DNA from: Aestuariirhabdus sp.
Lineage (GTDB): Bacteria; Pseudomonadota; Gammaproteobacteria; Pseudomonadales; Aestuariirhabdaceae
NCBI GenBank assembly: GCA_030622755.1
Contig: JAUXFT010000004.1
Location: 1 to 64,000 of the forward strand
Length of the DNA: 64,000 nucleotides
Direction: 5' to 3'
Positions within the stretch are counted from its first letter, which is position 1. Each line of letters begins with the position of its first letter. The notes under the pieces were generated by a model. That model worked only from the letters and a program-made list of their open reading frames with translations, searched no databases and was not told the origin of the DNA. Shown here piece after piece: positions 1 to 64,000 of this stretch. The position numbers and the translations under genes are program-made.

Positions 1-102
1 ACGCACCGCTCGACTGACGGTCATATAGTGCACGCAAAAAAAATCACCTATCTCCCGCATTGAATATCCGCCTGACAAATAAGCTTTAATTAAAGGGGAC
101 GC
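1..102 (-). pseudogene. Fragment of a REP-associated (Y1/RAYT-like) transposase C-terminal helix-turn-helix; runs off the left edge
   Basis: Reverse-strand translation of about 1-96 reads LIKAYLSGGYSMREIGDFFCVHYMTVSRAVR, resembling the C-terminal HTH of RAYT-type transposases; upstream reading has a stop (TGA) and no intact N-terminal domain. Confidence 0.5.
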
Positions 103-181
103 TACCCTTTTACAGCTTCTCATTAGCCTTTCCCCCGCAAAAGCGATTGTGAAGCTCCCCCAAAAGGGTTGCGTCCCCTTT
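93..181. repeat. Pair of inverted REP-like 20-mers
   Basis: AAAGGGGACGCTACCCTTTT near 93-112 and the near-complementary CAAAAGGGTTGCGTCCCCTTTT near 160-181. Confidence 0.55.
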
Positions 182-493
182 TCTCCAGGAAACAGCCGAT
201 GTCAGCGATAAGCTTGGAGAAAAACAAAAAATTCAATCAATGATCAGTGAGAAAAAATAATCGCGGCAGAATCACTTATTTCTTTATAGCGGAGCCTGTC
301 CTCCGTCTTTTATAATTAGACTATCACCAGATCAGCCTTTTTCAATTTTTCCTTATAGTGCTTGTGCTTAAGGCAGTGCCATTACCTCCGTCCCCTTCTC
401 CAGTACAAAATTTCTAACAGTTCCTTTTCCTGGACGCAGAGTCTTTTATCTTTTCTATTGGCAGGTGCCTCTGACCTCCTTGACGTAGGCTAT

Positions 494-865
494 TTATTTT
501 TCTCCATCCCCCATTTGCCCGGACGCATGCCACGGCCAATGCCCCTCAACTTCAAGATGGATAGTAAACACCAGCACTGTACGAATCAGTACTACCAGGC
601 CAAGGCTCAATACATCAGTTATAGAATCGATCACCACCACCGTGCGAATAATATCGCCGGCCACCAGGAACTCCAGCCCCACCAACATACCGCGGCCCAT
701 CTCGCGCCGAAATTTCTGGTAACTATCTTTCGATTGAATGCTTAAGCTACGGCGCAGATACCGTAGTGTGGCATTGCCAATTCCCAGCACAATAATGACC
801 ACGCCCACGGCTTCTATGGCATAACCAGTCCAACTAACAACATCCAGGAAGCTATTACTGTTCAT
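494..865 (-). CDS. DUF1622-family membrane protein
   Basis: ORF 123 aa with hydrophobic segments and FRREMGRGMLVGLEFLVAGDIIRT motif typical of DUF1622. Confidence 0.75.
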   Translation of the reverse strand: MNSNSFLDVVSWTGYAIEAVGVVIIVLGIGNATLRYLRRSLSIQSKDSYQKFRREMGRGMLVGLEFLVAGDIIRTVVVIDSITDVLSLGLVVLIRTVLVFTIHLEVEGHWPWHASGQMGDGEK

Positions 866-1000
866 CGCGGGCGAACCTCACTGTCGTAGTTAGCCCTGAA
901 ATAGGGCTACACAAGGTTATCTTAGTTAGATTATGATAACTTGCAATGCTACTGAGCCCTCTACTCTAGCTTCGATCGCTGCAATAGGATAACCGTCAAC

Positions 1001-3706
1001 ATGGATAAAGACTGGTTTAACAAAACGTCGGATGAGGTAGTGGCACAACTCAGCACCGATATCGACAAAGGCTTGTCCACAGAAGCTTCCAGCCAACGCC
1101 TGCAAACCGAGGGTTATAACGAACTCCCCGAGGCTGATAAACAATCGAGCCTGGCGCTGCTACTCGAACAATTCAAAAATCCTTTATTGATTATATTAAT
1201 AGTCGGCGCCGGCGTTTCCCTCTATGCCGGTCATGCCGTCGATGCCATCGCCATTGCCGCTATTGTGATCATCAATGCCCTGATCAGCTTTGCCCAGGAA
1301 TACAATGCGCAAAAATCGATGGACGCCCTGAAAGACATGGCGGCTCCGGATGCCTTTGTACGACGTAATAGTGAGTGGGTCAGCATCCCGGCCCGGGATC
1401 TGGTTACTGGTGAGGTCGTGCGCCTGAATACCGGCGATATTGTCCCTGCCGACCTGCGCGTAGTGGAATCCCACCGCCTGCAAATCGACGAGGCGGCACT
1501 AACTGGCGAGTCCGAACCGGTAGACAAAGGCACTGATGCCATCGAGGGTGACGATGTCCCGCTTGGCGACCGGATTAACCTCGGCTATATGAGTACCATG
1601 GTTACCGCCGGCAACGGCTTGGGTATTGTCATTGGAACAGGTATGAATACGGAGGTCGGTAAAATTGCCGACCTGATGGCCACCGCCGAGGAGCCACGCA
1701 CACCGCTGCAACGTCGAATCGACAAGCTGTCCCATGTATTAATCGGCGCGGCACTGGCTGTGGTGGCAGGTATCATTGGCATCGGTATTCACCACGGTAT
1801 GGATATGCTGGAAATGCTCAACACGGGTATTTCCCTGTCGGTGGCCGCTATTCCCGAAGGCCTGCCCACCGTTGTGACTATCGTATTGACCATGGGATCC
1901 CAGCGCATGGCACGTGGCAAGGCGCTTGCTCGGCAACTGTCATCGGTAGAAACCCTGGGCTCGACCTCGGTGATCTGCTCTGACAAGACCGGCACCCTGA
2001 CCCAGAACCAGATGCAAGTCATGGCACTGTGGGCAGCCGACAAACAATGGGAAGTCAGCGGCCAGGGCTTTAATCCCGAGGGCGCATTTATTAACCCTGA
2101 GGGTGAAGAAACCAGCCCCGATGACGACGAAGACCTGCGCCTGAGCCTGATGATCTCAGCCGTATGTAATGATGCCACACTGATACAAAAAGACGGCCAG
2201 TACGCGATACAGGGCAACCCCACCGAGGGCGCACTGGTCGTTGCAGCGGCCAAGGTGGGAATCACCCGCGAAGCTATAAGCGCCCAGGGCTATGAAGTCA
2301 TTGAACGCTTCCCCTTCGATTCCACCCGCAAGATGATGAGCGTGATCGTCAAACTACCCTCTGGCGAGCACTATCTGGTAGCTAAAGGCGCACCCGACGT
2401 CATTCTTTCTCGTACCCAAACCCTGCGCAGCCATGGCGAGGAACTGGCCATTACCGAGCAGACCCGCCAGCACGTGGAATCCGCCATTGACGACTTTGGC
2501 CAGCGGGCGCTACGTACCCTGGCCATCGCCTACCGGCCTCTGGATGCAGACAAACTGAAGCTTGAGCCCGAGCAATACGAGAATGATTTCGTGCTACTGG
2601 GCGTGCACGGCATTATGGATCCGCCCAGACCCGAAGTGGTCGATGCGGTTGCGCAATGCTGGAGTGCCGGTATTCGTACGGTGATGATTACCGGCGATCA
2701 CGCCTCCACCGCCGCTGCCATCGCCGAGGAAATCGGCATCAAGCGCAGCGAGGAAGATCGCGTCATGACCGGTTCGGAACTGGATAAAACCTCCGATAAG
2801 GAGCTGCGCAAGCTAGTGCCCCACACAGCCGTATTTGCCCGAGTCACCCCCGAGCACAAACAGCGTATCGTCAAAGCCCTGCAGGAAAACGGTGAGGTTA
2901 CCGCGATGACCGGTGACGGTGTTAACGATGCCCCGGCGCTGCGTAACGCCGACATTGGTATTGCCATGGGCATTGCCGGCACCTCGGTGGCTAAGGACTC
3001 AGCGGCACTGATATTACTGGACGACAACTTTTCCACCATTGTTTCCGCCGTTGCTGAAGGCCGGCGTATCTATGACAATATCCGCAAGTTTATCCGCCAG
3101 GGACTGACCGCCAACGTCGCCGAAGTCTCGGTGATCTTATTTGCTTTTATGTTAATGGGCGACGATCCCTTGCTGCCTATCACCGCATTGATGGTGTTAT
3201 GGATCAACCTGATCAGCGATGGTATTCCGGCTCTTGCCCTGGGCGTTGAAACCCCGGAACCCGATATCATGGAACGCAAACCGCGCCCGCGGGACGAGAG
3301 TTTCTTTGCCGATTATTTAGGTGCCCGTATCCTTGTTCGCGGCCTGACCCTGGGCTGGCTCAGTTATTTTATGTTCGACTTCGCCATGGATCGGGGTGCA
3401 GAACTGGCCTATGCGGAGACACTGGCCTTCTCGACGTTGATTTTTTCCCAGCTGTGGCATGTGTTTGATGCGCGTACCTTTTCGACAATTTACCACGTTA
3501 ACCCTTTTACCAACCGCCACCTGTTAATGGCGGTGGGCCTGTCAGCCCTGCTTTCGATTGCTGTAATCTACCTGCCGATTGGCCATACTGTATTCGGCAC
3601 AACCGCCTTGTCGGGAAAACACCTGTTAATGGTCATTGCCATTGCGGCCCTGCCCACCTTTGGCCTGTCAGCCCTGAAGGGTATATTCAAGGTCAAGTTC
3701 CTGTAG
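1001..3706 (+). CDS. Cation-transporting P-type ATPase (Ca2+-type P2 ATPase)
   Basis: 901 aa; CSDKTGTLT phosphorylation motif, TGES, MTGDGVNDAPAL, PEGLP in M4. Confidence 0.9.
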   Translation: MDKDWFNKTSDEVVAQLSTDIDKGLSTEASSQRLQTEGYNELPEADKQSSLALLLEQFKNPLLIILIVGAGVSLYAGHAVDAIAIAAIVIINALISFAQEYNAQKSMDALKDMAAPDAFVRRNSEWVSIPARDLVTGEVVRLNTGDIVPADLRVVESHRLQIDEAALTGESEPVDKGTDAIEGDDVPLGDRINLGYMSTMVTAGNGLGIVIGTGMNTEVGKIADLMATAEEPRTPLQRRIDKLSHVLIGAALAVVAGIIGIGIHHGMDMLEMLNTGISLSVAAIPEGLPTVVTIVLTMGSQRMARGKALARQLSSVETLGSTSVICSDKTGTLTQNQMQVMALWAADKQWEVSGQGFNPEGAFINPEGEETSPDDDEDLRLSLMISAVCNDATLIQKDGQYAIQGNPTEGALVVAAAKVGITREAISAQGYEVIERFPFDSTRKMMSVIVKLPSGEHYLVAKGAPDVILSRTQTLRSHGEELAITEQTRQHVESAIDDFGQRALRTLAIAYRPLDADKLKLEPEQYENDFVLLGVHGIMDPPRPEVVDAVAQCWSAGIRTVMITGDHASTAAAIAEEIGIKRSEEDRVMTGSELDKTSDKELRKLVPHTAVFARVTPEHKQRIVKALQENGEVTAMTGDGVNDAPALRNADIGIAMGIAGTSVAKDSAALILLDDNFSTIVSAVAEGRRIYDNIRKFIRQGLTANVAEVSVILFAFMLMGDDPLLPITALMVLWINLISDGIPALALGVETPEPDIMERKPRPRDESFFADYLGARILVRGLTLGWLSYFMFDFAMDRGAELAYAETLAFSTLIFSQLWHVFDARTFSTIYHVNPFTNRHLLMAVGLSALLSIAVIYLPIGHTVFGTTALSGKHLLMVIAIAALPTFGLSALKGIFKVKFL

Positions 3707-3726
3707 CGCATGAAATGTAGCGGTGC

Positions 3727-3763
3727 CTGTCCTTTTACCTCCCTTCTGTCCTTTTACCTCCCT
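3727..3763. repeat. Two tandem copies of CTGTCCTTTTACCTCCCT
   Basis: Identical 18-mers at 3727-3744 and 3746-3763. Confidence 0.85.
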
Positions 3764-3871
3764 GCATGGCTCCATATCCCCAAATTCAATAAATTCATCC
3801 CAAGCTCGCTATAGGCACAATTACTGATATCAGCCACAGAAAACCCCTTAGATTTCTTCTACTTGCTCCTG

Positions 3872-3938
3872 TATAATGCGCCGCTGAAATTACCTCATAA
3901 TCGGTAGACCCCAGATTCAAGTCTTACTGGGCCGACCA
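3872..3938 (+). pseudogene. Promoter-like TATAAT plus degenerate 3' half of a tRNA-Met(CAT)-like gene
   Basis: CTCATAA anticodon-loop-like heptamer (3894-3900), TTCAAGTC T-loop-like octamer (3916-3923) and CCA (3936-3938); spacing from the C of CAT to the terminal A is 42 nt as in a canonical tRNA; T-stem mispaired and no matching 5' acceptor strand upstream. Confidence 0.45.
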
Positions 3939-3946
3939 TTTTTTAC

Positions 3947-3988
3947 ACCTTATCCCCCCTGAACATAAGTGTTCAGGGGGGATAAGGT
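3947..3988. repeat. Perfect 19-bp inverted repeat with 4-nt loop
   Basis: ACCTTATCCCCCCTGAACA (3947-3965) TAAG TGTTCAGGGGGGATAAGGT (3970-3988). Confidence 0.95.
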
Positions 3989-4025
3989 AGTCACTCACAG
4001 TAATAGCCACTTACAGGAAACCTGC

Positions 4026-4559
4026 ATGTTAACAGCCACTAACCTTGAACAAGTCATCGAACTCGAAAACAACCTCAAATCGCAGTACCAGGCAGAGCTC
4101 GATGTCCAGACGGAGAAGATTGACGGCCTGATCAAAGAAAAGGAAGCGCAGCAGGCTGTCATCGCGACACAGCTGCAGCAGATCACCGCTCTTTCTACCG
4201 AAGCTACCGAGAACAAACGCGTACAACAGCTCAACCGCGAGCTGAATAATCGCACCGAGAAGCTGCTGGAAGAAACCACCGAGCTAAAGAAACGCGTAAA
4301 AGCCTTACAAAAAGATCTCGCCAAAGAGCGAGAAGAACTAAAGGCGCTGAAACAATTTGACCCCGCCAAGATGAAGAAAAACCTGGATGCCGGCAAAAAG
4401 AAGCTGGCCGAGAAACAGGCAGCCAATGACTTAATGCAAAAATCCCTGAGCAAAGGCAAGACTGAAAAAGCCGAGCTGCAACAGCAAATTAAAACGCTGG
4501 AAGCCAAGCTGGAAGAATTGGAAAATACCGAAGAAGAGAAAGAAGCGGTAGCGGCCTAG
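4026..4559 (+). CDS. Coiled-coil protein of unknown function
   Basis: Heptad-rich, Lys/Glu-rich translation; ATG at 4026 preceded by AGGAAA is a better start than the GTG at 3969, which lies within the inverted repeat. Confidence 0.75.
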   Translation: MLTATNLEQVIELENNLKSQYQAELDVQTEKIDGLIKEKEAQQAVIATQLQQITALSTEATENKRVQQLNRELNNRTEKLLEETTELKKRVKALQKDLAKEREELKALKQFDPAKMKKNLDAGKKKLAEKQAANDLMQKSLSKGKTEKAELQQQIKTLEAKLEELENTEEEKEAVAA

Positions 4560-4636
4560 CGCGCGCGACCCACGCCAGCCTTATAACTTTCTGAGTCGAT
4601 CATCCCAATGTCCAAAAAGGTTTTAACAGGTATTTT

Positions 4637-5008
4637 ATGCAACTGATTCGCTGGTTTTTAGGCGCGCTGATTTTATTCTTCAACTGGGTCTTTAGCCCGA
4701 AGGGTATTCAACGCGATTCCGGGCTGCAGGCTGCCATTAACCAGCAGACCAACAAGCTGGCACTGTATCAATATAAGGCCTGTCCTTTTTGTGTAAAAGT
4801 TCGGCGCGCGATGAAACGGCAATCACTCAGCATTGAAACCCGGGATGTAAAACGCTGTGAAACTACCCGCAATGAACTGCTAGCCGGCGGCGGCAAACTG
4901 AAAGTTCCCTGTTTAAAAATTGAAGACCATGAAGGCAAGGTAAGCTGGCTGTATGAGTCTGCTGATATTATTGCCTATTTGGAAAATCGCTTTACTTCGG
5001 CAGCTTAG
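4637..5008 (+). CDS. Glutaredoxin-like protein with N-terminal hydrophobic segment
   Basis: CPFCVKVRRAM redox motif, LKVPCL cis-Pro region. Confidence 0.85.
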   Translation: MQLIRWFLGALILFFNWVFSPKGIQRDSGLQAAINQQTNKLALYQYKACPFCVKVRRAMKRQSLSIETRDVKRCETTRNELLAGGGKLKVPCLKIEDHEGKVSWLYESADIIAYLENRFTSAA

Positions 5009-5055
5009 CGAAAGAGCATTAGCTCTCAGGGTAATCTATAAACCCTTCGGCACAA

Positions 5056-5877
5056 TTAAACCCTTCTAAAATAAAACCCCAAGTAACCTAAAATCTTGAA
5101 TTCTCGGTTGAAAGGTATTTCAATTCCTCTTGGACTTGTCCAGGTCGCTACTTGCTCATACCCCATTCCCAGCATCCTTGATTTCAAATCTTCACTAGAA
5201 TAAATTCGATAGGGCAACTCGCAGACCCCAAGGTTTTGTAATGTCCAAATGGAGGTGTCATCATGAACAGGTAAATTGTGTATTAGCACATGTTTTGGCG
5301 CTTTGGCTAAAGATCCAATGATATCCACCACATGCATTTTCATATACTGTAAGGTTCCAGCAGTCATAAATATATCCGCCGGCTCAGAGTCACAAAGATT
5401 AGCGCTATCTATAAACTTTAAACGGCTCTCTTCTCTTTCCTCCACAAGCTGCCTGCCTAACTCAACAGCTTGCGGCAACTCAGCTATTGTCCAGCGCAAA
5501 TCATCCGGGTAATTGATATAGGCATCGGATGTAAAGAAAAAGTGACCCACGCTCCCCCCCAACTCTAATACAACCCCCTCACCGCCAACAATACGACTCA
5601 ACCAGAAAAGCAAAGGGTAATCTATATCATGAAACCAATTATCAAGTGTTGTTTTTTCATGTTCTTTATTATCTAACTTATTTTCATTTATAACGTCATA
5701 TTCCATAACTGTTGAGCTCGGAATATCAAGTAAAGCCTCAGGGTAAGAACTGTAAACACCTCTGTAACTAATACCTAAACGGGCTGCAGATAAATGCAAA
5801 TAAATATCGCGACCAAACGGAAAAATCTCAATGAACTTAAGAAGTTTAAACTTTATTTTTTGTTTTATTGTATTCAT
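5056..5877 (-). CDS. Putative methyltransferase, TIGR04325-like
   Basis: VLELGGSVGHFFF SAM-binding-like motif, DLRWTIAELPQAVELG and AGTLQYM segments. Confidence 0.7.
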   Translation of the reverse strand: MNTIKQKIKFKLLKFIEIFPFGRDIYLHLSAARLGISYRGVYSSYPEALLDIPSSTVMEYDVINENKLDNKEHEKTTLDNWFHDIDYPLLFWLSRIVGGEGVVLELGGSVGHFFFTSDAYINYPDDLRWTIAELPQAVELGRQLVEEREESRLKFIDSANLCDSEPADIFMTAGTLQYMKMHVVDIIGSLAKAPKHVLIHNLPVHDDTSIWTLQNLGVCELPYRIYSSEDLKSRMLGMGYEQVATWTSPRGIEIPFNREFKILGYLGFYFRRV

Positions 5878-5898
5878 TGCTCAAAGAAAAAACCCTAA

Positions 5899-6843
5899 TT
5901 AATAAGAGCCCGGTGGGGGCTTATAACCACGATAACGCGACTTAATATCTGCCAGACAATGACCAAAGCCGCCTTTTATAATGTCAGTGTAATAGTTCGT
6001 TCCGGGGAATTTAGGTTTTAAACCCAGTCGGCGAAGAACAGTATTACACTGATGAATTTGTGCCTGCTGCCGAGTATAGTCCGTGTAGAACACAACCCCT
6101 ATAGACACCGACACCGCGTCGCCAGGAACGACCCATTCATTACTAGTTTCCGTCATATGCGGCGAAGTTGCAGGGAAATACACACCATCACCTGGCCCAA
6201 CATCAAAATCTCGACCTAACTGAGCGATTTCATCATTTAATCGAACATCGTCAAGACTTCTGTCTACAATAAACTGCTCTACAGCTGACCCAGAAACAAT
6301 ATTCCTGTCACTGTGATCAAATACCGTTATCCGTTTCCGGCCACGAACTTGCAACCAAAAGTTATTTTCTCTATCAATATGAAAAGGGGTGACCGATGGC
6401 GGAGCAGAAATAAAAATAAAACCGCCAACATTAAATATGTTTTTTTGTTCACGCTCTACGATTGGCCTTACTGAGGATATAACCTCATCTAGAAACATCT
6501 TGTATTCCGGATGAGCTTCGATATTGTAGAGCGCTATCCATGATTTCGGCTCATCAATTCTCTCAAATACCTCATCCAGGCTACGGCCATCGATTGTCTT
6601 TCCCTGATGGAAAAAATTTGAGTTTTTTTGAATATCTGGAGATACAAAACGACACTGCTTCTTCTCCATTAAGTAATTAGCCAAATCCTGCAACCGACTC
6701 ATTTCCATCAACGGATGCATGTCATAATTATGGTTAATCGGCGATCTCCTGTAAGAGCTAAAGTCCTCCCCCGGATCGATATGAAATTCTTCACACCCAG
6801 ATGAAACAGGCATAACTTTTCCCGTACGCTCTGGTTTGCTCAT
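5899..6843 (-). CDS. Cupin/JmjC-like putative Fe(II)/2-oxoglutarate hydroxylase
   Basis: FHIDRENNFWLQVRGRKRITVFD (HxD) and later YFPATSPHMTE (distal His). ORF extends to 6966, but ATG at 6843 (MSKPERTG) avoids most overlap with the upstream gene. Confidence 0.7.
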   Translation of the reverse strand: MSKPERTGKVMPVSSGCEEFHIDPGEDFSSYRRSPINHNYDMHPLMEMSRLQDLANYLMEKKQCRFVSPDIQKNSNFFHQGKTIDGRSLDEVFERIDEPKSWIALYNIEAHPEYKMFLDEVISSVRPIVEREQKNIFNVGGFIFISAPPSVTPFHIDRENNFWLQVRGRKRITVFDHSDRNIVSGSAVEQFIVDRSLDDVRLNDEIAQLGRDFDVGPGDGVYFPATSPHMTETSNEWVVPGDAVSVSIGVVFYTDYTRQQAQIHQCNTVLRRLGLKPKFPGTNYYTDIIKGGFGHCLADIKSRYRGYKPPPGSY

Positions 6844-6901
6844 GAAAACACCCACGCATGAGATATTAGTACAGACCTGGCGATACTTATAAAAACAGCC
6901 A

Positions 6902-7753
6902 TTAGTTTTCAGCCACCCTATCTGTACAAAAGTGCTCCAGATTGTCTCTCGCCCAAGCCTCGACACATTGAACTAGACGATCACGATGACTTTGTAACTG
7001 ATACAAATGATCAGCTAAAGGCCAAAATACCTCTTGGCAGCACTCATCAAAACCAACAATATTCAGTGAGTGCACAAACTGACCCTGCTGATTATATTGA
7101 TTCATTGCCTGACTGGTAAACACTGCAAGAACCCTCCCTGAGCAAGCACTGATTCGTCGAAAGCATTGATCCATATCAGAGTCATTCGGTTCATCCCTGA
7201 GAGCAGCCATCTCCGCGTGTACATTTGATTCCAGACCAAGGGCCCAGCGAAACCGCCGAAGAGTCGTTTTGGGGAGATTAAGCCACTTATAAATATTGCT
7301 TAGCTTCCCCATTAATTCTCGAATAGCAAAACCTTCATCATACGGAGGCATTGCATCCAACAACACTAAACCTTTCACAGCTGTATCTTTGGCAGCAATT
7401 TTTATTGCATTATCTGCACCCGAACACAAACCCATGAGTATAATTTTTCTATCTCCGAACCGCGCAGATAAAGACTGTTTAATATGCTGCCAATCCAAAG
7501 CTACAGATTGGCGATTACTTAAGCCCTCACGGGCAGGAGTGTCACCCTTACCAGACAAGTCTACTCGTACCGATATATAGCCCACTTCTGCCAATACTCT
7601 GCAGATTAATACATTTAAACGGTAAGGCCCCTCTCGATGAACCAGGCCTGCATTGAAGCAAACAACAATCGGCGCATGGTCAATATTATCTGGCAGAGAA
7701 ACCATACCAAAACCAAGATTTTTATCACCGAAACGTAAAACTTCTTCTGTCAT
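6902..7753 (-). CDS. Alpha/beta hydrolase (possible XrtA-associated hydrolase 1/2 or in-trans thioesterase)
   Basis: MGLCSGADNA nucleophile-elbow-like motif, RVDLSGKGDT; 4-nt overlap with upstream gene. Confidence 0.65.
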   Translation of the reverse strand: MTEEVLRFGDKNLGFGMVSLPDNIDHAPIVVCFNAGLVHREGPYRLNVLICRVLAEVGYISVRVDLSGKGDTPAREGLSNRQSVALDWQHIKQSLSARFGDRKIILMGLCSGADNAIKIAAKDTAVKGLVLLDAMPPYDEGFAIRELMGKLSNIYKWLNLPKTTLRRFRWALGLESNVHAEMAALRDEPNDSDMDQCFRRISACSGRVLAVFTSQAMNQYNQQGQFVHSLNIVGFDECCQEVFWPLADHLYQLQSHRDRLVQCVEAWARDNLEHFCTDRVAEN

Positions 7754-8493
7754 TTTTCTAAAACCATCAGGGCAATACTCGCAAGAATTGGCTTAGGATG
7801 AAAATTTCCTTCATGAAAACTCGGCCAACCGTATTCTAAGCCTGGAAACTTGCAGTTTTTATATAGATTTCCTTCGGCCACAGACTTATCAGTAGTGACC
7901 ACATAAGTACGATCACTCATATCACCTGCATCTCTCAATGTCAGAGCAGAAATACTTCGTTGTAATTCCTCCCCAAGCTTGAAATTTTCAAAACTTATCA
8001 TCTCTGGCTTCTGCCTTACTTGTCTAGCCAACCATCGATGCCTATCCTCAAGCTCTTTATTCACACTCGATAACCACCTCAGGTATACTTTTCCACTAGC
8101 TATTGGATCCCACAATACAAAACGAGTAATCGCAGGATGCTTACATTGAACAGCCAACGTAGCACCAAACCTCACCCCAACAAGCACAACCGACTGCGCA
8201 CCGGTTAAAGCAACCCCCTCTTCTATAGCACTGTAAATATCGTCAATCCAATCAGTGGCAGTGTACTCTGACAACTCGCCCTGTGATTCACCTGTACCAC
8301 TATAATCGAGACGAATAACATGCATACCTTTATCTGAACAAGCATTGGCAAGATCGGCGATAGCTCTATAACAACGTCGGTATTCATCAAAAAAAGGCGG
8401 ACAGACAACCAGCAACTCTGTCGATGATAAATCACTTGCTGCCTGGTAGCATGCAAATGCTTTTCTGGGGCCAAAAAAGAAAGGCTCTATCAT
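7750..8493 (-). CDS. Alpha/beta hydrolase-like protein
   Basis: VVCPPFFDEYRRCYRAIADLANACSDKGMHVIRLDYSGTGESQG typical of XrtA-associated/serine-aminopeptidase-type hydrolases; VLVGVRFGATLA at elbow position. Confidence 0.65.
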   Translation of the reverse strand: MIEPFFFGPRKAFACYQAASDLSSTELLVVCPPFFDEYRRCYRAIADLANACSDKGMHVIRLDYSGTGESQGELSEYTATDWIDDIYSAIEEGVALTGAQSVVLVGVRFGATLAVQCKHPAITRFVLWDPIASGKVYLRWLSSVNKELEDRHRWLARQVRQKPEMISFENFKLGEELQRSISALTLRDAGDMSDRTYVVTTDKSVAEGNLYKNCKFPGLEYGWPSFHEGNFHPKPILASIALMVLEK

Positions 8494-8575
8494 TATTATT
8501 TCCAGGACTTCATGTGGTTAAGGAATAGCTTTTACACCCGCTGCTAGCCATTAGAGGGCACCAACAAAATCTATA

Positions 8576-11500
8576 TCACTGAAAAAGTCGTCGCCAAAAA
8601 GGTCTTTTGGGTAAATCGCTAACGACCCCATCAATGTCCTCCGGCACTTCACCTCCTGGCTTATCAAGGTTCGCCACCAACCCCGATATTTTCGCTGAAA
8701 GACTATCAATAGTCACTGATTCTACCTGACCTGAGTCATAATCAAAAACCATAACAAATCCATCGGATTGAATCCTTGCCCAAAACTCCAGGGGCACTTC
8801 AGTTTGCTGCCGATCCATATCTATTTGCGAGAGCTTGAGGCCAGCTAAAGATTGAGGCCTATTGCGTATATCCTGAAATGCAAAACTAATAGGTAAACAT
8901 GCGGGAAACAACTGTTTTTCCAGTGGAGTATCTGCCACTAGCTGAGCATAGCTTAGATCCTGATGATCATAAAAGATCCTCAATTGCGCCGCTATGTCCT
9001 TCACCATAGTGCCGACGTTTCCAGCTCGAAAATTCAACTCCATGGGCAGAGTCGATACAAAACCGCCCATCAAGCCGATAACCTCGGGCATGTAACGACC
9101 GCTAACTGGTAGACCAATGACCAAGTTATTTCGCTTCTCGCTGTCACTGCAAGCTTTACCGAATAATGCCAAAAGCACCTCATGGAGACGCACCTGATAC
9201 AACTCACAAAAGGCTTCCAGCTTATCCAGAACATCACCACCAAAGTATAATTCACGGCGTGTGTATTCAGCTTTACTGGCCTCACTATTCACCAAACTAG
9301 AAACTTGATTTTCTAAATCGATAGCCTTTCGATGATAGGAAACATCTTCGCTATCAGGAGATTGGCCAGCCATCCATTCAGTATAGTCGCGAAACTGGAA
9401 GGACAAAGGGTCCAAAACAGCAGCCCGACTCTCCAATGCGGACCGGTAGTACGCCTCCAGCTCACTAAGAAAAATGTCGAAGGACCAACCATCAAATACT
9501 AATTGGTGAGCGTTAATCACTAAAAGATGTTTTTCAGCGCTAATCTTATACACGAAAATATTGCACAGTGATTCGTTAATAACCGAAAAGGGTAGCAAGG
9601 CCCTTTGTCGCGCATCTGATAGTGCAGCAGACATAGAATCCGTTTCATTGGAAAAATCTTTATACTCTGGCATTTCTAGCTCAGACATATGACGCAATAC
9701 CAGTTGGTACCCATCTTCATAGGGGGTAACCACTGTTCTCAGTGCTGTTTGCCTCTCCACAACCCTCTCAACGCTCTTACTAAACGCTGCCAGATTCATC
9801 TCTCCCTCCAGCAACCAGGCTGCAGGTAAGTTATTACAGGTGCTATTGGGTAGTTTAAGCTGACGCTCTAGTAAACGTGATTGCTCCTGGCTAAGTTGTC
9901 TTGCTGCAGATTGCGGCAATGCCACAGGCGCCACCACAGACTCTTGCTTACTATAGCCCGTAGAAATAATCTTTTCGGCAAGTGTTGAAAGGCGATCAGC
10001 AACAATATCCGCAGGCTTTAAGCGGGATCCAGAAACTGTTTCTATTTGACGTATTGCTTGCAGTGCCAACAGAGAATGACCACCAAGCTCAAAAAAATTA
10101 TCTTCACGCCCAATCGTACTACCGTTCTTCAACAGATCTGACCAAATATTAGCTATAAGCTTTTCTGAACCTGTTTGCAGTATCTTCTTGCTTAAAATTG
10201 ATGATTCATTCATCTCAGGGCGAGGCAATGAACGCCGATCCACTTTCCCATTCGGAGTGAGAGGGATCTTAATAATACTCAGGAAGTACTGAGGCACCAT
10301 ATAGCTCGGCAGACTTTCACGTAATTGTTTTCGAATGCTAATCGTTTCCAACGCTTTATCGGCCACAGGCACACAACATGCCACGACACGCACATCTTGT
10401 TCGCCAAGATACCAAAGGTAGACAGCCGCCTCTTCAATTTCAGCACAGCTTTTTAATGCCGCCTCTATCTCACCTAACTCAATCCTGTATCCTCGCAGTT
10501 TGACCTGGTCGTCAAGTCGACCCAAATGCTGTACCTCTCCATTGGGAAGCGCTTTAGCCAGGTCACCCGTCCGATAAATCCGGCCTAACTCAGCATGCAT
10601 GACAAAGCGATCATCAGTAAGATCTGGTCGTTGATGATATCCCAAGGTGACCCCATCTCCACCAATACAGAGCTCGCCTGGTACAGAGATGGGCAAAGGA
10701 TTTAAGTTGTCGTCGAGAATATAAACCTGTGTGTTGGCAATAGGTTTACCAATAGTAATTAATGTATCGCTTTGCCGAATTCGTTTACAAGTGGACCAGA
10801 CCGTCGTCTCGGTAGGGCCAAACATATTCCAGAGCTCACTGACATGAGGGATAAGATCAGATGCCAAATCCTGGGGTAATGGCTCACCGCCACACAAGGC
10901 TTTAAGCCGTCCCCGCTTGGACTTATCCTTGCCCCATTCACTGGCTAATAGCATTCGCCAGGTACTTGGCGTGGCCTGCATGATGGTAACCTGGCTTTGA
11001 TCTAATAACACAGCAAGCCGCTCGCCATCCTTCACATCATCACGGCTGGCAATCAATGTGGTCGCGCCGGTAACTAGAGGTAAAAACAACTCCAACACTG
11101 AAATATCGAATGACAGTGTTGTCACTGCCAGCAATATATCACCCCCTGTGCAACCCGGATTTTCTGCCATGCTTTCCAGAAAGTTGATCATTGCACCATT
11201 TTGAACCCTGACGCCTTTTGGCTTTCCTGTAGAGCCTGAAGTGTAGATAGTGTAAGCAACTCGCTCGAGAGAGGGCTCTGGCGACTCAACACTGACGCCA
11301 CTTTCTACTGATGATAAAAGGTCATCCATATTCAAATGGGTAAGCTCAGTATCATGTACGGCTTGTGGCGTACTGATATCCTCCAACACGGCAACCGCAC
11401 CACTGTCATCAATCATGTAAAGCAAGCGCTCTGATGGAAAATCAGGGTCCAGCGGGAGATAGATAGCTCCCAACTTCAGTACTGCCAATGTACCAATTAA

Positions 11501-13078
11501 CAAAAATTCAGATCGTTCACAACAGATTCCAACCACTGAATCCGATCGGACTCCTGCAGCTGAGAGGGCAGCAGAAAAATGGGAGGACAGCAAATCAAGG
11601 TCCTGATAACTAAGGCGTTTATCTCCAGAAATAACAGCAATAGCATCTGGATGATACTGGGCATGAAATTTGAATGCTGAAACAAGATCCGAAAACTTAC
11701 CCGATTTGACCGTCTGATTACTGATTTGAAGCACTTGCGGAATACTATCTGACAACGGCTGGTTTCCGATCGAAAGATTCGGATTTGTTATTGCTGACAA
11801 CAAGATGGCTTCCAGTGATCTCATCCAGGAAATTATTGTATCTTCAGAAAACAGAGCGGTTGAGTACGTTGTCTCCACAACTAAACCTTCCGTTGACGGC
11901 ATGATATTAAGAAAAATTTCAAAATTTTCTGCAGCACGAGGAACCGAACTCACCGAGGCAGAAGCACTACCAAAATCCAATAAAGGCATAGGCTGGTCGA
12001 TATTAAAAATTGTACTAATCAGTGGAACGCGAGACCTTTCCATCGATATTTTTTCGAGTAATTGCCCAAAAGTAAAATCAGGGTGCTCACTCGCATTGAG
12101 GACTTCTCTTTTAACTGCTGCCACCAAACTCGAAAAAGTAGTATCTCGATCAAGCTGAATTCGTATCGGCAACAGCTGAACCATATGACCAACCATCTTG
12201 GGCTGATTCAGTGCAGCCTGACCAGCAACTGGAAGGCCAACAACAATGTCCTCATTTCCCGTTAGGCGATACAATAATGCAAAATAAGCAGCGAGCACAT
12301 AATTAACCAAGCTGCATTTTTGTGCCGAAGCTGCTTTGGGCAGTTTAGAAACCAATGAATTATCAAAGTTATAGTCGTATCGAGCTGCACGGAAACTTCG
12401 TACTGCTGGACGAGACATATCCAGAGGAAAGTCCAGCACTGGTGGTAACTCTTGAAATCGCTCCAACCAATAATCTACGTCCGCATTAGAAACCTGGGAG
12501 GCCGAGCTCTGATCCGCAAAATCAAAAAAAGAAGGTGCTCCAGTAATAGTTTTGGCCTTACCACCACTACGATATAGCTCCGCCAACTCTGTCAGCAACA
12601 AACCAATTGACCATCCATCACAGATCACATGGTGTACTACTATAATTAGCTCGAAACATTCATCTTCGAACTGTTTCACCCAAACGAAAAATAGCGGCCC
12701 CTCTTCCAGGTTCATTGGAGAGATAGCGATATTGCGTAATAACTCATCGACTAAATATCGTTTTTCACCGGGCTCATAACTTCGCAGATCTTCAAACGAA
12801 ACTAATACTGGCCGAGCTTCTTGCAAACAAATCTCATCACCGAGAGGTGAAAAAGTTGCTCGCAATATATCATGACGCTCAACCAAAGTATTACAACATT
12901 TCTTAAGCAACTCCAAATCGAGCGAGCCAGTTATCGTTAACGACACCCCCTCATTGAAAGCTGTATTAGCCTCATCACTCATTTTTGATGAAGTAATGAT
13001 TTCTTGCTGAGGAGCTGTAGTTGGACTTACTCGCAATACTTCGCCACCGGCGAATGGATCAAAGCCTACTTCACTCAT
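8576..13078 (-). CDS. Non-ribosomal peptide synthetase, C-A-PCP-C
   Basis: 1500 aa; first C domain HHVICDG, A domain YTSGSTGKPKG and YRTGD, PCP FFELGGHSLLAL, second C domain HQLVFDG. Manual A-domain code DILQLGMVWK (Gly-like). Confidence 0.92.
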   Translation of the reverse strand: MSEVGFDPFAGGEVLRVSPTTAPQQEIITSSKMSDEANTAFNEGVSLTITGSLDLELLKKCCNTLVERHDILRATFSPLGDEICLQEARPVLVSFEDLRSYEPGEKRYLVDELLRNIAISPMNLEEGPLFFVWVKQFEDECFELIIVVHHVICDGWSIGLLLTELAELYRSGGKAKTITGAPSFFDFADQSSASQVSNADVDYWLERFQELPPVLDFPLDMSRPAVRSFRAARYDYNFDNSLVSKLPKAASAQKCSLVNYVLAAYFALLYRLTGNEDIVVGLPVAGQAALNQPKMVGHMVQLLPIRIQLDRDTTFSSLVAAVKREVLNASEHPDFTFGQLLEKISMERSRVPLISTIFNIDQPMPLLDFGSASASVSSVPRAAENFEIFLNIMPSTEGLVVETTYSTALFSEDTIISWMRSLEAILLSAITNPNLSIGNQPLSDSIPQVLQISNQTVKSGKFSDLVSAFKFHAQYHPDAIAVISGDKRLSYQDLDLLSSHFSAALSAAGVRSDSVVGICCERSEFLLIGTLAVLKLGAIYLPLDPDFPSERLLYMIDDSGAVAVLEDISTPQAVHDTELTHLNMDDLLSSVESGVSVESPEPSLERVAYTIYTSGSTGKPKGVRVQNGAMINFLESMAENPGCTGGDILLAVTTLSFDISVLELFLPLVTGATTLIASRDDVKDGERLAVLLDQSQVTIMQATPSTWRMLLASEWGKDKSKRGRLKALCGGEPLPQDLASDLIPHVSELWNMFGPTETTVWSTCKRIRQSDTLITIGKPIANTQVYILDDNLNPLPISVPGELCIGGDGVTLGYHQRPDLTDDRFVMHAELGRIYRTGDLAKALPNGEVQHLGRLDDQVKLRGYRIELGEIEAALKSCAEIEEAAVYLWYLGEQDVRVVACCVPVADKALETISIRKQLRESLPSYMVPQYFLSIIKIPLTPNGKVDRRSLPRPEMNESSILSKKILQTGSEKLIANIWSDLLKNGSTIGREDNFFELGGHSLLALQAIRQIETVSGSRLKPADIVADRLSTLAEKIISTGYSKQESVVAPVALPQSAARQLSQEQSRLLERQLKLPNSTCNNLPAAWLLEGEMNLAAFSKSVERVVERQTALRTVVTPYEDGYQLVLRHMSELEMPEYKDFSNETDSMSAALSDARQRALLPFSVINESLCNIFVYKISAEKHLLVINAHQLVFDGWSFDIFLSELEAYYRSALESRAAVLDPLSFQFRDYTEWMAGQSPDSEDVSYHRKAIDLENQVSSLVNSEASKAEYTRRELYFGGDVLDKLEAFCELYQVRLHEVLLALFGKACSDSEKRNNLVIGLPVSGRYMPEVIGLMGGFVSTLPMELNFRAGNVGTMVKDIAAQLRIFYDHQDLSYAQLVADTPLEKQLFPACLPISFAFQDIRNRPQSLAGLKLSQIDMDRQQTEVPLEFWARIQSDGFVMVFDYDSGQVESVTIDSLSAKISGLVANLDKPGGEVPEDIDGVVSDLPKRPFWRRLFQ

Positions 13079-16000
13079 GGTCTTCCTACTTCGATGTACT
13101 TACCATTAATATCAGGATCTTCTAAAAAATAAGCCGGCTCTCCCTGAGCATTCTTCCCCAATTTAGCCCCCTTGGGGATCGGCGATTTTTCATTGAGAAA
13201 ACGCTTCGCCGCCACCATGTCACCTCCGATCAAGCCATTGGATATCAATAGCGCCAGGGATTTTTTAAAGGCTATTAGAATCTTGTCAACATCCTCTTTA
13301 CTATGCTCCGTAGTCAGGAAATTGGGCCGGTACTGCTGAATATGAATACCCTCAAGAGTCATCAATAAGAATAACATATGCCCCCAATGAGCACTCTCAG
13401 GCACGGATAAATAGAAGAAAGATGTAAAACTCTCGAAGGTGACTTCACATTTCATTTGCTCTATAAAGCCCTTGGCTTCGGCAGTCATAGCCGATGTTTT
13501 TTTCTCCAGCCCCTCATAAAGTGATGGCCCTTCAGCTTTAATACGATCTAATACCGCTTTAGCCGAAGCCAGTGCCAACGGGTGACGAACAAAAGTACCC
13601 GCAAAGAATGTGACTCCAGCCTCCGGTATCGAATCATCACCATATTGCCAGTGGCCTCCATCCAGGGCATCCATAAATTTTGCTTTACCCCCGATAATCC
13701 CGATCGGATAACCTCCTCCTACCACCTTACCGTAGGTGCCCAGATCGGCATCAATATCGAAACGCTCGCGAATGCCACCCGCTGCTACCCTAAACCCTGT
13801 TACCACTTCATCGAGAATCATTGCAGCACCACAGCCTGTTGTGATGTTCCTGATTTCCTTTAAATAATCCTGGTCATTGAATTCCGGCATACGGCTTTGG
13901 ACAGGTTCCACCAGTACCGCAGCTAACTCTGGCCCCAATTTCTTCAGTATCTCCAGACTTTCCGGATCGGCCCAGGGCAGTACCAGCATATTACTGGTAG
14001 TTTCACGATTAATTCCTGGAGCAGCAGGTAATGCCTGGTAATCCTTACCTGCACGATTGATAACTTCATCGGTAATACCATGATAACTACCACCAAACAT
14101 AGCCACCTTCTTACGTCCGGTTACTGTTCTTGCCAGGCGTATCGCCCCCACTACAGCCTCAGACCCGGTGCTAGCAAATGTACAGCGCTCATTGCCAGTC
14201 AACTCACAAAACAGGCGAGCCACCTCACCTGCTAGTGGTGACTGCGGCCCTGTTTCTATACCTAAATCAAGCTGCTTTTTAACTGCTTCGGTAATAAAAT
14301 CGGGAGAATGGCCAAATAATATCGGCCCAAAACCATTCGAAGTATCTATCAGCTCATTACCGTCAATATCCCATAATCTTGAACCTTTCGAACGCTCCGT
14401 CACGATGGGGAAAATAATTTCTTTCCACTCTGGATTGAAGCCAGATACCGTGCGCGGATCAGCCAGGTACTTGCGATGTTTCTGTGTGTATTTTTTAGAA
14501 CTGGCGTATTTTTTCTGGTAGCTATTCATGACTTCATCGAGCCATAGCTGTTGCGCTTTTGTCAGCTCAACCCCAAGCTTATCTCTTACAATACGTGTAG
14601 CCGGCGTTTTACGAGCAGCCTTTTTCTCAACGGCATTTTCTTTAGTGACCAAAGCCGACTCAGCTTGATTTAGGTTTTCCCCAGCAGCCTGTATTGTTGA
14701 CATCGCCGCCAGGGGAGCTCCACCCAAGGCCTGTAATTGCAACTGCATAATTTGTAGTTGTTGTTGGATGAGTTGTTGCACAACATCACCCCCGACAGCG
14801 GCAGAAAATGCTTGCGGAGTCTGGGTAGACATACCTTGAACTGTAACCATTCCTTCACCGGTAGAGGGGGCCTGTGTCTGCGTTTTCTCTGGCGCCACTT
14901 CACTGGCGACAAAATCGCTAAGCTCCCCAATACTGGTGTAATCTTCAACCAGATGCCTAAAGGTAAGCCCTATAGAGAACTCCTGATCGATAGCTGTTGC
15001 TGCCTGTGTCAGTAATAAGGAATCCAATCCCGCCTCACTAAAGTGAGTATCACCTTCCACGTCTCCTAAATCAAACCCCGTAACATCTTCCAACAGCCCA
15101 CGCAATTTTTGCTCGATGGCCTGACGGTGTTGCTCTGTACTCATAGTAACTTCCTGAATTGGTGTTATTTGCTGTTTAGGATTCGTCATACTAAGCGGCA
15201 GCGCCAAAGTTTGCGCTGCCGTTGCTTCTACTTTTGATAAAGACAACCAATGCTTATCACGCTGGAACGCATATCCCGGCAGCCGAGTTTTGTGCACATT
15301 TATTCCTGAAAAGCTCAAAGACCAATCAACGTTAAAACCCGAGGCCCACATGCCCCCAATACACTGACTAAATTCGTGAACAAACTCTTCATCAATCGCA
15401 CTACTCGGTGCAGCAGGGATCACTGTGTTTTTTGCCTCAGCATTTTGACAAGCCAACAGAGACGACAGGGCTATACCCGGCCCAACCTCGACCAATGCAA
15501 TAGCTTGCCCCTGGTAATACTCACGGGCAGCAGCAACAGCATCGGCAAATAATACTGGCTGGCGCAACTGCATTGCCCAGTAGGCCGGATCAGTCGCCTG
15601 CTGATCAGTCATTAACTCCCCGGTAGCCGTTGAAAAAATGGGCAGCGTTGGGGCTTGCTTTGTTATTGATGCTGCCAGCTCTTCAATACCCCCGATAATC
15701 GGATCCATCATTTTCGAATGAAATGCATGACTGGTATGCAAGATTGAGCTGGCAATTTTCGCTTTCGTCAGCTTTTCCATTGCCGCCTGGACAATATCCT
15801 CTGGCCCCGACAGTACAATTCGGTCAGGCGCGTTCACAGCGGCAAGACCCAAGCCTGTTGCCAGTAAATCAGCCACTTCATTAGGCCGCGCTTTTACGGC
15901 CAGCATCTTACCCGCTGGCATGGACTGCATCAGGGCGCCCCGCGCAGCAACTAATTTTACTGCATCTTCAAAGCTAAACACCCCTGCTAATGTAGCGGCA

Positions 16001-19000
16001 GCAAACTCTCCAATGCTATGCCCAATAAGGAAGTCGGGGTGAAAACCACAGGACTGCAGGTAACGCGCCAAACCGTATTCAAACAAAAACAGTAGCGGCT
16101 GGGCTATCTTGGTCTGGTTAACATCAAGATTGATATCCTGATGTTTACCACCATCAGTGATTATCGAGCGAGGATCAAATCCCTGCTGCTGTAAAACAAT
16201 TTCACTGCCACGATCCACAAGGTCGCGGAAATCTTCGTTATGCTCATATAACCAGTGCCCCATCAATTGTCGCTGGGAACCCTGCCCTGAAAACATAAAA
16301 CCCTGTACGGACCCTGAAACATCTTTAGCCAGCCCGGTCGTGAACCGTTTTTTATTTGCTAATTTGTCCGCCAACTCGGCGGCCGTAGTACCAGTAACCG
16401 CTGCGCGATAAGGAAAATGTTGCCGCGCCACTCTGGACGTGTAGGCGGCATCTGCAACAGAATAATCTTCTGGCTGCGCATCAAAATGCCGCTGGTAACT
16501 TGCCACCTGGTTTTCGAGCGCCTGCTTGCTTTTCGCTGACAACAAAACCGTGAATCCGGGGTGTGGCGTCGCAGAGTCCTGCCCAGCACTCTCTGACGGA
16601 ACCTGCAGTTGCGACTGGAATTGTTCAACAATAATATGAGCGTTGGTGCCACCCACACCCAGTGAACTTACTGCTGCCCGCCTGGGTTCCTCACCACCCC
16701 ATTCAAGCAATTTATTATTGACATAAAAAGGTGTCTTTTCGAGTTCAAGCTTGGGGTTGGGGTTTTCAAAATGCAGGGTTGGAGGAATCAAACCTTTTTT
16801 TACTGCCATCACGATCTTAATAAAACCGGCAACACCTGCCGCATGAATAGTATGGCCAATATTGGATTTAACCGAACCAAGAGCGCAACTTTCCTGATGT
16901 CTCCCGCCACCATAACTCCGGTTTAATGCGGTCACTTCAATCGGATCACCTAGCGGGGTTGCTGTGCCGTGGGTCTCGATCAGGCCAATAGATTCAGGCG
17001 AAACTGCTGCTTTGGCCAGTGCCGAATTATAGACAGCCACCTGGCCTGCAACACTTGGAGCTGTAAAGCTGGCCTTGTTACCACCATCATTATTAACCGC
17101 AAAACCTTTGGTAACCGCATAGATATCGTCACCATCCCTGAGCGCAAGATCCAGTCGCTTTAAAACCACAAAGCCTGCGCCATCATTAAATGTTGTTCCC
17201 GTTGCAGCCGCATCAAAAGGACGGCAATGGCCATCCTGGGACAGCATACTGCCTTCCTGGTACATATAACCACTATTTACCGGAATGGTAATAGATACGC
17301 CGCCGGCCAGCGCCATTTCACACTCGCCACGCTCGATACTTGTACAGGCCTGGGAGATAGCAACGAGGCCTGTGGAGCAAGCGGTGTAGACATTAACGCT
17401 GGGGCCGGTAAGATTTAACTTGTAAGAAATACGGCTGCTCAAAAAATCCGATTCATTGGCGAGGGAGGCATTAAATAGCCCAAATTTACGTTTAACCTCT
17501 TCATTATTTAAAACATATTGCTGGAAGTATCGCGCCCAATTCATTCCTGCAAAAACGCCGGTGCGTAAAGCTTCATCGCCAGGCTTACAGCCCGCGTCCT
17601 CCAGCGCATGCCACGCCAGTTGCAGCATGATCCGCTGCTGCGGATCCATAATGGCAGCCTCTGCCGGGGAAATCCCAAAGAATGCTGCATCAAACTGATC
17701 GCAGTCCTCAACAACACCCCTGGCCCGCACATAGTTTGGATGATTACGCTCCGCCTCATCTACCTCGCTGCTCAGTGTTTCTTCAGTAAAAAAACTGATG
17801 GTTTCTCGACCATTTACCAGGTTATCCCAGTACTCATCAAGATTATTCGCGCCAGGAAAGCGACAAGCGATCCCAATAACCGCTATATCTTGCTGGTCAA
17901 CAACTCTTTCCCTAATGCTGCTGATTTCAGCTGCAGACTGAGTGTGATCTTGAGCAAAAAATTCCGCCTGTCTACGGATGGAGGGGTATTCAAAAACAAA
18001 AGTGGCTTTCAGGTCGCGTTTAAATTGCTTTTCAAATAACTCAGTCAATCTTAACGCTTCCAGGGATGTACCACCCACGTCAAGAAAGTTGTCATTGTCG
18101 CCTACTGATCTGCCCAGAATTTTCTGCCAACAATTTACTACCTGCTGGCTAGCGCCCGTTACTGGCTGTCTGGATACAAAAGGGTCTGGCAAGCATGCTT
18201 CATCCAATTTACCATTCTGGTTTTTTGGCAACTCCGCTAGAGGAACTATAAAATGGGGAACCATAAAACCTGGAAACGCATCGGCAATGCACGACCTTAT
18301 CGTGCCAGGATCAAGCACCCCATTACCGACAATATAAGCTACCAACCTTTGCTGACCCTGTGGGCCAGCTTTTACCAGCACCCGAGCATCTGCTACTTGC
18401 TCAAGCTGATTGATAAACAGTTCAATTTCTTGCGGCTCTATTCGATGACCATCAATTTTTACCTGTTTGTCATTGCGACCCAGGTAGTCATAGCTACCGT
18501 TTTTCAATTTAACCACTATGTCACCGGTGCGATATCCATAGCGCGTAACCCCGTCACGACACTCCAGCTCCAGAAAACGTTCTGCCGTCAGATCAGGCCG
18601 ATTAAGGTAGCCTAAAGCCACGCCATCGCCAAAGGCGATTAACTCACCCTCTGTACCGTCAGCTACAGGCTTTAGTTCGCTATCAAATACTTCGCAGTGC
18701 GTTGCGTGGATCGGAAACCCTATGGGTATTTTTTTTAGCGCCGGCGATAAGTCCCTGGGGATGGGGTAAGCGAGAGTAAAAGTGGTATTTTCAGTCGGCC
18801 CGTAGCCATTAATAATTTGGGTATCGGGCAATGCCTCCAGACCCTTGCGAACATGGGTTACCGACAATGCCTCACCACCTATGAGCAGTTGTTTGACAGA
18901 CCGCAGGCTATCCGGCGCTTCTGAAATGATCGTATTATAGAGTGATGACGTAAGCCATAGCGTGGTGATGCCCTCAGCCAAAATTTCCGCCAGGCGCTCA

Positions 19001-19716
19001 TAGCCAGGCACCGTGCCCCCCGGGACTACAACGCAACAAGCGCCATTGAGCAGCGCCCCCCAAACTTCAAAGGTGGCGGCGTCAAATGAGAGCGGGGCGA
19101 GCTGTAAAAAACAACGCTGGCTATCAAACTGGCAGTAACTATTTTCCGGAGACACGAGCCGCAGGATACTACGGTGGGGGACAACAACACCTTTCGGCCG
19201 CCCCGTAGAGCCCGAGGTGTAAAGAATATAGGCCGGATCCTCACCCAGACCAGGCTCAAGAACAGAATCCAACTCTGTCACCCCCAGCGAAGGGCGATCC
19301 TCCAAGGACAATGTCTTCAGGCTAGGCCCGGTCATAACATCAACGGTGTCTGGCGCTATAAATGCCACACTGATACTGGCATCTTCAATCATTAAATCAA
19401 GACGGGATCGTGGATATTCAGGGCTCAACGGTACATAACAGGCTCCGATTTTGGCGATCGCCACCATTGCCGCTATAGCCGAGGCAGAACGCTCGACGCA
19501 TAGACCCACACGATCCCCGGCAACCACCCCAGCAGACAGCAGGCGGCTAGCCAGGGAATCGCTCCAGCAATCCAAATCACGGTAGCTGAGCTCCCAAGCC
19601 GCACTCCCAGGTATTGCAGGGGTTCTCAGACACAGCTTATCGGGTGTCTTTTTTACCTGATCACGAAAACAGGACTGAATAGTCCCATGATGTCCACTGG
19701 CTTTAATACAATCCAT
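13075..19716 (-). CDS. Hybrid NRPS/PKS, A-PCP-KS-AT-ACP-aminotransferase
   Basis: 2213 aa; A domain YTSGSTGRPKG, PCP DVGGTSLEAL, KS TACSTGLV with ETHGTA and NIGHT, AT GHSIGEF and HAFHS (malonyl-type), ACP GLDSLLL, GSA-type aminotransferase ILDEVVTGFR and TYGKVVGGGYP. Manual A code DAFWLGGTFK (Val-like). Confidence 0.93.
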   Translation of the reverse strand: MDCIKASGHHGTIQSCFRDQVKKTPDKLCLRTPAIPGSAAWELSYRDLDCWSDSLASRLLSAGVVAGDRVGLCVERSASAIAAMVAIAKIGACYVPLSPEYPRSRLDLMIEDASISVAFIAPDTVDVMTGPSLKTLSLEDRPSLGVTELDSVLEPGLGEDPAYILYTSGSTGRPKGVVVPHRSILRLVSPENSYCQFDSQRCFLQLAPLSFDAATFEVWGALLNGACCVVVPGGTVPGYERLAEILAEGITTLWLTSSLYNTIISEAPDSLRSVKQLLIGGEALSVTHVRKGLEALPDTQIINGYGPTENTTFTLAYPIPRDLSPALKKIPIGFPIHATHCEVFDSELKPVADGTEGELIAFGDGVALGYLNRPDLTAERFLELECRDGVTRYGYRTGDIVVKLKNGSYDYLGRNDKQVKIDGHRIEPQEIELFINQLEQVADARVLVKAGPQGQQRLVAYIVGNGVLDPGTIRSCIADAFPGFMVPHFIVPLAELPKNQNGKLDEACLPDPFVSRQPVTGASQQVVNCWQKILGRSVGDNDNFLDVGGTSLEALRLTELFEKQFKRDLKATFVFEYPSIRRQAEFFAQDHTQSAAEISSIRERVVDQQDIAVIGIACRFPGANNLDEYWDNLVNGRETISFFTEETLSSEVDEAERNHPNYVRARGVVEDCDQFDAAFFGISPAEAAIMDPQQRIMLQLAWHALEDAGCKPGDEALRTGVFAGMNWARYFQQYVLNNEEVKRKFGLFNASLANESDFLSSRISYKLNLTGPSVNVYTACSTGLVAISQACTSIERGECEMALAGGVSITIPVNSGYMYQEGSMLSQDGHCRPFDAAATGTTFNDGAGFVVLKRLDLALRDGDDIYAVTKGFAVNNDGGNKASFTAPSVAGQVAVYNSALAKAAVSPESIGLIETHGTATPLGDPIEVTALNRSYGGGRHQESCALGSVKSNIGHTIHAAGVAGFIKIVMAVKKGLIPPTLHFENPNPKLELEKTPFYVNNKLLEWGGEEPRRAAVSSLGVGGTNAHIIVEQFQSQLQVPSESAGQDSATPHPGFTVLLSAKSKQALENQVASYQRHFDAQPEDYSVADAAYTSRVARQHFPYRAAVTGTTAAELADKLANKKRFTTGLAKDVSGSVQGFMFSGQGSQRQLMGHWLYEHNEDFRDLVDRGSEIVLQQQGFDPRSIITDGGKHQDINLDVNQTKIAQPLLFLFEYGLARYLQSCGFHPDFLIGHSIGEFAAATLAGVFSFEDAVKLVAARGALMQSMPAGKMLAVKARPNEVADLLATGLGLAAVNAPDRIVLSGPEDIVQAAMEKLTKAKIASSILHTSHAFHSKMMDPIIGGIEELAASITKQAPTLPIFSTATGELMTDQQATDPAYWAMQLRQPVLFADAVAAAREYYQGQAIALVEVGPGIALSSLLACQNAEAKNTVIPAAPSSAIDEEFVHEFSQCIGGMWASGFNVDWSLSFSGINVHKTRLPGYAFQRDKHWLSLSKVEATAAQTLALPLSMTNPKQQITPIQEVTMSTEQHRQAIEQKLRGLLEDVTGFDLGDVEGDTHFSEAGLDSLLLTQAATAIDQEFSIGLTFRHLVEDYTSIGELSDFVASEVAPEKTQTQAPSTGEGMVTVQGMSTQTPQAFSAAVGGDVVQQLIQQQLQIMQLQLQALGGAPLAAMSTIQAAGENLNQAESALVTKENAVEKKAARKTPATRIVRDKLGVELTKAQQLWLDEVMNSYQKKYASSKKYTQKHRKYLADPRTVSGFNPEWKEIIFPIVTERSKGSRLWDIDGNELIDTSNGFGPILFGHSPDFITEAVKKQLDLGIETGPQSPLAGEVARLFCELTGNERCTFASTGSEAVVGAIRLARTVTGRKKVAMFGGSYHGITDEVINRAGKDYQALPAAPGINRETTSNMLVLPWADPESLEILKKLGPELAAVLVEPVQSRMPEFNDQDYLKEIRNITTGCGAAMILDEVVTGFRVAAGGIRERFDIDADLGTYGKVVGGGYPIGIIGGKAKFMDALDGGHWQYGDDSIPEAGVTFFAGTFVRHPLALASAKAVLDRIKAEGPSLYEGLEKKTSAMTAEAKGFIEQMKCEVTFESFTSFFYLSVPESAHWGHMLFLLMTLEGIHIQQYRPNFLTTEHSKEDVDKILIAFKKSLALLISNGLIGGDMVAAKRFLNEKSPIPKGAKLGKNAQGEPAYFLEDPDINGKYIEVGRP

Positions 19717-19906
19717 GGTATCCAGTTACTCCTGCTCCATAAATTCTTATCTACAATTATATTTTGACAGATGCCCTGATGCTTAAATTGTCGCGGATTT
19801 CAGTCATGGACTAATCATTCAAACCAACGATTCAAAGGAAAGACCATATATACAACTATGTTTCTCAGTCTAGCAAGTTTATGAGGAAAACGCCTGATCT
19901 AAGCCA

Positions 19907-19938
19907 GCTTTCATTGGGTATTATTACCCAATGAGAGC
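19907..19938. repeat. 14-bp inverted repeat/hairpin in the NRPS/PKS upstream region
   Basis: GCTTTCATTGGGTA TTAT TACCCAATGAGAGC, one G-U/G-T mismatch; no T-tract after it on the minus strand. Confidence 0.8.
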
Positions 19939-20069
19939 CCTAACTAACAACGCCAATAAAGCAGTCGCAAGCACAATAATAGGGCGTTTTTAACCGTCTA
20001 TCGGCGATCGAACATCCACACCAGTAGAAGACCCGGAGCCTGGTATCGTTGAAATCTCAAACACAATCC

Positions 20070-21206
20070 TCAGGATTTCCCCAGACCTAGAATCCGCCGG
20101 ATACGGGCGTCATTCACTATACGAGCACGCCAAGGCATTTCAATTTGATAATAACAGAAATGCGACAGCGCAATAACCAGAAATACAGCCGCCAGAACCA
20201 CCGCAGATTCTTCCGCTATGGATAGTAGCCCCCCCGGTTTACTGCCCAAAAACCATATTGAGGGCTCCAATATCAGCTGCCTCACAAACCAGTGAATCAT
20301 ATATATCGAGTAAGAAATCACTCCCAGATACACCAGTCCACGATGCACCAGCCAATGTGATGAAGCCTCGTTCAGTTGCGTGACTGCCAGTACCAGCAAA
20401 ACGAATAACAACACCGTAATCACATGCGGAATGGGAAGAGCCATACTTAAAACGCTGGCCAAAAATATTATCGTTACCGATCGACCATCGAAAAAACGAG
20501 CCACACCCCCCAGGTATAATTGATAAAGGACAATACCCATCGAGGCTTCCGCCAGACAACGAATCATCAGCGGCCAACCGCCCCACCACATACCCAGGTC
20601 ACCCTTGATCAACTCAATAGCGATAATCACGATCAACCCGAGTATGAAGACCAATATCTTCCTAGCTCGATTAACCCCATGCACAAATACCACCAAGAAA
20701 GGAACCAAAAAATAGGTAAACCACTCAGCGCTTATCGACCAGGAGGGTTCATTCCAGTAACCCGCTGCTGGAAACCCCTGCAATAAGAAAAGGTTAGAGA
20801 GAAATGAGAGGAATGTTCTTCTGTGGCCAAAACCCAACTCCTGAATCAACTCTGGATTATTGGCATTAGCAAGCACGGTGAGATAGACCAGTTGAAAAGC
20901 CAAAAACACTAGCAGCATGAAAAGGTGCAGAGGATAAATTCTGGCAAAACGCGCCAACATAAACTCCTTATAAACAACACCAGTCAAGCCTCTACTAAAC
21001 CGCTGACAGTAAACATGCGACAAGACAAAGCCACTCAGAATAAAAAACAAATCCACGAACAGGTATAACTTGGAAATAGCAAGACCAGGTAAAAAACTAT
21101 GGAGATCTGGAAAGACAGTGGCAATAAAGTGATGGAAAACAATCCCCATTGCGGCGATACCACGAAGGGATGTCAAACCGACAATGTTGACACTCTTAGG
21201 AGACAT
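20070..21206 (-). CDS. Acyltransferase family 3 (OafA-like) membrane protein
   Basis: LTSLRGIAAMGIVFHHF N-terminus, multiple TM segments, EPSWSISAEWFTYFLVP. Confidence 0.88.
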   Translation of the reverse strand: MSPKSVNIVGLTSLRGIAAMGIVFHHFIATVFPDLHSFLPGLAISKLYLFVDLFFILSGFVLSHVYCQRFSRGLTGVVYKEFMLARFARIYPLHLFMLLVFLAFQLVYLTVLANANNPELIQELGFGHRRTFLSFLSNLFLLQGFPAAGYWNEPSWSISAEWFTYFLVPFLVVFVHGVNRARKILVFILGLIVIIAIELIKGDLGMWWGGWPLMIRCLAEASMGIVLYQLYLGGVARFFDGRSVTIIFLASVLSMALPIPHVITVLLFVLLVLAVTQLNEASSHWLVHRGLVYLGVISYSIYMIHWFVRQLILEPSIWFLGSKPGGLLSIAEESAVVLAAVFLVIALSHFCYYQIEMPWRARIVNDARIRRILGLGKS

Positions 21207-21459
21207 ATATTCCTCCGGCGCAAGATCTCAATAAGTAATATTCACTATCCCATTTCAACGGAAACCATCTTACCATTCAACGCCTTTAGACAGTGTCTCA
21301 GAAATTGAATCACAAACTTTTTATGCATGGGATTCACAAGTATATGATTCGTCTCAACCACATACTTTAGTTCTAATTAAGTCGCGAAAAGCAATACCTT
21401 TAAAAACAGCCGTGTATTGCACGAATAATAGTCAGGCTCGCTGACTGAAAAAAGAGGCC

Positions 21460-22596
21460 CTAATCGCAGACCTCATAAGCCATGCGAGTAAAATGCTCGC
21501 AATACTTTTTCGACGAATAATGCTGTTCAATGTACCTCCCGCCCTCTTTTCCTAGCGACTGGGAATATTCTTTATTGCTCAAAAGAACTCGCATTTGATT
21601 GACCAAACCGTCTACATCCTCCTTCTCAAATAAAAGGCCATTAACACCGTCAGTAATCAACCCAGGAATGCCGCCCACATTACAACCGATAACCGCTTTT
21701 TCAGATGCCATAGCCTCCAGCAAAACCCTACCCATCCCCTCCTCTCTTGACGGAAGGATAAAACAATAACAATTTAAAAAATATTCACGCAATTCATCGT
21801 AATACATAGGCTTTAAAAACTTTATTCTTGAACTCCATTCACCTAACCTGTTATTGGCCTCTCCAATTAAACGATGTCCGATTAACAACAGCTCCATTTC
21901 CGGAAATTCATTTTCAATACGCTCAAAAGCTTGCACCAGAAGATCAATACCCTTTCGATGGAAAGGATAGCCGACAAAAAGGATATAATTATCCATGCGC
22001 TTTTTGCGCTCTGAAAAGTAATGTGTAGGTACAAAATCATGAAAACAAAAAACCTTCTTTTGTTGATATTTAATCTCAAGATTATCACGTTGATTTTCAG
22101 TCAAAAGTTTAATTCCATCTGTAAACCTTAATGTGAACGCTCTTAGCAATTTAAATAGGAAAATCTTAGCCCTTGCTTTAAAGCTATCACCCATCTCCAT
22201 TAATATCGCTTCTTGCATATTACTGTTATTTAGCTCTACTATTAATTTTGAACCCAATGCCAGCTTTAAAAACACACCAATAAATCCGGTAAACACCGGG
22301 TCGTAACAAATAATAAGATCTACTTTTTTCTTCTTGTTAAACGCCAGCGCTGACTTTGCAATAAAAATAATTTTTGATAACTTTCCTGGCACCTTATTTT
22401 CATGTATATCCGCCTTAAAGGTGAAGTCACCCATTGAATACTCACGAAACTCAGGATTATTGGACCAACTATAAACTTCTCCCTGAAATGATTCCGATAA
22501 CATCAAGTATCTTTCTTTAAAATCGAACTTATCCGGCCTGGATGTTGGCCCGGAGAATATACAAATTACATTCAATTTTTTTTGTGTTTCGTTCAT
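21460..22596 (-). CDS. Glycosyltransferase family 4-like
   Basis: GYPFHRKGIDLLVQAF and PSREEGMGRVLLEAMASEKAVIG (EX7E-like). Confidence 0.88.
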   Translation of the reverse strand: MNETQKKLNVICIFSGPTSRPDKFDFKERYLMLSESFQGEVYSWSNNPEFREYSMGDFTFKADIHENKVPGKLSKIIFIAKSALAFNKKKKVDLIICYDPVFTGFIGVFLKLALGSKLIVELNNSNMQEAILMEMGDSFKARAKIFLFKLLRAFTLRFTDGIKLLTENQRDNLEIKYQQKKVFCFHDFVPTHYFSERKKRMDNYILFVGYPFHRKGIDLLVQAFERIENEFPEMELLLIGHRLIGEANNRLGEWSSRIKFLKPMYYDELREYFLNCYCFILPSREEGMGRVLLEAMASEKAVIGCNVGGIPGLITDGVNGLLFEKEDVDGLVNQMRVLLSNKEYSQSLGKEGGRYIEQHYSSKKYCEHFTRMAYEVCD

Positions 22597-22612
22597 TATC
22601 TTTGCCTTATAA

Positions 22613-23878
22613 CTAAACTTTACTCGTGGTAACAGTGCTAATTGATTGATCTAAATTGGTATTTGAATACCGTATGATTATCGCGTACATGGTAATCCAA
22701 ATTGGAATATGAGGATAATAAGCCACTGAAATAAATGCCCCTGAAACTGCATACGCTGCCATAGCCGCAATTAATGAATTGCTCAGTAAACGCACCAATT
22801 CATCTTGTTCATCTACCCCGGTAGTTTTCTTTCTCAAAACATAAAGTTTCAGCGGGGCATAAATCATAGCGTAAGCATAAAACATAATACCTATAAGCCC
22901 AAGCTCTGGAAGTATCTGAAAATAAAGCGAGTGTGCGGATCGCCCAACAAGTGACTTTTCGTTTCTTGTCCACCAAGAGGTCTTTCTTTGGTAATTGGCG
23001 GTTGTATACATAAAATTTCCCGCACCAATACCGACTAAAGGCTTGTCCTTAAACATTATCCAGCCCATTTCCCACGTTCTAAATCGCTCAATACGCGTTT
23101 CATCATTCGGGTCGCTAATGGAGTTAACTTCATCGATATAGCCACTTGGCAGCACCCCCATGACAAGAATACCTGCGGTCATGGCTATCAAAAAACTATA
23201 GAGAGCAATTTTCACACGACTTTTTGAAAGCCACCAAATCACCAAAATGGCGGCTAATAAACCTAAAAAACCCCCTCGTGATGTAGTAAAAATAATCCCC
23301 ACCAGTATTAATATGACTGTTAGGTAATAGAAATATTTTAGTTTTTTACTAAGATCAAGTTGTTGTGCGGCGTAAAAAACAAAAGGCAAGCCCATCGATA
23401 ACGCCAATGCCGCATCATTAGGATCGTTGGTAAAGTCGCCAGGGCCCCGGGGTGCATTCTTAATAGTTATAATGGCCATAAAGAAGTAAATTACACACCA
23501 CCAGTGGAACAGACCCTTTATTTGACTGCCCGACTTAAAAACCAAATACAACATGACGCACTGAGGAAAGGTCTGGAACATCCATTTTATGGCTAGCTTA
23601 AAAGATGCCGGACTAATTGCTCCAATTCCCACCAAGCCAAACATCACCCCCAGCCAAAATATTAAACCCACTGGAGTTTTTAATAATGAAATTTTAAAAT
23701 TAAAAAAACCATAAATGGTAACAATGAGAAATAACACGCCCACCCAGGGAACAATTCCCATCCCGGGAATATTATCCTGAGGTCTAACATAGTAACAAAA
23801 AAGATAGGCATACATTAACGTCACTACATATTTCGGGTACTCTTTAGCAGCGATATTATTTAATACCTTATGCTTCAT
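22613..23878 (-). CDS. O-antigen ligase/polymerase-like membrane protein
   Basis: Polytopic; TTSRGGFLGLLAA and GIGAGNF, RSAHSLYFQILPELGLIG (Wzy_C-type). Confidence 0.85.
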   Translation of the reverse strand: MKHKVLNNIAAKEYPKYVVTLMYAYLFCYYVRPQDNIPGMGIVPWVGVLFLIVTIYGFFNFKISLLKTPVGLIFWLGVMFGLVGIGAISPASFKLAIKWMFQTFPQCVMLYLVFKSGSQIKGLFHWWCVIYFFMAIITIKNAPRGPGDFTNDPNDAALALSMGLPFVFYAAQQLDLSKKLKYFYYLTVILILVGIIFTTSRGGFLGLLAAILVIWWLSKSRVKIALYSFLIAMTAGILVMGVLPSGYIDEVNSISDPNDETRIERFRTWEMGWIMFKDKPLVGIGAGNFMYTTANYQRKTSWWTRNEKSLVGRSAHSLYFQILPELGLIGIMFYAYAMIYAPLKLYVLRKKTTGVDEQDELVRLLSNSLIAAMAAYAVSGAFISVAYYPHIPIWITMYAIIIRYSNTNLDQSISTVTTSKV

Positions 23879-25335
23879 GTTTCGACCTCATTACGACGAC
23901 GTAACATTAAATAAACTTTCTTTATATCTTCTTTATCCAGCAGCACATAGCACGAGAGATAGGCACTAACTCCAAGTAATATTTTTACAGTAATGACCGC
24001 CAATAAACCCCAGTGATATTCTTGCAATAGAGGGTTTACCAACATAATCGTTATGGTCATCATAAAGCAACTTATCGCTGTCACAGAAACTGTATCGAAA
24101 AATTCTTTGATCGTTATTTTTAGACAATCAAATAGAGTGACGAATAAATACAAATTGCCAATAGGCACGGAAACCGCCCAGCCTATTAACATACCGTTCA
24201 ACCCCCACTGCACCCCCACCAACATGGCAACAGGAGAACTTGCCGCCATAATAAGCTGATATTTTAAACTGGCTTTTGGCCTACCCATCCCTTCCAATAA
24301 AGTGGGAATGAGTATCACCCCACCAATAACAATATTCACCAGGCAAATAATTTGCATTGGAAATACAATAATCAACCACTTCTCACCCAGTATTAACGGA
24401 ATGAATTCTGCAGCAGTCAAGGCAATACCAAGAAACATCGGTGCAATTATCATAAAAAGAAAACGATTCATTGAAAGAAATAGTCTCTTTACTTTAACCC
24501 GATCCTCTTTAATGTGTGAAAATGCTGGAAATGCTATTTGCGAGAAAATTTCACCCACTTTCTGCATGGGCATTCTTGCTAAAATTCTTGCCATTTCAAA
24601 ATGACCTACGGAAGTCTTTCCCATCGTACTACCAAGAATAATTGTCGGCCAATTCATATTTAAATATGAAGCCAGGCGGGCAGCCATAACACTGAAGCCA
24701 AAAGCATAGAGCGGAAGAACGGTTTTTATATTTTTCGGCCTGCCTGGAATATATCCAGCGACAACCATATAAGCGACAAGTAAAAACATTTCAGCCCCGA
24801 CAGTAGATAATACCAGAGCCCAATACCCCCACCCCAAATAGACCATATACAGCGTCGACGCTATTACCATGACGTTTGAAACCATTGATATCAGCGCAAT
24901 TGCCTTGAACCTTAACTTCCTTGCCACCAATGCTCTCGGTACAACACTTAAAGGAGAGGCAATGACTATGAGGCCCGCTATACGAATAATATTTTCAAGT
25001 TCTTCTGATGCATAGTAAGAAGCGATATAAGGAGAAGAAATAAATAATATAAAATAAAACAAAAAGGCAGTTACGAAACTCGTCCAAAAAACATTCGCTT
25101 TATCATAATCATAAAGCTCCTTCTTATTAATCAGTGCCTGACTTAAACCCATGCCGGATAGGGTTATAAATAAACCGGTAAATATTCCTGAAATCCCTAT
25201 AAGACCATAATCATCGGGAGTGAGTATTCGGGCAACCCATATAGTTGACGACCATGAAGCTATCTGCACTACAAGGCGTGTTGAAGACTCCCAGGCAAAG
25301 CCCTTGATTATTTTTTTATTAAAATTATCCATCAA
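23875..25335 (-). CDS. Lipopolysaccharide/oligosaccharide flippase (Wzx/MATE-like)
   Basis: GFAWESSTRLVVQIASWSSTIWVARILTPDDYGLIG N-terminus; polytopic. Confidence 0.88.
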   Translation of the reverse strand: MMDNFNKKIIKGFAWESSTRLVVQIASWSSTIWVARILTPDDYGLIGISGIFTGLFITLSGMGLSQALINKKELYDYDKANVFWTSFVTAFLFYFILFISSPYIASYYASEELENIIRIAGLIVIASPLSVVPRALVARKLRFKAIALISMVSNVMVIASTLYMVYLGWGYWALVLSTVGAEMFLLVAYMVVAGYIPGRPKNIKTVLPLYAFGFSVMAARLASYLNMNWPTIILGSTMGKTSVGHFEMARILARMPMQKVGEIFSQIAFPAFSHIKEDRVKVKRLFLSMNRFLFMIIAPMFLGIALTAAEFIPLILGEKWLIIVFPMQIICLVNIVIGGVILIPTLLEGMGRPKASLKYQLIMAASSPVAMLVGVQWGLNGMLIGWAVSVPIGNLYLFVTLFDCLKITIKEFFDTVSVTAISCFMMTITIMLVNPLLQEYHWGLLAVITVKILLGVSAYLSCYVLLDKEDIKKVYLMLRRRNEVET

Positions 25336-25376
25336 TCATTTATATCCAGCAGCAAAAAACAGTTAAAAAATTAATA

Positions 25377-26381
25377 TTAGCGCCTGTATATACTGTCTTT
25401 AAAAGATTCAATCCATGTTGCATACATAATAAAGTCCTCTTTTGTATCTGGGAACCCAAACCTTGGCATCGAGTACTGCATACTGGCATCCGTCATATCA
25501 ACATTTGCCGGAACAGCGCTCACCGCACCTAAAAAACCCATCTCTCGAACAAGGCCTTCCTCTCTCAGTGTGAAATCCTGGCTCCTTCCCACCGGGTAAC
25601 AAAAAACATTTGCCGGATCGGTCAAATTTTCAGACAGGTCTTGCTTTGATCGAGATATCTCTTCTTTAGATTTTTCATCATTTTCACGACTTAAAAATGG
25701 ATGACTATAGGTATGCGGACCAACCCTCATCCCCGCACGTTCCATATCTCTCAAACGAGACCATGTTGTTGCACGATATTTTTCAGGCGCAGCTTCAGGA
25801 ATTTCAACTTCAAGCTTTACTGACAACAAAGCTATATTTTTTTCAATACTATCAATACTAAGATTTGACATATCAAATATTATTTTGGATGCTTTTTCAT
25901 ATACTCCATAGCAATCAAAATCTAGATGAGGATAATGGTTACCCAGCGTTTTTATTGTATTGGCCGATGCATTTTCCAGTAAAAAATTAATCTTTGCATC
26001 CCAAAACCATAACTGCTCATTAATAAAACCGGAGGTTACGAAATATGTTGCAGGGCAATCATAACAAGCAAAAACTAATCCTGCCGCCTCAACTTGATCC
26101 CAATATCCATCATCCAAACTAAAAGCAACAGATTTTTCTGGCAACGGTTCATTGTCAGCAATTGCCTGGGCAATATCCTCTATAGATACAAAGTTAAATT
26201 TATGCTTACGCAAAAATTCCATCGCGAAAAGCAGTAATTTTAAATCATGCCCATTGATCCCTATTTCATCGCATTTAAACCTATGCAGCATAAAAATAGG
26301 AACATATTGTCGAAATACCTTTCCTCCGACATTAACTATTGGGCCAAGTGCCATGGTATTAATTATTAATTTTTTTATCAT
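25377..26381 (-). CDS. Polysaccharide deacetylase (NodB-like)
   Basis: FSLDDGYWD and GPHTYSHPFLS (HxxxH). Confidence 0.85.
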   Translation of the reverse strand: MIKKLIINTMALGPIVNVGGKVFRQYVPIFMLHRFKCDEIGINGHDLKLLLFAMEFLRKHKFNFVSIEDIAQAIADNEPLPEKSVAFSLDDGYWDQVEAAGLVFACYDCPATYFVTSGFINEQLWFWDAKINFLLENASANTIKTLGNHYPHLDFDCYGVYEKASKIIFDMSNLSIDSIEKNIALLSVKLEVEIPEAAPEKYRATTWSRLRDMERAGMRVGPHTYSHPFLSRENDEKSKEEISRSKQDLSENLTDPANVFCYPVGRSQDFTLREEGLVREMGFLGAVSAVPANVDMTDASMQYSMPRFGFPDTKEDFIMYATWIESFKDSIYRR

Positions 26382-27871
26382 TGACTCGATTTATCCCACT
26401 TGATTTCAGCCAGAACATTTATTACTTCCCGTATATAAACCCTATCAATATCTTGCGAACAATCATCGGCGCATGCAATAGAAAAAGTAATCAATGCAGC
26501 CTGTGGCTCATTGGTCAACTCAGCGGATAGTTGTAACAATTTTGCCATAAACCCAGATGTTGTATAATTGTCACCAATTCGATAAACCCAAAATATTTTT
26601 CTCGCCTGACCTGCCACTTCAGCAATCGTAACTGCCAATCTATTATTATCTACTTTCTCAGTAATACTCTGCCCGAGTACTATCTCAGGAGGGACTATTT
26701 GATTAGCCCCATAAATCAACTCCTTCCCTTGAGTTTGTTGATTGTAAATTAAAGCAGTAATCACTGTAGCTTTACCACCAATCCTGGAAATCCATTGTTG
26801 CGCAATATCGTAACCTTGATAATCTGGCAACCAATACGGCCGGGCCTCTTTATTAACTATGATATCTTCCGGCAATATCATTCCACGGACTGCGTTTTCA
26901 ATCTTATCAACTGACTTATAAGCATATACTGGCAATATTGCGGATATAAACAACGTTAATGCTGTCACCACAATAATATTTCTATACGTTTTACCGGTTA
27001 CACCTATATCGGAATTTTCACCCTCAAGCTTTCCTGTATCTTTTACATGTGAAAGATATGGATCAAGCCAACGCATTAGCATGAAAAAAGCAAGCAATAC
27101 AAGTGCAAAAATAAACCAACCAAAATTGCTATGGTCGTTAACCAAAGGATGTTGCAAATTCGTATAATGGCCGACTAAAACCAATAAGAATATTCGAATC
27201 CAGTTTGCTATTATCGAAAAGGATGCAATAAGAACAATACAAAACAGTCGAGAATATCCCCTCAAATAATTAGCGGCATAAAACAAACCAATTACCAGGC
27301 CCGATATCAAATAGTTTTGTCCCGAGCAGCCCCCGGCAATCTCCACAACACCTGCAGTTAAGTGGATCTGGAACCCACTAATAAATGCCGGAATCTCTAA
27401 CAAGGCTAAACCTTTTTCAACGACTATTACGGCCATCGTTCGCAGGGGGATGCCCAACACCCCCCAAACAGGAATAGTGAAGTAACAAAGCAAAAAGGGA
27501 AATAGAAAGCCTCGAGCTATTGCCCAGCCCAACACCACAAAAAACCAGGAAAAGAGAATTACCGGAAGAAAAATTTGACTCAACAATTGAGCTTGGGTGA
27601 CATAACCGGCATACCAGGCAAGTATTGCGGGTATTATTATAAGGAGTGCAGGAAGGCAGGGAGACACGGCGCTTATTGAAATTGACCTTACCGTCTTCCA
27701 TATTAAGTAAGCCGCCATAACCAGGACAAGGTAACTTGAAGAGTATGGCTCATCAGGATTCATCCAACGTTGATGCAATGTTGCCAGTGTTGGCCAAAAA
27801 AGAGCCGTAAACACCACAGCGAGCCCTGACAGTAAAATCGCTATTGGCTCACGAGCTATCAAACTCTTCAC
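26378..27871 (-). CDS. xrtA: Exosortase A (XrtA) fused to EpsI-like domain
   Basis: GGCSGQNYLISGL (Cys), NWIRIFLLV (Arg), VNDHSNFGWFIF (His) catalytic elements in a polytopic N-terminus; soluble EpsI-like C-terminus. Confidence 0.88.
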   Translation of the reverse strand: MKSLIAREPIAILLSGLAVVFTALFWPTLATLHQRWMNPDEPYSSSYLVLVMAAYLIWKTVRSISISAVSPCLPALLIIIPAILAWYAGYVTQAQLLSQIFLPVILFSWFFVVLGWAIARGFLFPFLLCYFTIPVWGVLGIPLRTMAVIVVEKGLALLEIPAFISGFQIHLTAGVVEIAGGCSGQNYLISGLVIGLFYAANYLRGYSRLFCIVLIASFSIIANWIRIFLLVLVGHYTNLQHPLVNDHSNFGWFIFALVLLAFFMLMRWLDPYLSHVKDTGKLEGENSDIGVTGKTYRNIIVVTALTLFISAILPVYAYKSVDKIENAVRGMILPEDIIVNKEARPYWLPDYQGYDIAQQWISRIGGKATVITALIYNQQTQGKELIYGANQIVPPEIVLGQSITEKVDNNRLAVTIAEVAGQARKIFWVYRIGDNYTTSGFMAKLLQLSAELTNEPQAALITFSIACADDCSQDIDRVYIREVINVLAEIKWDKSSQ

Positions 27872-27956
27872 ATTGACAATCCATTAAACAGTGTTTGTGC
27901 TAAGATTAAAGCAGCTGAATACAAGCGCTTAACTTAAACCGGAAACAAATCCTTTC

Positions 27957-28880
27957 ATGCTTCCAAATCCTATAAGTCAGCCTGACAATAATAGCCCACA
28001 AAGCACAACTATTACACACGCAATCACTATCGATGTTGAGGATTATTACCATGTGGCCGCCTTTAACGATGTGATAAAGCCAGCGGACTGGGCCACTCTA
28101 CCCTCTCGGGTAGAACTTAATACAAACCGCATACTTGAACTCTTTGACGAAAAAAAAATCAAAGGAACTTTTTTTATTCTAGGATGGGTAGCCGACAGAT
28201 ACCCCAATATAGTTAAATTGATCAGCGATCAAGGACATGAAGTTGCATCCCATGGATACAGCCACCAATTGATCTACCGTCAATCACAGAATACCTTTCT
28301 GGAAGAAACCAGAAAATCCAAAGACATATTAGAAGACCTTATTCAAAAGCCCGTCACAGGTTATCGTGCTGCCAGTTATTCGATCACTCGAAAATCCTTG
28401 TGGGCTGTAGATGTGCTACTCGAACTGGGGTTCAAATGGGATTCAAGCATATTTCCTGTACATCACGATAATTATGGTATTCCCGGAACGCCCACATCAG
28501 CTTATTATCTGCGCAACTCATCCGGCGAGGCACTGTTGGAAATACCGCTTACTGTCGCTACTTTCGGCAATACCTCTGTGCCCGCCGCTGGTGGAGGCTA
28601 TTTCCGCCTCTACCCCTATTTTCTCTCCCGTTATTTATTTAACCGAGCGACTCAAAATAGAGCCGGCGTTTTCTATCTGCACCCATGGGAGATAGACCCA
28701 GAGCAACCAAGAATTCCCGGGGCAAGCTTATTTTCTAAATTTCGACATTACAATAATTTGGATGTTTGCCAACACCGACTAAATCGATTGCTGAACGACT
28801 TCAAATTTAGCACAATGTCTGCATTAATAGACCAGTTAAATATCGACTCCCTCCAAACCATCGAATTACAGAATTTATAA
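27957..28880 (+). CDS. XrtA-system polysaccharide deacetylase
   Basis: ITIDVEDYYHVAAF N-terminus, HEVASHGYSHQLIY, DUF3473-like C-terminus (FYLHPWEIDPEQPR). Confidence 0.88.
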   Translation: MLPNPISQPDNNSPQSTTITHAITIDVEDYYHVAAFNDVIKPADWATLPSRVELNTNRILELFDEKKIKGTFFILGWVADRYPNIVKLISDQGHEVASHGYSHQLIYRQSQNTFLEETRKSKDILEDLIQKPVTGYRAASYSITRKSLWAVDVLLELGFKWDSSIFPVHHDNYGIPGTPTSAYYLRNSSGEALLEIPLTVATFGNTSVPAAGGGYFRLYPYFLSRYLFNRATQNRAGVFYLHPWEIDPEQPRIPGASLFSKFRHYNNLDVCQHRLNRLLNDFKFSTMSALIDQLNIDSLQTIELQNL

Positions 28881-30281
28881 ATGGAACTTCGCAGCCTGCT
28901 TTCCGACATCGATTCGGCCATAATCAATAACTGGGGAACGCTGGACACCTGTCCATGCGCAGATGAAATTTATAACTTAGCCGAAGTAATCGACCACTTG
29001 AAACCAAAAATTAAATCCCTAAAAAAACAAAAACAAGGCTTATCCCGCGCCTTTCGTGATTCCAGCTTATCAGCAACAGAAATTCTTAAGCTAAAAGAGG
29101 ATATGCAGATTTTTAGCGTTGATTTAAAGCAACTCGAAAACAAGCGCAAGAATCATGAAAAAAAATTGCTTTCCCTTTTCAATAAGACATCACTGCAAGC
29201 CGATTTCCCAATCAGGTTTATGCATGAGACAACAGAGAGCATTGACAAAGTTATCCACGTAAAAATTGTCTCTGATGACTTTTCTGCAACTTGGGACGGC
29301 TATGTATCCAAACATCCCCAAGCATCAATTTACCACCTCTATAATTGGCGACATGTGATTAAAAACAGCTTTAATCATCACGGCATGTATCTTGCCGCAA
29401 TAGATGAGTCAGGCCACTGCCGCGGAGTACTCCCCCTAATAAAACTAAGCAGTCGTCTATTTGGCACATTCACTGTATCCATGCCCTACTTTAATTATGG
29501 CGGCCCCATCGCCGACTCTAATGAAATTGAAAAAACATTACTTGAATTTGCAGCCACTCAAAATCTCCAGCAACCCATACAATATCTGGAAATTCGCGCG
29601 ACAAAAAATTTAAATGACTGGCCCAAAAAAACTGATAAAGTCTCGATGATTCTCTCGCTGCCCGAGGAGCAATCACAACTGGATAAGCAACTTGGCACTA
29701 AATTAAGAGCACAAATTAACCAGGCAAAGAACCACGATCTACAAGTTAAGCTTGGGTCTATTGAGCTTTTGAACGACTTCTACACGGTCTTTGCGGAAAA
29801 CATGCGCGATCTGGGCACACCAGTCTATTCAAAAAAGTTCTTTAGCAATATTTTTACTGCATTCGCCAGCCAGGCAAGTCTGGCAATAATATACAGCAAT
29901 AAAAAACCGATCTCTGCTGCCTTTTTAATCGGCTATCGGGATATGCTGGAAATTCCCTGGGCATCTACACTTAAAAGTCATAATAAAATGAATGCGAATA
30001 TGCTGCTATATCGAACGGTTCTCGGTTATGCAATTGACTCTGGGTACCAGTATTTCGACTTTGGCCGCTCCAGCATGAATGCCAACACCTATCGATTTAA
30101 AAAACAATGGGGCGCAAAAGCCCAACAACATCAATGGCATTATTGCTTAGCGGAAGGAAAACCCCTCCCCGGGCTCAATCCTGACAATCCGAAATTTAAT
30201 TTATTAATAAGGGTATGGAAAAAAATCCCTGTAGTTATCACGCGTCTGATCGGCCCATCAATCGTAAAAAACCTTCCTTAA
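28881..30281 (+). CDS. FemAB-like XrtA/PEP-CTERM-associated protein with N-terminal coiled coil
   Basis: N-terminal KSLKKQKQGLSRAFRDS...LKQLENKRKNHEKK coiled coil; C-terminal SIYHLYNWRHVI, YFDFGRSSMNANTYRFKKQWGA. Confidence 0.85.
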   Translation: MELRSLLSDIDSAIINNWGTLDTCPCADEIYNLAEVIDHLKPKIKSLKKQKQGLSRAFRDSSLSATEILKLKEDMQIFSVDLKQLENKRKNHEKKLLSLFNKTSLQADFPIRFMHETTESIDKVIHVKIVSDDFSATWDGYVSKHPQASIYHLYNWRHVIKNSFNHHGMYLAAIDESGHCRGVLPLIKLSSRLFGTFTVSMPYFNYGGPIADSNEIEKTLLEFAATQNLQQPIQYLEIRATKNLNDWPKKTDKVSMILSLPEEQSQLDKQLGTKLRAQINQAKNHDLQVKLGSIELLNDFYTVFAENMRDLGTPVYSKKFFSNIFTAFASQASLAIIYSNKKPISAAFLIGYRDMLEIPWASTLKSHNKMNANMLLYRTVLGYAIDSGYQYFDFGRSSMNANTYRFKKQWGAKAQQHQWHYCLAEGKPLPGLNPDNPKFNLLIRVWKKIPVVITRLIGPSIVKNLP

Positions 30282-30313
30282 AAAATTTATTCCTGAAGAA
30301 AATAGCATGCAGG

Positions 30314-31591
30314 CTATAAAAACTGATAATTAATACTGATACCAGCACGCGTTTCATCATACTCGAGCACGTCCGTATGCGAGTTTCGCGTCTCATGAGA
30401 AACAGATGCGTCCACAGTGAACTTTCTAGTGAGATCATGACTAAAGATCAAACCGTAACGCTGAACGTAATAATCCTGCCTTGGGTTACCATTTCTAAAG
30501 GTATAATCTTGATAAGAAACATCAAAATCAATTGTTGACTGACGGGAAAGCCGGTAACTTAAATTTATACGACCACCTAACTCCAGGTTATCATCAGGTA
30601 GAATTTTATAACTCTCATCGACCATCAATACAGCCACGCTAAAAGTGCATAACTCACACACTACCTCTGTAGTATAAATCAACTCAGCGCTGGTAACTTC
30701 ATAAATATCGACGCCACGACCTGCGGTAGTCGCATCGCCTAAATCAGTAAGGCCATCATTATTATTGCCTCTGGATGTATCCGTTAACTCCTGCAAGAGA
30801 TCTAATTCCCATTGAGAACTGCCACTTACATAAATAAAATTCGCATTGACATAAGTGCCATCGGTATCTTCAAATCGATCTCGTTGTGATTCATTATACC
30901 CTAGCACAAAGCGATAACTTAAACGTGAAAGTTCGGCATTAAAACCAAGCCTCCCCGAATAATATTCATAATCATTAATACCATTATCAAAATTCACATC
31001 TTGATAGATGGCAGTAACATCAAAAGAATATATCGATGACAGGTCATGTCCCCAAACAATATCTCCACCCAAGCGGTCGGAATCCTGTTGACCGCTATCC
31101 TCGTAAGACACTCTTACATAGGACAAACTGGTATTTAAGGTGTCGACCGAGCCAATTCTTAGCCTCCACTCAGGTGACAATGTTGTAATTGAACGATTCT
31201 CTCTATTATCAGCATTGTCAGCAAATTGCTTGTCCCGAATGATATTTCTAACGCTATTGGTTAATGTCCAAAATAAAGAATTTTGTATTTGCTCATAAAA
31301 TAATCTCGCATCACCGACAACTTCTGTCGAGTCTTGCTGGGTATCATCTTTATATTCAGTATAAAGCGCCCTGTAATCCACTTCGATTTGAATAGATTCA
31401 CTTTCATGAGTCACTACAATCCCGCCACTTATGCCTGTGATGTAATCTGAATCACCATTATCTGCCCTCTTTTGCGCATTATCTGTATGCTCAACACCAA
31501 CGCCAGCGTCAAACTCCAATTCAAAAGCAGCTAGTGGATCCATAATAAAAACAAGCGGGACCACAAAGTATAATTTTTTTCCGAACTTCAA
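30314..31591 (-). CDS. XrtA/PEP-CTERM-associated outer-membrane beta-barrel-like protein (TIGR03016-like)
   Basis: Signal-like N-terminus, alternating aromatic beta-strand pattern (TIDFDVSYQDYTFRNGNPRQDYYVQRYGL), C-terminal INYQFL. Confidence 0.75.
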   Translation of the reverse strand: MKFGKKLYFVVPLVFIMDPLAAFELEFDAGVGVEHTDNAQKRADNGDSDYITGISGGIVVTHESESIQIEVDYRALYTEYKDDTQQDSTEVVGDARLFYEQIQNSLFWTLTNSVRNIIRDKQFADNADNRENRSITTLSPEWRLRIGSVDTLNTSLSYVRVSYEDSGQQDSDRLGGDIVWGHDLSSIYSFDVTAIYQDVNFDNGINDYEYYSGRLGFNAELSRLSYRFVLGYNESQRDRFEDTDGTYVNANFIYVSGSSQWELDLLQELTDTSRGNNNDGLTDLGDATTAGRGVDIYEVTSAELIYTTEVVCELCTFSVAVLMVDESYKILPDDNLELGGRINLSYRLSRQSTIDFDVSYQDYTFRNGNPRQDYYVQRYGLIFSHDLTRKFTVDASVSHETRNSHTDVLEYDETRAGISINYQFL

Positions 31592-31612
31592 AATCCTCTC
31601 CCGGTAAAATTA

Positions 31613-32362
31613 TTATTCGTTATTAAATATCAAGCCCGCGAACTTATCTTCGCCTACCGCATCAACACCGGACATAACCTGCTCAGCTGTTACCTTGCCA
31701 AAAGGGACAACTAAAATAGCCATATCAACATTTTGAGATATAATTCGAGGAACAGAAGAATCACTTACTGGCGGAACATCAATAACAATGAATCTATCGT
31801 CATAACGAGATTTCAATGTGGAAAGTAGGTTTCGCATTCTTGAAGAAGCCAATCTTTCTACCGCCGTGTCGCCTAAAGAACCCGGTGGAATAACTCTAAC
31901 TCTGGAAATTCCAGAAGAATAAATAATATCCTGCAAGTCCAGACTGTCATTATCAAGATAATCCATAAGGCCATAATCGCTAGTCGACTTAAGAATTTTA
32001 TCAGAAAAGGAATCTTCTGAATTTGCATCTATATATATCGCAGTTTTCTTTTCATCCAGAGCGAAAGATGCCGCCATATTCATGGCAACAAAACTTGCAC
32101 CCCCGCCTAAGCCCAAAGAACTTACCATTAGAACGAAATTTTTGCCGTCACTTTTTTGTAATAGCTTTGTTCTCAAATCGCGAAATATTTTCAAAACATT
32201 CCGCTGTTTCATCCCCGGGTAGATGATTTTAAGTGCTGACAACTCATCCTGAGTTTTTAAGACAACATCTTCCATGCTGGAAATTGTCTCCGAACTACTT
32301 AACGCAACACCGTGTGTTAACTCTATTACAGAACTCTTTTTGTTTTCGTCCATATCATTCAC
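31613..32362 (-). CDS. BY-kinase-like/ParA-like ATPase of XrtA locus, degenerate Walker A
   Basis: LVMVSSLGLGGGASFVAMNMA, TAIYIDANSED, FIVIDVPPVSDS. Confidence 0.75.
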   Translation of the reverse strand: MNDMDENKKSSVIELTHGVALSSSETISSMEDVVLKTQDELSALKIIYPGMKQRNVLKIFRDLRTKLLQKSDGKNFVLMVSSLGLGGGASFVAMNMAASFALDEKKTAIYIDANSEDSFSDKILKSTSDYGLMDYLDNDSLDLQDIIYSSGISRVRVIPPGSLGDTAVERLASSRMRNLLSTLKSRYDDRFIVIDVPPVSDSSVPRIISQNVDMAILVVPFGKVTAEQVMSGVDAVGEDKFAGLIFNNE

Positions 32363-33883
32363 TTATAGCGCCCCACTTATATTCCAGAACACCAGCGCAG
32401 CATAGGTTGCCAAAAATACGATTGATCCAAGAATAATTATTAACATATCCGCCTTCTGCAAACGGCTGATGACGGGTGAATTTATATGAGGAATCACACC
32501 TAACAACTGTATATTCTCTGGTAAACTTTGAACAAGCTGCATAGGAGAACGCAAACGAGGATCCACCAGAACATACAAAATCATTAGACCAATTACTGAA
32601 AACAGGGCAATGAATGGGCCAAGCACTGCAAAATGAATAAAATGCAAGCCGGATGGATTTAACGGGTAAACTGCAGGCTCCTGAATCTTAAAACTTACTC
32701 CCTGCCCTTCTACATCCAGGGTCATTGAAAGCCTAGCCTTCTCCTTCCTGCCGAGCATCTCTTCGTATATCTCCCTGGTAACATCATAATCCCTTACCAG
32801 TTCAGACAATTCAGCTTCATGTGAAGCAACACGCTGAGCGCGTAAATATTCATCCTCTAGCATTTTCTTCATTGAAGAGAGTCTGCGACGCTGACTTCTT
32901 AAATCCACCTCTATCTCTGCCTGTCGCCTTCTAAGCTCTTCGTACAATGGATTCTCAAGATTGTCAGAGGAAGAACTCGATGCGACATAACCCTCATCAC
33001 TCATCGCCTCAATAACCAGTTCAATCGCGGAAATTTGCTCTTTTATCGCCACGATATCAGGATAAGTTTCTTGATAGCTCAGCCGATAAATATCAAGCTG
33101 TGAGCGAAGACTTTCCAGCCTCTCCTCCTGATCTTCTATTTGGCTTCTATTCTTTTGTAGTTTCCCTTCATTCTTAAGTTGCCGCTTCAACGAGCTTTCT
33201 TTAGATTCGGTTTCATCAATGGTCAATTTAATTTCTTCTATTGCCAACCTTAATTGATTTATTCGTGCATTAACGGTATTTTCATTTCCATCCAGATTTT
33301 TTGACTTAAAGTCTTTTAAATTTCTTTCGGCAAGAATAAGCTGGTTTTTATACGAAATCACCTGCTGATCTATAAATTCATAGGCATTCCGGCTCTCTGT
33401 CCTTCTGCTATCAACCGAATTTCTTATAAATTCATCAACGACTATATTAAGAACTTTAAATGACAAGTCCTGATTTTCATTAAAATATGTAATTCGAAAA
33501 TAACTCTGACCTTCACTTTGAACAGAAATCGTTCTACGCAAATTCTTTATTACCTGCCTCTGCGTCGCCGGAGGATCCATGGATGACATCAATCCGGCGC
33601 TTTCTGCCACCTTGGTTAAAATTTTTCGCGTATAAATTATATCTGCCGCTTTCTTGGATAAATCCAAAGTAGTGACTTCCGCCGTCCCCTCAAGAAGTGG
33701 TTTAATAATGTTTGTAACATCGGCATACAAAGCTGTACTCGTTTCATATTTCTCAGGCCACAAGTACCCCACAGTAAGAATTGAAAATGTGAGAAAACCA
33801 CATAAGAAAAAAAGCTTTATTTTTAAGCCTAGTATTTCTCGCCACACTGCATGAAGCAGCTCTAGATATAACGTCGTTTCCAT
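32363..33883 (-). CDS. Polysaccharide chain-length determinant (Wzz/GumC-like, XrtA-type)
   Basis: Two terminal TM segments flanking long coiled coil; GYLWPEKYETSTALYAD; C-terminal PAVYPLNPSG. Confidence 0.87.
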   Translation of the reverse strand: METTLYLELLHAVWREILGLKIKLFFLCGFLTFSILTVGYLWPEKYETSTALYADVTNIIKPLLEGTAEVTTLDLSKKAADIIYTRKILTKVAESAGLMSSMDPPATQRQVIKNLRRTISVQSEGQSYFRITYFNENQDLSFKVLNIVVDEFIRNSVDSRRTESRNAYEFIDQQVISYKNQLILAERNLKDFKSKNLDGNENTVNARINQLRLAIEEIKLTIDETESKESSLKRQLKNEGKLQKNRSQIEDQEERLESLRSQLDIYRLSYQETYPDIVAIKEQISAIELVIEAMSDEGYVASSSSSDNLENPLYEELRRRQAEIEVDLRSQRRRLSSMKKMLEDEYLRAQRVASHEAELSELVRDYDVTREIYEEMLGRKEKARLSMTLDVEGQGVSFKIQEPAVYPLNPSGLHFIHFAVLGPFIALFSVIGLMILYVLVDPRLRSPMQLVQSLPENIQLLGVIPHINSPVISRLQKADMLIIILGSIVFLATYAALVFWNISGAL

Positions 33884-33897
33884 TAACTACAACAGCC

Positions 33898-34512
33898 TCA
33901 AAATGAACGTTCGGGTACGGTGACTATATCAGAGGGGAGTAACATATAATTTGTTTTAAGATCACCTTCTTGTAATATCTTTTCCAGGTACACAGGGTAT
34001 ATTTTTACATCTCCCGCAATTCTTCGATAAAGCTTTGCGCCGTTCTCTTTCGCGAATTCATTGGTTCCCCCTGCCAAAAGAACCAGATCGAGAACCGTCA
34101 TTCCCTTCCGATAAGGTACTGATTGAGGGTTCAAAACAGCACCAGTCACTCGAACTCTTTGTTGAAAATCTGAGCTACTGGGATTGGTAACAATGACTGT
34201 TACCTGAGGATTTTTAATAAAGACCTGTAATTGCTCGGTAATCTCTGCGGATAAATTCTCCGTCGTTTTATTGGCAACAAGTACATCACCAATCAACGGC
34301 ATTGAGATTTTTCCATCTGGTCGAACCGGCACATCCAAAGACAGCTGCTCGTTCCCCCAAACCTGAATCCTCAATTCATCACCCACCCCAATCCGATAAG
34401 GTTCCTGACTATAATCCAATATGTCATCTGGCATCATCATCGGCGCATCGGTGGATGAACACGCGGCCAATATCACCACAGCCAGTGACGTTAATATTTT
34501 TTTGATATTCAT
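33898..34512 (-). CDS. Polysaccharide export lipoprotein (Wza/EpsE-like, XrtA-type)
   Basis: Lipobox VILAACSS; YRIGVGDELRIQVWGNEQLS; ATG at 34512 (MNIKKIL) is the likely start inside the longer ORF. Confidence 0.88.
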   Translation of the reverse strand: MNIKKILTSLAVVILAACSSTDAPMMMPDDILDYSQEPYRIGVGDELRIQVWGNEQLSLDVPVRPDGKISMPLIGDVLVANKTTENLSAEITEQLQVFIKNPQVTVIVTNPSSSDFQQRVRVTGAVLNPQSVPYRKGMTVLDLVLLAGGTNEFAKENGAKLYRRIAGDVKIYPVYLEKILQEGDLKTNYMLLPSDIVTVPERSF

Positions 34513-34565
34513 AAGATTGACTCTCCGCATCTCTATAAATACTTGATTAGCTGGCATCGGGATAA

Positions 34566-35972
34566 CTATCTGACACCCTTTCCTAACAAGATCACCTCTA
34601 TACTCTGCACCACAATTAGCACATCGAGCATAAAACTATAATTTTTTACATAATAAAGGTCGTATTTTAGTTTATTCGCTGCATCTTCAACAGATGCGCC
34701 ATAGGAATAATTTAATTGTGCCCAGCCCATTAAGCCAGGTTTAACCCTATGGCGCTCATGATAAAAATTAATCTGCTCATTCAACTCGCCTACAAATTCA
34801 GGCCTCTCCGGTCTGGGACCAACAAAGCTCATATCCCCTTTGAGCACATTATAAATTTGTGGCAACTCATCAAGCCGGGTATTGCGAATAATCCCCCCGA
34901 CCCTGGTGATTCGAACGTCATTTTCACTGGCCCAGACCGCTTTGCCGGCCTTCTCGGCATCATGGCTCATACTTCTGAATTTATATATCCAGAATAACCC
35001 CCCATTCAAACCAACCCTTTGCTGCTTATAAATGACCGGAAATCCACTTTCCATAGCGATCGCCACCACAGTCAGGATCATAAAAGGCCACATCAATAAC
35101 AACAGAACTACGCTGACGGAAATATCAAAAATTCTTTTTGCGACGTCTCTTGCCTGACTATATTTAAAGCCGTTACCAAAAACCATCCAACCCTGGTAGA
35201 TTTCTGCCAGTTCAATACAGCCAAACTCTCTTTCATAAAAGGTTACCGCCTCGGTAACCTTTATTCCTTTCATCTTACACTCAAGCAATTCATCCAGGGG
35301 GAAATAATTACCCTTGCCCTTTCTTCTTTCATCAACAGCAACAACCACCTCATCGATTTTTCTGTCGCGCGCCAATTCATAAATACCAACAACCGGATTA
35401 ATAAGTAATTCACTGGAAAGACGGGTATTTTCATATTCTGTTGGAATATAACCAACCACATCAAAGCCAAGATGGTAATTGTTTTGTATTGCCTTATGAA
35501 TAAGCTGGGCTTTATCCCCCGCACCCAGCACAAATAATCGTCTCTTTAGTTTTGAATTATCCACCACAGAGTAAAATACCCGGCGAATAACTAATACCGC
35601 CAGCAGAGAAGCCATAACCACCTCAAATAACATGGCCGTTTGAAACCCTAACTCAGTGATTAAATTAAACAGCATTAAACATAACAGCCCTCCCAGCAAG
35701 CAGTAACTCACCACCGTTCTTACCGCCATACTAATAAAGCTTTCAACCAGACCGGATTCATACACTCCCATCGCCAATGTAGAGATCATCATAATAGACG
35801 CATAGCTCAGCGCCCCCCAGACCATGACCGACTCAGGCACCGCGGGATTGCCGAAAAAGAAATACCACGCAAGGAGATAGCTACAGGCATATAAGGTAAT
35901 GAACTCTACCAATGCCAGAACAATATAGGGGGAGCGTATGTAATGATTAAAAATTCTGATATGTGCCAACAT
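34566..35972 (-). CDS. Priming sugar transferase (TIGR03013-like, bacterial sugar transferase)
   Basis: KRIFDISVSVVLLLLMWP, YKFRSMSHDAEK, RNTRLDELPQIYNVLKGDMSFVGPRPERPEFV. Confidence 0.92.
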   Translation of the reverse strand: MLAHIRIFNHYIRSPYIVLALVEFITLYACSYLLAWYFFFGNPAVPESVMVWGALSYASIMMISTLAMGVYESGLVESFISMAVRTVVSYCLLGGLLCLMLFNLITELGFQTAMLFEVVMASLLAVLVIRRVFYSVVDNSKLKRRLFVLGAGDKAQLIHKAIQNNYHLGFDVVGYIPTEYENTRLSSELLINPVVGIYELARDRKIDEVVVAVDERRKGKGNYFPLDELLECKMKGIKVTEAVTFYEREFGCIELAEIYQGWMVFGNGFKYSQARDVAKRIFDISVSVVLLLLMWPFMILTVVAIAMESGFPVIYKQQRVGLNGGLFWIYKFRSMSHDAEKAGKAVWASENDVRITRVGGIIRNTRLDELPQIYNVLKGDMSFVGPRPERPEFVGELNEQINFYHERHRVKPGLMGWAQLNYSYGASVEDAANKLKYDLYYVKNYSFMLDVLIVVQSIEVILLGKGVR

Positions 35973-36208
35973 CCAGTCCTTATGCAGTTCTTCCTGATCC
36001 AGCTCGGTCTTCTATTATTCTACCCATCAAAGAAGGGCACAAACTTTAAACGCCAAATCAGCGTAAATATTGAAAATTGACATCACTGGCTATTTACTTC
36101 AAAGCCTTAACCCTTTAATTTTAGTACATATATTATTATTTTCAGAGCGATGATGGCGTGAATTATGCCACTTCATCCATGCACATGCTTTAAGCCTAGG
36201 CCATATTT

Positions 36209-37858
36209 ATGTCTTTTTCACAAAATCCGCTAAAATGCGCTTATCCACCCTCTCTCCCCGCATGGAAAGCACTGCAAACCGAGGCTCAGCAAGCCAGGAC
36301 AAAAACGCTGAAAGAGTATTTTTCAAACTCCCCCTCTCGGACTCATGAGCTGAGTTATCAGCTATCTTCACTGTCCATAGACCTTTCCAGACACCATATT
36401 GACCAGCGCATCATTGGCAAATTATTCGACCTTGCCGATGAAAGCTACCTTACTGATGCCATCCGTGTTTTATTTTCTGAACAAGCCAGCAACCACACCG
36501 AGGGCCGCGCCGCATTGCATATGGCGCTCAGGGGGCACGTTGGCCCACCAGACTTTATTGATGCCGTGCAAAGCTGCCATGAAAAAATGGCTGCAATCGT
36601 TGATGCCTTACACCAACAACACTGGCTCGGCTACAGCGGCAAAGCCATCAACACGGTCATCAACATTGGCATCGGCGGTTCGGATCTCGGCCCGCGGTGC
36701 GTTTATGAAGCGCTTCACCCCTATCATAACCCGATATTAAGCCTCAAATTTGTTGCCAATATTGACCCCGCAGACCTTGCCGATACGCTTAGCAATAGCG
36801 ACCCTGAAACCACCCTGTTCATTATCGCGTCGAAATCCTTTACCACCCCGGAAACCCTAAGCAATGCACTGGCTGCCCGGCAGTGGCTACAAGAGAGCGC
36901 AGGAACGGATACGGATATTTCAAATCATTTTATTGCTATCACCGCTCGCACGGATCGGGCACAGAAATTCGGCATTAACGAAGACAATATTCTCCCTCTC
37001 TGGGACTGGGTCGGCGGGCGCTTTTCACTCTGGTCAGCGATTGGCTTACCCATTGCGCTGGCTACCAGCTTTGATATTTTCAAGCAACTGCTAGCCGGCG
37101 CCGCTGAAGTAGACAAACACTTTTCAGAAGCACCTTTACGAGAGAATATTCCAGCGCTACTGGCTTTACTTGAAATATGGTATGTCAATTTTTGGGGCTG
37201 CCAAAGTATCGCCGTACTCCCCTACGACCATCATTTGCGCCTACTGCCCGATCATTTGCAACAATTAACCATGGAAAGCAATGGCAAATGTGTTCGCCGG
37301 GACGGTACACCTATTGACTATAACACCGCCCCGGTGCTGTGGGGCTCCGCGGGCACCATCGGCCAGCACTCCTTTCATCAAATGCTGCACCAGGGCACTC
37401 AAATGATTCCCGTAGATTTTATTCTGCCCCTGAGCAGTCATCAGCCCAACCAGGCACAACATGCTCAAATGGTCGCCAACTGCCTCGCCCAGGCCCAGAC
37501 CTTAATGGAAGGCCTGACCAGCACTGAAGTCGCCAACAATCTCGCCGCTGAAGGTGTGGACGCCAGCACCATCGAGGCACTGACTCCGCACAAGGTTATG
37601 CCAGGCAACAGACCATCCACCATCATCACCACCGCCAAGCTCACCCCACAATCGCTGGGCTCACTGATCGCCCTCTACGAACACAAAACATTTACCGCCA
37701 GTGTAATTCTGGGTATTAATGCCTTTGACCAGTGGGGCGTCGAACTCGGTAAGAAAGCAGCCGCCTCTATTTATGATGCGCTGGTGAACCCTGGCACTCC
37801 CCCTGCTAATCCGGCCACCGCCACCGCTATTGATCAATATTACCAACAGCATCAATAA
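36209..37858 (+). CDS. pgi: Glucose-6-phosphate isomerase
   Basis: NIGIGGSDLGPRCVYEAL, KSFTTPETLSNA, DQWGVELGKK. Confidence 0.96.
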   Translation: MSFSQNPLKCAYPPSLPAWKALQTEAQQARTKTLKEYFSNSPSRTHELSYQLSSLSIDLSRHHIDQRIIGKLFDLADESYLTDAIRVLFSEQASNHTEGRAALHMALRGHVGPPDFIDAVQSCHEKMAAIVDALHQQHWLGYSGKAINTVINIGIGGSDLGPRCVYEALHPYHNPILSLKFVANIDPADLADTLSNSDPETTLFIIASKSFTTPETLSNALAARQWLQESAGTDTDISNHFIAITARTDRAQKFGINEDNILPLWDWVGGRFSLWSAIGLPIALATSFDIFKQLLAGAAEVDKHFSEAPLRENIPALLALLEIWYVNFWGCQSIAVLPYDHHLRLLPDHLQQLTMESNGKCVRRDGTPIDYNTAPVLWGSAGTIGQHSFHQMLHQGTQMIPVDFILPLSSHQPNQAQHAQMVANCLAQAQTLMEGLTSTEVANNLAAEGVDASTIEALTPHKVMPGNRPSTIITTAKLTPQSLGSLIALYEHKTFTASVILGINAFDQWGVELGKKAAASIYDALVNPGTPPANPATATAIDQYYQQHQ

Positions 37859-37914
37859 CCCTGACTTTACTGCTATTATTGACAGCTAAAGTTAACCATA
37901 ATCTGGAAAATAAT

Positions 37915-39192
37915 ATGAACCCTCAGGAAAATCCAAATGTAGCAATCATTGGATTGGGCTATGTCGGCCTGCCCCTTGCCGTTGCATTTGGAAAAGTCCT
38001 TAACTGCACCGGGTTTGATATTAACCAACAGCGTATCAATGAGCTCATGGACGGCCAGGACAGTACCCTGGAAATCACCCCCGAAGAGCTATCAAGCGTC
38101 CAACAATTGACCTTCACCTCAGATACGCAGCAACTTAAACACTGCAATATTTATATCATTACCGTCCCCACCCCTATCGATCAAAGCAAACGCCCGGATC
38201 TAACCCCGCTGATTAAGGCATCCGAACTGGTCGGCTCCGTCATTAACCGGGGCGATATTGTTATCTATGAATCCACCGTTTACCCCGGCTGCACAGAAGA
38301 AGTCTGCCTGCCTGTTGTCGAACAACAATCAGGGCTGGTATTCAATCAGGACTTTTTTGCCGGTTACAGCCCCGAGCGTATCAATCCCGGCGACAAGGAA
38401 CACCGGGTCACCAATATCGTCAAGGTCACTTCAGGCTCCACCGAAGAAATATCTCTGGCCGTCGATGCGCTGTATAAAAAAATCGTCACAGTCGGCACTC
38501 ACCGGGCCAGCAGTATTAAAGTAGCCGAGGCATCCAAGGTCATTGAGAACACCCAGCGAGATGTTAATATCGCCTTGATTAATGAGTTGGCGACAATCTT
38601 TGATCGACTGGACATCAGTACCGAAGATGTTCTTGCCGCCGCCGGCACTAAATGGAATTTCCTGCCATTCAAACCCGGCCTTGTGGGCGGGCACTGCATT
38701 GGTGTCGACCCCTATTATCTTGTCCATAAAGCCGAACTGGCCGGCTATCACCCCGAAATTATTTCTGCCAGCCGCCGAATTAATGACAACATGGGCACCA
38801 ATGTTGCCGCACGCGTTATGCACTTAATGACCCAGAGTCGTCTGCATATCGTTGACTCACGGATTCTGGTGCTAGGCCTGGCTTTCAAGGAGGATTGCCC
38901 GGATTTACGCAATACCCGGGTACTCGACATCATTGATGAACTGGTAAGCTCGAACGCCATTGTCGATGTCTACGACCCCTGGGTTTCCCGAGATGAGGCA
39001 AAGAAGCTATGCGGCATCGACTTGATCGACCAGCTAACACCCGCCTCCTATGACGCCATTATTGTCGCCGTTGCACACAGTGAATTTAAGGCTATGTCGG
39101 CAAGCTATATTCGCAGCTTAACTCGAGATGGCGGTATTATCTTTGACATTAAATACATACTGCCCCAGCAAGACGTGGATGGCAGGCTTTAA
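37915..39192 (+). CDS. UDP-sugar (GlcNAc/Glc-type) dehydrogenase, TviB/WbpO-like
   Basis: VAIIGLGYVGLPLAVAFGK, LVGGHCIGVDPYYL; ATG at 37915 preferred over the TTG at 37879. Confidence 0.92.
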   Translation: MNPQENPNVAIIGLGYVGLPLAVAFGKVLNCTGFDINQQRINELMDGQDSTLEITPEELSSVQQLTFTSDTQQLKHCNIYIITVPTPIDQSKRPDLTPLIKASELVGSVINRGDIVIYESTVYPGCTEEVCLPVVEQQSGLVFNQDFFAGYSPERINPGDKEHRVTNIVKVTSGSTEEISLAVDALYKKIVTVGTHRASSIKVAEASKVIENTQRDVNIALINELATIFDRLDISTEDVLAAAGTKWNFLPFKPGLVGGHCIGVDPYYLVHKAELAGYHPEIISASRRINDNMGTNVAARVMHLMTQSRLHIVDSRILVLGLAFKEDCPDLRNTRVLDIIDELVSSNAIVDVYDPWVSRDEAKKLCGIDLIDQLTPASYDAIIVAVAHSEFKAMSASYIRSLTRDGGIIFDIKYILPQQDVDGRL

Positions 39193-39238
39193 TTTAACCC
39201 TGGGCCATAACAATTAAATTTTTTGAAGAGCGCTACTC

Positions 39239-40246
39239 ATGAATATACTGGTTACCGGCACCGCAGGATTTATCGGCGCAGCACTTGCCAGCAAACTCCT
39301 TCAACGGGGCGACACTGTTTTTGGCCTGGATAATTTTAACGACTACTATGATGTTCAACTCAAAAAAGATCGCATCCGCAAGCTGACCCAGCACGACAAT
39401 TTCATTAATTTCAATATGGACCTGCAAGACCGCCAGGGAGTGGAAAAAATATTTTCTGAACACGGACCAAGCCATGTGGTGAATCTCGCCGCCCAGGCAG
39501 GCGTTCGCTACTCGCTGGAAAACCCCCAAGCCTACATCGATTCTAATATCACCGGCTTCATGAACATACTGGAATGCTGCAGGAGCTATCCTGTTGAGCA
39601 TCTGGTTTATGCCTCCAGCAGCTCAGTCTACGGCGCCAACACCAATATGCCATTTTCCGTCCACAACAATGTTGATCACCCCGTTAGCCTCTATGCCACC
39701 AGTAAAAAAACCAATGAGTTAATGGCTCATACTTACAGCCACCTGTTCAACATCCCAACCACCGGACTGCGTTTTTTTACCGTGTACGGCCCTTGGGGGC
39801 GACCCGACATGGCGCCTTTTATCTTCACAAAAAAAATACTCGCCGGTGAGCCCATCGACATTTTTAACTATGGCAACCACCGCAGGGACTTTACCTATAT
39901 TGATGATATTGTTGAGGGCGTGATACGCACCTTAGACCATACCGCACAAGGCAATGCTCACTGGGACGGCATGAACCCGGACCCATCAAGCTCAGCATCA
40001 CCCTATAAATTGTACAATATCGGTAGCAACAACCCGGTTGAGTTATTACACTTTATTGAAACACTGGAGAATTGTCTGGGTAAAAAAGCAGAGAAAAATC
40101 TACTGCCAATACAGCCTGGCGACGTGCCTGACACCTATGCCGATGTCACTTCCCTAATCAAGGATGTCGATTATAAACCTGGCACATCGATTGAAAAGGG
40201 CATTGAAATGTTCGTCAACTGGTATAAAGAATACTATCGAGTATAA
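39239..40246 (+). CDS. NAD-dependent epimerase (UDP-glucuronate 4-epimerase-like)
   Basis: [36 protein letters not shown]. Confidence 0.92.
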
Positions 40247-40250
40247 AAAA

Positions 40251-41603
40251 CTAAGCCTCGACCAGAGCTAATAATTCCTCTGTACGCTGGCGCATCAATG
40301 ATTCATTATTTTTTGTTTCTACATTCAGGCGAATGACCGGCTCGGTATTCGACATCCTCAGGTTAAAACGCCAGTCGTCGAAGTTCATACTTAGACCATC
40401 TGTACGATCCACCTCATTAGCTTCAGCGGTATACGCCGCCTCAACCCGCTCAATAACCGCCTGGGGATCAACAACCTTGCGATTAATCTCACCGCTGCAG
40501 GGAAAAGCGATCATTCTCTCCTTGACCAGAGCCGACAGACTCAAGCCTCTCAAAGAAATTAGCTGAGCCACCAGCAGCCAGGGGATCATGCCACTATCAC
40601 AATAGGCGAAATCCCTGAAATAATGGTGCGCGCTCATTTCACCGCCATAAATAGCATTTTCCAGTCGCATACGCTCCTTGATAAATGCATGCCCGGTCTT
40701 ACTCTGAACAGCCTCGCCGCCATTACTTTCGACAATATCGATAGTGTTCCAGGTCAAGCGCGGATCGTGAACAATTTTCTGCCCAGGGTGGTCACGCAAA
40801 AACGCCTCGGCCAACAGACCAACCACATAATACCCTTCAATAAACTGGCCGCTCTCATCAAAGAAGAAGCAGCGATCAAAATCACCGTCCCAGGCAATAC
40901 CAAGATCAGCACCATGTTCCTGCACCGCATTGATCGTCACTGTTCGATTTTCTGGCAACAAGGGGTTGGGGACACCGTGGGGGAAATTACCGTCAGGGTT
41001 ATGATGTAATTTAATAAATTCAAAGGGCAAACTGGACGCTATACGATCAATCACATCACCCGCACCACCATTACCCGCGTTGACAACAATTTTCAGCGGC
41101 TTGAGCCTGGGTACATCAACATAGGAGAGCAAGTGATCGATGTAGGCCTCGGTAATATCCAGCTGAAAATATTCACCTCGCTTATCCGCATCAGTAAAAT
41201 TATTCTCTTCAGCGAGTCGCTGGATATCAAACAAACCGGTATCACCACTAATCGGCCTGGCACCTTCACGAACAAATTTCATGCCATTATAATCTTTCGG
41301 ATTATGGCTCGCAGTGACCGCGATACCGCCATCGACATCGGCATGAAAGGCCGCAAAGTAAATTTCCTCGGTGCCACATTGACCAATATCGTAAACATCA
41401 ACGCCCGCATCCATCAAACCATTGGTCAGCGCCTGCTTGATCTCTACACTGGTTAAACGAATATCATGACCTACGGCGATTTTTGCCGGCTTTACCACTG
41501 CCGCATAGGCACGACCTATACGGTAAGCAATATCAGCATTGAGCTCATCGGGAACACGACCGCGCACATCGTAAGCTTTAAAACAACTCAGGGTATCTGG
41601 CAT
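40251..41603 (-). CDS. Phosphomannomutase/phosphoglucomutase
   Basis: [43 protein letters not shown]. Confidence 0.94.
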
Positions 41604-41612
41604 AAATCTCTA

Positions 41613-42443
41613 CTAATTAATATGTTGATAAACATTTTCGTAAACGTAATTGGTCGCTTCAACAAAACCATCGACACTACCGCAGTCAAAACGCTTGCCT
41701 TTAAATTTATACGCCATAACACAGCCATTTTTAGCCTGGGTTAACAAGGCATCTGTTAACTGAATCTCACCGCCTTTACCGGCTGGAGTATCACGCAGGA
41801 TATCGAAGATATCCGGGGTTAAAATATAGCGGCCAATAATAGCGAGATTAGATGGCGCGTCTTCAGGAGAAGGTTTTTCCACCATGTCATCAACGCGGTA
41901 CAAATCTTCTTTCAAGGCTTCGCCGGCAATAACACCATATTTATGTGTTTGATCGGCAGGCACTTCCTGAATGGCGACAATGCTACAGCGAAACTGTTTA
42001 TACAGCTTAACCATTTGCTCCATCACACCCTCTGTATCATTGATACACAAGTCATCGGAAAGCACTACACCAAAGGGCTCGTTACCGATCAGGGTTTCAC
42101 CGGTCAGGATGGCATGCCCAAGGCCCTTCATTTCACGCTGGCGAGTCATGGTAAATCTCGCCTTGTCCAACACCTCACGAATGCTGGTCAAATATTCTTC
42201 CTTCGCTGTACCGGCAATCTGGTTTTCAAGCTCGTAGCTAATATCAAAATGATCCGTTATCGCACGCTTGCCGCGTCCGGTCACAAAAGCCATTTGGTTC
42301 ATGCCGGCTTGAATAGCTTCCTCTACCCCGTATTGCACCAATGGCTTGTTCACCACCGGCAACATTTCCTTGGGCATGGATTTGGTCGCTGGAAGAAATC
42401 GGGTGCCGTAACCGGCCACGGGGAATAAACATTTCTCAATCAT
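41613..42443 (-). CDS. galU: UTP-glucose-1-phosphate uridylyltransferase
   Basis: CLFPVAGYGTRFLPATKSMPKEMLPVVNKPLVQYGVEEA. Confidence 0.96.
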   Translation of the reverse strand: MIEKCLFPVAGYGTRFLPATKSMPKEMLPVVNKPLVQYGVEEAIQAGMNQMAFVTGRGKRAITDHFDISYELENQIAGTAKEEYLTSIREVLDKARFTMTRQREMKGLGHAILTGETLIGNEPFGVVLSDDLCINDTEGVMEQMVKLYKQFRCSIVAIQEVPADQTHKYGVIAGEALKEDLYRVDDMVEKPSPEDAPSNLAIIGRYILTPDIFDILRDTPAGKGGEIQLTDALLTQAKNGCVMAYKFKGKRFDCGSVDGFVEATNYVYENVYQHIN

Positions 42444-42473
42444 TTTCTTTCCACTTTTAGTTATAGTTAATGC

Positions 42474-43889
42474 TCAACTGCTACGACCGTAGACATCCTC
42501 AAAACGAACAATATCGTCCTCGCCAAGGTAGCTTCCACTTTGCACTTCGATCAACACCAGCGGTATAGCGCCAGGATTAGCCAGGCGGTGCTTGGTCCCC
42601 AGGGAAATATAGGTCGACTGGTCTTCCGTCAGAATAAACACCTCTTCCCCACGAGTTACTTCGGCGGTACCACTCACTACAATCCAATGCTCGGCACGAT
42701 GATGATGCATTTGCAGGGACAAACGCTGACCCGGATTAACGATAATTCTTTTCACCTGAAAACGATCGGCAGTCACCAGTGACTCATAAGAACCCCAGGG
42801 GCGATACACCTGGGTGTGGGCACTGATTTCATCGCGCTGCGTTGCTTTCAAGTGAGAAACAATGGCTTTGATATCCTGCACCCGATCCTTCTCAGCCACC
42901 AACACCGCATCTGCTGTTTCTACCACCACTAAATTGTTAACGCCTAATGCGGCCACCAGACGAGAACTACTGTGAATATAACTGTCACCTGAATCGTGCA
43001 ATATGACGTCGCCGGCCACCACATTACCACCCTCGTCTTTTTCACCAATTTCCCACAGAGTGGACCAGGCACCGATATCACTCCAACCGCAGGACAGCGG
43101 CACGACCACACCTTTATCGGTCTTTTCCATCACCGCATAATCGATAGAATCACTGGGGCAGGCTGTAAATGCTTGTTTATCGAGACGGATAAAATCCAGA
43201 TCTTTTTCCGCTGCTTTATAGGCCTCGCTTACCGCCGCCAGTATCTCCGGGGCAAACGCTTGCAGCTCATCGAGAAAGGCCTGCCCCGACATCAAAAACA
43301 TGCCGCTATTCCACAGGTAATTCCCGTCCTGGATATAGCCCTCAGCCACAGCCTGTACCGGCTTCTCCACAAATTCGGCGATAGTGTAGCTGCCGCCACC
43401 GATATCTTGCTGATCTCTGCGTATATAACCGTAACCGGTTTCAGGCGCCGTGGGCACAATACCAAAAGTCACCAGCTTGCCGGCCTTAGCCTGGGCAAGC
43501 CCCACCGTCACCGCGCGGGCAAAAGCATCAGCATCCTGAATGATATGATCGGCCGGCATCACCAGCATTGATGCATCGCTCTCCACCCCCACCACACGCA
43601 TCGCTGCCACGGCGAGAGCAGGTGCTGTGTTTCTTCCTATCGGCTCAAGAATAATTGCATCGGGGCTAACATCCAGCTTACGCAGCTCTTCCGCCACCAT
43701 AAACCGGTGCTCATCATTACAAACAATAATCGGCCTGGCACAGCCTTCAATGGCCTCAGCCCGCTTTACTGTTTCCGCTAACAGGCTTAAATCGCTGGTC
43801 AGTGGCAGGAATTGTTTGGGGTAGAGCTCTCGAGAAAGCGGCCACAGGCGACTGCCAACGCCACCGCATAAAAGAACCGGGACTAACAT
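42474..43889 (-). CDS. Mannose-1-phosphate guanylyltransferase/mannose-6-phosphate isomerase
   Basis: VLLCGGVGSRLWPLSRELYPKQFLPL; C-terminal cupin RPWGSYESL, LSLQMHHHRAEHWIVVSGTAEV. Confidence 0.95.
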   Translation of the reverse strand: MLVPVLLCGGVGSRLWPLSRELYPKQFLPLTSDLSLLAETVKRAEAIEGCARPIIVCNDEHRFMVAEELRKLDVSPDAIILEPIGRNTAPALAVAAMRVVGVESDASMLVMPADHIIQDADAFARAVTVGLAQAKAGKLVTFGIVPTAPETGYGYIRRDQQDIGGGSYTIAEFVEKPVQAVAEGYIQDGNYLWNSGMFLMSGQAFLDELQAFAPEILAAVSEAYKAAEKDLDFIRLDKQAFTACPSDSIDYAVMEKTDKGVVVPLSCGWSDIGAWSTLWEIGEKDEGGNVVAGDVILHDSGDSYIHSSSRLVAALGVNNLVVVETADAVLVAEKDRVQDIKAIVSHLKATQRDEISAHTQVYRPWGSYESLVTADRFQVKRIIVNPGQRLSLQMHHHRAEHWIVVSGTAEVTRGEEVFILTEDQSTYISLGTKHRLANPGAIPLVLIEVQSGSYLGEDDIVRFEDVYGRSS

Positions 43890-44246
43890 ACTGTAATTCC
43901 TAAATAGTTAATGCTCAATAACACCCCCGCTAAACCATTGCCGTCATATTTGGGGGACAACAGATCCACTGATCGGGCTGCAAACAGCAATGCGGTCAAA
44001 AAATGCACAAATATTACCGACCAACTATTGCTTATTATTATTTATTACAAGTGTTCAATCCTATCGCAAGCACAGAAATATTCCCAGTGCTATCAACACC
44101 TTAAAATAGGCAATTATTCACTTATTAATCAACATCCTCTCCACATGGCTATAGACATGCTGCCACGATGAATTACAATTGCAGCTTGTTTATTACTGTC
44201 CCCAAGCTGGCGCACCTAAATACCCACTAACCGGAAGCCTCGTCTT

Positions 44247-44771
44247 ATGCCGTTCAAAAACCAGAGCTCTTTCAGTAAAGAAGAATTAATTGCCTGTGGT
44301 CGTGGTGACCTGTTTGGCCCGGGTAACGCCCAGCTACCCTCCGACAAAATGTTAATGATCGACCGTATTACCACCATTAACTCCGACGGTGGCAGCAACG
44401 GTAAGGGACAGGTGATTGCCGAGCTGGATATTAACCCGGATTTATGGTTTTTTGACTGCCATTTCAAGGGTGATCCGGTAATGCCTGGCTGTCTCGGCCT
44501 CGATGCAATGTGGCAACTGGTGGGATTTTACCTGGGCTGGCGCGGTAATCCGGGGCGCGGACGCGCGCTGGGTGCCGGCGAAATTAAATTCACCGGCCAG
44601 GTTTTACCCGGGGCCAGCAAAGTCGTCTACCAGCTGGATTTTAAGCGGGTGATTGAACGCAAGTTGGTCATGGGCATCGCCAACGGCACCCTCGCCGTTG
44701 ACGGCAAGGTCATCTATACCGCTGCCGACCTGAGGGTCGGTCTGTTTAAACCAGAAAATATGGATTTTTAG
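44247..44771 (+). CDS. fabA: 3-hydroxydecanoyl-ACP dehydratase/isomerase
   Basis: [29 protein letters not shown]. Confidence 0.97.
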
Positions 44772-44799
44772 GCGCAAGCCCTGAATTACGAGGAATACC

Positions 44800-46017
44800 A
44801 TGAAACGAGTAGTGATCACCGGCCTTGGCATTGTTTCCTGCATCGGCACTGACATCGACCAGGTACTGACGTCCCTGAAAGAAGGGAAGTCGGGCCTGCG
44901 CTTTCAGGAAACCTATAAAGAAATGGGCTTTCGCAGTCATGTCGCCGGCACCATAGATATTGACTTCAAGGAGCACATAGAACGCAAGCAATTGCGATTT
45001 ATGGGCGATGCGGCCGCCTACGCTTATATTTCAATGCAGCAATGCGTGGCAGATTCAGGCCTAAGCGAAGAACAGGTTTCAAATCCTCGCACCGGTCTTA
45101 TTGCCGGCTCCGGCGGTGCATCTTCCGCCAATCTGGTAGAAGCGGCGGATATTCTCAGGGAAAAAGGCCTGAAACGAATAGGCCCCTATCGAGTGACCCA
45201 AACCATGGGCAGCACTGTCTCAGCCTGCGTGGCCACCCCCTTCAAAATCAAGGGCATTAATTACTCTATCTCTTCTGCCTGCGCGACCAGCGCCCATTGC
45301 ATCGGTAGCGCCATGGAGCAAATCCAGCTGGGTAAGCAGGATGTTGTCTTTGCCGGTGGCGGCGAGGAAGAACACTGGTCCCTGAGCTCGATCTTTGACG
45401 CCATGGGCGCGTTGTCCACCAAATACAATGACACCCCGGAACAGGCCTCACGCGCCTACGATGCCAATCGGGATGGTTTTGTTATCTCCGGCGGTGGCGG
45501 CATGATAGTGGTTGAAGAACTGGAACATGCCAAAGCCAGGGGCGCTAAAATCTACGCTGAACTGGTTGGCTATGGCGCCACCTCAGACGGCTATGACATG
45601 GTTGCCCCCAGTGGTGAAGGGGCTGTTCGCTGCATGAAACAAGCCATGGCTACGGTGGAAGGTGATATCGACTATATCAACTCCCACGGCACCTCAACAC
45701 CCGCGGGCGACATCCAGGAACTCAAGGCTATCAAGGAAACCTTTGGCGATAACAGCCCGATGATTAGCTCAACAAAATCCCTGAGCGGTCACTCACTTGG
45801 CGCAACCGGTGTGCAAGAGGCTATTTACAGCATGCTGATGATGAAGCACAACTTCGTTTGCGCCTCGGCCAATATCGAGACGCTGGACCCGGCAGCCGAA
45901 GGCCTGAACATTGTTCGCCAGCGCAAGGACGATGTCACCATCAACCGCGCCATGTCGAATAGTTTCGGTTTTGGTGGTACCAATGCCAGCCTGATATTCC
46001 AAAAATATCAGGATTAG
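44800..46017 (+). CDS. fabB: Beta-ketoacyl-ACP synthase I
   Basis: [38 protein letters not shown]. Confidence 0.97.
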
Positions 46018-46023
46018 GCTTTT

Positions 46024-47232
46024 TCACCCCAATAACCTATCAAACAGCAACACCTCAACCGGCTCACCTTTCTCAAAGGTGAGCCCGGGAGGAATCACCA
46101 CCAGGCAATTAGCCCAACTGGTAGAAGCCAGTACCCCTGAACTCTGATTGCTGTAACGCAGCACTTCCCTGCCCGTCGCTGTTTCCACCACCCTGGCCCG
46201 CACATATTCCTGGCGACTGCCGGCACGCCGGCAATCAAATCCCGCCGCCACCGTCATCGAACCGTTTTCAACATCCCGCTGGCCTGCGCAGGCCAGCAAA
46301 TAGGGACGCGCTACCAGGCAAAAGGTAACAAACACTGAGGCAGGGTTACCCGGCAAGCCAAAAAACGGCACCTCACCTACAAGCCCAAACGCCAGCGGTT
46401 TACCCGGCTTGATGTTGAGCTTCCACAGTGCCAGTGAGCCCAGTGACTCGACGGCGGGCTTAACATGGTCCTCCTCCCCCACCGACACACCCCCCGAGGA
46501 AATCAGCACATCAACCTCCGCTGATAGATCTTGCAGCTGCTGCCGGGTACTGTCGAAACTGTCCGGAATAATCCCGCCATCCACCACATCGCAACCCAGT
46601 CGTGTTAACAGCGCGGCCAGCATAAAGCGATTGGAATTGTAAATCTGGCCATCGGATAGCGGCTGCCCCGGCTCAACCAATTCACTGCCTGTGGACACCA
46701 CCCCCACTTTCAGGCGGCGGTATACCGGCACCTCGAGCGCACCTATGGAAGCCAGTAAACCGATATCCTGGGGTTGCAACTGCCGACCCCGGCTCAAGAC
46801 CAGCGCTCCAGCGGCAATATCCTGGCCGCGCAGACGAATATGCTGTCCGGGCTTACACGCATCATCAACAATACGCAGTTGATCGCCTTCTCGCCGGGTA
46901 TTCTCCTGCATCACTACGGTATCAGCACCCGCAGGGACAGGCGCCCCGGTAAATATTCTCGCCACCGTATTCGGTGTCAATACAGTGCCTGCCGCGCCCG
47001 CTACAATGCGCTGACTGATGGGCAGCAGCGTATTATCGTTGGCATCCTGATGGCGCAGTGCATAGCCGTCCATCGCACTGTTATCACAGGGCGGGACGTC
47101 AATCGATGACCGTTGATCCGCCGCCAGCACGCGCCCCAAACCATCGGCCAAGCGCACGATTTCCGTCGCCCGCACTGGCTTGGCGGCGGCCAGTATGACA
47201 TCGAGGGCTTGCTCAATTGGCATCAGCGCCAT
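46024..47232 (-). CDS. moeA: Molybdopterin molybdotransferase
   Basis: DNSAMDGYAL, STGSELVEPGQPLSDGQIYNSN, GLPGNPASV. Confidence 0.95.
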   Translation of the reverse strand: MALMPIEQALDVILAAAKPVRATEIVRLADGLGRVLAADQRSSIDVPPCDNSAMDGYALRHQDANDNTLLPISQRIVAGAAGTVLTPNTVARIFTGAPVPAGADTVVMQENTRREGDQLRIVDDACKPGQHIRLRGQDIAAGALVLSRGRQLQPQDIGLLASIGALEVPVYRRLKVGVVSTGSELVEPGQPLSDGQIYNSNRFMLAALLTRLGCDVVDGGIIPDSFDSTRQQLQDLSAEVDVLISSGGVSVGEEDHVKPAVESLGSLALWKLNIKPGKPLAFGLVGEVPFFGLPGNPASVFVTFCLVARPYLLACAGQRDVENGSMTVAAGFDCRRAGSRQEYVRARVVETATGREVLRYSNQSSGVLASTSWANCLVVIPPGLTFEKGEPVEVLLFDRLLG

Positions 47233-47234
47233 AC

Positions 47235-47771
47235 TTAATCGCCCTGTTGTCCAGCACGGGTTTTCAGCACCCCGACAAAATTACAGGGCCGACAACTACT
47301 GTCCAGTTGCTCGCGAATGATTTTGCCCCAGGCCGTTTCACAGGCGCCGGTTGACCCCGGCATACAAAACATCAGGGTCTCATTGGCCAGCCCCGCGATT
47401 GCCCGCGATTGCACTGTTGAGGTGCCAATTTCCTGGTAAGACAACTGCCTGAACAGCTCACCAAAACCCTCCACTGTTTTATCAAACAGCACGCTGACGG
47501 CTTCCGGCGTGGAATCGCGACCACTAAAACCGGTACCGCCGGTAATTAAAACGACCTGCACCGCAGGGTCGGCAATCCACCGGGACACGGTGGCACGAAT
47601 ACGGTAGATATCGTCGATCACTATTTGCTTATCGGCAAGCTGATGGCTATCGGCTTGCAACGCCTGCACCAGGAACTGCCCCGAGGTGTCATTTTCTTCA
47701 GTGCGTGTATCTGATACTGTCAATACGGCAATTTGCAAGAACTGTCGCTCAGCAAAGACTGCTTTGCTCAT
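47235..47771 (-). CDS. moaB: Molybdenum cofactor biosynthesis protein B
   Basis: AVLTVSDTRTEENDTSG, LITGGTGFSGRDSTPEAV. Confidence 0.94.
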   Translation of the reverse strand: MSKAVFAERQFLQIAVLTVSDTRTEENDTSGQFLVQALQADSHQLADKQIVIDDIYRIRATVSRWIADPAVQVVLITGGTGFSGRDSTPEAVSVLFDKTVEGFGELFRQLSYQEIGTSTVQSRAIAGLANETLMFCMPGSTGACETAWGKIIREQLDSSCRPCNFVGVLKTRAGQQGD

Positions 47772-48615
47772 TTACTTCTCCTTCAAAAACTTGTTGAACT
47801 ACTGCGCCAATAGAGGATCGCCAGGGCAACTGCCTGACGCCAAAGGTACTGCGGATCTTATCGCAATTGAGCAGCGGCCGGGGCCATTCGACATCCCGTT
47901 CGGTAGCAATATCCAGGCTCAGTTTCAACGCCTCCACATCGAGATACTGTGAAGCAACCGCCAAACTGGTTTCCGCAAACTGGTAACTGCTGATCGGATC
48001 AGAACTACTATAGTGATAAGTACCCCAGCAATCAGCCCCGCAGCTTAACTGATCAATAATCGCTGACACCACCCGAGCCAGATCCCCAGCCCAGGTAGGA
48101 CTGCACTGACCACCGGTTGAACGCTCCACCACCCCACCGCGACGAAAATCCGCCAACAAACGGGTCAACAGGTTACTGCCTACAGCACTGTAAAGTGGCG
48201 CGGTGCGTAAAATAAGGTGTGAAGGCGCACTGCGCACCAACTCCTCCATGCGCCAAAGCATGGCACCAGCCCGACTGGCGGGCGTTGCCGGATCCTCTTC
48301 TCGATGACGGCCACCATCGAGACCATCAAACACCTGGCTACCTGATAGCTGAAGAATGGGTAAGCCCCTGCGCGCACAAACCTTAACCAGGAGCGCCAGC
48401 GTTTCCAGAATGGCGTCATCAAAACGGATAAGGCTTTCAAGCCCCATAGCTGTCACCACCATGCCGGCCGCCGAGGTCGATAACAGCTGCTCCAATTGAG
48501 GCTCGGCCTGGCATTGATCAGCTGCCGCCACCGCATAGCGACGCTCACGGCGATCAAACTGGGCACCCAGCGCATCGACAAGCTGGAGGCTGGAGGAAAT
48601 AACCAGTATTTTCAC
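47749..48615 (-). CDS. dTDP-4-dehydrorhamnose reductase-like sugar nucleotide-binding protein
   Basis: LPILQLSGSQVFDG, LILRTAPLYS, GTYHYSSSDPISSYQFAE; RmlD-like fold features. Confidence 0.75.
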   Translation of the reverse strand: MKILVISSSLQLVDALGAQFDRRERRYAVAAADQCQAEPQLEQLLSTSAAGMVVTAMGLESLIRFDDAILETLALLVKVCARRGLPILQLSGSQVFDGLDGGRHREEDPATPASRAGAMLWRMEELVRSAPSHLILRTAPLYSAVGSNLLTRLLADFRRGGVVERSTGGQCSPTWAGDLARVVSAIIDQLSCGADCWGTYHYSSSDPISSYQFAETSLAVASQYLDVEALKLSLDIATERDVEWPRPLLNCDKIRSTFGVRQLPWRSSIGAVVQQVFEGEVNEQSSLC

Positions 48616-48626
48616 AGTAGGCTTAT

Positions 48627-49133
48627 TTAGAAAGGAATATCGTCATCAAAATCACCCGGATTGGCTGTCGGAGCGACCGGTGCTTGCGGTGGCTGGGCCT
48701 GGGGCGCTGGAGCGGCCGGTGCTTGCTGGGCCTGCTGCGGCGGCTGGTGTTGTCCCTGTCCCTGATCCTGATAACCACCCTGCTGACCACGGCTATCGAG
48801 CATCTGCATTTCACTGGCAACAATTTCGGTCGAGTAGCGATCCTGCCCGGTATTGGTATCCTGCCATTTGCGGGTGCGCAACGAGCCTTCAATATACACC
48901 TTGGAGCCTTTGCTTAAATATTGACCAGCAATCTCAGCCAGGCGGTTAAAGAAAACCACCCGATGCCACTCTGTGCGCTCCTGTTGCTGGCCGCTCTGCT
49001 TATCTTTCCAGCTCTCCGAAGTCGCCACCGTGATGTTAGTGACGGCATTGCCATTGGGCATTGCACGCTGCTCCGGGTCATTACCCAAATTGCCAATTAA
49101 AATTACTTTATTAATGCCTCGCGCCATGACCCG
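48627..49133 (-). CDS. ssb: Single-stranded DNA-binding protein
   Basis: [36 protein letters not shown]-terminal DFDDDIPF; internal Met (MARGINKV, about 49127-49130) likely true start within ORF to 49178. Confidence 0.95.
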
Positions 49134-49291
49134 TCTCGCTGTATTTAATGAAATATCTGATGCTGGAACTATACCCAATCCACTGCGGCTATACCATACA
49201 TAGCGCGGGCATCTTTCAATAAATCAACTTTAGTTTTGCCTAGTACCAGCCAAGCGTTTTATAATGATCGGTTTGCAGCAGTGGATTCAAT

Positions 49292-52120
49292 ATGGACACC
49301 ATCGTAGTTCGGGGCGCTCGCACTCACAACCTGAAAAACATCGACATCGACATCCCTCGCGACAAGCTGGTGGTTATCACCGGACTGTCCGGTTCAGGAA
49401 AATCCTCGCTCGCTTTTGACACCTTGTACGCCGAGGGACAGCGCCGCTATGTGGAGTCGCTGTCGACCTATGCCCGCCAGTTCCTGTCGATGATGGAGAA
49501 GCCTGACATCGATCATATTGAGGGCTTGTCGCCAGCTATTTCCATTGAGCAGAAGTCCACCTCTCATAATCCCCGCTCCACTGTAGGCACGATTACTGAA
49601 ATTTATGACTACCTGCGACTGCTGTTTGCCCGGGTAGGCGAGCCCCGCTGCCCTGAACACAACGCCCCCCTGGAGGCCCAGACCATCAGTCAAATGGTCG
49701 ATACGGTACTGGCACTCCCGGAGGGGAGCAAATTGATGCTGCTGGCACCCGTGCTTCGCGATCGCAAAGGTGAGCACCTGCATGTCTTCGAGCAGTTGCG
49801 CGCCGCCGGCTTTGTTCGCGCCCGCATAGATGGCGTGGTGGTCGACCTCGATGACACGCCTGAACTGGAAAAAAACAAGAAGCACAGCATAGAGGTGGTG
49901 GTCGATCGCTTCAAGGTGCGTGACGACCTGCAGATACGACTGGCGGAATCCTTCGAAACGGCCATTGAACTCACCAGCGGTATAGCCACTATCAGCTATA
50001 TGGATGAAGAGCAGGGAGAAGATTTACTGTTTTCCTCCCTGTTTGCCTGCCCCCAATGCGGTTATAGCATTAGCGAACTGGAACCCCGCCTGTTCTCCTT
50101 CAATAACCCAGCCGGCGCCTGTGGCGGCTGTGATGGCCTGGGCGTGAAGCAATATTTCGATGAATCACGCATCGTCTTGCACCCGGAGGCCAGCCTCTCC
50201 GAGGGAGCTATCCGCGGTTGGGATCGGCGCAGTGTATATTATTTCCATATGTTAAATTCACTGGCAGCGCATTACGGCTTTGATATTGATACGCCTTACA
50301 ACACACTGGGCAAGAAATACCAGAAAATCATCCTGTTTGGATCGGGCACTGACAAAATCGACTTCACTTACATCAACGATCGCGGCGACACCTTCCAGCG
50401 CAACCATCGCTTTGAGGGCATTATTCCCAATATGGAACGCCGTTACCGCGACACGGAATCGCAGATGGTACGCGAGGAGCTAAGTAAGTTTGTTAGCACC
50501 CAGTCCTGCCCCGACTGTGATGGCACCCGCCTGAAAAGTGAAGCGCGGCACGTGTATATAAAAGACCGTGACCTGCCATCCCTCACCGCCATGCCGGTAG
50601 GTGAGGCTCGGGATTATTTCGCCGCCCTGAAACTACCGGGGCGACAGGGGAAAATCGCTGACAAAATTCTCAAGGAGCTACGCGACCGCTTTACCTTTCT
50701 GGTCGATGTCGGCCTCAACTACCTGACCCTCGATCGCAGTGCCGAAACCCTGTCCGGCGGCGAAGCCCAGCGTATTCGGCTGGCCAGCCAGATCGGCGCT
50801 GGCCTGGTCGGGGTAATGTATATCCTCGATGAGCCGTCTATAGGGCTGCACCAACGTGATAACGAGCGCCTGCTCAATACCCTGACCCATCTGCGCGACC
50901 TGGGCAATACCGTTATTGTTGTTGAACACGATGAAGAAGCCATTCGTAATGCCGACCATATTATTGATATCGGCCCGGGCGCCGGTGTCCACGGTGGTGA
51001 AGTCGTTGCCGAAGGCAGCTACAGCAAAATCATCAAATCAAAAAAATCCCTGACCGGCCAATACTTATCTGGCAAAAAATCCATCGCCATACCCAAACAG
51101 CGCATACCTTATGACAGCGATCGCCAACTGGTACTCAGCGGCGCCACCGGCAACAACCTGCAAGCGGTAACGCTAAGCATACCGCTGGGCTTGATGACCT
51201 GTGTTACCGGCGTTTCTGGTTCGGGTAAATCAACCCTGGTTAACAGCACCCTCTACCCTATCGCTGCCACCGCATTAAACGGTGCCACCACACTGACACC
51301 CTCACCCTATGAAGACATCAGCGGGCTGGATCAAGTCGATAAATGCATTGATATCGACCAGGGCGCCATTGGTAGAACCCCGCGCTCCAATCCCGCCACT
51401 TATACCGGCATCTTCACCCCGATTCGGGAGTTGTTTGCAGGCGGCCAGGAAGCGCGCTCCAGAGGCTACAAACCGGGGCGATTCAGTTTTAATGTTAAAG
51501 GGGGGCGTTGCGAAGCCTGTCAGGGCGATGGCGTGACCAAAGTAGAAATGCATTTCCTGCCTGACATCTACGTTCCCTGCGATATCTGCAAGGGCAAGCG
51601 CTATAACCGTGAAACACTGGAAATCCGCTATAAAGGAAAAACCATTCACGAAGTGCTGGACCTGACCGTAGAAGATGCCAATGAGTTTTTCACCAATGTC
51701 CCGTCAATTGCTAAAAAACTGCAGACACTGATGGATGTCGGGCTGTCCTATATTCGTCTCGGGCAGGCGGCCACCACCTTGTCGGGGGGTGAAGCCCAGC
51801 GGATCAAACTGTCCAAGGAACTATCCAAACGCGATACCGGCAAAACGCTGTATATCCTCGATGAACCGACCACGGGCTTACATTTCCACGATATTCAGCA
51901 ATTACTCAACGTCCTGCATCGTCTGCGCGATCACGGCAATACCATCGTGGTGATCGAACACAATCTGGATGTAATCAAGACGGCTGACTGGGTGGTCGAT
52001 CTGGGGCCGGAGGGCGGCAGTGGTGGCGGTACGATTATCGCCACCGGCACCCCGGAAACCGTAGCAAAAACCAAGGCGTCACACACCGGGCGGTTCCTGC
52101 AAGCCATGCTGGCCAAATAA
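49292..52120 (+). CDS. uvrA: Excinuclease ABC subunit A
   Basis: [31 protein letters not shown], zinc-finger CxxC motifs, [10 protein letters not shown] twice. Confidence 0.98.
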
Positions 52121-52200
52121 TGCTTTAATAGTTCTCTTGTCAGCAGCCGCTAAAGTATTTTATTCTGCCGCTTTGCTTTTAATAATAACAGGAACGCCCC

Positions 52201-53697
52201 GTGACCTATTCCCTGCCTGAATCCCACCTTCGCCAAAGGTTCCCATTGATTACGCTGTTCATACTGCTGGCAAGCCTGTTAAGCGCTTGTAGCGACGATA
52301 ACAACAGCGGCAACCCGGTTCCCGCTGCAACAATTGATGGCCCCCTTGAGGGCTCGGCAACGATAATCAGTACTTTTTTCGACCTCGACACCCTGGGCTA
52401 CGAACAAGCTGAGTATTTTGTTTCTGGCACCGCCAACGCCTATAGCAATGTCAATGAGCTGGCTTCCGATGGCCTGTGGCAGGTCGAGGCGACAGCACAA
52501 GCCGATTACCTGACCCGTATTGTCGTTATCCGCCCCAGCGACGCGGCGGACTTTAATGGCAGCGTCATGGTCGAGTGGCTCAATGTTAGCGCCGGCTTCG
52601 GTACCGGCCCGGACTGGGGCATGACACACACTGAATTAATCCGCCAAGGCTATGCCTGGGTCGGAGTATCGGCCCAGAAGATTGGCGTAGATGCGCTTAT
52701 CAACGGCAGGGTTGACGCGTTGCTGGGGACAGACACACGCGACCGCTATCAGCAGCTTGTCCACCCCGGCGACAGCTTTTCCTACGATATCTACTCACAA
52801 GTAGGACAGGCAATTAAAAGTCCCGGTGACATCGCCCCGTTAGGTGAGCTGGTAGCAGAACGCCTGATTGCCGCAGGTGAATCCCAATCTGCCAGTCGCA
52901 TGGTAAGCTATATCAATGCCCTGGCTCCTATCCATAACGTCTACGATGGCTACTTTATTCACAGCCGACTGGGTAGCAGCGCACCCCTGGCTCAAGATCC
53001 CCAAGTAGTTATAGCCAGCCCAGGCATCATCAGGGTACGCGATGACCTGCAAACACCCGTGATGATGCTGCAAACCGAGTCCGATTTATTCTTGCTGGGG
53101 TCTTACCCTGATCGCCAGCAGGACAGCCCTCTATTTCGATTGTGGGAAGTAGCCGGCACTGCCCACGCCGACCTTTACACCTTCCTCGACAACCGCTTCG
53201 ATACCGGCAGCAATCCCGCCGTGAGCGCCATCGTCGAAAATGCAGCACCTATTCCGGGCATCATCGACTGTGACAAGCCGGTCAATGCCGGCCCGCAACA
53301 CTTTGTCGCCAACGCAGCGATAGCGGCATTAAACCAATGGCTTATCGATGGTACCGAACCGGCTATAGCCGACCGCCTGACGGTAAGCGATGATGCTGCC
53401 AGCTTTGTTGTCGATGGTCTGGGAAATGTCGAGGGCGGCATTCGAACACCTTATGTCGATGTACCCATTGCCATTCTCTCCGGCGAGGGGCAGTCAGGCA
53501 GCGGGTTTTGCTTCTTATCCGGCACCACCGAACTGTTTGACCTCGCCACCCTCGGCTCACTCTATGCGGATAACAACACCTATATCGCTGCCGTTAATGC
53601 GGCCACTGATGCCGCCGTGGCCAGCGGTTTTATCCTCCCGGCAGATGCCCTGCTGATAAAATCCTATGTTGCCGGCACGGATGTGTTTAATCCCTGA
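52201..53697 (+). CDS. Putative lipoprotein, alpha/beta hydrolase domain-containing
   Basis: Lipobox LLSACSDD; AAGESQSASRMVSYINALAP nucleophile-elbow-like; VAGTAHAD. Confidence 0.75.
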   Translation: MTYSLPESHLRQRFPLITLFILLASLLSACSDDNNSGNPVPAATIDGPLEGSATIISTFFDLDTLGYEQAEYFVSGTANAYSNVNELASDGLWQVEATAQADYLTRIVVIRPSDAADFNGSVMVEWLNVSAGFGTGPDWGMTHTELIRQGYAWVGVSAQKIGVDALINGRVDALLGTDTRDRYQQLVHPGDSFSYDIYSQVGQAIKSPGDIAPLGELVAERLIAAGESQSASRMVSYINALAPIHNVYDGYFIHSRLGSSAPLAQDPQVVIASPGIIRVRDDLQTPVMMLQTESDLFLLGSYPDRQQDSPLFRLWEVAGTAHADLYTFLDNRFDTGSNPAVSAIVENAAPIPGIIDCDKPVNAGPQHFVANAAIAALNQWLIDGTEPAIADRLTVSDDAASFVVDGLGNVEGGIRTPYVDVPIAILSGEGQSGSGFCFLSGTTELFDLATLGSLYADNNTYIAAVNAATDAAVASGFILPADALLIKSYVAGTDVFNP

Positions 53698-53715
53698 TCG
53701 GTAATTAACAGGCAT

Positions 53716-53747
53716 AAAAAAACCGAGCAAGCAGGCTCGGTTTTTTT
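53716..53747. terminator. Bidirectional intrinsic terminator between hydrolase gene and rplQ
   Basis: AAAAAAACCGAGC AAGCAG GCTCGGTTTTTTT, perfect 13-bp arms with A/T tracts on both strands. Confidence 0.93.
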
Positions 53748-53761
53748 ATCTAAGCAGGAAG

Positions 53762-54154
53762 TTAATCCTCGTCGTCATCCTCAAATACATCCACCTGCGG
53801 ACGATCAACCAGCTCGACATAAGCCATGGGGGCTTTGTCGCCCGTGCGAAAGCCGCACTTCATGATACGAATGTAACCGCCAGGGCGATCCTGATAGCGA
53901 GGACCCAGCTCGGTAAATAACTTGCCAACAATCGCTTTACTGCGCGTGCGATCAAAAGCCAGGCGACGATTAGCCACACTATCACTTTTCGCTAAAGTGA
54001 TCAGCGGTTCAGCATAACGACGCAGCTCTTTAGCTTTAGGCACGGTGGTTTTAATCAACTCGTGCTCGAGTAAAGAGGTGGTCATGTTGCGAAACATCGC
54101 TTTGCGGTGCGAGCTGTTTCTGTTTAATTGACGGCCACTATGACGATGACGCAT
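53762..54154 (-). CDS. rplQ: 50S ribosomal protein L17
   Basis: [24 protein letters not shown]. Confidence 0.98.
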
Positions 54155-54182
54155 GGCTACAGTTCCTTAAATTTTTCAGTGA

Positions 54183-55187
54183 TTACGACGCTAACAATTT
54201 GTCGTCGTTTTTCAGACTTGCCGGCGGCCAGTTATCCAGACGCAAACCCAGGGCCAAGCCACGGGAAGCAAGTACATCTTTAATTTCAGTCAGTGACTTC
54301 TTACCCAGATTAGGGGTCTTCAGCAGTTCAACTTCTGTACGCTGAACCAGATCACCGATGTAATAAATATTCTCAGCTTTAAGACAGTTAGCGGAGCGAA
54401 CAGTCAACTCAAGATCATCAACCGGACGCAACAGGATTGGATCAACTTCGTCCTCAACTTCTTCAGGCTCAGATTCTTTTTCGCTTTCCAGGTCAACAAA
54501 TACTGACATCTGCTGCTGGAGAATTGTCGCAGCACGACGAATAGCTTCTTCTGGATCAATAGTACCATTGGTTTCAAGATCTAAAACCAGCTTATCCAAA
54601 TCGGTACGTTGCTCAACACGCGCGTTTTCTACCACATAGGCAACGCGGTGAACCGGGCTAAAAGAAGCATCCAGTTGCAAGCGACCAATACTACGCGTTT
54701 CTTCTTCATCAACCTCGCGAGCGTTGGCAGGTACATAGCCACGGCCACGACTTACCGTCAATTTCATGTCCAGCTTGCCGCTGTCATTCAAGTGGGCAAT
54801 CACATGCTCCGGGTTTTTAATTTCGACTTCATGATCAACCTGAATATCACCCGCTGTGACCGGACCGGCACCTGCTTTACTCAGGGTCAACACAGTCTCT
54901 TCCTTGCCGTGCAGGACAATAGCCACGCCTTTCAAGTTCAACAGGATTTCAATAACATCTTCCTGCACACCTTCAATGGCGCTGTATTCATGTAAAACGC
55001 CATCAATTTCTGCTTCAGTCACGGCGCAACCAGGCATTGAAGATAGCAGGATACGGCGCAATGCGTTTCCTAGCGTGTGACCAAAACCACGCTCCAAAGG
55101 TTCCAACGTTACCTTGGCACGGGTTGTATCGAGAGCATCCACTTCAATAACGCGTGGTGTTAAAAATTCGTTCACTGCACTTTGCAT
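54183..55187 (-). CDS. rpoA: RNA polymerase alpha subunit
   Basis: [26 protein letters not shown]. Confidence 0.99.
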
Positions 55188-55232
55188 ATAGGCACCTGTG
55201 TAGTATTAATCCCTGAGTGTCGGCTTTACTAA

Positions 55233-55853
55233 TTACTTAGAGTAGAGCTCAACAATCAAACTTTCGTTAATTTCAGAAGGCAATTCGCCACGATCTGGTA
55301 GTGCCTTGTAGACACCTTCCATCTTGCCACTGGCCACTTCAATCCACTCCGCAGTAGCACGCTGTGCGGCAAGTGCCATTGACTGCTGTATACGCAGTTG
55401 CTTTTGCGCTTTTTCACGAACGGCAATCTGGTCACCAGGTTTAACCTGATAGGAGGCAATGTTAACGACTTTATCGTTAACGGTAATGGCTTTATGGGAA
55501 ACCAGCTGACGTGATTCGGCACGCGTGGAGCCAAAGCCCATACGGTAAACCACATTATCGAGACGACTTTCCAGCAACTGCAGCAGGTTTTCACCGGTTG
55601 CGCCTTTAAGACGAGCAGCTTCCTTATAGTAGTTACGAAATTGCTTTTCCAGCACACCGTAGATACGACGAACTTTCTGCTTTTCTCTAAGCTGAACACC
55701 GTAGTCTGACAGACGAGTACGACGGGCACCGTGCATACCAGGTGCTGATTCTGCTTTACACTTTGAATCCAGAGGGCGCACACCGCTCTTCAAGAACAGG
55801 TCAGTACCTTCTCTTCTGGATAATTTACAAGTTGGGCCTATATATCTAGCCAT
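55233..55853 (-). CDS. rpsD: 30S ribosomal protein S4
   Basis: [24 protein letters not shown]. Confidence 0.98.
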
Positions 55854-55879
55854 GTTTGTATTCCTGATCTATTGCTTGA

Positions 55880-56269
55880 TTAAACGCGACGCTTCTTGGG
55901 TGGACGACAGCCATTGTGTGGAATGGGTGTAACATCCGTAATGCTGCCAATCTTGTAGCCACAGTTATTCAGTGCGCGAACCGCAGACTCGCGACCGGGG
56001 CCGGGGCCCTTCACCTGGACATCAAGATTCTTTAAACCGTATTCCATCGCCGCATTACCAGCACGCTCAGCAGCCACCTGGGCAGCAAAGGGGGTACTTT
56101 TACGCGAACCACGGAAACCCGAACCACCGGAAGTAGCCCAACTCAAGGCATTCCCCTGACGGTCAGTGATAGTAATAATGGTATTGTTAAAAGACGCGTG
56201 GATGTGGGCAATGCCGTCCACAACTGTCTTTTTGACCTTTTTACGGGCCGCTTTTTCTGGCTTAGCCAT
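55880..56269 (-). CDS. rpsK: 30S ribosomal protein S11
   Basis: [35 protein letters not shown]. Confidence 0.98.
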
Positions 56270-56325
56270 ATTTTTACCTTAATATCGACGCTGCAAAAGC
56301 GATGCAGCTACACTAAGTGTTACTT

Positions 56326-56682
56326 CTATTTACGTATTGGCTTTCGAGGGCCTTTACGGGTACGAGCATTGGTCTTGGTACGCTGACCACGCAGCGGTAA
56401 ATTCCTACGGTGACGTATGCCACGGTAGCAACCCAGATCAAGCAAGCGTTTGATATTTATCGAAACCTCACGACGAAGATCACCTTCTACATTGAGCTTA
56501 CCAACCTCGGCACGCAATGCATCGAGCTGCACTTCAGTAAGTTCACCGACCTTTGCATCTTCAGCAACCCCGGTAGTAGAACAGAGCTGCCTGGCAGAGG
56601 TACGACCTACGCCAAAAATATAGGTCAACGAGATCACTGTGTGTTTGTGATCGGGTATGTTGACACCAGCAATACGAGCCAT
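56326..56682 (-). CDS. rpsM: 30S ribosomal protein S13
   Basis: [30 protein letters not shown]. Confidence 0.98.
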
Positions 56683-56820
56683 CCAAATACTCCAAAAACC
56701 TAATGTTTATCTGTACACTTTCCGACTGGCCTTGTGGTCATTGCCCGAATAGTACCGAGCTCTCCCACAAAAGGCGCAACAGTCTAGCGCCAGATCAATT
56801 AAAAATCAACCTAAAATCGC

Positions 56821-56843
56821 ACTCTGCTATTAATCAGCAGAGT
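56821..56843. repeat. 8-bp inverted repeat in the rpmJ-rpsM gap
   Basis: ACTCTGCT attaatc AGCAGAGT. Confidence 0.7.
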
Positions 56844-56850
56844 ATAAAAC

Positions 56851-56967
56851 CTAGCCCTGACGCTGCTTATGGCGAGGCTCAGTTTTACAGATGACACGCA
56901 CAACACCTTTGCGGCGTACCACTTTACAATTTCGACACATTTTCTTTACAGAAGCACGCACTTTCAT
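56851..56967 (-). CDS. rpmJ: 50S ribosomal protein L36 (38 aa, absent from ORF track)
   Basis: Reverse translation [38 protein letters not shown], complete. Confidence 0.97.
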
Positions 56968-56993
56968 TTCACTTCTCCAGGGCAATCAACTCG

Positions 56994-58322
56994 CTAACGC
57001 GAGACGCCCGACTTACCATAGTTTTTCAAATTGGCCTTCTTCATCACAGAATCATACTGGTGCGACATCAAATGTGACTGCACCTGAGCCATAAAATCCA
57101 TAACAACAACGACCACGATTAACAACGAGGTACCACCCAGGTAAAAGGGCACGTTCCACATCACTACTAAAAATTGCGGCAGCAAACAGACTAACGCAAT
57201 GTACAAAGAACCAAACATCGTTAAGCGGGTTAATACCCCATCGATATAATTGGCTGTCTGCTCGCCAGGACGTATGCCCGGCAGAAACGCACCAGAGCGC
57301 TTCAGGTTTTCAGCCACTTCTTTAGGATTAAACATCAACGCCGTATAGAAGAAACAGAAAAATACAATCAATACTGTAAATAACAAAATATTTAACGGCT
57401 GTCCCGGGCCAATTTGCAAGGCCAACTCCTGCAGCCATTCCATCCCTTCACCCTGGCCAAACCAGGTCGCAATAGACGAGGGAAACAGCAGGATTGAGCT
57501 GGCAAAAATGGCCGGGATAACACCTGCCATATTGACCTTCATCGGCAGGTGGCTCTGCTGCCCCTGCACCATGCGACGACCTTGCTGCCGCTTGGCATAA
57601 TTAACCGTAATACGACGCTGACCACGCTCAATAAACACCACCAGGTAAACAACCGCGATAGCCAAGGCCAGTATGAGTAACAACACCAGTATATTCAGCT
57701 CACCCTGTCTCGCCTGCTCCAGCGACTGACCGATGGCCGCTGGCAAGCCAGCGACAATACCGGCAAAAATCAGCAAGGAAATACCATTGCCAATGCCGCG
57801 CTCTGTTACCTGCTCACCCAACCACATCATGAAAACTGCACCAGTAACGAGAGAAGTGACGGCAACAAAATAGAATGAAAAGTCAGGGTTGTAAGCCATG
57901 CCCTGGTTACCAAGACCCACTGACATACCAGTAGCCTGAACCAGCGCCAACAGTACCGTAAGATAGCGCGTATACTGACTAATTTTGCGCCGACCCGATT
58001 CACCTTCCTTTTTTAGCGTTTCGAGTTGAGGACTCACCGCAGACATCAACTGCATAATAATCGATGCCGAAATATAAGGCATAATTCCCAGCGCAAGAAT
58101 ACTCATGCGCTGAAGAGCGCCGCCAGAAAACATATTAAACAAGCCCAGTACCGTACCCTGGTTCTGGTCGAACATAGCTGCTATGCGTTCAGGGTCAAGA
58201 CCCGGAACAGGAATATGGGTACCAATACGATAAACAATTATCGCCAGTAAAACAAAACGAAGGCGAGCAAAAAGCTCGCCTAGTCCTGAATTTGATCCGC
58301 CCGATAGCAGCCCTGTATTCAT
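56994..58322 (-). CDS. secY: Protein translocase subunit SecY
   Basis: [22 protein letters not shown]; polytopic. Confidence 0.98.
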
Positions 58323-58769
58323 TTAGTCCTCGACCTTGCCGCCAGCTTTTTCAATCGCTTCACGGGCCCCTTTTGTAATGGCCAGGCCCTTTAGTGTAAT
58401 CGCCCTGCTAACATCGCCTGATAAAAAGACTTTAACGCGAATAATATTGTTGCCAACAAGATCTGCACGCTTCAACGCGTCGAGATCAATCACGTCATCA
58501 GACATTAAATTCAATTCACTGGTGCGGATCTGCGCCGTTACACGAGCAACACGAGAACTGAAGCCGTATTTGGGCAGACGTTTTTGCAAGGGCATTTGAC
58601 CGCCCTCAAAACCCGGCCTAACGCTACCACCCGAACGAGATTTTAAACCCTTGTGACCACGGCCACAGGTTTTTCCAGTCCCACTACCAATACCGCGACC
58701 AACGCGCTTGGCGTTGCGAGTCCGACCTGGCGCAGGGCTAAGTGTATTTAATCGTAATTCTGAGGTCAT
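58323..58769 (-). CDS. rplO: 50S ribosomal protein L15
   Basis: [37 protein letters not shown]. Confidence 0.97.
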
Positions 58770-58771
58770 CA

Positions 58772-58954
58772 TTATTCCTCAACTGAAATTAGGTAATTGA
58801 CTTTATTGATCATTCCACGAACAGAAGGTGTATCTTCTACTTCAACAGTATGCCCAATGCGTCGCAGGCCCAGACCTGCTATACAAGCCCTGTGTGCCGG
58901 CAAACGACCATTGGCGCTGCGAGACTGTGTCACTTTAATTGTTTTCTTAGCCAT
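58772..58954 (-). CDS. rpmD: 50S ribosomal protein L30
   Basis: [46 protein letters not shown]. Confidence 0.97.
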
Positions 58955-58978
58955 TTTCTTAAAACCTGCCTGACCAGC

Positions 58979-59491
58979 TTAATTCAATATTTCTTCAACG
59001 GTCTTACCACGACGAGCGGCAACTTGCTCTGCTGAAGACATTTCTTTCAACGCCTTGAACGTTGCACGCACCACATTAATCGGGTTTGTAGAACCGTAAC
59101 ATTTAGCTAGCACGTTATGAACGCCAGCTAATTCCAGCACCGCACGCATGGCACCACCGGCAATAACGCCTGTACCTTGAGAAGCGGGCTGCATGTAAAT
59201 TTTAGAGGCGCCATGATTTGCCTTGATCGGGTATTGGATAGTATCGCCAACCAGATCTACCTGGATCATATTACGTCGGGCCGCTTCCATTGCCTTCTGT
59301 ATAGCTACCGGCACTTCACGGGCCTTACCGCGACCAAAACCTACTTTGCCTTTGCCGTCACCGACAACTGTTAAAGCAGTGAAGCCGAAAATACGTCCAC
59401 CTTTAACCACTTTTGCAACACGATTAACCTGAACCAGCTTTTCCTGCAGGCCTTCATCGTTTGCTTTATCTTTTTGATCTTTAAATGCCAT
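58979..59491 (-). CDS. rpsE: 30S ribosomal protein S5
   Basis: [43 protein letters not shown]. Confidence 0.98.
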
Positions 59492-59501
59492 CACTCAAAC
59501 C

Positions 59502-59852
59502 CTAGAATTGAAGGCCGCCTTCACGGGCAGCATCTGCCAAAGCCTTAACACGGCCATGGTATTTAAAACCACTACGATCAAACGCCACCTGCTCAACACC
59601 TGCAGCCTTTGCTCGCTCAGCTATCAATTTACCAACACTGGCGGCGGCGGCGATATTACCGGTGCTACCACTGCGCAACTCTTTATCGAGCGTTGAAGCA
59701 CATGCCAACACCTTGTCGCCTTTAGGCGCAATAATCTGCGCGTAAATATGGGTAGGTGTGCGATTAACACAAAGGCGGTTAACACCCAGCTCGCGCATCT
59801 TAAAACGAGCTCGGCGGGCACGACGTAATCTTGAATCTTTCTTAACGCTCAT
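59502..59852 (-). CDS. rplR: 50S ribosomal protein L18
   Basis: [33 protein letters not shown]. Confidence 0.97.
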
Positions 59853-59870
59853 AGCTTTATCACCTGGCCT

Positions 59871-60401
59871 TTACTTCTTCTTAGCTTCTTTACGACGGAC
59901 ATGCTCATCGGCGTAACGAACACCTTTACCCTTATAAGGCTCTGGTGGACGGAAAGCGCGAACCTCCGCTGCAACCTGGCCGACTTGCTGCTTATCGACA
60001 CCCTTCAGTACAATTTCTGTCTGGCTTGGCGTTTCCGCCGTCACTCCGTCAGGCAGTGTATAGTTGACGGGGTGAGAAAAGCCGAGAGTGAGGTTAAGCA
60101 CTTTACCTGCAGCCTTGGCACGATAACCAACACCATTAAGCAGCAGCTTTTTCTCAAAACCCTGACTAACACCGACAATCATATTATTCAGCAGCGCACG
60201 AGTCGTGCCCGCCATCGCCCAGGAATCCGCACCGGCAACCGGCGCAAAGGTTAATTTACCGTCTTCCTGCTTAACTTCAACTTCCGCGTGTAAATCCAGC
60301 GACAAGCTGCCCACGCCACCCTTAACAGTCACTTGCTGACCCTCAAGTTTAACGTCAACGCCCGTCGGAATTACAACCGGGTTTTTTGCTACTCTAGACA
60401 T
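59871..60401 (-). CDS. rplF: 50S ribosomal protein L6
   Basis: [32 protein letters not shown]. Confidence 0.98.
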
Positions 60402-60425
60402 AGTGCTAACTCACAAAACCATTCT

Positions 60426-60821
60426 TTAGAATACGGTACACAAAACTTCACCACCGATACCGGCAGCCCGCGCAGCGCGATCAGTCATAACACCTTTGCT
60501 GGTAGACATAATCGCCACCCCCAAACCTGCTCGAACCGAAGGCATTTCATCTTTTCCTGCATAAGCCCGCAAACCAGGACGACTAACACGATCCAGCTCC
60601 GCAATGACAGGCTTACCCTGGTAATACTTCAAATCAATTTGCAGCAAAGGCTTGCCATCATTATCGACAACATTATGATCGCCAACATAACCCTCATCTT
60701 GCAATACCTTTGCAACAGCAATCTTCAGCTTGGAACAAGGCATTCCAACAGCAGTCTTGCCCGCCATTTGTGCATTGCGGATCCGGGTCAGCATATCTGC
60801 TAAAGGATCTTGCATACTCAT
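60426..60821 (-). CDS. rpsH: 30S ribosomal protein S8
   Basis: [22 protein letters not shown]. Confidence 0.98.
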
Positions 60822-60870
60822 ATTCTGCTCCTAAGATTCTGCTCTACAGAATCTCTCAAAAAAACTTATT

Positions 60871-61176
60871 TTACCAGCTAGCCTTAACCAGCCCAGGCAC
60901 ATCACCGCGCATTGCTGCTTCACGCAACTTGTTTCGGCACAAACCAAATTTACGATAGACGCCATGTGGACGACCCGTCAATTGGCACCGGCGACGCTGA
61001 CGAACTGGATTAGCATCGCGCGGTAATTTTTGCAGTTTGACCTGCGCTTCCCACTTCTCTTCATCTGTTGCATTAACAGAACTGATTGTGGATTTTAACT
61101 CAGCACGCTTGGCAGCGTATCTTGCGACAGTACGATCACGTTTTTTCTCACGCGCAATCATTGATTTCTTTGCCAT
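60871..61176 (-). CDS. rpsN: 30S ribosomal protein S14
   Basis: [43 protein letters not shown]. Confidence 0.98.
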
Positions 61177-61190
61177 AACCGCTGCTACCT

Positions 61191-61730
61191 TTAGCTCTTA
61201 AATGGAAAATTAAATGCCTTCAACAAGGCACGACCTTCGTCGTTATTTCTTGCTGTCGTCGTAATAGTGATATCCAAACCGCGGAGCGTATCAATTTTGT
61301 CGTAATCGATTTCCGGGAAAATAATCTGCTCGCTAACACCCATAGCAAAATTACCGCGCCCATCAAATGACTTGGGACTAATGCCCCGAAAGTCACGAAT
61401 ACGAGGAATAGCGACACTCACTAAACGCTCAAGAAATTCATACATACGATCCTGGCGCAAAGTCACCTTACAACCTATGGGCCAGCCTTCGCGTACCTTA
61501 AATCCGGCAATAGACTTGCGCGCCTTGGTAACTACAACTTTCTGGCCGCTGATCTGCTCCAGGTTGCTTACCGCATGCTCAAGAACCTTCTTATCACCCA
61601 ACGCCTCACCAACACCCATGTTCAGGGTAATTTTAGTGATGCGAGGCACCTCCATCACATTGGCCAAGCTCAGCTCTTCTTTAAGCTTTGCCCGCAATTC
61701 GTTTTTGTATACTTCTTTCAAATTAGCCAT
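61191..61730 (-). CDS. rplE: 50S ribosomal protein L5
   Basis: [38 protein letters not shown]. Confidence 0.98.
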
Positions 61731-61747
61731 TTTTAATCCCAGCTCGA

Positions 61748-62062
61748 CTAAGCGTCGATTGCCTCGCCGTTTGATTTGAACACACGGATTTTCTTACCGC
61801 TTTCAACTTTAATTCCAACACGATCTGCCTTGTTCGTGGACGAGTTAAAAATCGCCACATTAGAGATCTGGATCGGCGCTTCTTTTTCAACAATACCGCC
61901 AGCAACACCCATTTGCGGGTTTGCCTTTTGGTGTTTTTTCATCATATTAATACCGGAAACAAGCACGCGACTCTCGTCAACCTGGCGCTGAATTTTACCA
62001 CGCTTGCCCTTGTCCTTACCGGTCAAGATGATGACTTCGTCATCTCTTTTAATTTTACGCAT
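61748..62062 (-). CDS. rplX: 50S ribosomal protein L24
   Basis: [22 protein letters not shown]. Confidence 0.98.
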
Positions 62063-62111
62063 TTCCGATCCTCAAACTCTCTCTACACTCTCTTGTTAAC
62101 AACAAGGCGGC

Positions 62112-62480
62112 TTATAAAACTTCCGGCGCCAGAGAGATAATTTTCATAAAATTATCACCACGCAACTCGCGAGTCACCGGCCCAAAAATACGCGTGCCGA
62201 TTGGTGCATTTTGTGCATTCAACAATACCGCAGCATTGTCGTCAAACTTAATCAGGGAACCATCACCGCGACGCACACCTTTTTTAGTGCGAACGACAAC
62301 AGCTGTCATCACCTGGCCTTTTTTAACCTTACCGCGCGGAATTGCTTCCTTAACAGTAATCTTAATCAGGTCGCCGATGCGCGCATAACGACGGTGCGAA
62401 CCACCCAGCACTTTGATACACATGACTTTACGTGCACCACTGTTATCTGCAACATCCAAATACGATTCTGTTTGAATCAT
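62112..62480 (-). CDS. rplN: 50S ribosomal protein L14
   Basis: [27 protein letters not shown]. Confidence 0.98.
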
Positions 62481-62512
62481 TTTTTACTCCAAACCTTTTA
62501 AAGCAGCCGTTG

Positions 62513-62779
62513 TTAAACCGGCGCTGCACTCTCTTCAATTTTTTCCAACTTCCAGGTTTTACTCTTGGAATACGGACGAGTCTCACTAATAGTAACCATA
62601 TCGCCCATTTTACATTCATTGCTTTCATCATGTGCATGAAGCTTGGATGAACGAGTAATATATTTACCATATACCGGGTGCTTAACGCGGCGCTCAATCA
62701 GCACCGTAATGGTTTTATCCATTTTGTCACTAACAACCCTTCCAGTTGCAGTACGGGCACTTTTCTCTGTTGCTGACAT
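62513..62779 (-). CDS. rpsQ: 30S ribosomal protein S17
   Basis: [28 protein letters not shown]. Confidence 0.98.
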
Positions 62780-62780
62780 C

Positions 62781-62972
62781 TTAATTACCTGCCTTCTCTC
62801 TGAGCACTGTTTTAACCCGAGCTATATCTCTTCGAGCTTGCTTCAATAGATGATTTTGTGCTAATTGACCGGTAGCATTTTGCATCCGCAGCTTGAACTG
62901 AGCTTCGCGCAACTTCAGTAACTCGGCGTTCAGATCGTCAGCAGATTTTTCACGCATTTCACTAGCTTTCAT
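62781..62972 (-). CDS. rpmC: 50S ribosomal protein L29
   Basis: [44 protein letters not shown]. Confidence 0.98.
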
Positions 62973-63385
62973 TACATTACCGACCGTTTTACAAAAGTGG
63001 TTGCAACCGGGAGCTTGGCGGCCGCTAAAGCAAATGCTTCGCGCGCCATTTCTTCACTCACACCCTGGACTTCGTATAACACTTTCCCAGGCTGAACCTG
63101 TGCCACCCAGTACTCGACATTACCCTTACCCTTACCCTGGCGAACCTCAAGAGGCTTGCTGGTAATTGGCTTATCCGGAAACACTCGAATCCAAATTTTA
63201 CCGCCACGTTTAATGTGACGAGTCATTGCGCGACGAGCAGACTCAATCTGACGAGCCGTGATCCGTCCGCGACCAGTCGCCTTCAGCGCATAATCGCCAA
63301 AGCTGACCTTACTACCACGATGTGCCAAGCCGCGATTGCGACCCTTCATCATCTTACGAAATTTTGTACGCTTAGGCTGTAGCAT
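62972..63385 (-). CDS. rplP: 50S ribosomal protein L16
   Basis: [30 protein letters not shown]. Confidence 0.98.
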
Positions 63386-63405
63386 TAGCTGAACCCTTAA
63401 AACCT

Positions 63406-64000
63406 TTAATTAGTTACTGTCTTCTTTGTTTTGGCATCAGTTTCTTCAGCCACATCCAGAACTTCACCTTTGAAGATCCAAACCTTCACACCAATGATGC
63501 CGTATGTAGTAGCGGCTTCATAAGCAGCGTAATCGATATCGGCACGCAGTGTATGCAGCGGCACACGGCCTTCGCGATACCATTCGGTGCGCGCTATTTC
63601 AGCGCCACCAACCCGACCACTTACCTGAATCTTAATACCCTGAGCACCCTGACGCATGGCATTTTGCACCACACGCTTCATGGCACGCCGGAACATTACG
63701 CGACGCTCCAGTTGACCAGCAACATTTTGCGCTACCAACTTGGCATCCAGATCCGGCTTACGAATCTCTTCAATATTGATATGCACTGGAATGCCCATTT
63801 TGGCGGACAACTCCTTACGCAGCTTATCAACATCCTCACCTTTCTTGCCAATAACAATGCCAGGCCGTGCAGTGTGAATAGTGAGCTTCGCTGTTTGCGC
63901 TGAACGCTCAATCACCACACGACTGACAGATGCATCCACAAGTTTGTTAAGAACAAACTCACGAACCTTTAAATCACTTACCAGGTTCTTCGCATATGCG
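63406..64000 (-). CDS. rpsC: 30S ribosomal protein S3 (partial; N-terminus beyond window)
   Basis: Reading frame continues past the ORF-track Met to the window edge ([35 protein letters not shown]). Confidence 0.97.

Follow-up and report, generated by a model that had tools for sequence, protein, structure and literature searches.

A hybrid NRPS/PKS cassette embedded in an exosortase and exopolysaccharide locus of Aestuariirhabdus

Canonical XrtA exopolysaccharide (EPS) loci combine a carrier-type front end of ligase and ACP genes with a pair of hydrolases (TIGR03098-TIGR03101). The locus described here lies in the window, a 64,000-nucleotide stretch of Aestuariirhabdus sp. contig JAUXFT010000004.1. 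It resembles the canonical system in its carrier-type front end and hydrolase pair, with Arg and Cys at the nucleophile positions, and in having TIGR03006, TIGR03007, TIGR03013, TIGR03019 and TIGR03027 above their curated cut-offs in one locus, identifying it as an XrtA-type EPS locus. It differs in having a full NRPS/PKS as its front end, in the scores of its exosortase and hydrolases, which lie below the cut-offs, and in one hydrolase, HYD1, which falls outside the canonical clade.

Hybrid NRPS/PKS assembly lines of the mycosubtilin/iturin type carry a class III aminotransferase in line, and share with the window a KS-AT-T-AMT arrangement producing a beta-amino acyl group, whereas the window system loads by an adenylation domain rather than with a fatty acid, is without a thioesterase, and has paired standalone hydrolases in an EPS-locus setting. 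The aminoacyl-[ACP] ligase/ACP clusters (PRK07080/PRK07081) represent a single aminoacyl-carrier step, in contrast to the megasynthase of the window; in Pleionea, the hydrolase pair shared with the window lies beside such a ligase and carrier protein. Functionally, the closest parallel is the Dlt D-alanylation of teichoic acids, in which a surface polymer receives an amine-bearing ester by way of adenylation and a carrier protein, although the window donor would be much more complex, and no Dlt transfer-protein homologue was identified in the parts scanned. An exosortase-associated system, represented here by a 2011 title cited in PMC6602434, likewise encodes a small-molecule biosynthetic enzyme with an exosortase, but this enzyme is of another class and is not known to involve thiotemplate machinery. 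In the open literature searched, no description of an association between the cassette and exosortase EPS loci was found, exosortases appeared together with NRPS, PKS or AMP-ligases only in passing co-mentions, and a Marinobacter biofilm expression paper (PMC8233155) made no mention of a megasynthase.

Structure of the locus and its megasynthases

An NRPS/PKS block of approximately 16 kb is embedded in a complete exosortase and EPS gene locus (Table 1), in which every gene named in the preliminary description was found, on the strand it gave. The block seems to form a transcription unit of its own; a terminator-like stem lies at 21474-21454, and GC content steps from ~0.38 to 0.44-0.49. The acyltransferase at its 5' end has counterparts in HTCC2143 (82%) and G219 (50%), each adjoining the same megasynthase, while the methyltransferase is the distal gene, with homologues (48, 47 and 35%) in the corresponding place; the Marinobacter and Desulfobacula cassettes have this gene too. 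Alignment with the Marinobacter orthologues indicates that the annotated cupin ORF is probably 41 codons too long at its start, the likely start being at ~6843. Apart from PGI, the nucleotide-sugar supply genes keep their order in HTCC2143.

Table 1. Features of the cassette and the surrounding EPS locus in the window.
Feature	Coordinates	Strand	Evidence
TIGR04325-family methyltransferase	5056..5877	-	NCBIfam TIGR04325 177 bits, cut-off 80
Cupin_8/JmjC-like 2OG-Fe oxygenase	5899..~6843	-	PF13621 and PF08007; HxD...H kept
DNA block common with HTCC2143	6379..21229	none	blastn and four-fold-site identities
HYD1, alpha/beta-hydrolase, TIGR03100-related	6902..7753	-	TIGR03100 43.2 bits
HYD2, alpha/beta-hydrolase fold, TIGR03101-related	7750..8493	-	TIGR03101 88 bits
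NRPS, C-A-T-C'	8576..13078	-	Pfam domains
Hybrid NRPS/PKS, A-T-KS-AT-T-class III aminotransferase, 2213 aa	13075..19716	-	Pfam/NCBIfam
Membrane acyltransferase (Acyl_transf_3)	20070..21206	-	PF01757
GT4 glycosyltransferase	21460..22596	-	PF00534
O-antigen ligase/polymerase-like, TIGR03097-related	22613..23878	-	TIGR03097 125 bits, cut-off 188; PF04932
Wzx-type flippase	23875..25335	-	PF13440, PRK10459-like
Polysaccharide deacetylase	25377..26381	-	PF01522
XrtA-like exosortase with C-terminal EpsI-like region	26378..27871	-	TIGR03109, TIGR02602, PF09721
XrtA-system polysaccharide deacetylase	27957..28880	+	TIGR03006 391 bits, cut-off 276
FemAB/GNAT-type XrtA-system protein	28881..30281	+	TIGR03019 346 bits, cut-off 260
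EPS core: outer-membrane protein, tyrosine kinase, chain-length protein, export protein, initiating sugar-phosphate transferase	30314..35972	-	TIGR03016-like, TIGR03018-like, TIGR03007, TIGR03027, TIGR03013
Nucleotide-sugar supply: PGI, TviB-like UDP-GlcNAc 6-dehydrogenase, epimerase, PMM, GalU, GMP/PMI	36209..43889

The exosortase had been assigned to XrtA, but at 183.5 bits to TIGR03109 it falls short of the 208 needed for that formal status, near the scores of the exosortases of HTCC2143 and G030 (186-189 bits). It belongs to the exosortase superfamily (TIGR02602, 122.7 bits against a cut-off of 105.55; PF09721), and its Cys, Arg and His are conserved across 11 aligned exosortases. The locus relatives of TIGR03016, TIGR03018 and TIGR03097 also score below their own cut-offs. 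The genome has four PEP-CTERM matches above the cut-off. The FemAB/GNAT protein is a candidate amide-forming acyltransferase; FemAB proteins and deacetylases are general to XrtA loci, rather than specific to those bearing the cassette.

The A, T, C, KS and AT domains with their catalytic motifs define the megasynthase pair as a hybrid NRPS/PKS. The motifs of A, T, KS, AT and AMT are intact and kept in orthologues (six for the NRPS), with HAFH in the AT of the NRPS/PKS protein, which is itself 88% identical to its HTCC2143 counterpart. A Pfam domain search of the megasynthase gave no thioesterase or reductase match, the last domain being a C domain (C') in which HQxxxDG is conserved in place of HHxxxDG in six orthologues, and profile searches of the window cassette showed neither a dedicated exporter nor a thioesterase. 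The substrate codes of the adenylation domains, taken by eye from alignment columns, were D-A-F-W-L-G-G-T-F-K for A1 and D-I-L-Q-L-G-M-V-W-K for A2, which we take, as weak assignments, to be Val-like and Gly-like respectively.

The hydrolase pair and the ligase module

The HYD2-HYD1 pair is the signature of this locus type. HYD1 has a Cys at its nucleophile elbow (GLCSGA), and C110 and H249 are invariant in 32 homologues; HYD2 has Arg108 at the nucleophile position, invariant in 33 homologues among which no His is invariant, and is predicted to be a pseudo-hydrolase with Arg108 replacing the nucleophile. The structure model of HYD2 has a pLDDT of 90, and the structural neighbours of the hydrolase models were generic esterases and lipases only, a comparison that does not distinguish hydrolase from transferase. 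Relatives of HYD2 on plasmids were weak, partial matches.

The preliminary description had related these proteins to TIGR03100 and TIGR03101, which are indeed their closest NCBIfam relatives, with the Cys and Arg nucleophile positions in common, the Arg of HYD2 being at the same elbow in canonical TIGR03101. Formal membership did not hold, as HYD1 and HYD2 score below the respective cut-offs of 168 and 203 bits (Table 1), and canonical TIGR03100 forms a separate clade in the HYD1 tree, set apart by a branch of 2.0 changes per column with 100/100 support. On sequence comparison, HYD1, HYD2 and the exosortase are therefore best regarded as sister types of TIGR03100, TIGR03101 and XrtA, not members.

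No standalone TIGR03098 ligase above 592 bits was present in the genome (assembly 87% complete; best match 202 bits), which fits replacement of the canonical ligase module, while the co-occurrence of a TIGR03098-type ligase with an NRPS in Desulfobacula maris and Thioalkalivibrio fits its elaboration. The proposal that the module was replaced or elaborated is partly supported, except as regards formal membership of XrtA, TIGR03100 and TIGR03101. In canonical XrtA genomes the hydrolase pair adjoins a ligase/ACP front end, and in Pleionea the pair is fused in one protein, adjoining a small aminoacyl-ACP ligase and an ACP: the front end varies, and the hydrolase pair stays.

Lateral movement and linkage to exosortases

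The block is 80-84% identical to that of HTCC2143 over its main pieces (blastn). One of its ends lies 23 bp upstream of the acyltransferase, the other within the cupin gene. Identity at four-fold sites was 52-66% in the block, mostly 28-53% in flanking housekeeping genes, and 17-33% in the EPS core. Both blocks lie in orthologous EPS loci, and these comparisons indicate that the cassette moved laterally between such loci. HTCC2143 keeps traces of an earlier NRPS/PKS module, and its cupin has decayed to a truncated copy. A 23-residue AMP-ligase tail on this broken cupin was considered as the end of a canonical TIGR03098 gene, a reading rejected because the tail is most similar to an A domain from an NRPS of G030 (E 3e-4) and the leftover HYD1 copy groups with NRPS/PKS-linked HYD1s in the tree. 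HYD1b, rather than being a TGA-interrupted gene, is an ORF of normal length without the invariant His. HYD2b is a C-terminal remnant. HTCC2143 and G219 show the same locus occupied repeatedly by such modules.

Across 84,980 species, 58 HYD2-HYD1 loci were found, in most of which NRPS/PKS genes adjoin the pair. Of 24 genomes with an exosortase, 9 had the pair no more than 30 kb from one, where 0.6 would be expected (P 1.4e-9), and after collapsing genera 7/22 did (P 5e-7); these linked pairs span Gammaproteobacteria, Desulfobacterota and Gemmatimonadota. Among 392 sampled genomes of the order, the cassette was sporadic (16 HYD1-bearing genomes), and an exosortase was present in 12 of these 16 compared with 109 of the 376 others (Fisher P 2.7e-4). 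Full EPS loci housing the cassette occur in HTCC2143, Marinobacter algicola, M. sediminum, Desulfobacula maris and G219, and those of G030 and G197 house a megasynthase that is not orthologous; different megasynthases fill the role. The pair is unlinked to an exosortase in DC_out160, Thiocapsa imhoffii and two Desulfoluna, many MAGs do not allow linkage to be judged, many exosortase loci have no cassette, and some cassette genomes have no detected exosortase. The linkage, far above chance in relatives, nevertheless upholds the view that the megasynthase is part of the EPS locus, rather than a chance neighbour; the opposite case, that the block occurs independently of exosortase loci, applies to the unlinked copies.

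Proposed function and alternatives

The recurrence of same-type blocks in exosortase EPS loci of at least three phyla suggests that a small chemical group made by an assembly line is attached to the sugar polymer or to the proteins anchored with it. The genes present, their intact motifs, the lateral movement of the cassette, its repeated linkage and the signature of the hydrolases are established, and we put slightly better than even odds (a probability of roughly 0.52) on an XrtA-like EPS locus with an exchangeable thiotemplate cassette (~5056-21206), the product of which would be offloaded by the hydrolases and put on EPS sugars. We infer the order of the chemistry, the offloading role, the acceptor and the attachment as follows. 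An amino acid would be loaded by A1 and extended by one malonyl unit by the KS and AT, before the aminotransferase replaces the beta-keto group with an amine. The resulting acyl thioester would be of the beta-amino (probably beta,gamma-diamino) type, and the NRPS would add one more amino acid to it. A thioesterase being absent, it would fall to the C' domain and to the HYD2-HYD1 pair to deal with this product, with HYD1 (Cys-His) the likely acyl-enzyme and HYD2 its Arg-bearing, putatively non-catalytic partner; the cupin and methyltransferase would tailor it. The FemAB/GNAT or Acyl_transf_3 protein may then transfer the group to a sugar of the EPS, such as one whose amine a deacetylase of the locus has bared, and the decorated polymer would exit through Wzx and the export proteins.

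Several observations count towards such decoration. Firstly, there are the domain order and the motifs of the megasynthases. Secondly, HYD2-HYD1 adjoins NRPS/PKS genes across phyla, and its front ends vary. Thirdly, the cassette is linked to exosortases, found in full EPS loci, and transferred between orthologous ones. Fourthly, no exporter or thioesterase was seen in the window cassette, and there are four PEP-CTERM matches. Counted against it are the apparently separate transcription of the cassette and its distinct base composition, the unlinked copies, and the non-specific FemAB and deacetylases.

These opposing points, apart from the last, together with the sporadic occurrence in the order, would accord with the cassette making a free secreted peptide-polyketide (a signal, siderophore or antimicrobial), merely co-selected with biofilm formation in a shared neighbourhood. 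We consider this possible but not probable, as such modules, including non-orthologous megasynthases, were repeatedly placed in exosortase EPS loci of several phyla, the hydrolase pair is common to non-NRPS front ends of EPS loci, and the window cassette shows neither a dedicated exporter nor a thioesterase.

It is doubtful that the product is instead an amine-bearing graft serving as acceptor for exosortase transfer of PEP-CTERM proteins, comparable to the FemABX-built branch used by sortase in Gram-positive walls. The exosortase with intact Cys, Arg and His, the FemAB homologue, the amine installed by the aminotransferase, the PEP-CTERM proteins and the exosortase linkage are consistent with this role, but the many exosortase loci without such a cassette, and the cassette genomes without a detected exosortase, are not, and we know of no exosortase for which an acceptor has been demonstrated. 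The broader scheme, also improbable, is that the thiotemplate modules of exosortase EPS loci (small ligase/ACP, aminoacyl-ACP ligase or full NRPS/PKS) are interchangeable and share one HYD2(Arg)-HYD1(Cys) transfer pair, the grafted amine group being the long-sought acceptor for anchoring.

Modification of a lipid or lipid-linked intermediate, such as an undecaprenyl-linked repeat, rather than of the final polymer, so that the flippase or polymerase recognises it, is unlikely: in the window, HTCC2143 and G219 the cassette has a membrane acyltransferase as its 5' gene, and Wzx and Wzy-like genes are adjacent, but the cassette has no further lipid-specific gene, and Acyl_transf_3 proteins are usually O-acyltransferases of polymers or sugars. 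Chance insertion of a laterally mobile NRPS/PKS cluster is very unlikely indeed, given linkage at ~15 times expectation (P ~1e-9) and the repeated occupation of the same locus in HTCC2143 and G219.

If the decoration of the surface polymer is true, some NRPS/PKS products would be parts of surface polymers, not free metabolites, and genome-mining pipelines would misfile them. The HYD2-HYD1 pair provides a marker for finding such clusters, and their readable NRPS/PKS front ends would make the attached group predictable and let mass spectrometry look for it in genera available in culture, Marinobacter among them.

The cassette beside the exosortase locus

The EPS core was identified by profile scores of 391 bits for TIGR03006 (cut-off 276), 321 for TIGR03007 (279), 518 for TIGR03013 (393), 346 for TIGR03019 (260) and 202 for TIGR03027 (180), while its exosortase is a superfamily member (TIGR02602, 122.7 bits against a cut-off of 105.6) that keeps the catalytic Cys, Arg and His. 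Hence the exosortase A locus of the preliminary description stands as to core and superfamily, but the enzyme is XrtA-like rather than XrtA, because its 183.5 bits fall under the XrtA cut-off of 208. Another exosortase gene, incomplete, is found close to the beginning of a short contig of the same assembly (locus L063, G000:C84:375-1109; 185 bits to XrtA, 230 to PF09721). Nucleotide-sugar genes to the right of the EPS core are followed by fabA, fabB, moeA-like, ssb, uvrA, rplQ, rpoA and secY, and the EPS locus occupies an ordinary chromosomal location.

Features of the cassette and EPS locus
Feature	Position	Strand	Remark
Cassette, seven genes	5056-21206	minus	distal side of EPS locus
A-T-KS-AT-T-AMT (NRPS/PKS)	13075-19716		
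C-A-T-C' (NRPS)	8576-13078		
HYD2	7750-8493	minus	alpha/beta-hydrolase
HYD1	6902-7753	minus	alpha/beta-hydrolase
Terminator-like stem	21474-21454		between cassette and GT4-Wzx-exosortase run
Exosortase EPS locus	21.4-36 kb		core families above NCBI curated cut-offs

The cassette comprises, in order, acyltransferase-3, A-T-KS-AT-T-AMT, C-A-T-C', HYD2, HYD1, a cupin oxygenase and a TIGR04325 methyltransferase, with start and stop codons overlapping at several junctions. It is probably transcribed apart from the GT4-Wzx-exosortase run, because the terminator-like stem and a GC step from ~0.38 to 0.44-0.49 separate the two. The KS Cys/His/His, the AT GHSxG and HAFH motifs (malonyl-type), all three carrier Ser motifs, the aminotransferase Lys and the HHxxxDG of the first C domain are intact, and kept in six orthologues. 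The terminal C domain (NRPS residues about 1050-1480) has HQxxxDG in 6/6 orthologues; since this Gln at the catalytic second His position is conserved, the domain is altered at its catalytic site yet kept by selection. The first protein would join an amino acid to malonate, the beta-keto group would then be transaminated, and condensation with a second amino acid would follow. The A-domain residue codes, read by eye, point weakly to substrates that are Val-like and Gly-like. Neither a thioesterase nor a reductase domain was found in the window megasynthase.

Recurrence in exosortase loci

A HYD1 motif scan over 84,980 genomes, one per species, recovered 58 loci. In most, NRPS and/or PKS ORFs adjoin the hydrolase pair, across Gamma- and Betaproteobacteria, Desulfobacterota, Gemmatimonadota, Acidobacteriota, Myxococcota and Bdellovibrionota and with architectures as varied as KS-AT-KR-DH, C-A-T, A-A and KS-AT-T-AMT. 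An exosortase is present in 24 of the 45 genomes with such loci, and within 30 kb of HYD1 in 9 of these 24 (expected 0.59, P = 1.4e-9); leaving out a Marinobacter and a Gemmatimonas genome gives 7/22 (P = 5e-7). Among 392 genomes of the window's order, sampled separately, exosortases occur in 12/16 HYD1-bearing and 109/376 HYD1-less genomes (P = 2.7e-4); kinship in both statistics was handled by genus collapse only. The linkage sample was picked via the hydrolase, whose family has relatives in XrtA loci that were known before; what is new is the megasynthase. Chance insertion, which the preliminary description had set against its embedded assembly line, is discounted by this linkage: the megasynthase is not a chance neighbour, although copies unlinked to an exosortase exist (DC_out160, T. 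imhoffii, Desulfoluna). A search of open literature, from which most preprints and subscription papers are absent, turned up no description of NRPS/PKS modules as a recurring component of exosortase EPS loci.

Complete loci take several forms. In Marinobacter algicola and M. sediminum, genes for the initiating transferase, export, chain length, kinase, deacetylase, FemAB and glycosyltransferases precede cupin, methyltransferase, S15-type hydrolase, HYD1, HYD2, C-A-T-C', A-T-KS-AT-T-AMT and exosortase; a Golvesin-C-domain protein (L125:9959-11512) adjoins the Marinobacter cassette. Glycosyltransferases and an exosortase flank the cassette in Desulfobacula maris. In G197 a different PKS/NRPS lies ~2 kb from the exosortase, and in G030 a different megasynthase lies immediately upstream of the export genes. 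G219, of the genus of HTCC2143, carries two adjacent modules in a gene order like that of the window (L148-L150, G219:C5:715001-775000), where an internal TAA is reported in one HYD1 copy and the NRPS/PKS gene is broken across two overlapping frames. Two Gemmatimonas genomes combine an NRPS/PKS module with a standalone A-domain protein that has its own HYD2-HYD1. Gemmatimonas Bin148 (L141-L142, C21:10001-48195) has three thiotemplate modules around one exosortase: NRPS, PKS and hydrolase pair; standalone A-domain protein and hydrolase pair; and an A-KS-AT / AMT-C megasynthase.

Lateral exchange and the host genome

Most genes at 37.9-64 kb are collinear with HTCC2143, and the two EPS loci therefore occupy one and the same site. 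The cassette has been exchanged laterally into this orthologous locus: identity at four-fold-degenerate sites is 66% (946 sites) for the NRPS/PKS gene, 62% for the NRPS, 63% for HYD2, 52% for HYD1 and 59% for the acyltransferase, against 39% (389 sites) for flanking uvrA, 35% for rpoA, 37% for secY (some short ribosomal genes come to 50-59%), and 17-33% across the genes of the EPS core. The stretch in common begins at 6379, within the cupin gene, and ends at 21229, immediately ahead of the acyltransferase gene. In HTCC2143 the cassette lies between traces of an earlier module: the C-terminal remainder of a HYD2 plus a HYD1 without the invariant His on one side, and an A-domain tail fused to a truncated cupin on the other. 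As these remnants resemble the other NRPS/PKS type, an earlier thiotemplate module seems to have given way to a second one within the same EPS locus.

At 87% completeness, the assembly that holds the window comprises 238 contigs. The same-genus genomes G001 and G002 have canonical XrtA loci without the cassette. They are no closer in uvrA DNA identity (72%) than other families (HTCC2143 75%, G030 72%), and lack the right-flank synteny (36209-64000) that is collinear with HTCC2143 and partly with G030, which may reflect misbinning of the contig or a loose genus label; the EPS/cassette locus itself is unaffected. The public records L112 and L113, labelled Verrucomicrobiaceae and Klebsiella pneumoniae, match genomes G030 and G034; these labels look wrong because both genomes fall in the window's order.

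The hydrolase pair and a proposed role

Across 32 homologues HYD1 has a Cys at the nucleophile elbow within an invariant GLCSGA, and an invariant His; HYD2 has an elbow Arg in 33/33 homologues, among which no invariant His was found. Canonical XrtA-associated hydrolases (GLCDGA / GLRLG) have the same Cys/Arg pattern wherever the motif is readable, specific sequence evidence of kinship. This kinship falls short of membership of those families: HYD1 scores 43 bits against the TIGR03100 cut-off of 168, HYD2 88 against 203 for TIGR03101, and canonical TIGR03100 sequences form a separate clade with full support in the HYD1 tree. HYD2 and HYD1 are fused into a single protein in some genomes; PDB neighbours of the fused (pLDDT 83) and HYD2 (pLDDT 90) models were generic lipases and feruloyl esterases only. 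A Pleionea cluster (L116:3129-10915), with adjoining glycosyltransferases, encodes an ACP (PRK07081), an aminoacyl-ACP ligase (PRK07080), acyl-CoA-dehydrogenase-like, DUF1839-like and beta-galactosidase-like proteins, and a fused HYD2-HYD1 resembled by those of L114, L115, L118, L119 and L121.

With gene content, intact motifs, recurrence, lateral exchange and the conserved hydrolase pair established, HYD1/HYD2 is the constant part behind differing front ends, including the aminoacyl-ACP ligase and ACP of Pleionea. The main rival reading is that the assembly line makes a free secreted metabolite. Under the proposed attachment to EPS, the carrier-bound group would instead be offloaded via HYD1/HYD2, and a locus acyltransferase (FemAB or Acyl_transf_3) would move it to EPS sugars, either to amines possibly freed by the locus deacetylases, or to uronic acid carboxylates from a TviB-like pathway. 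Less probably, the group so attached would also be the acceptor for the exosortase.
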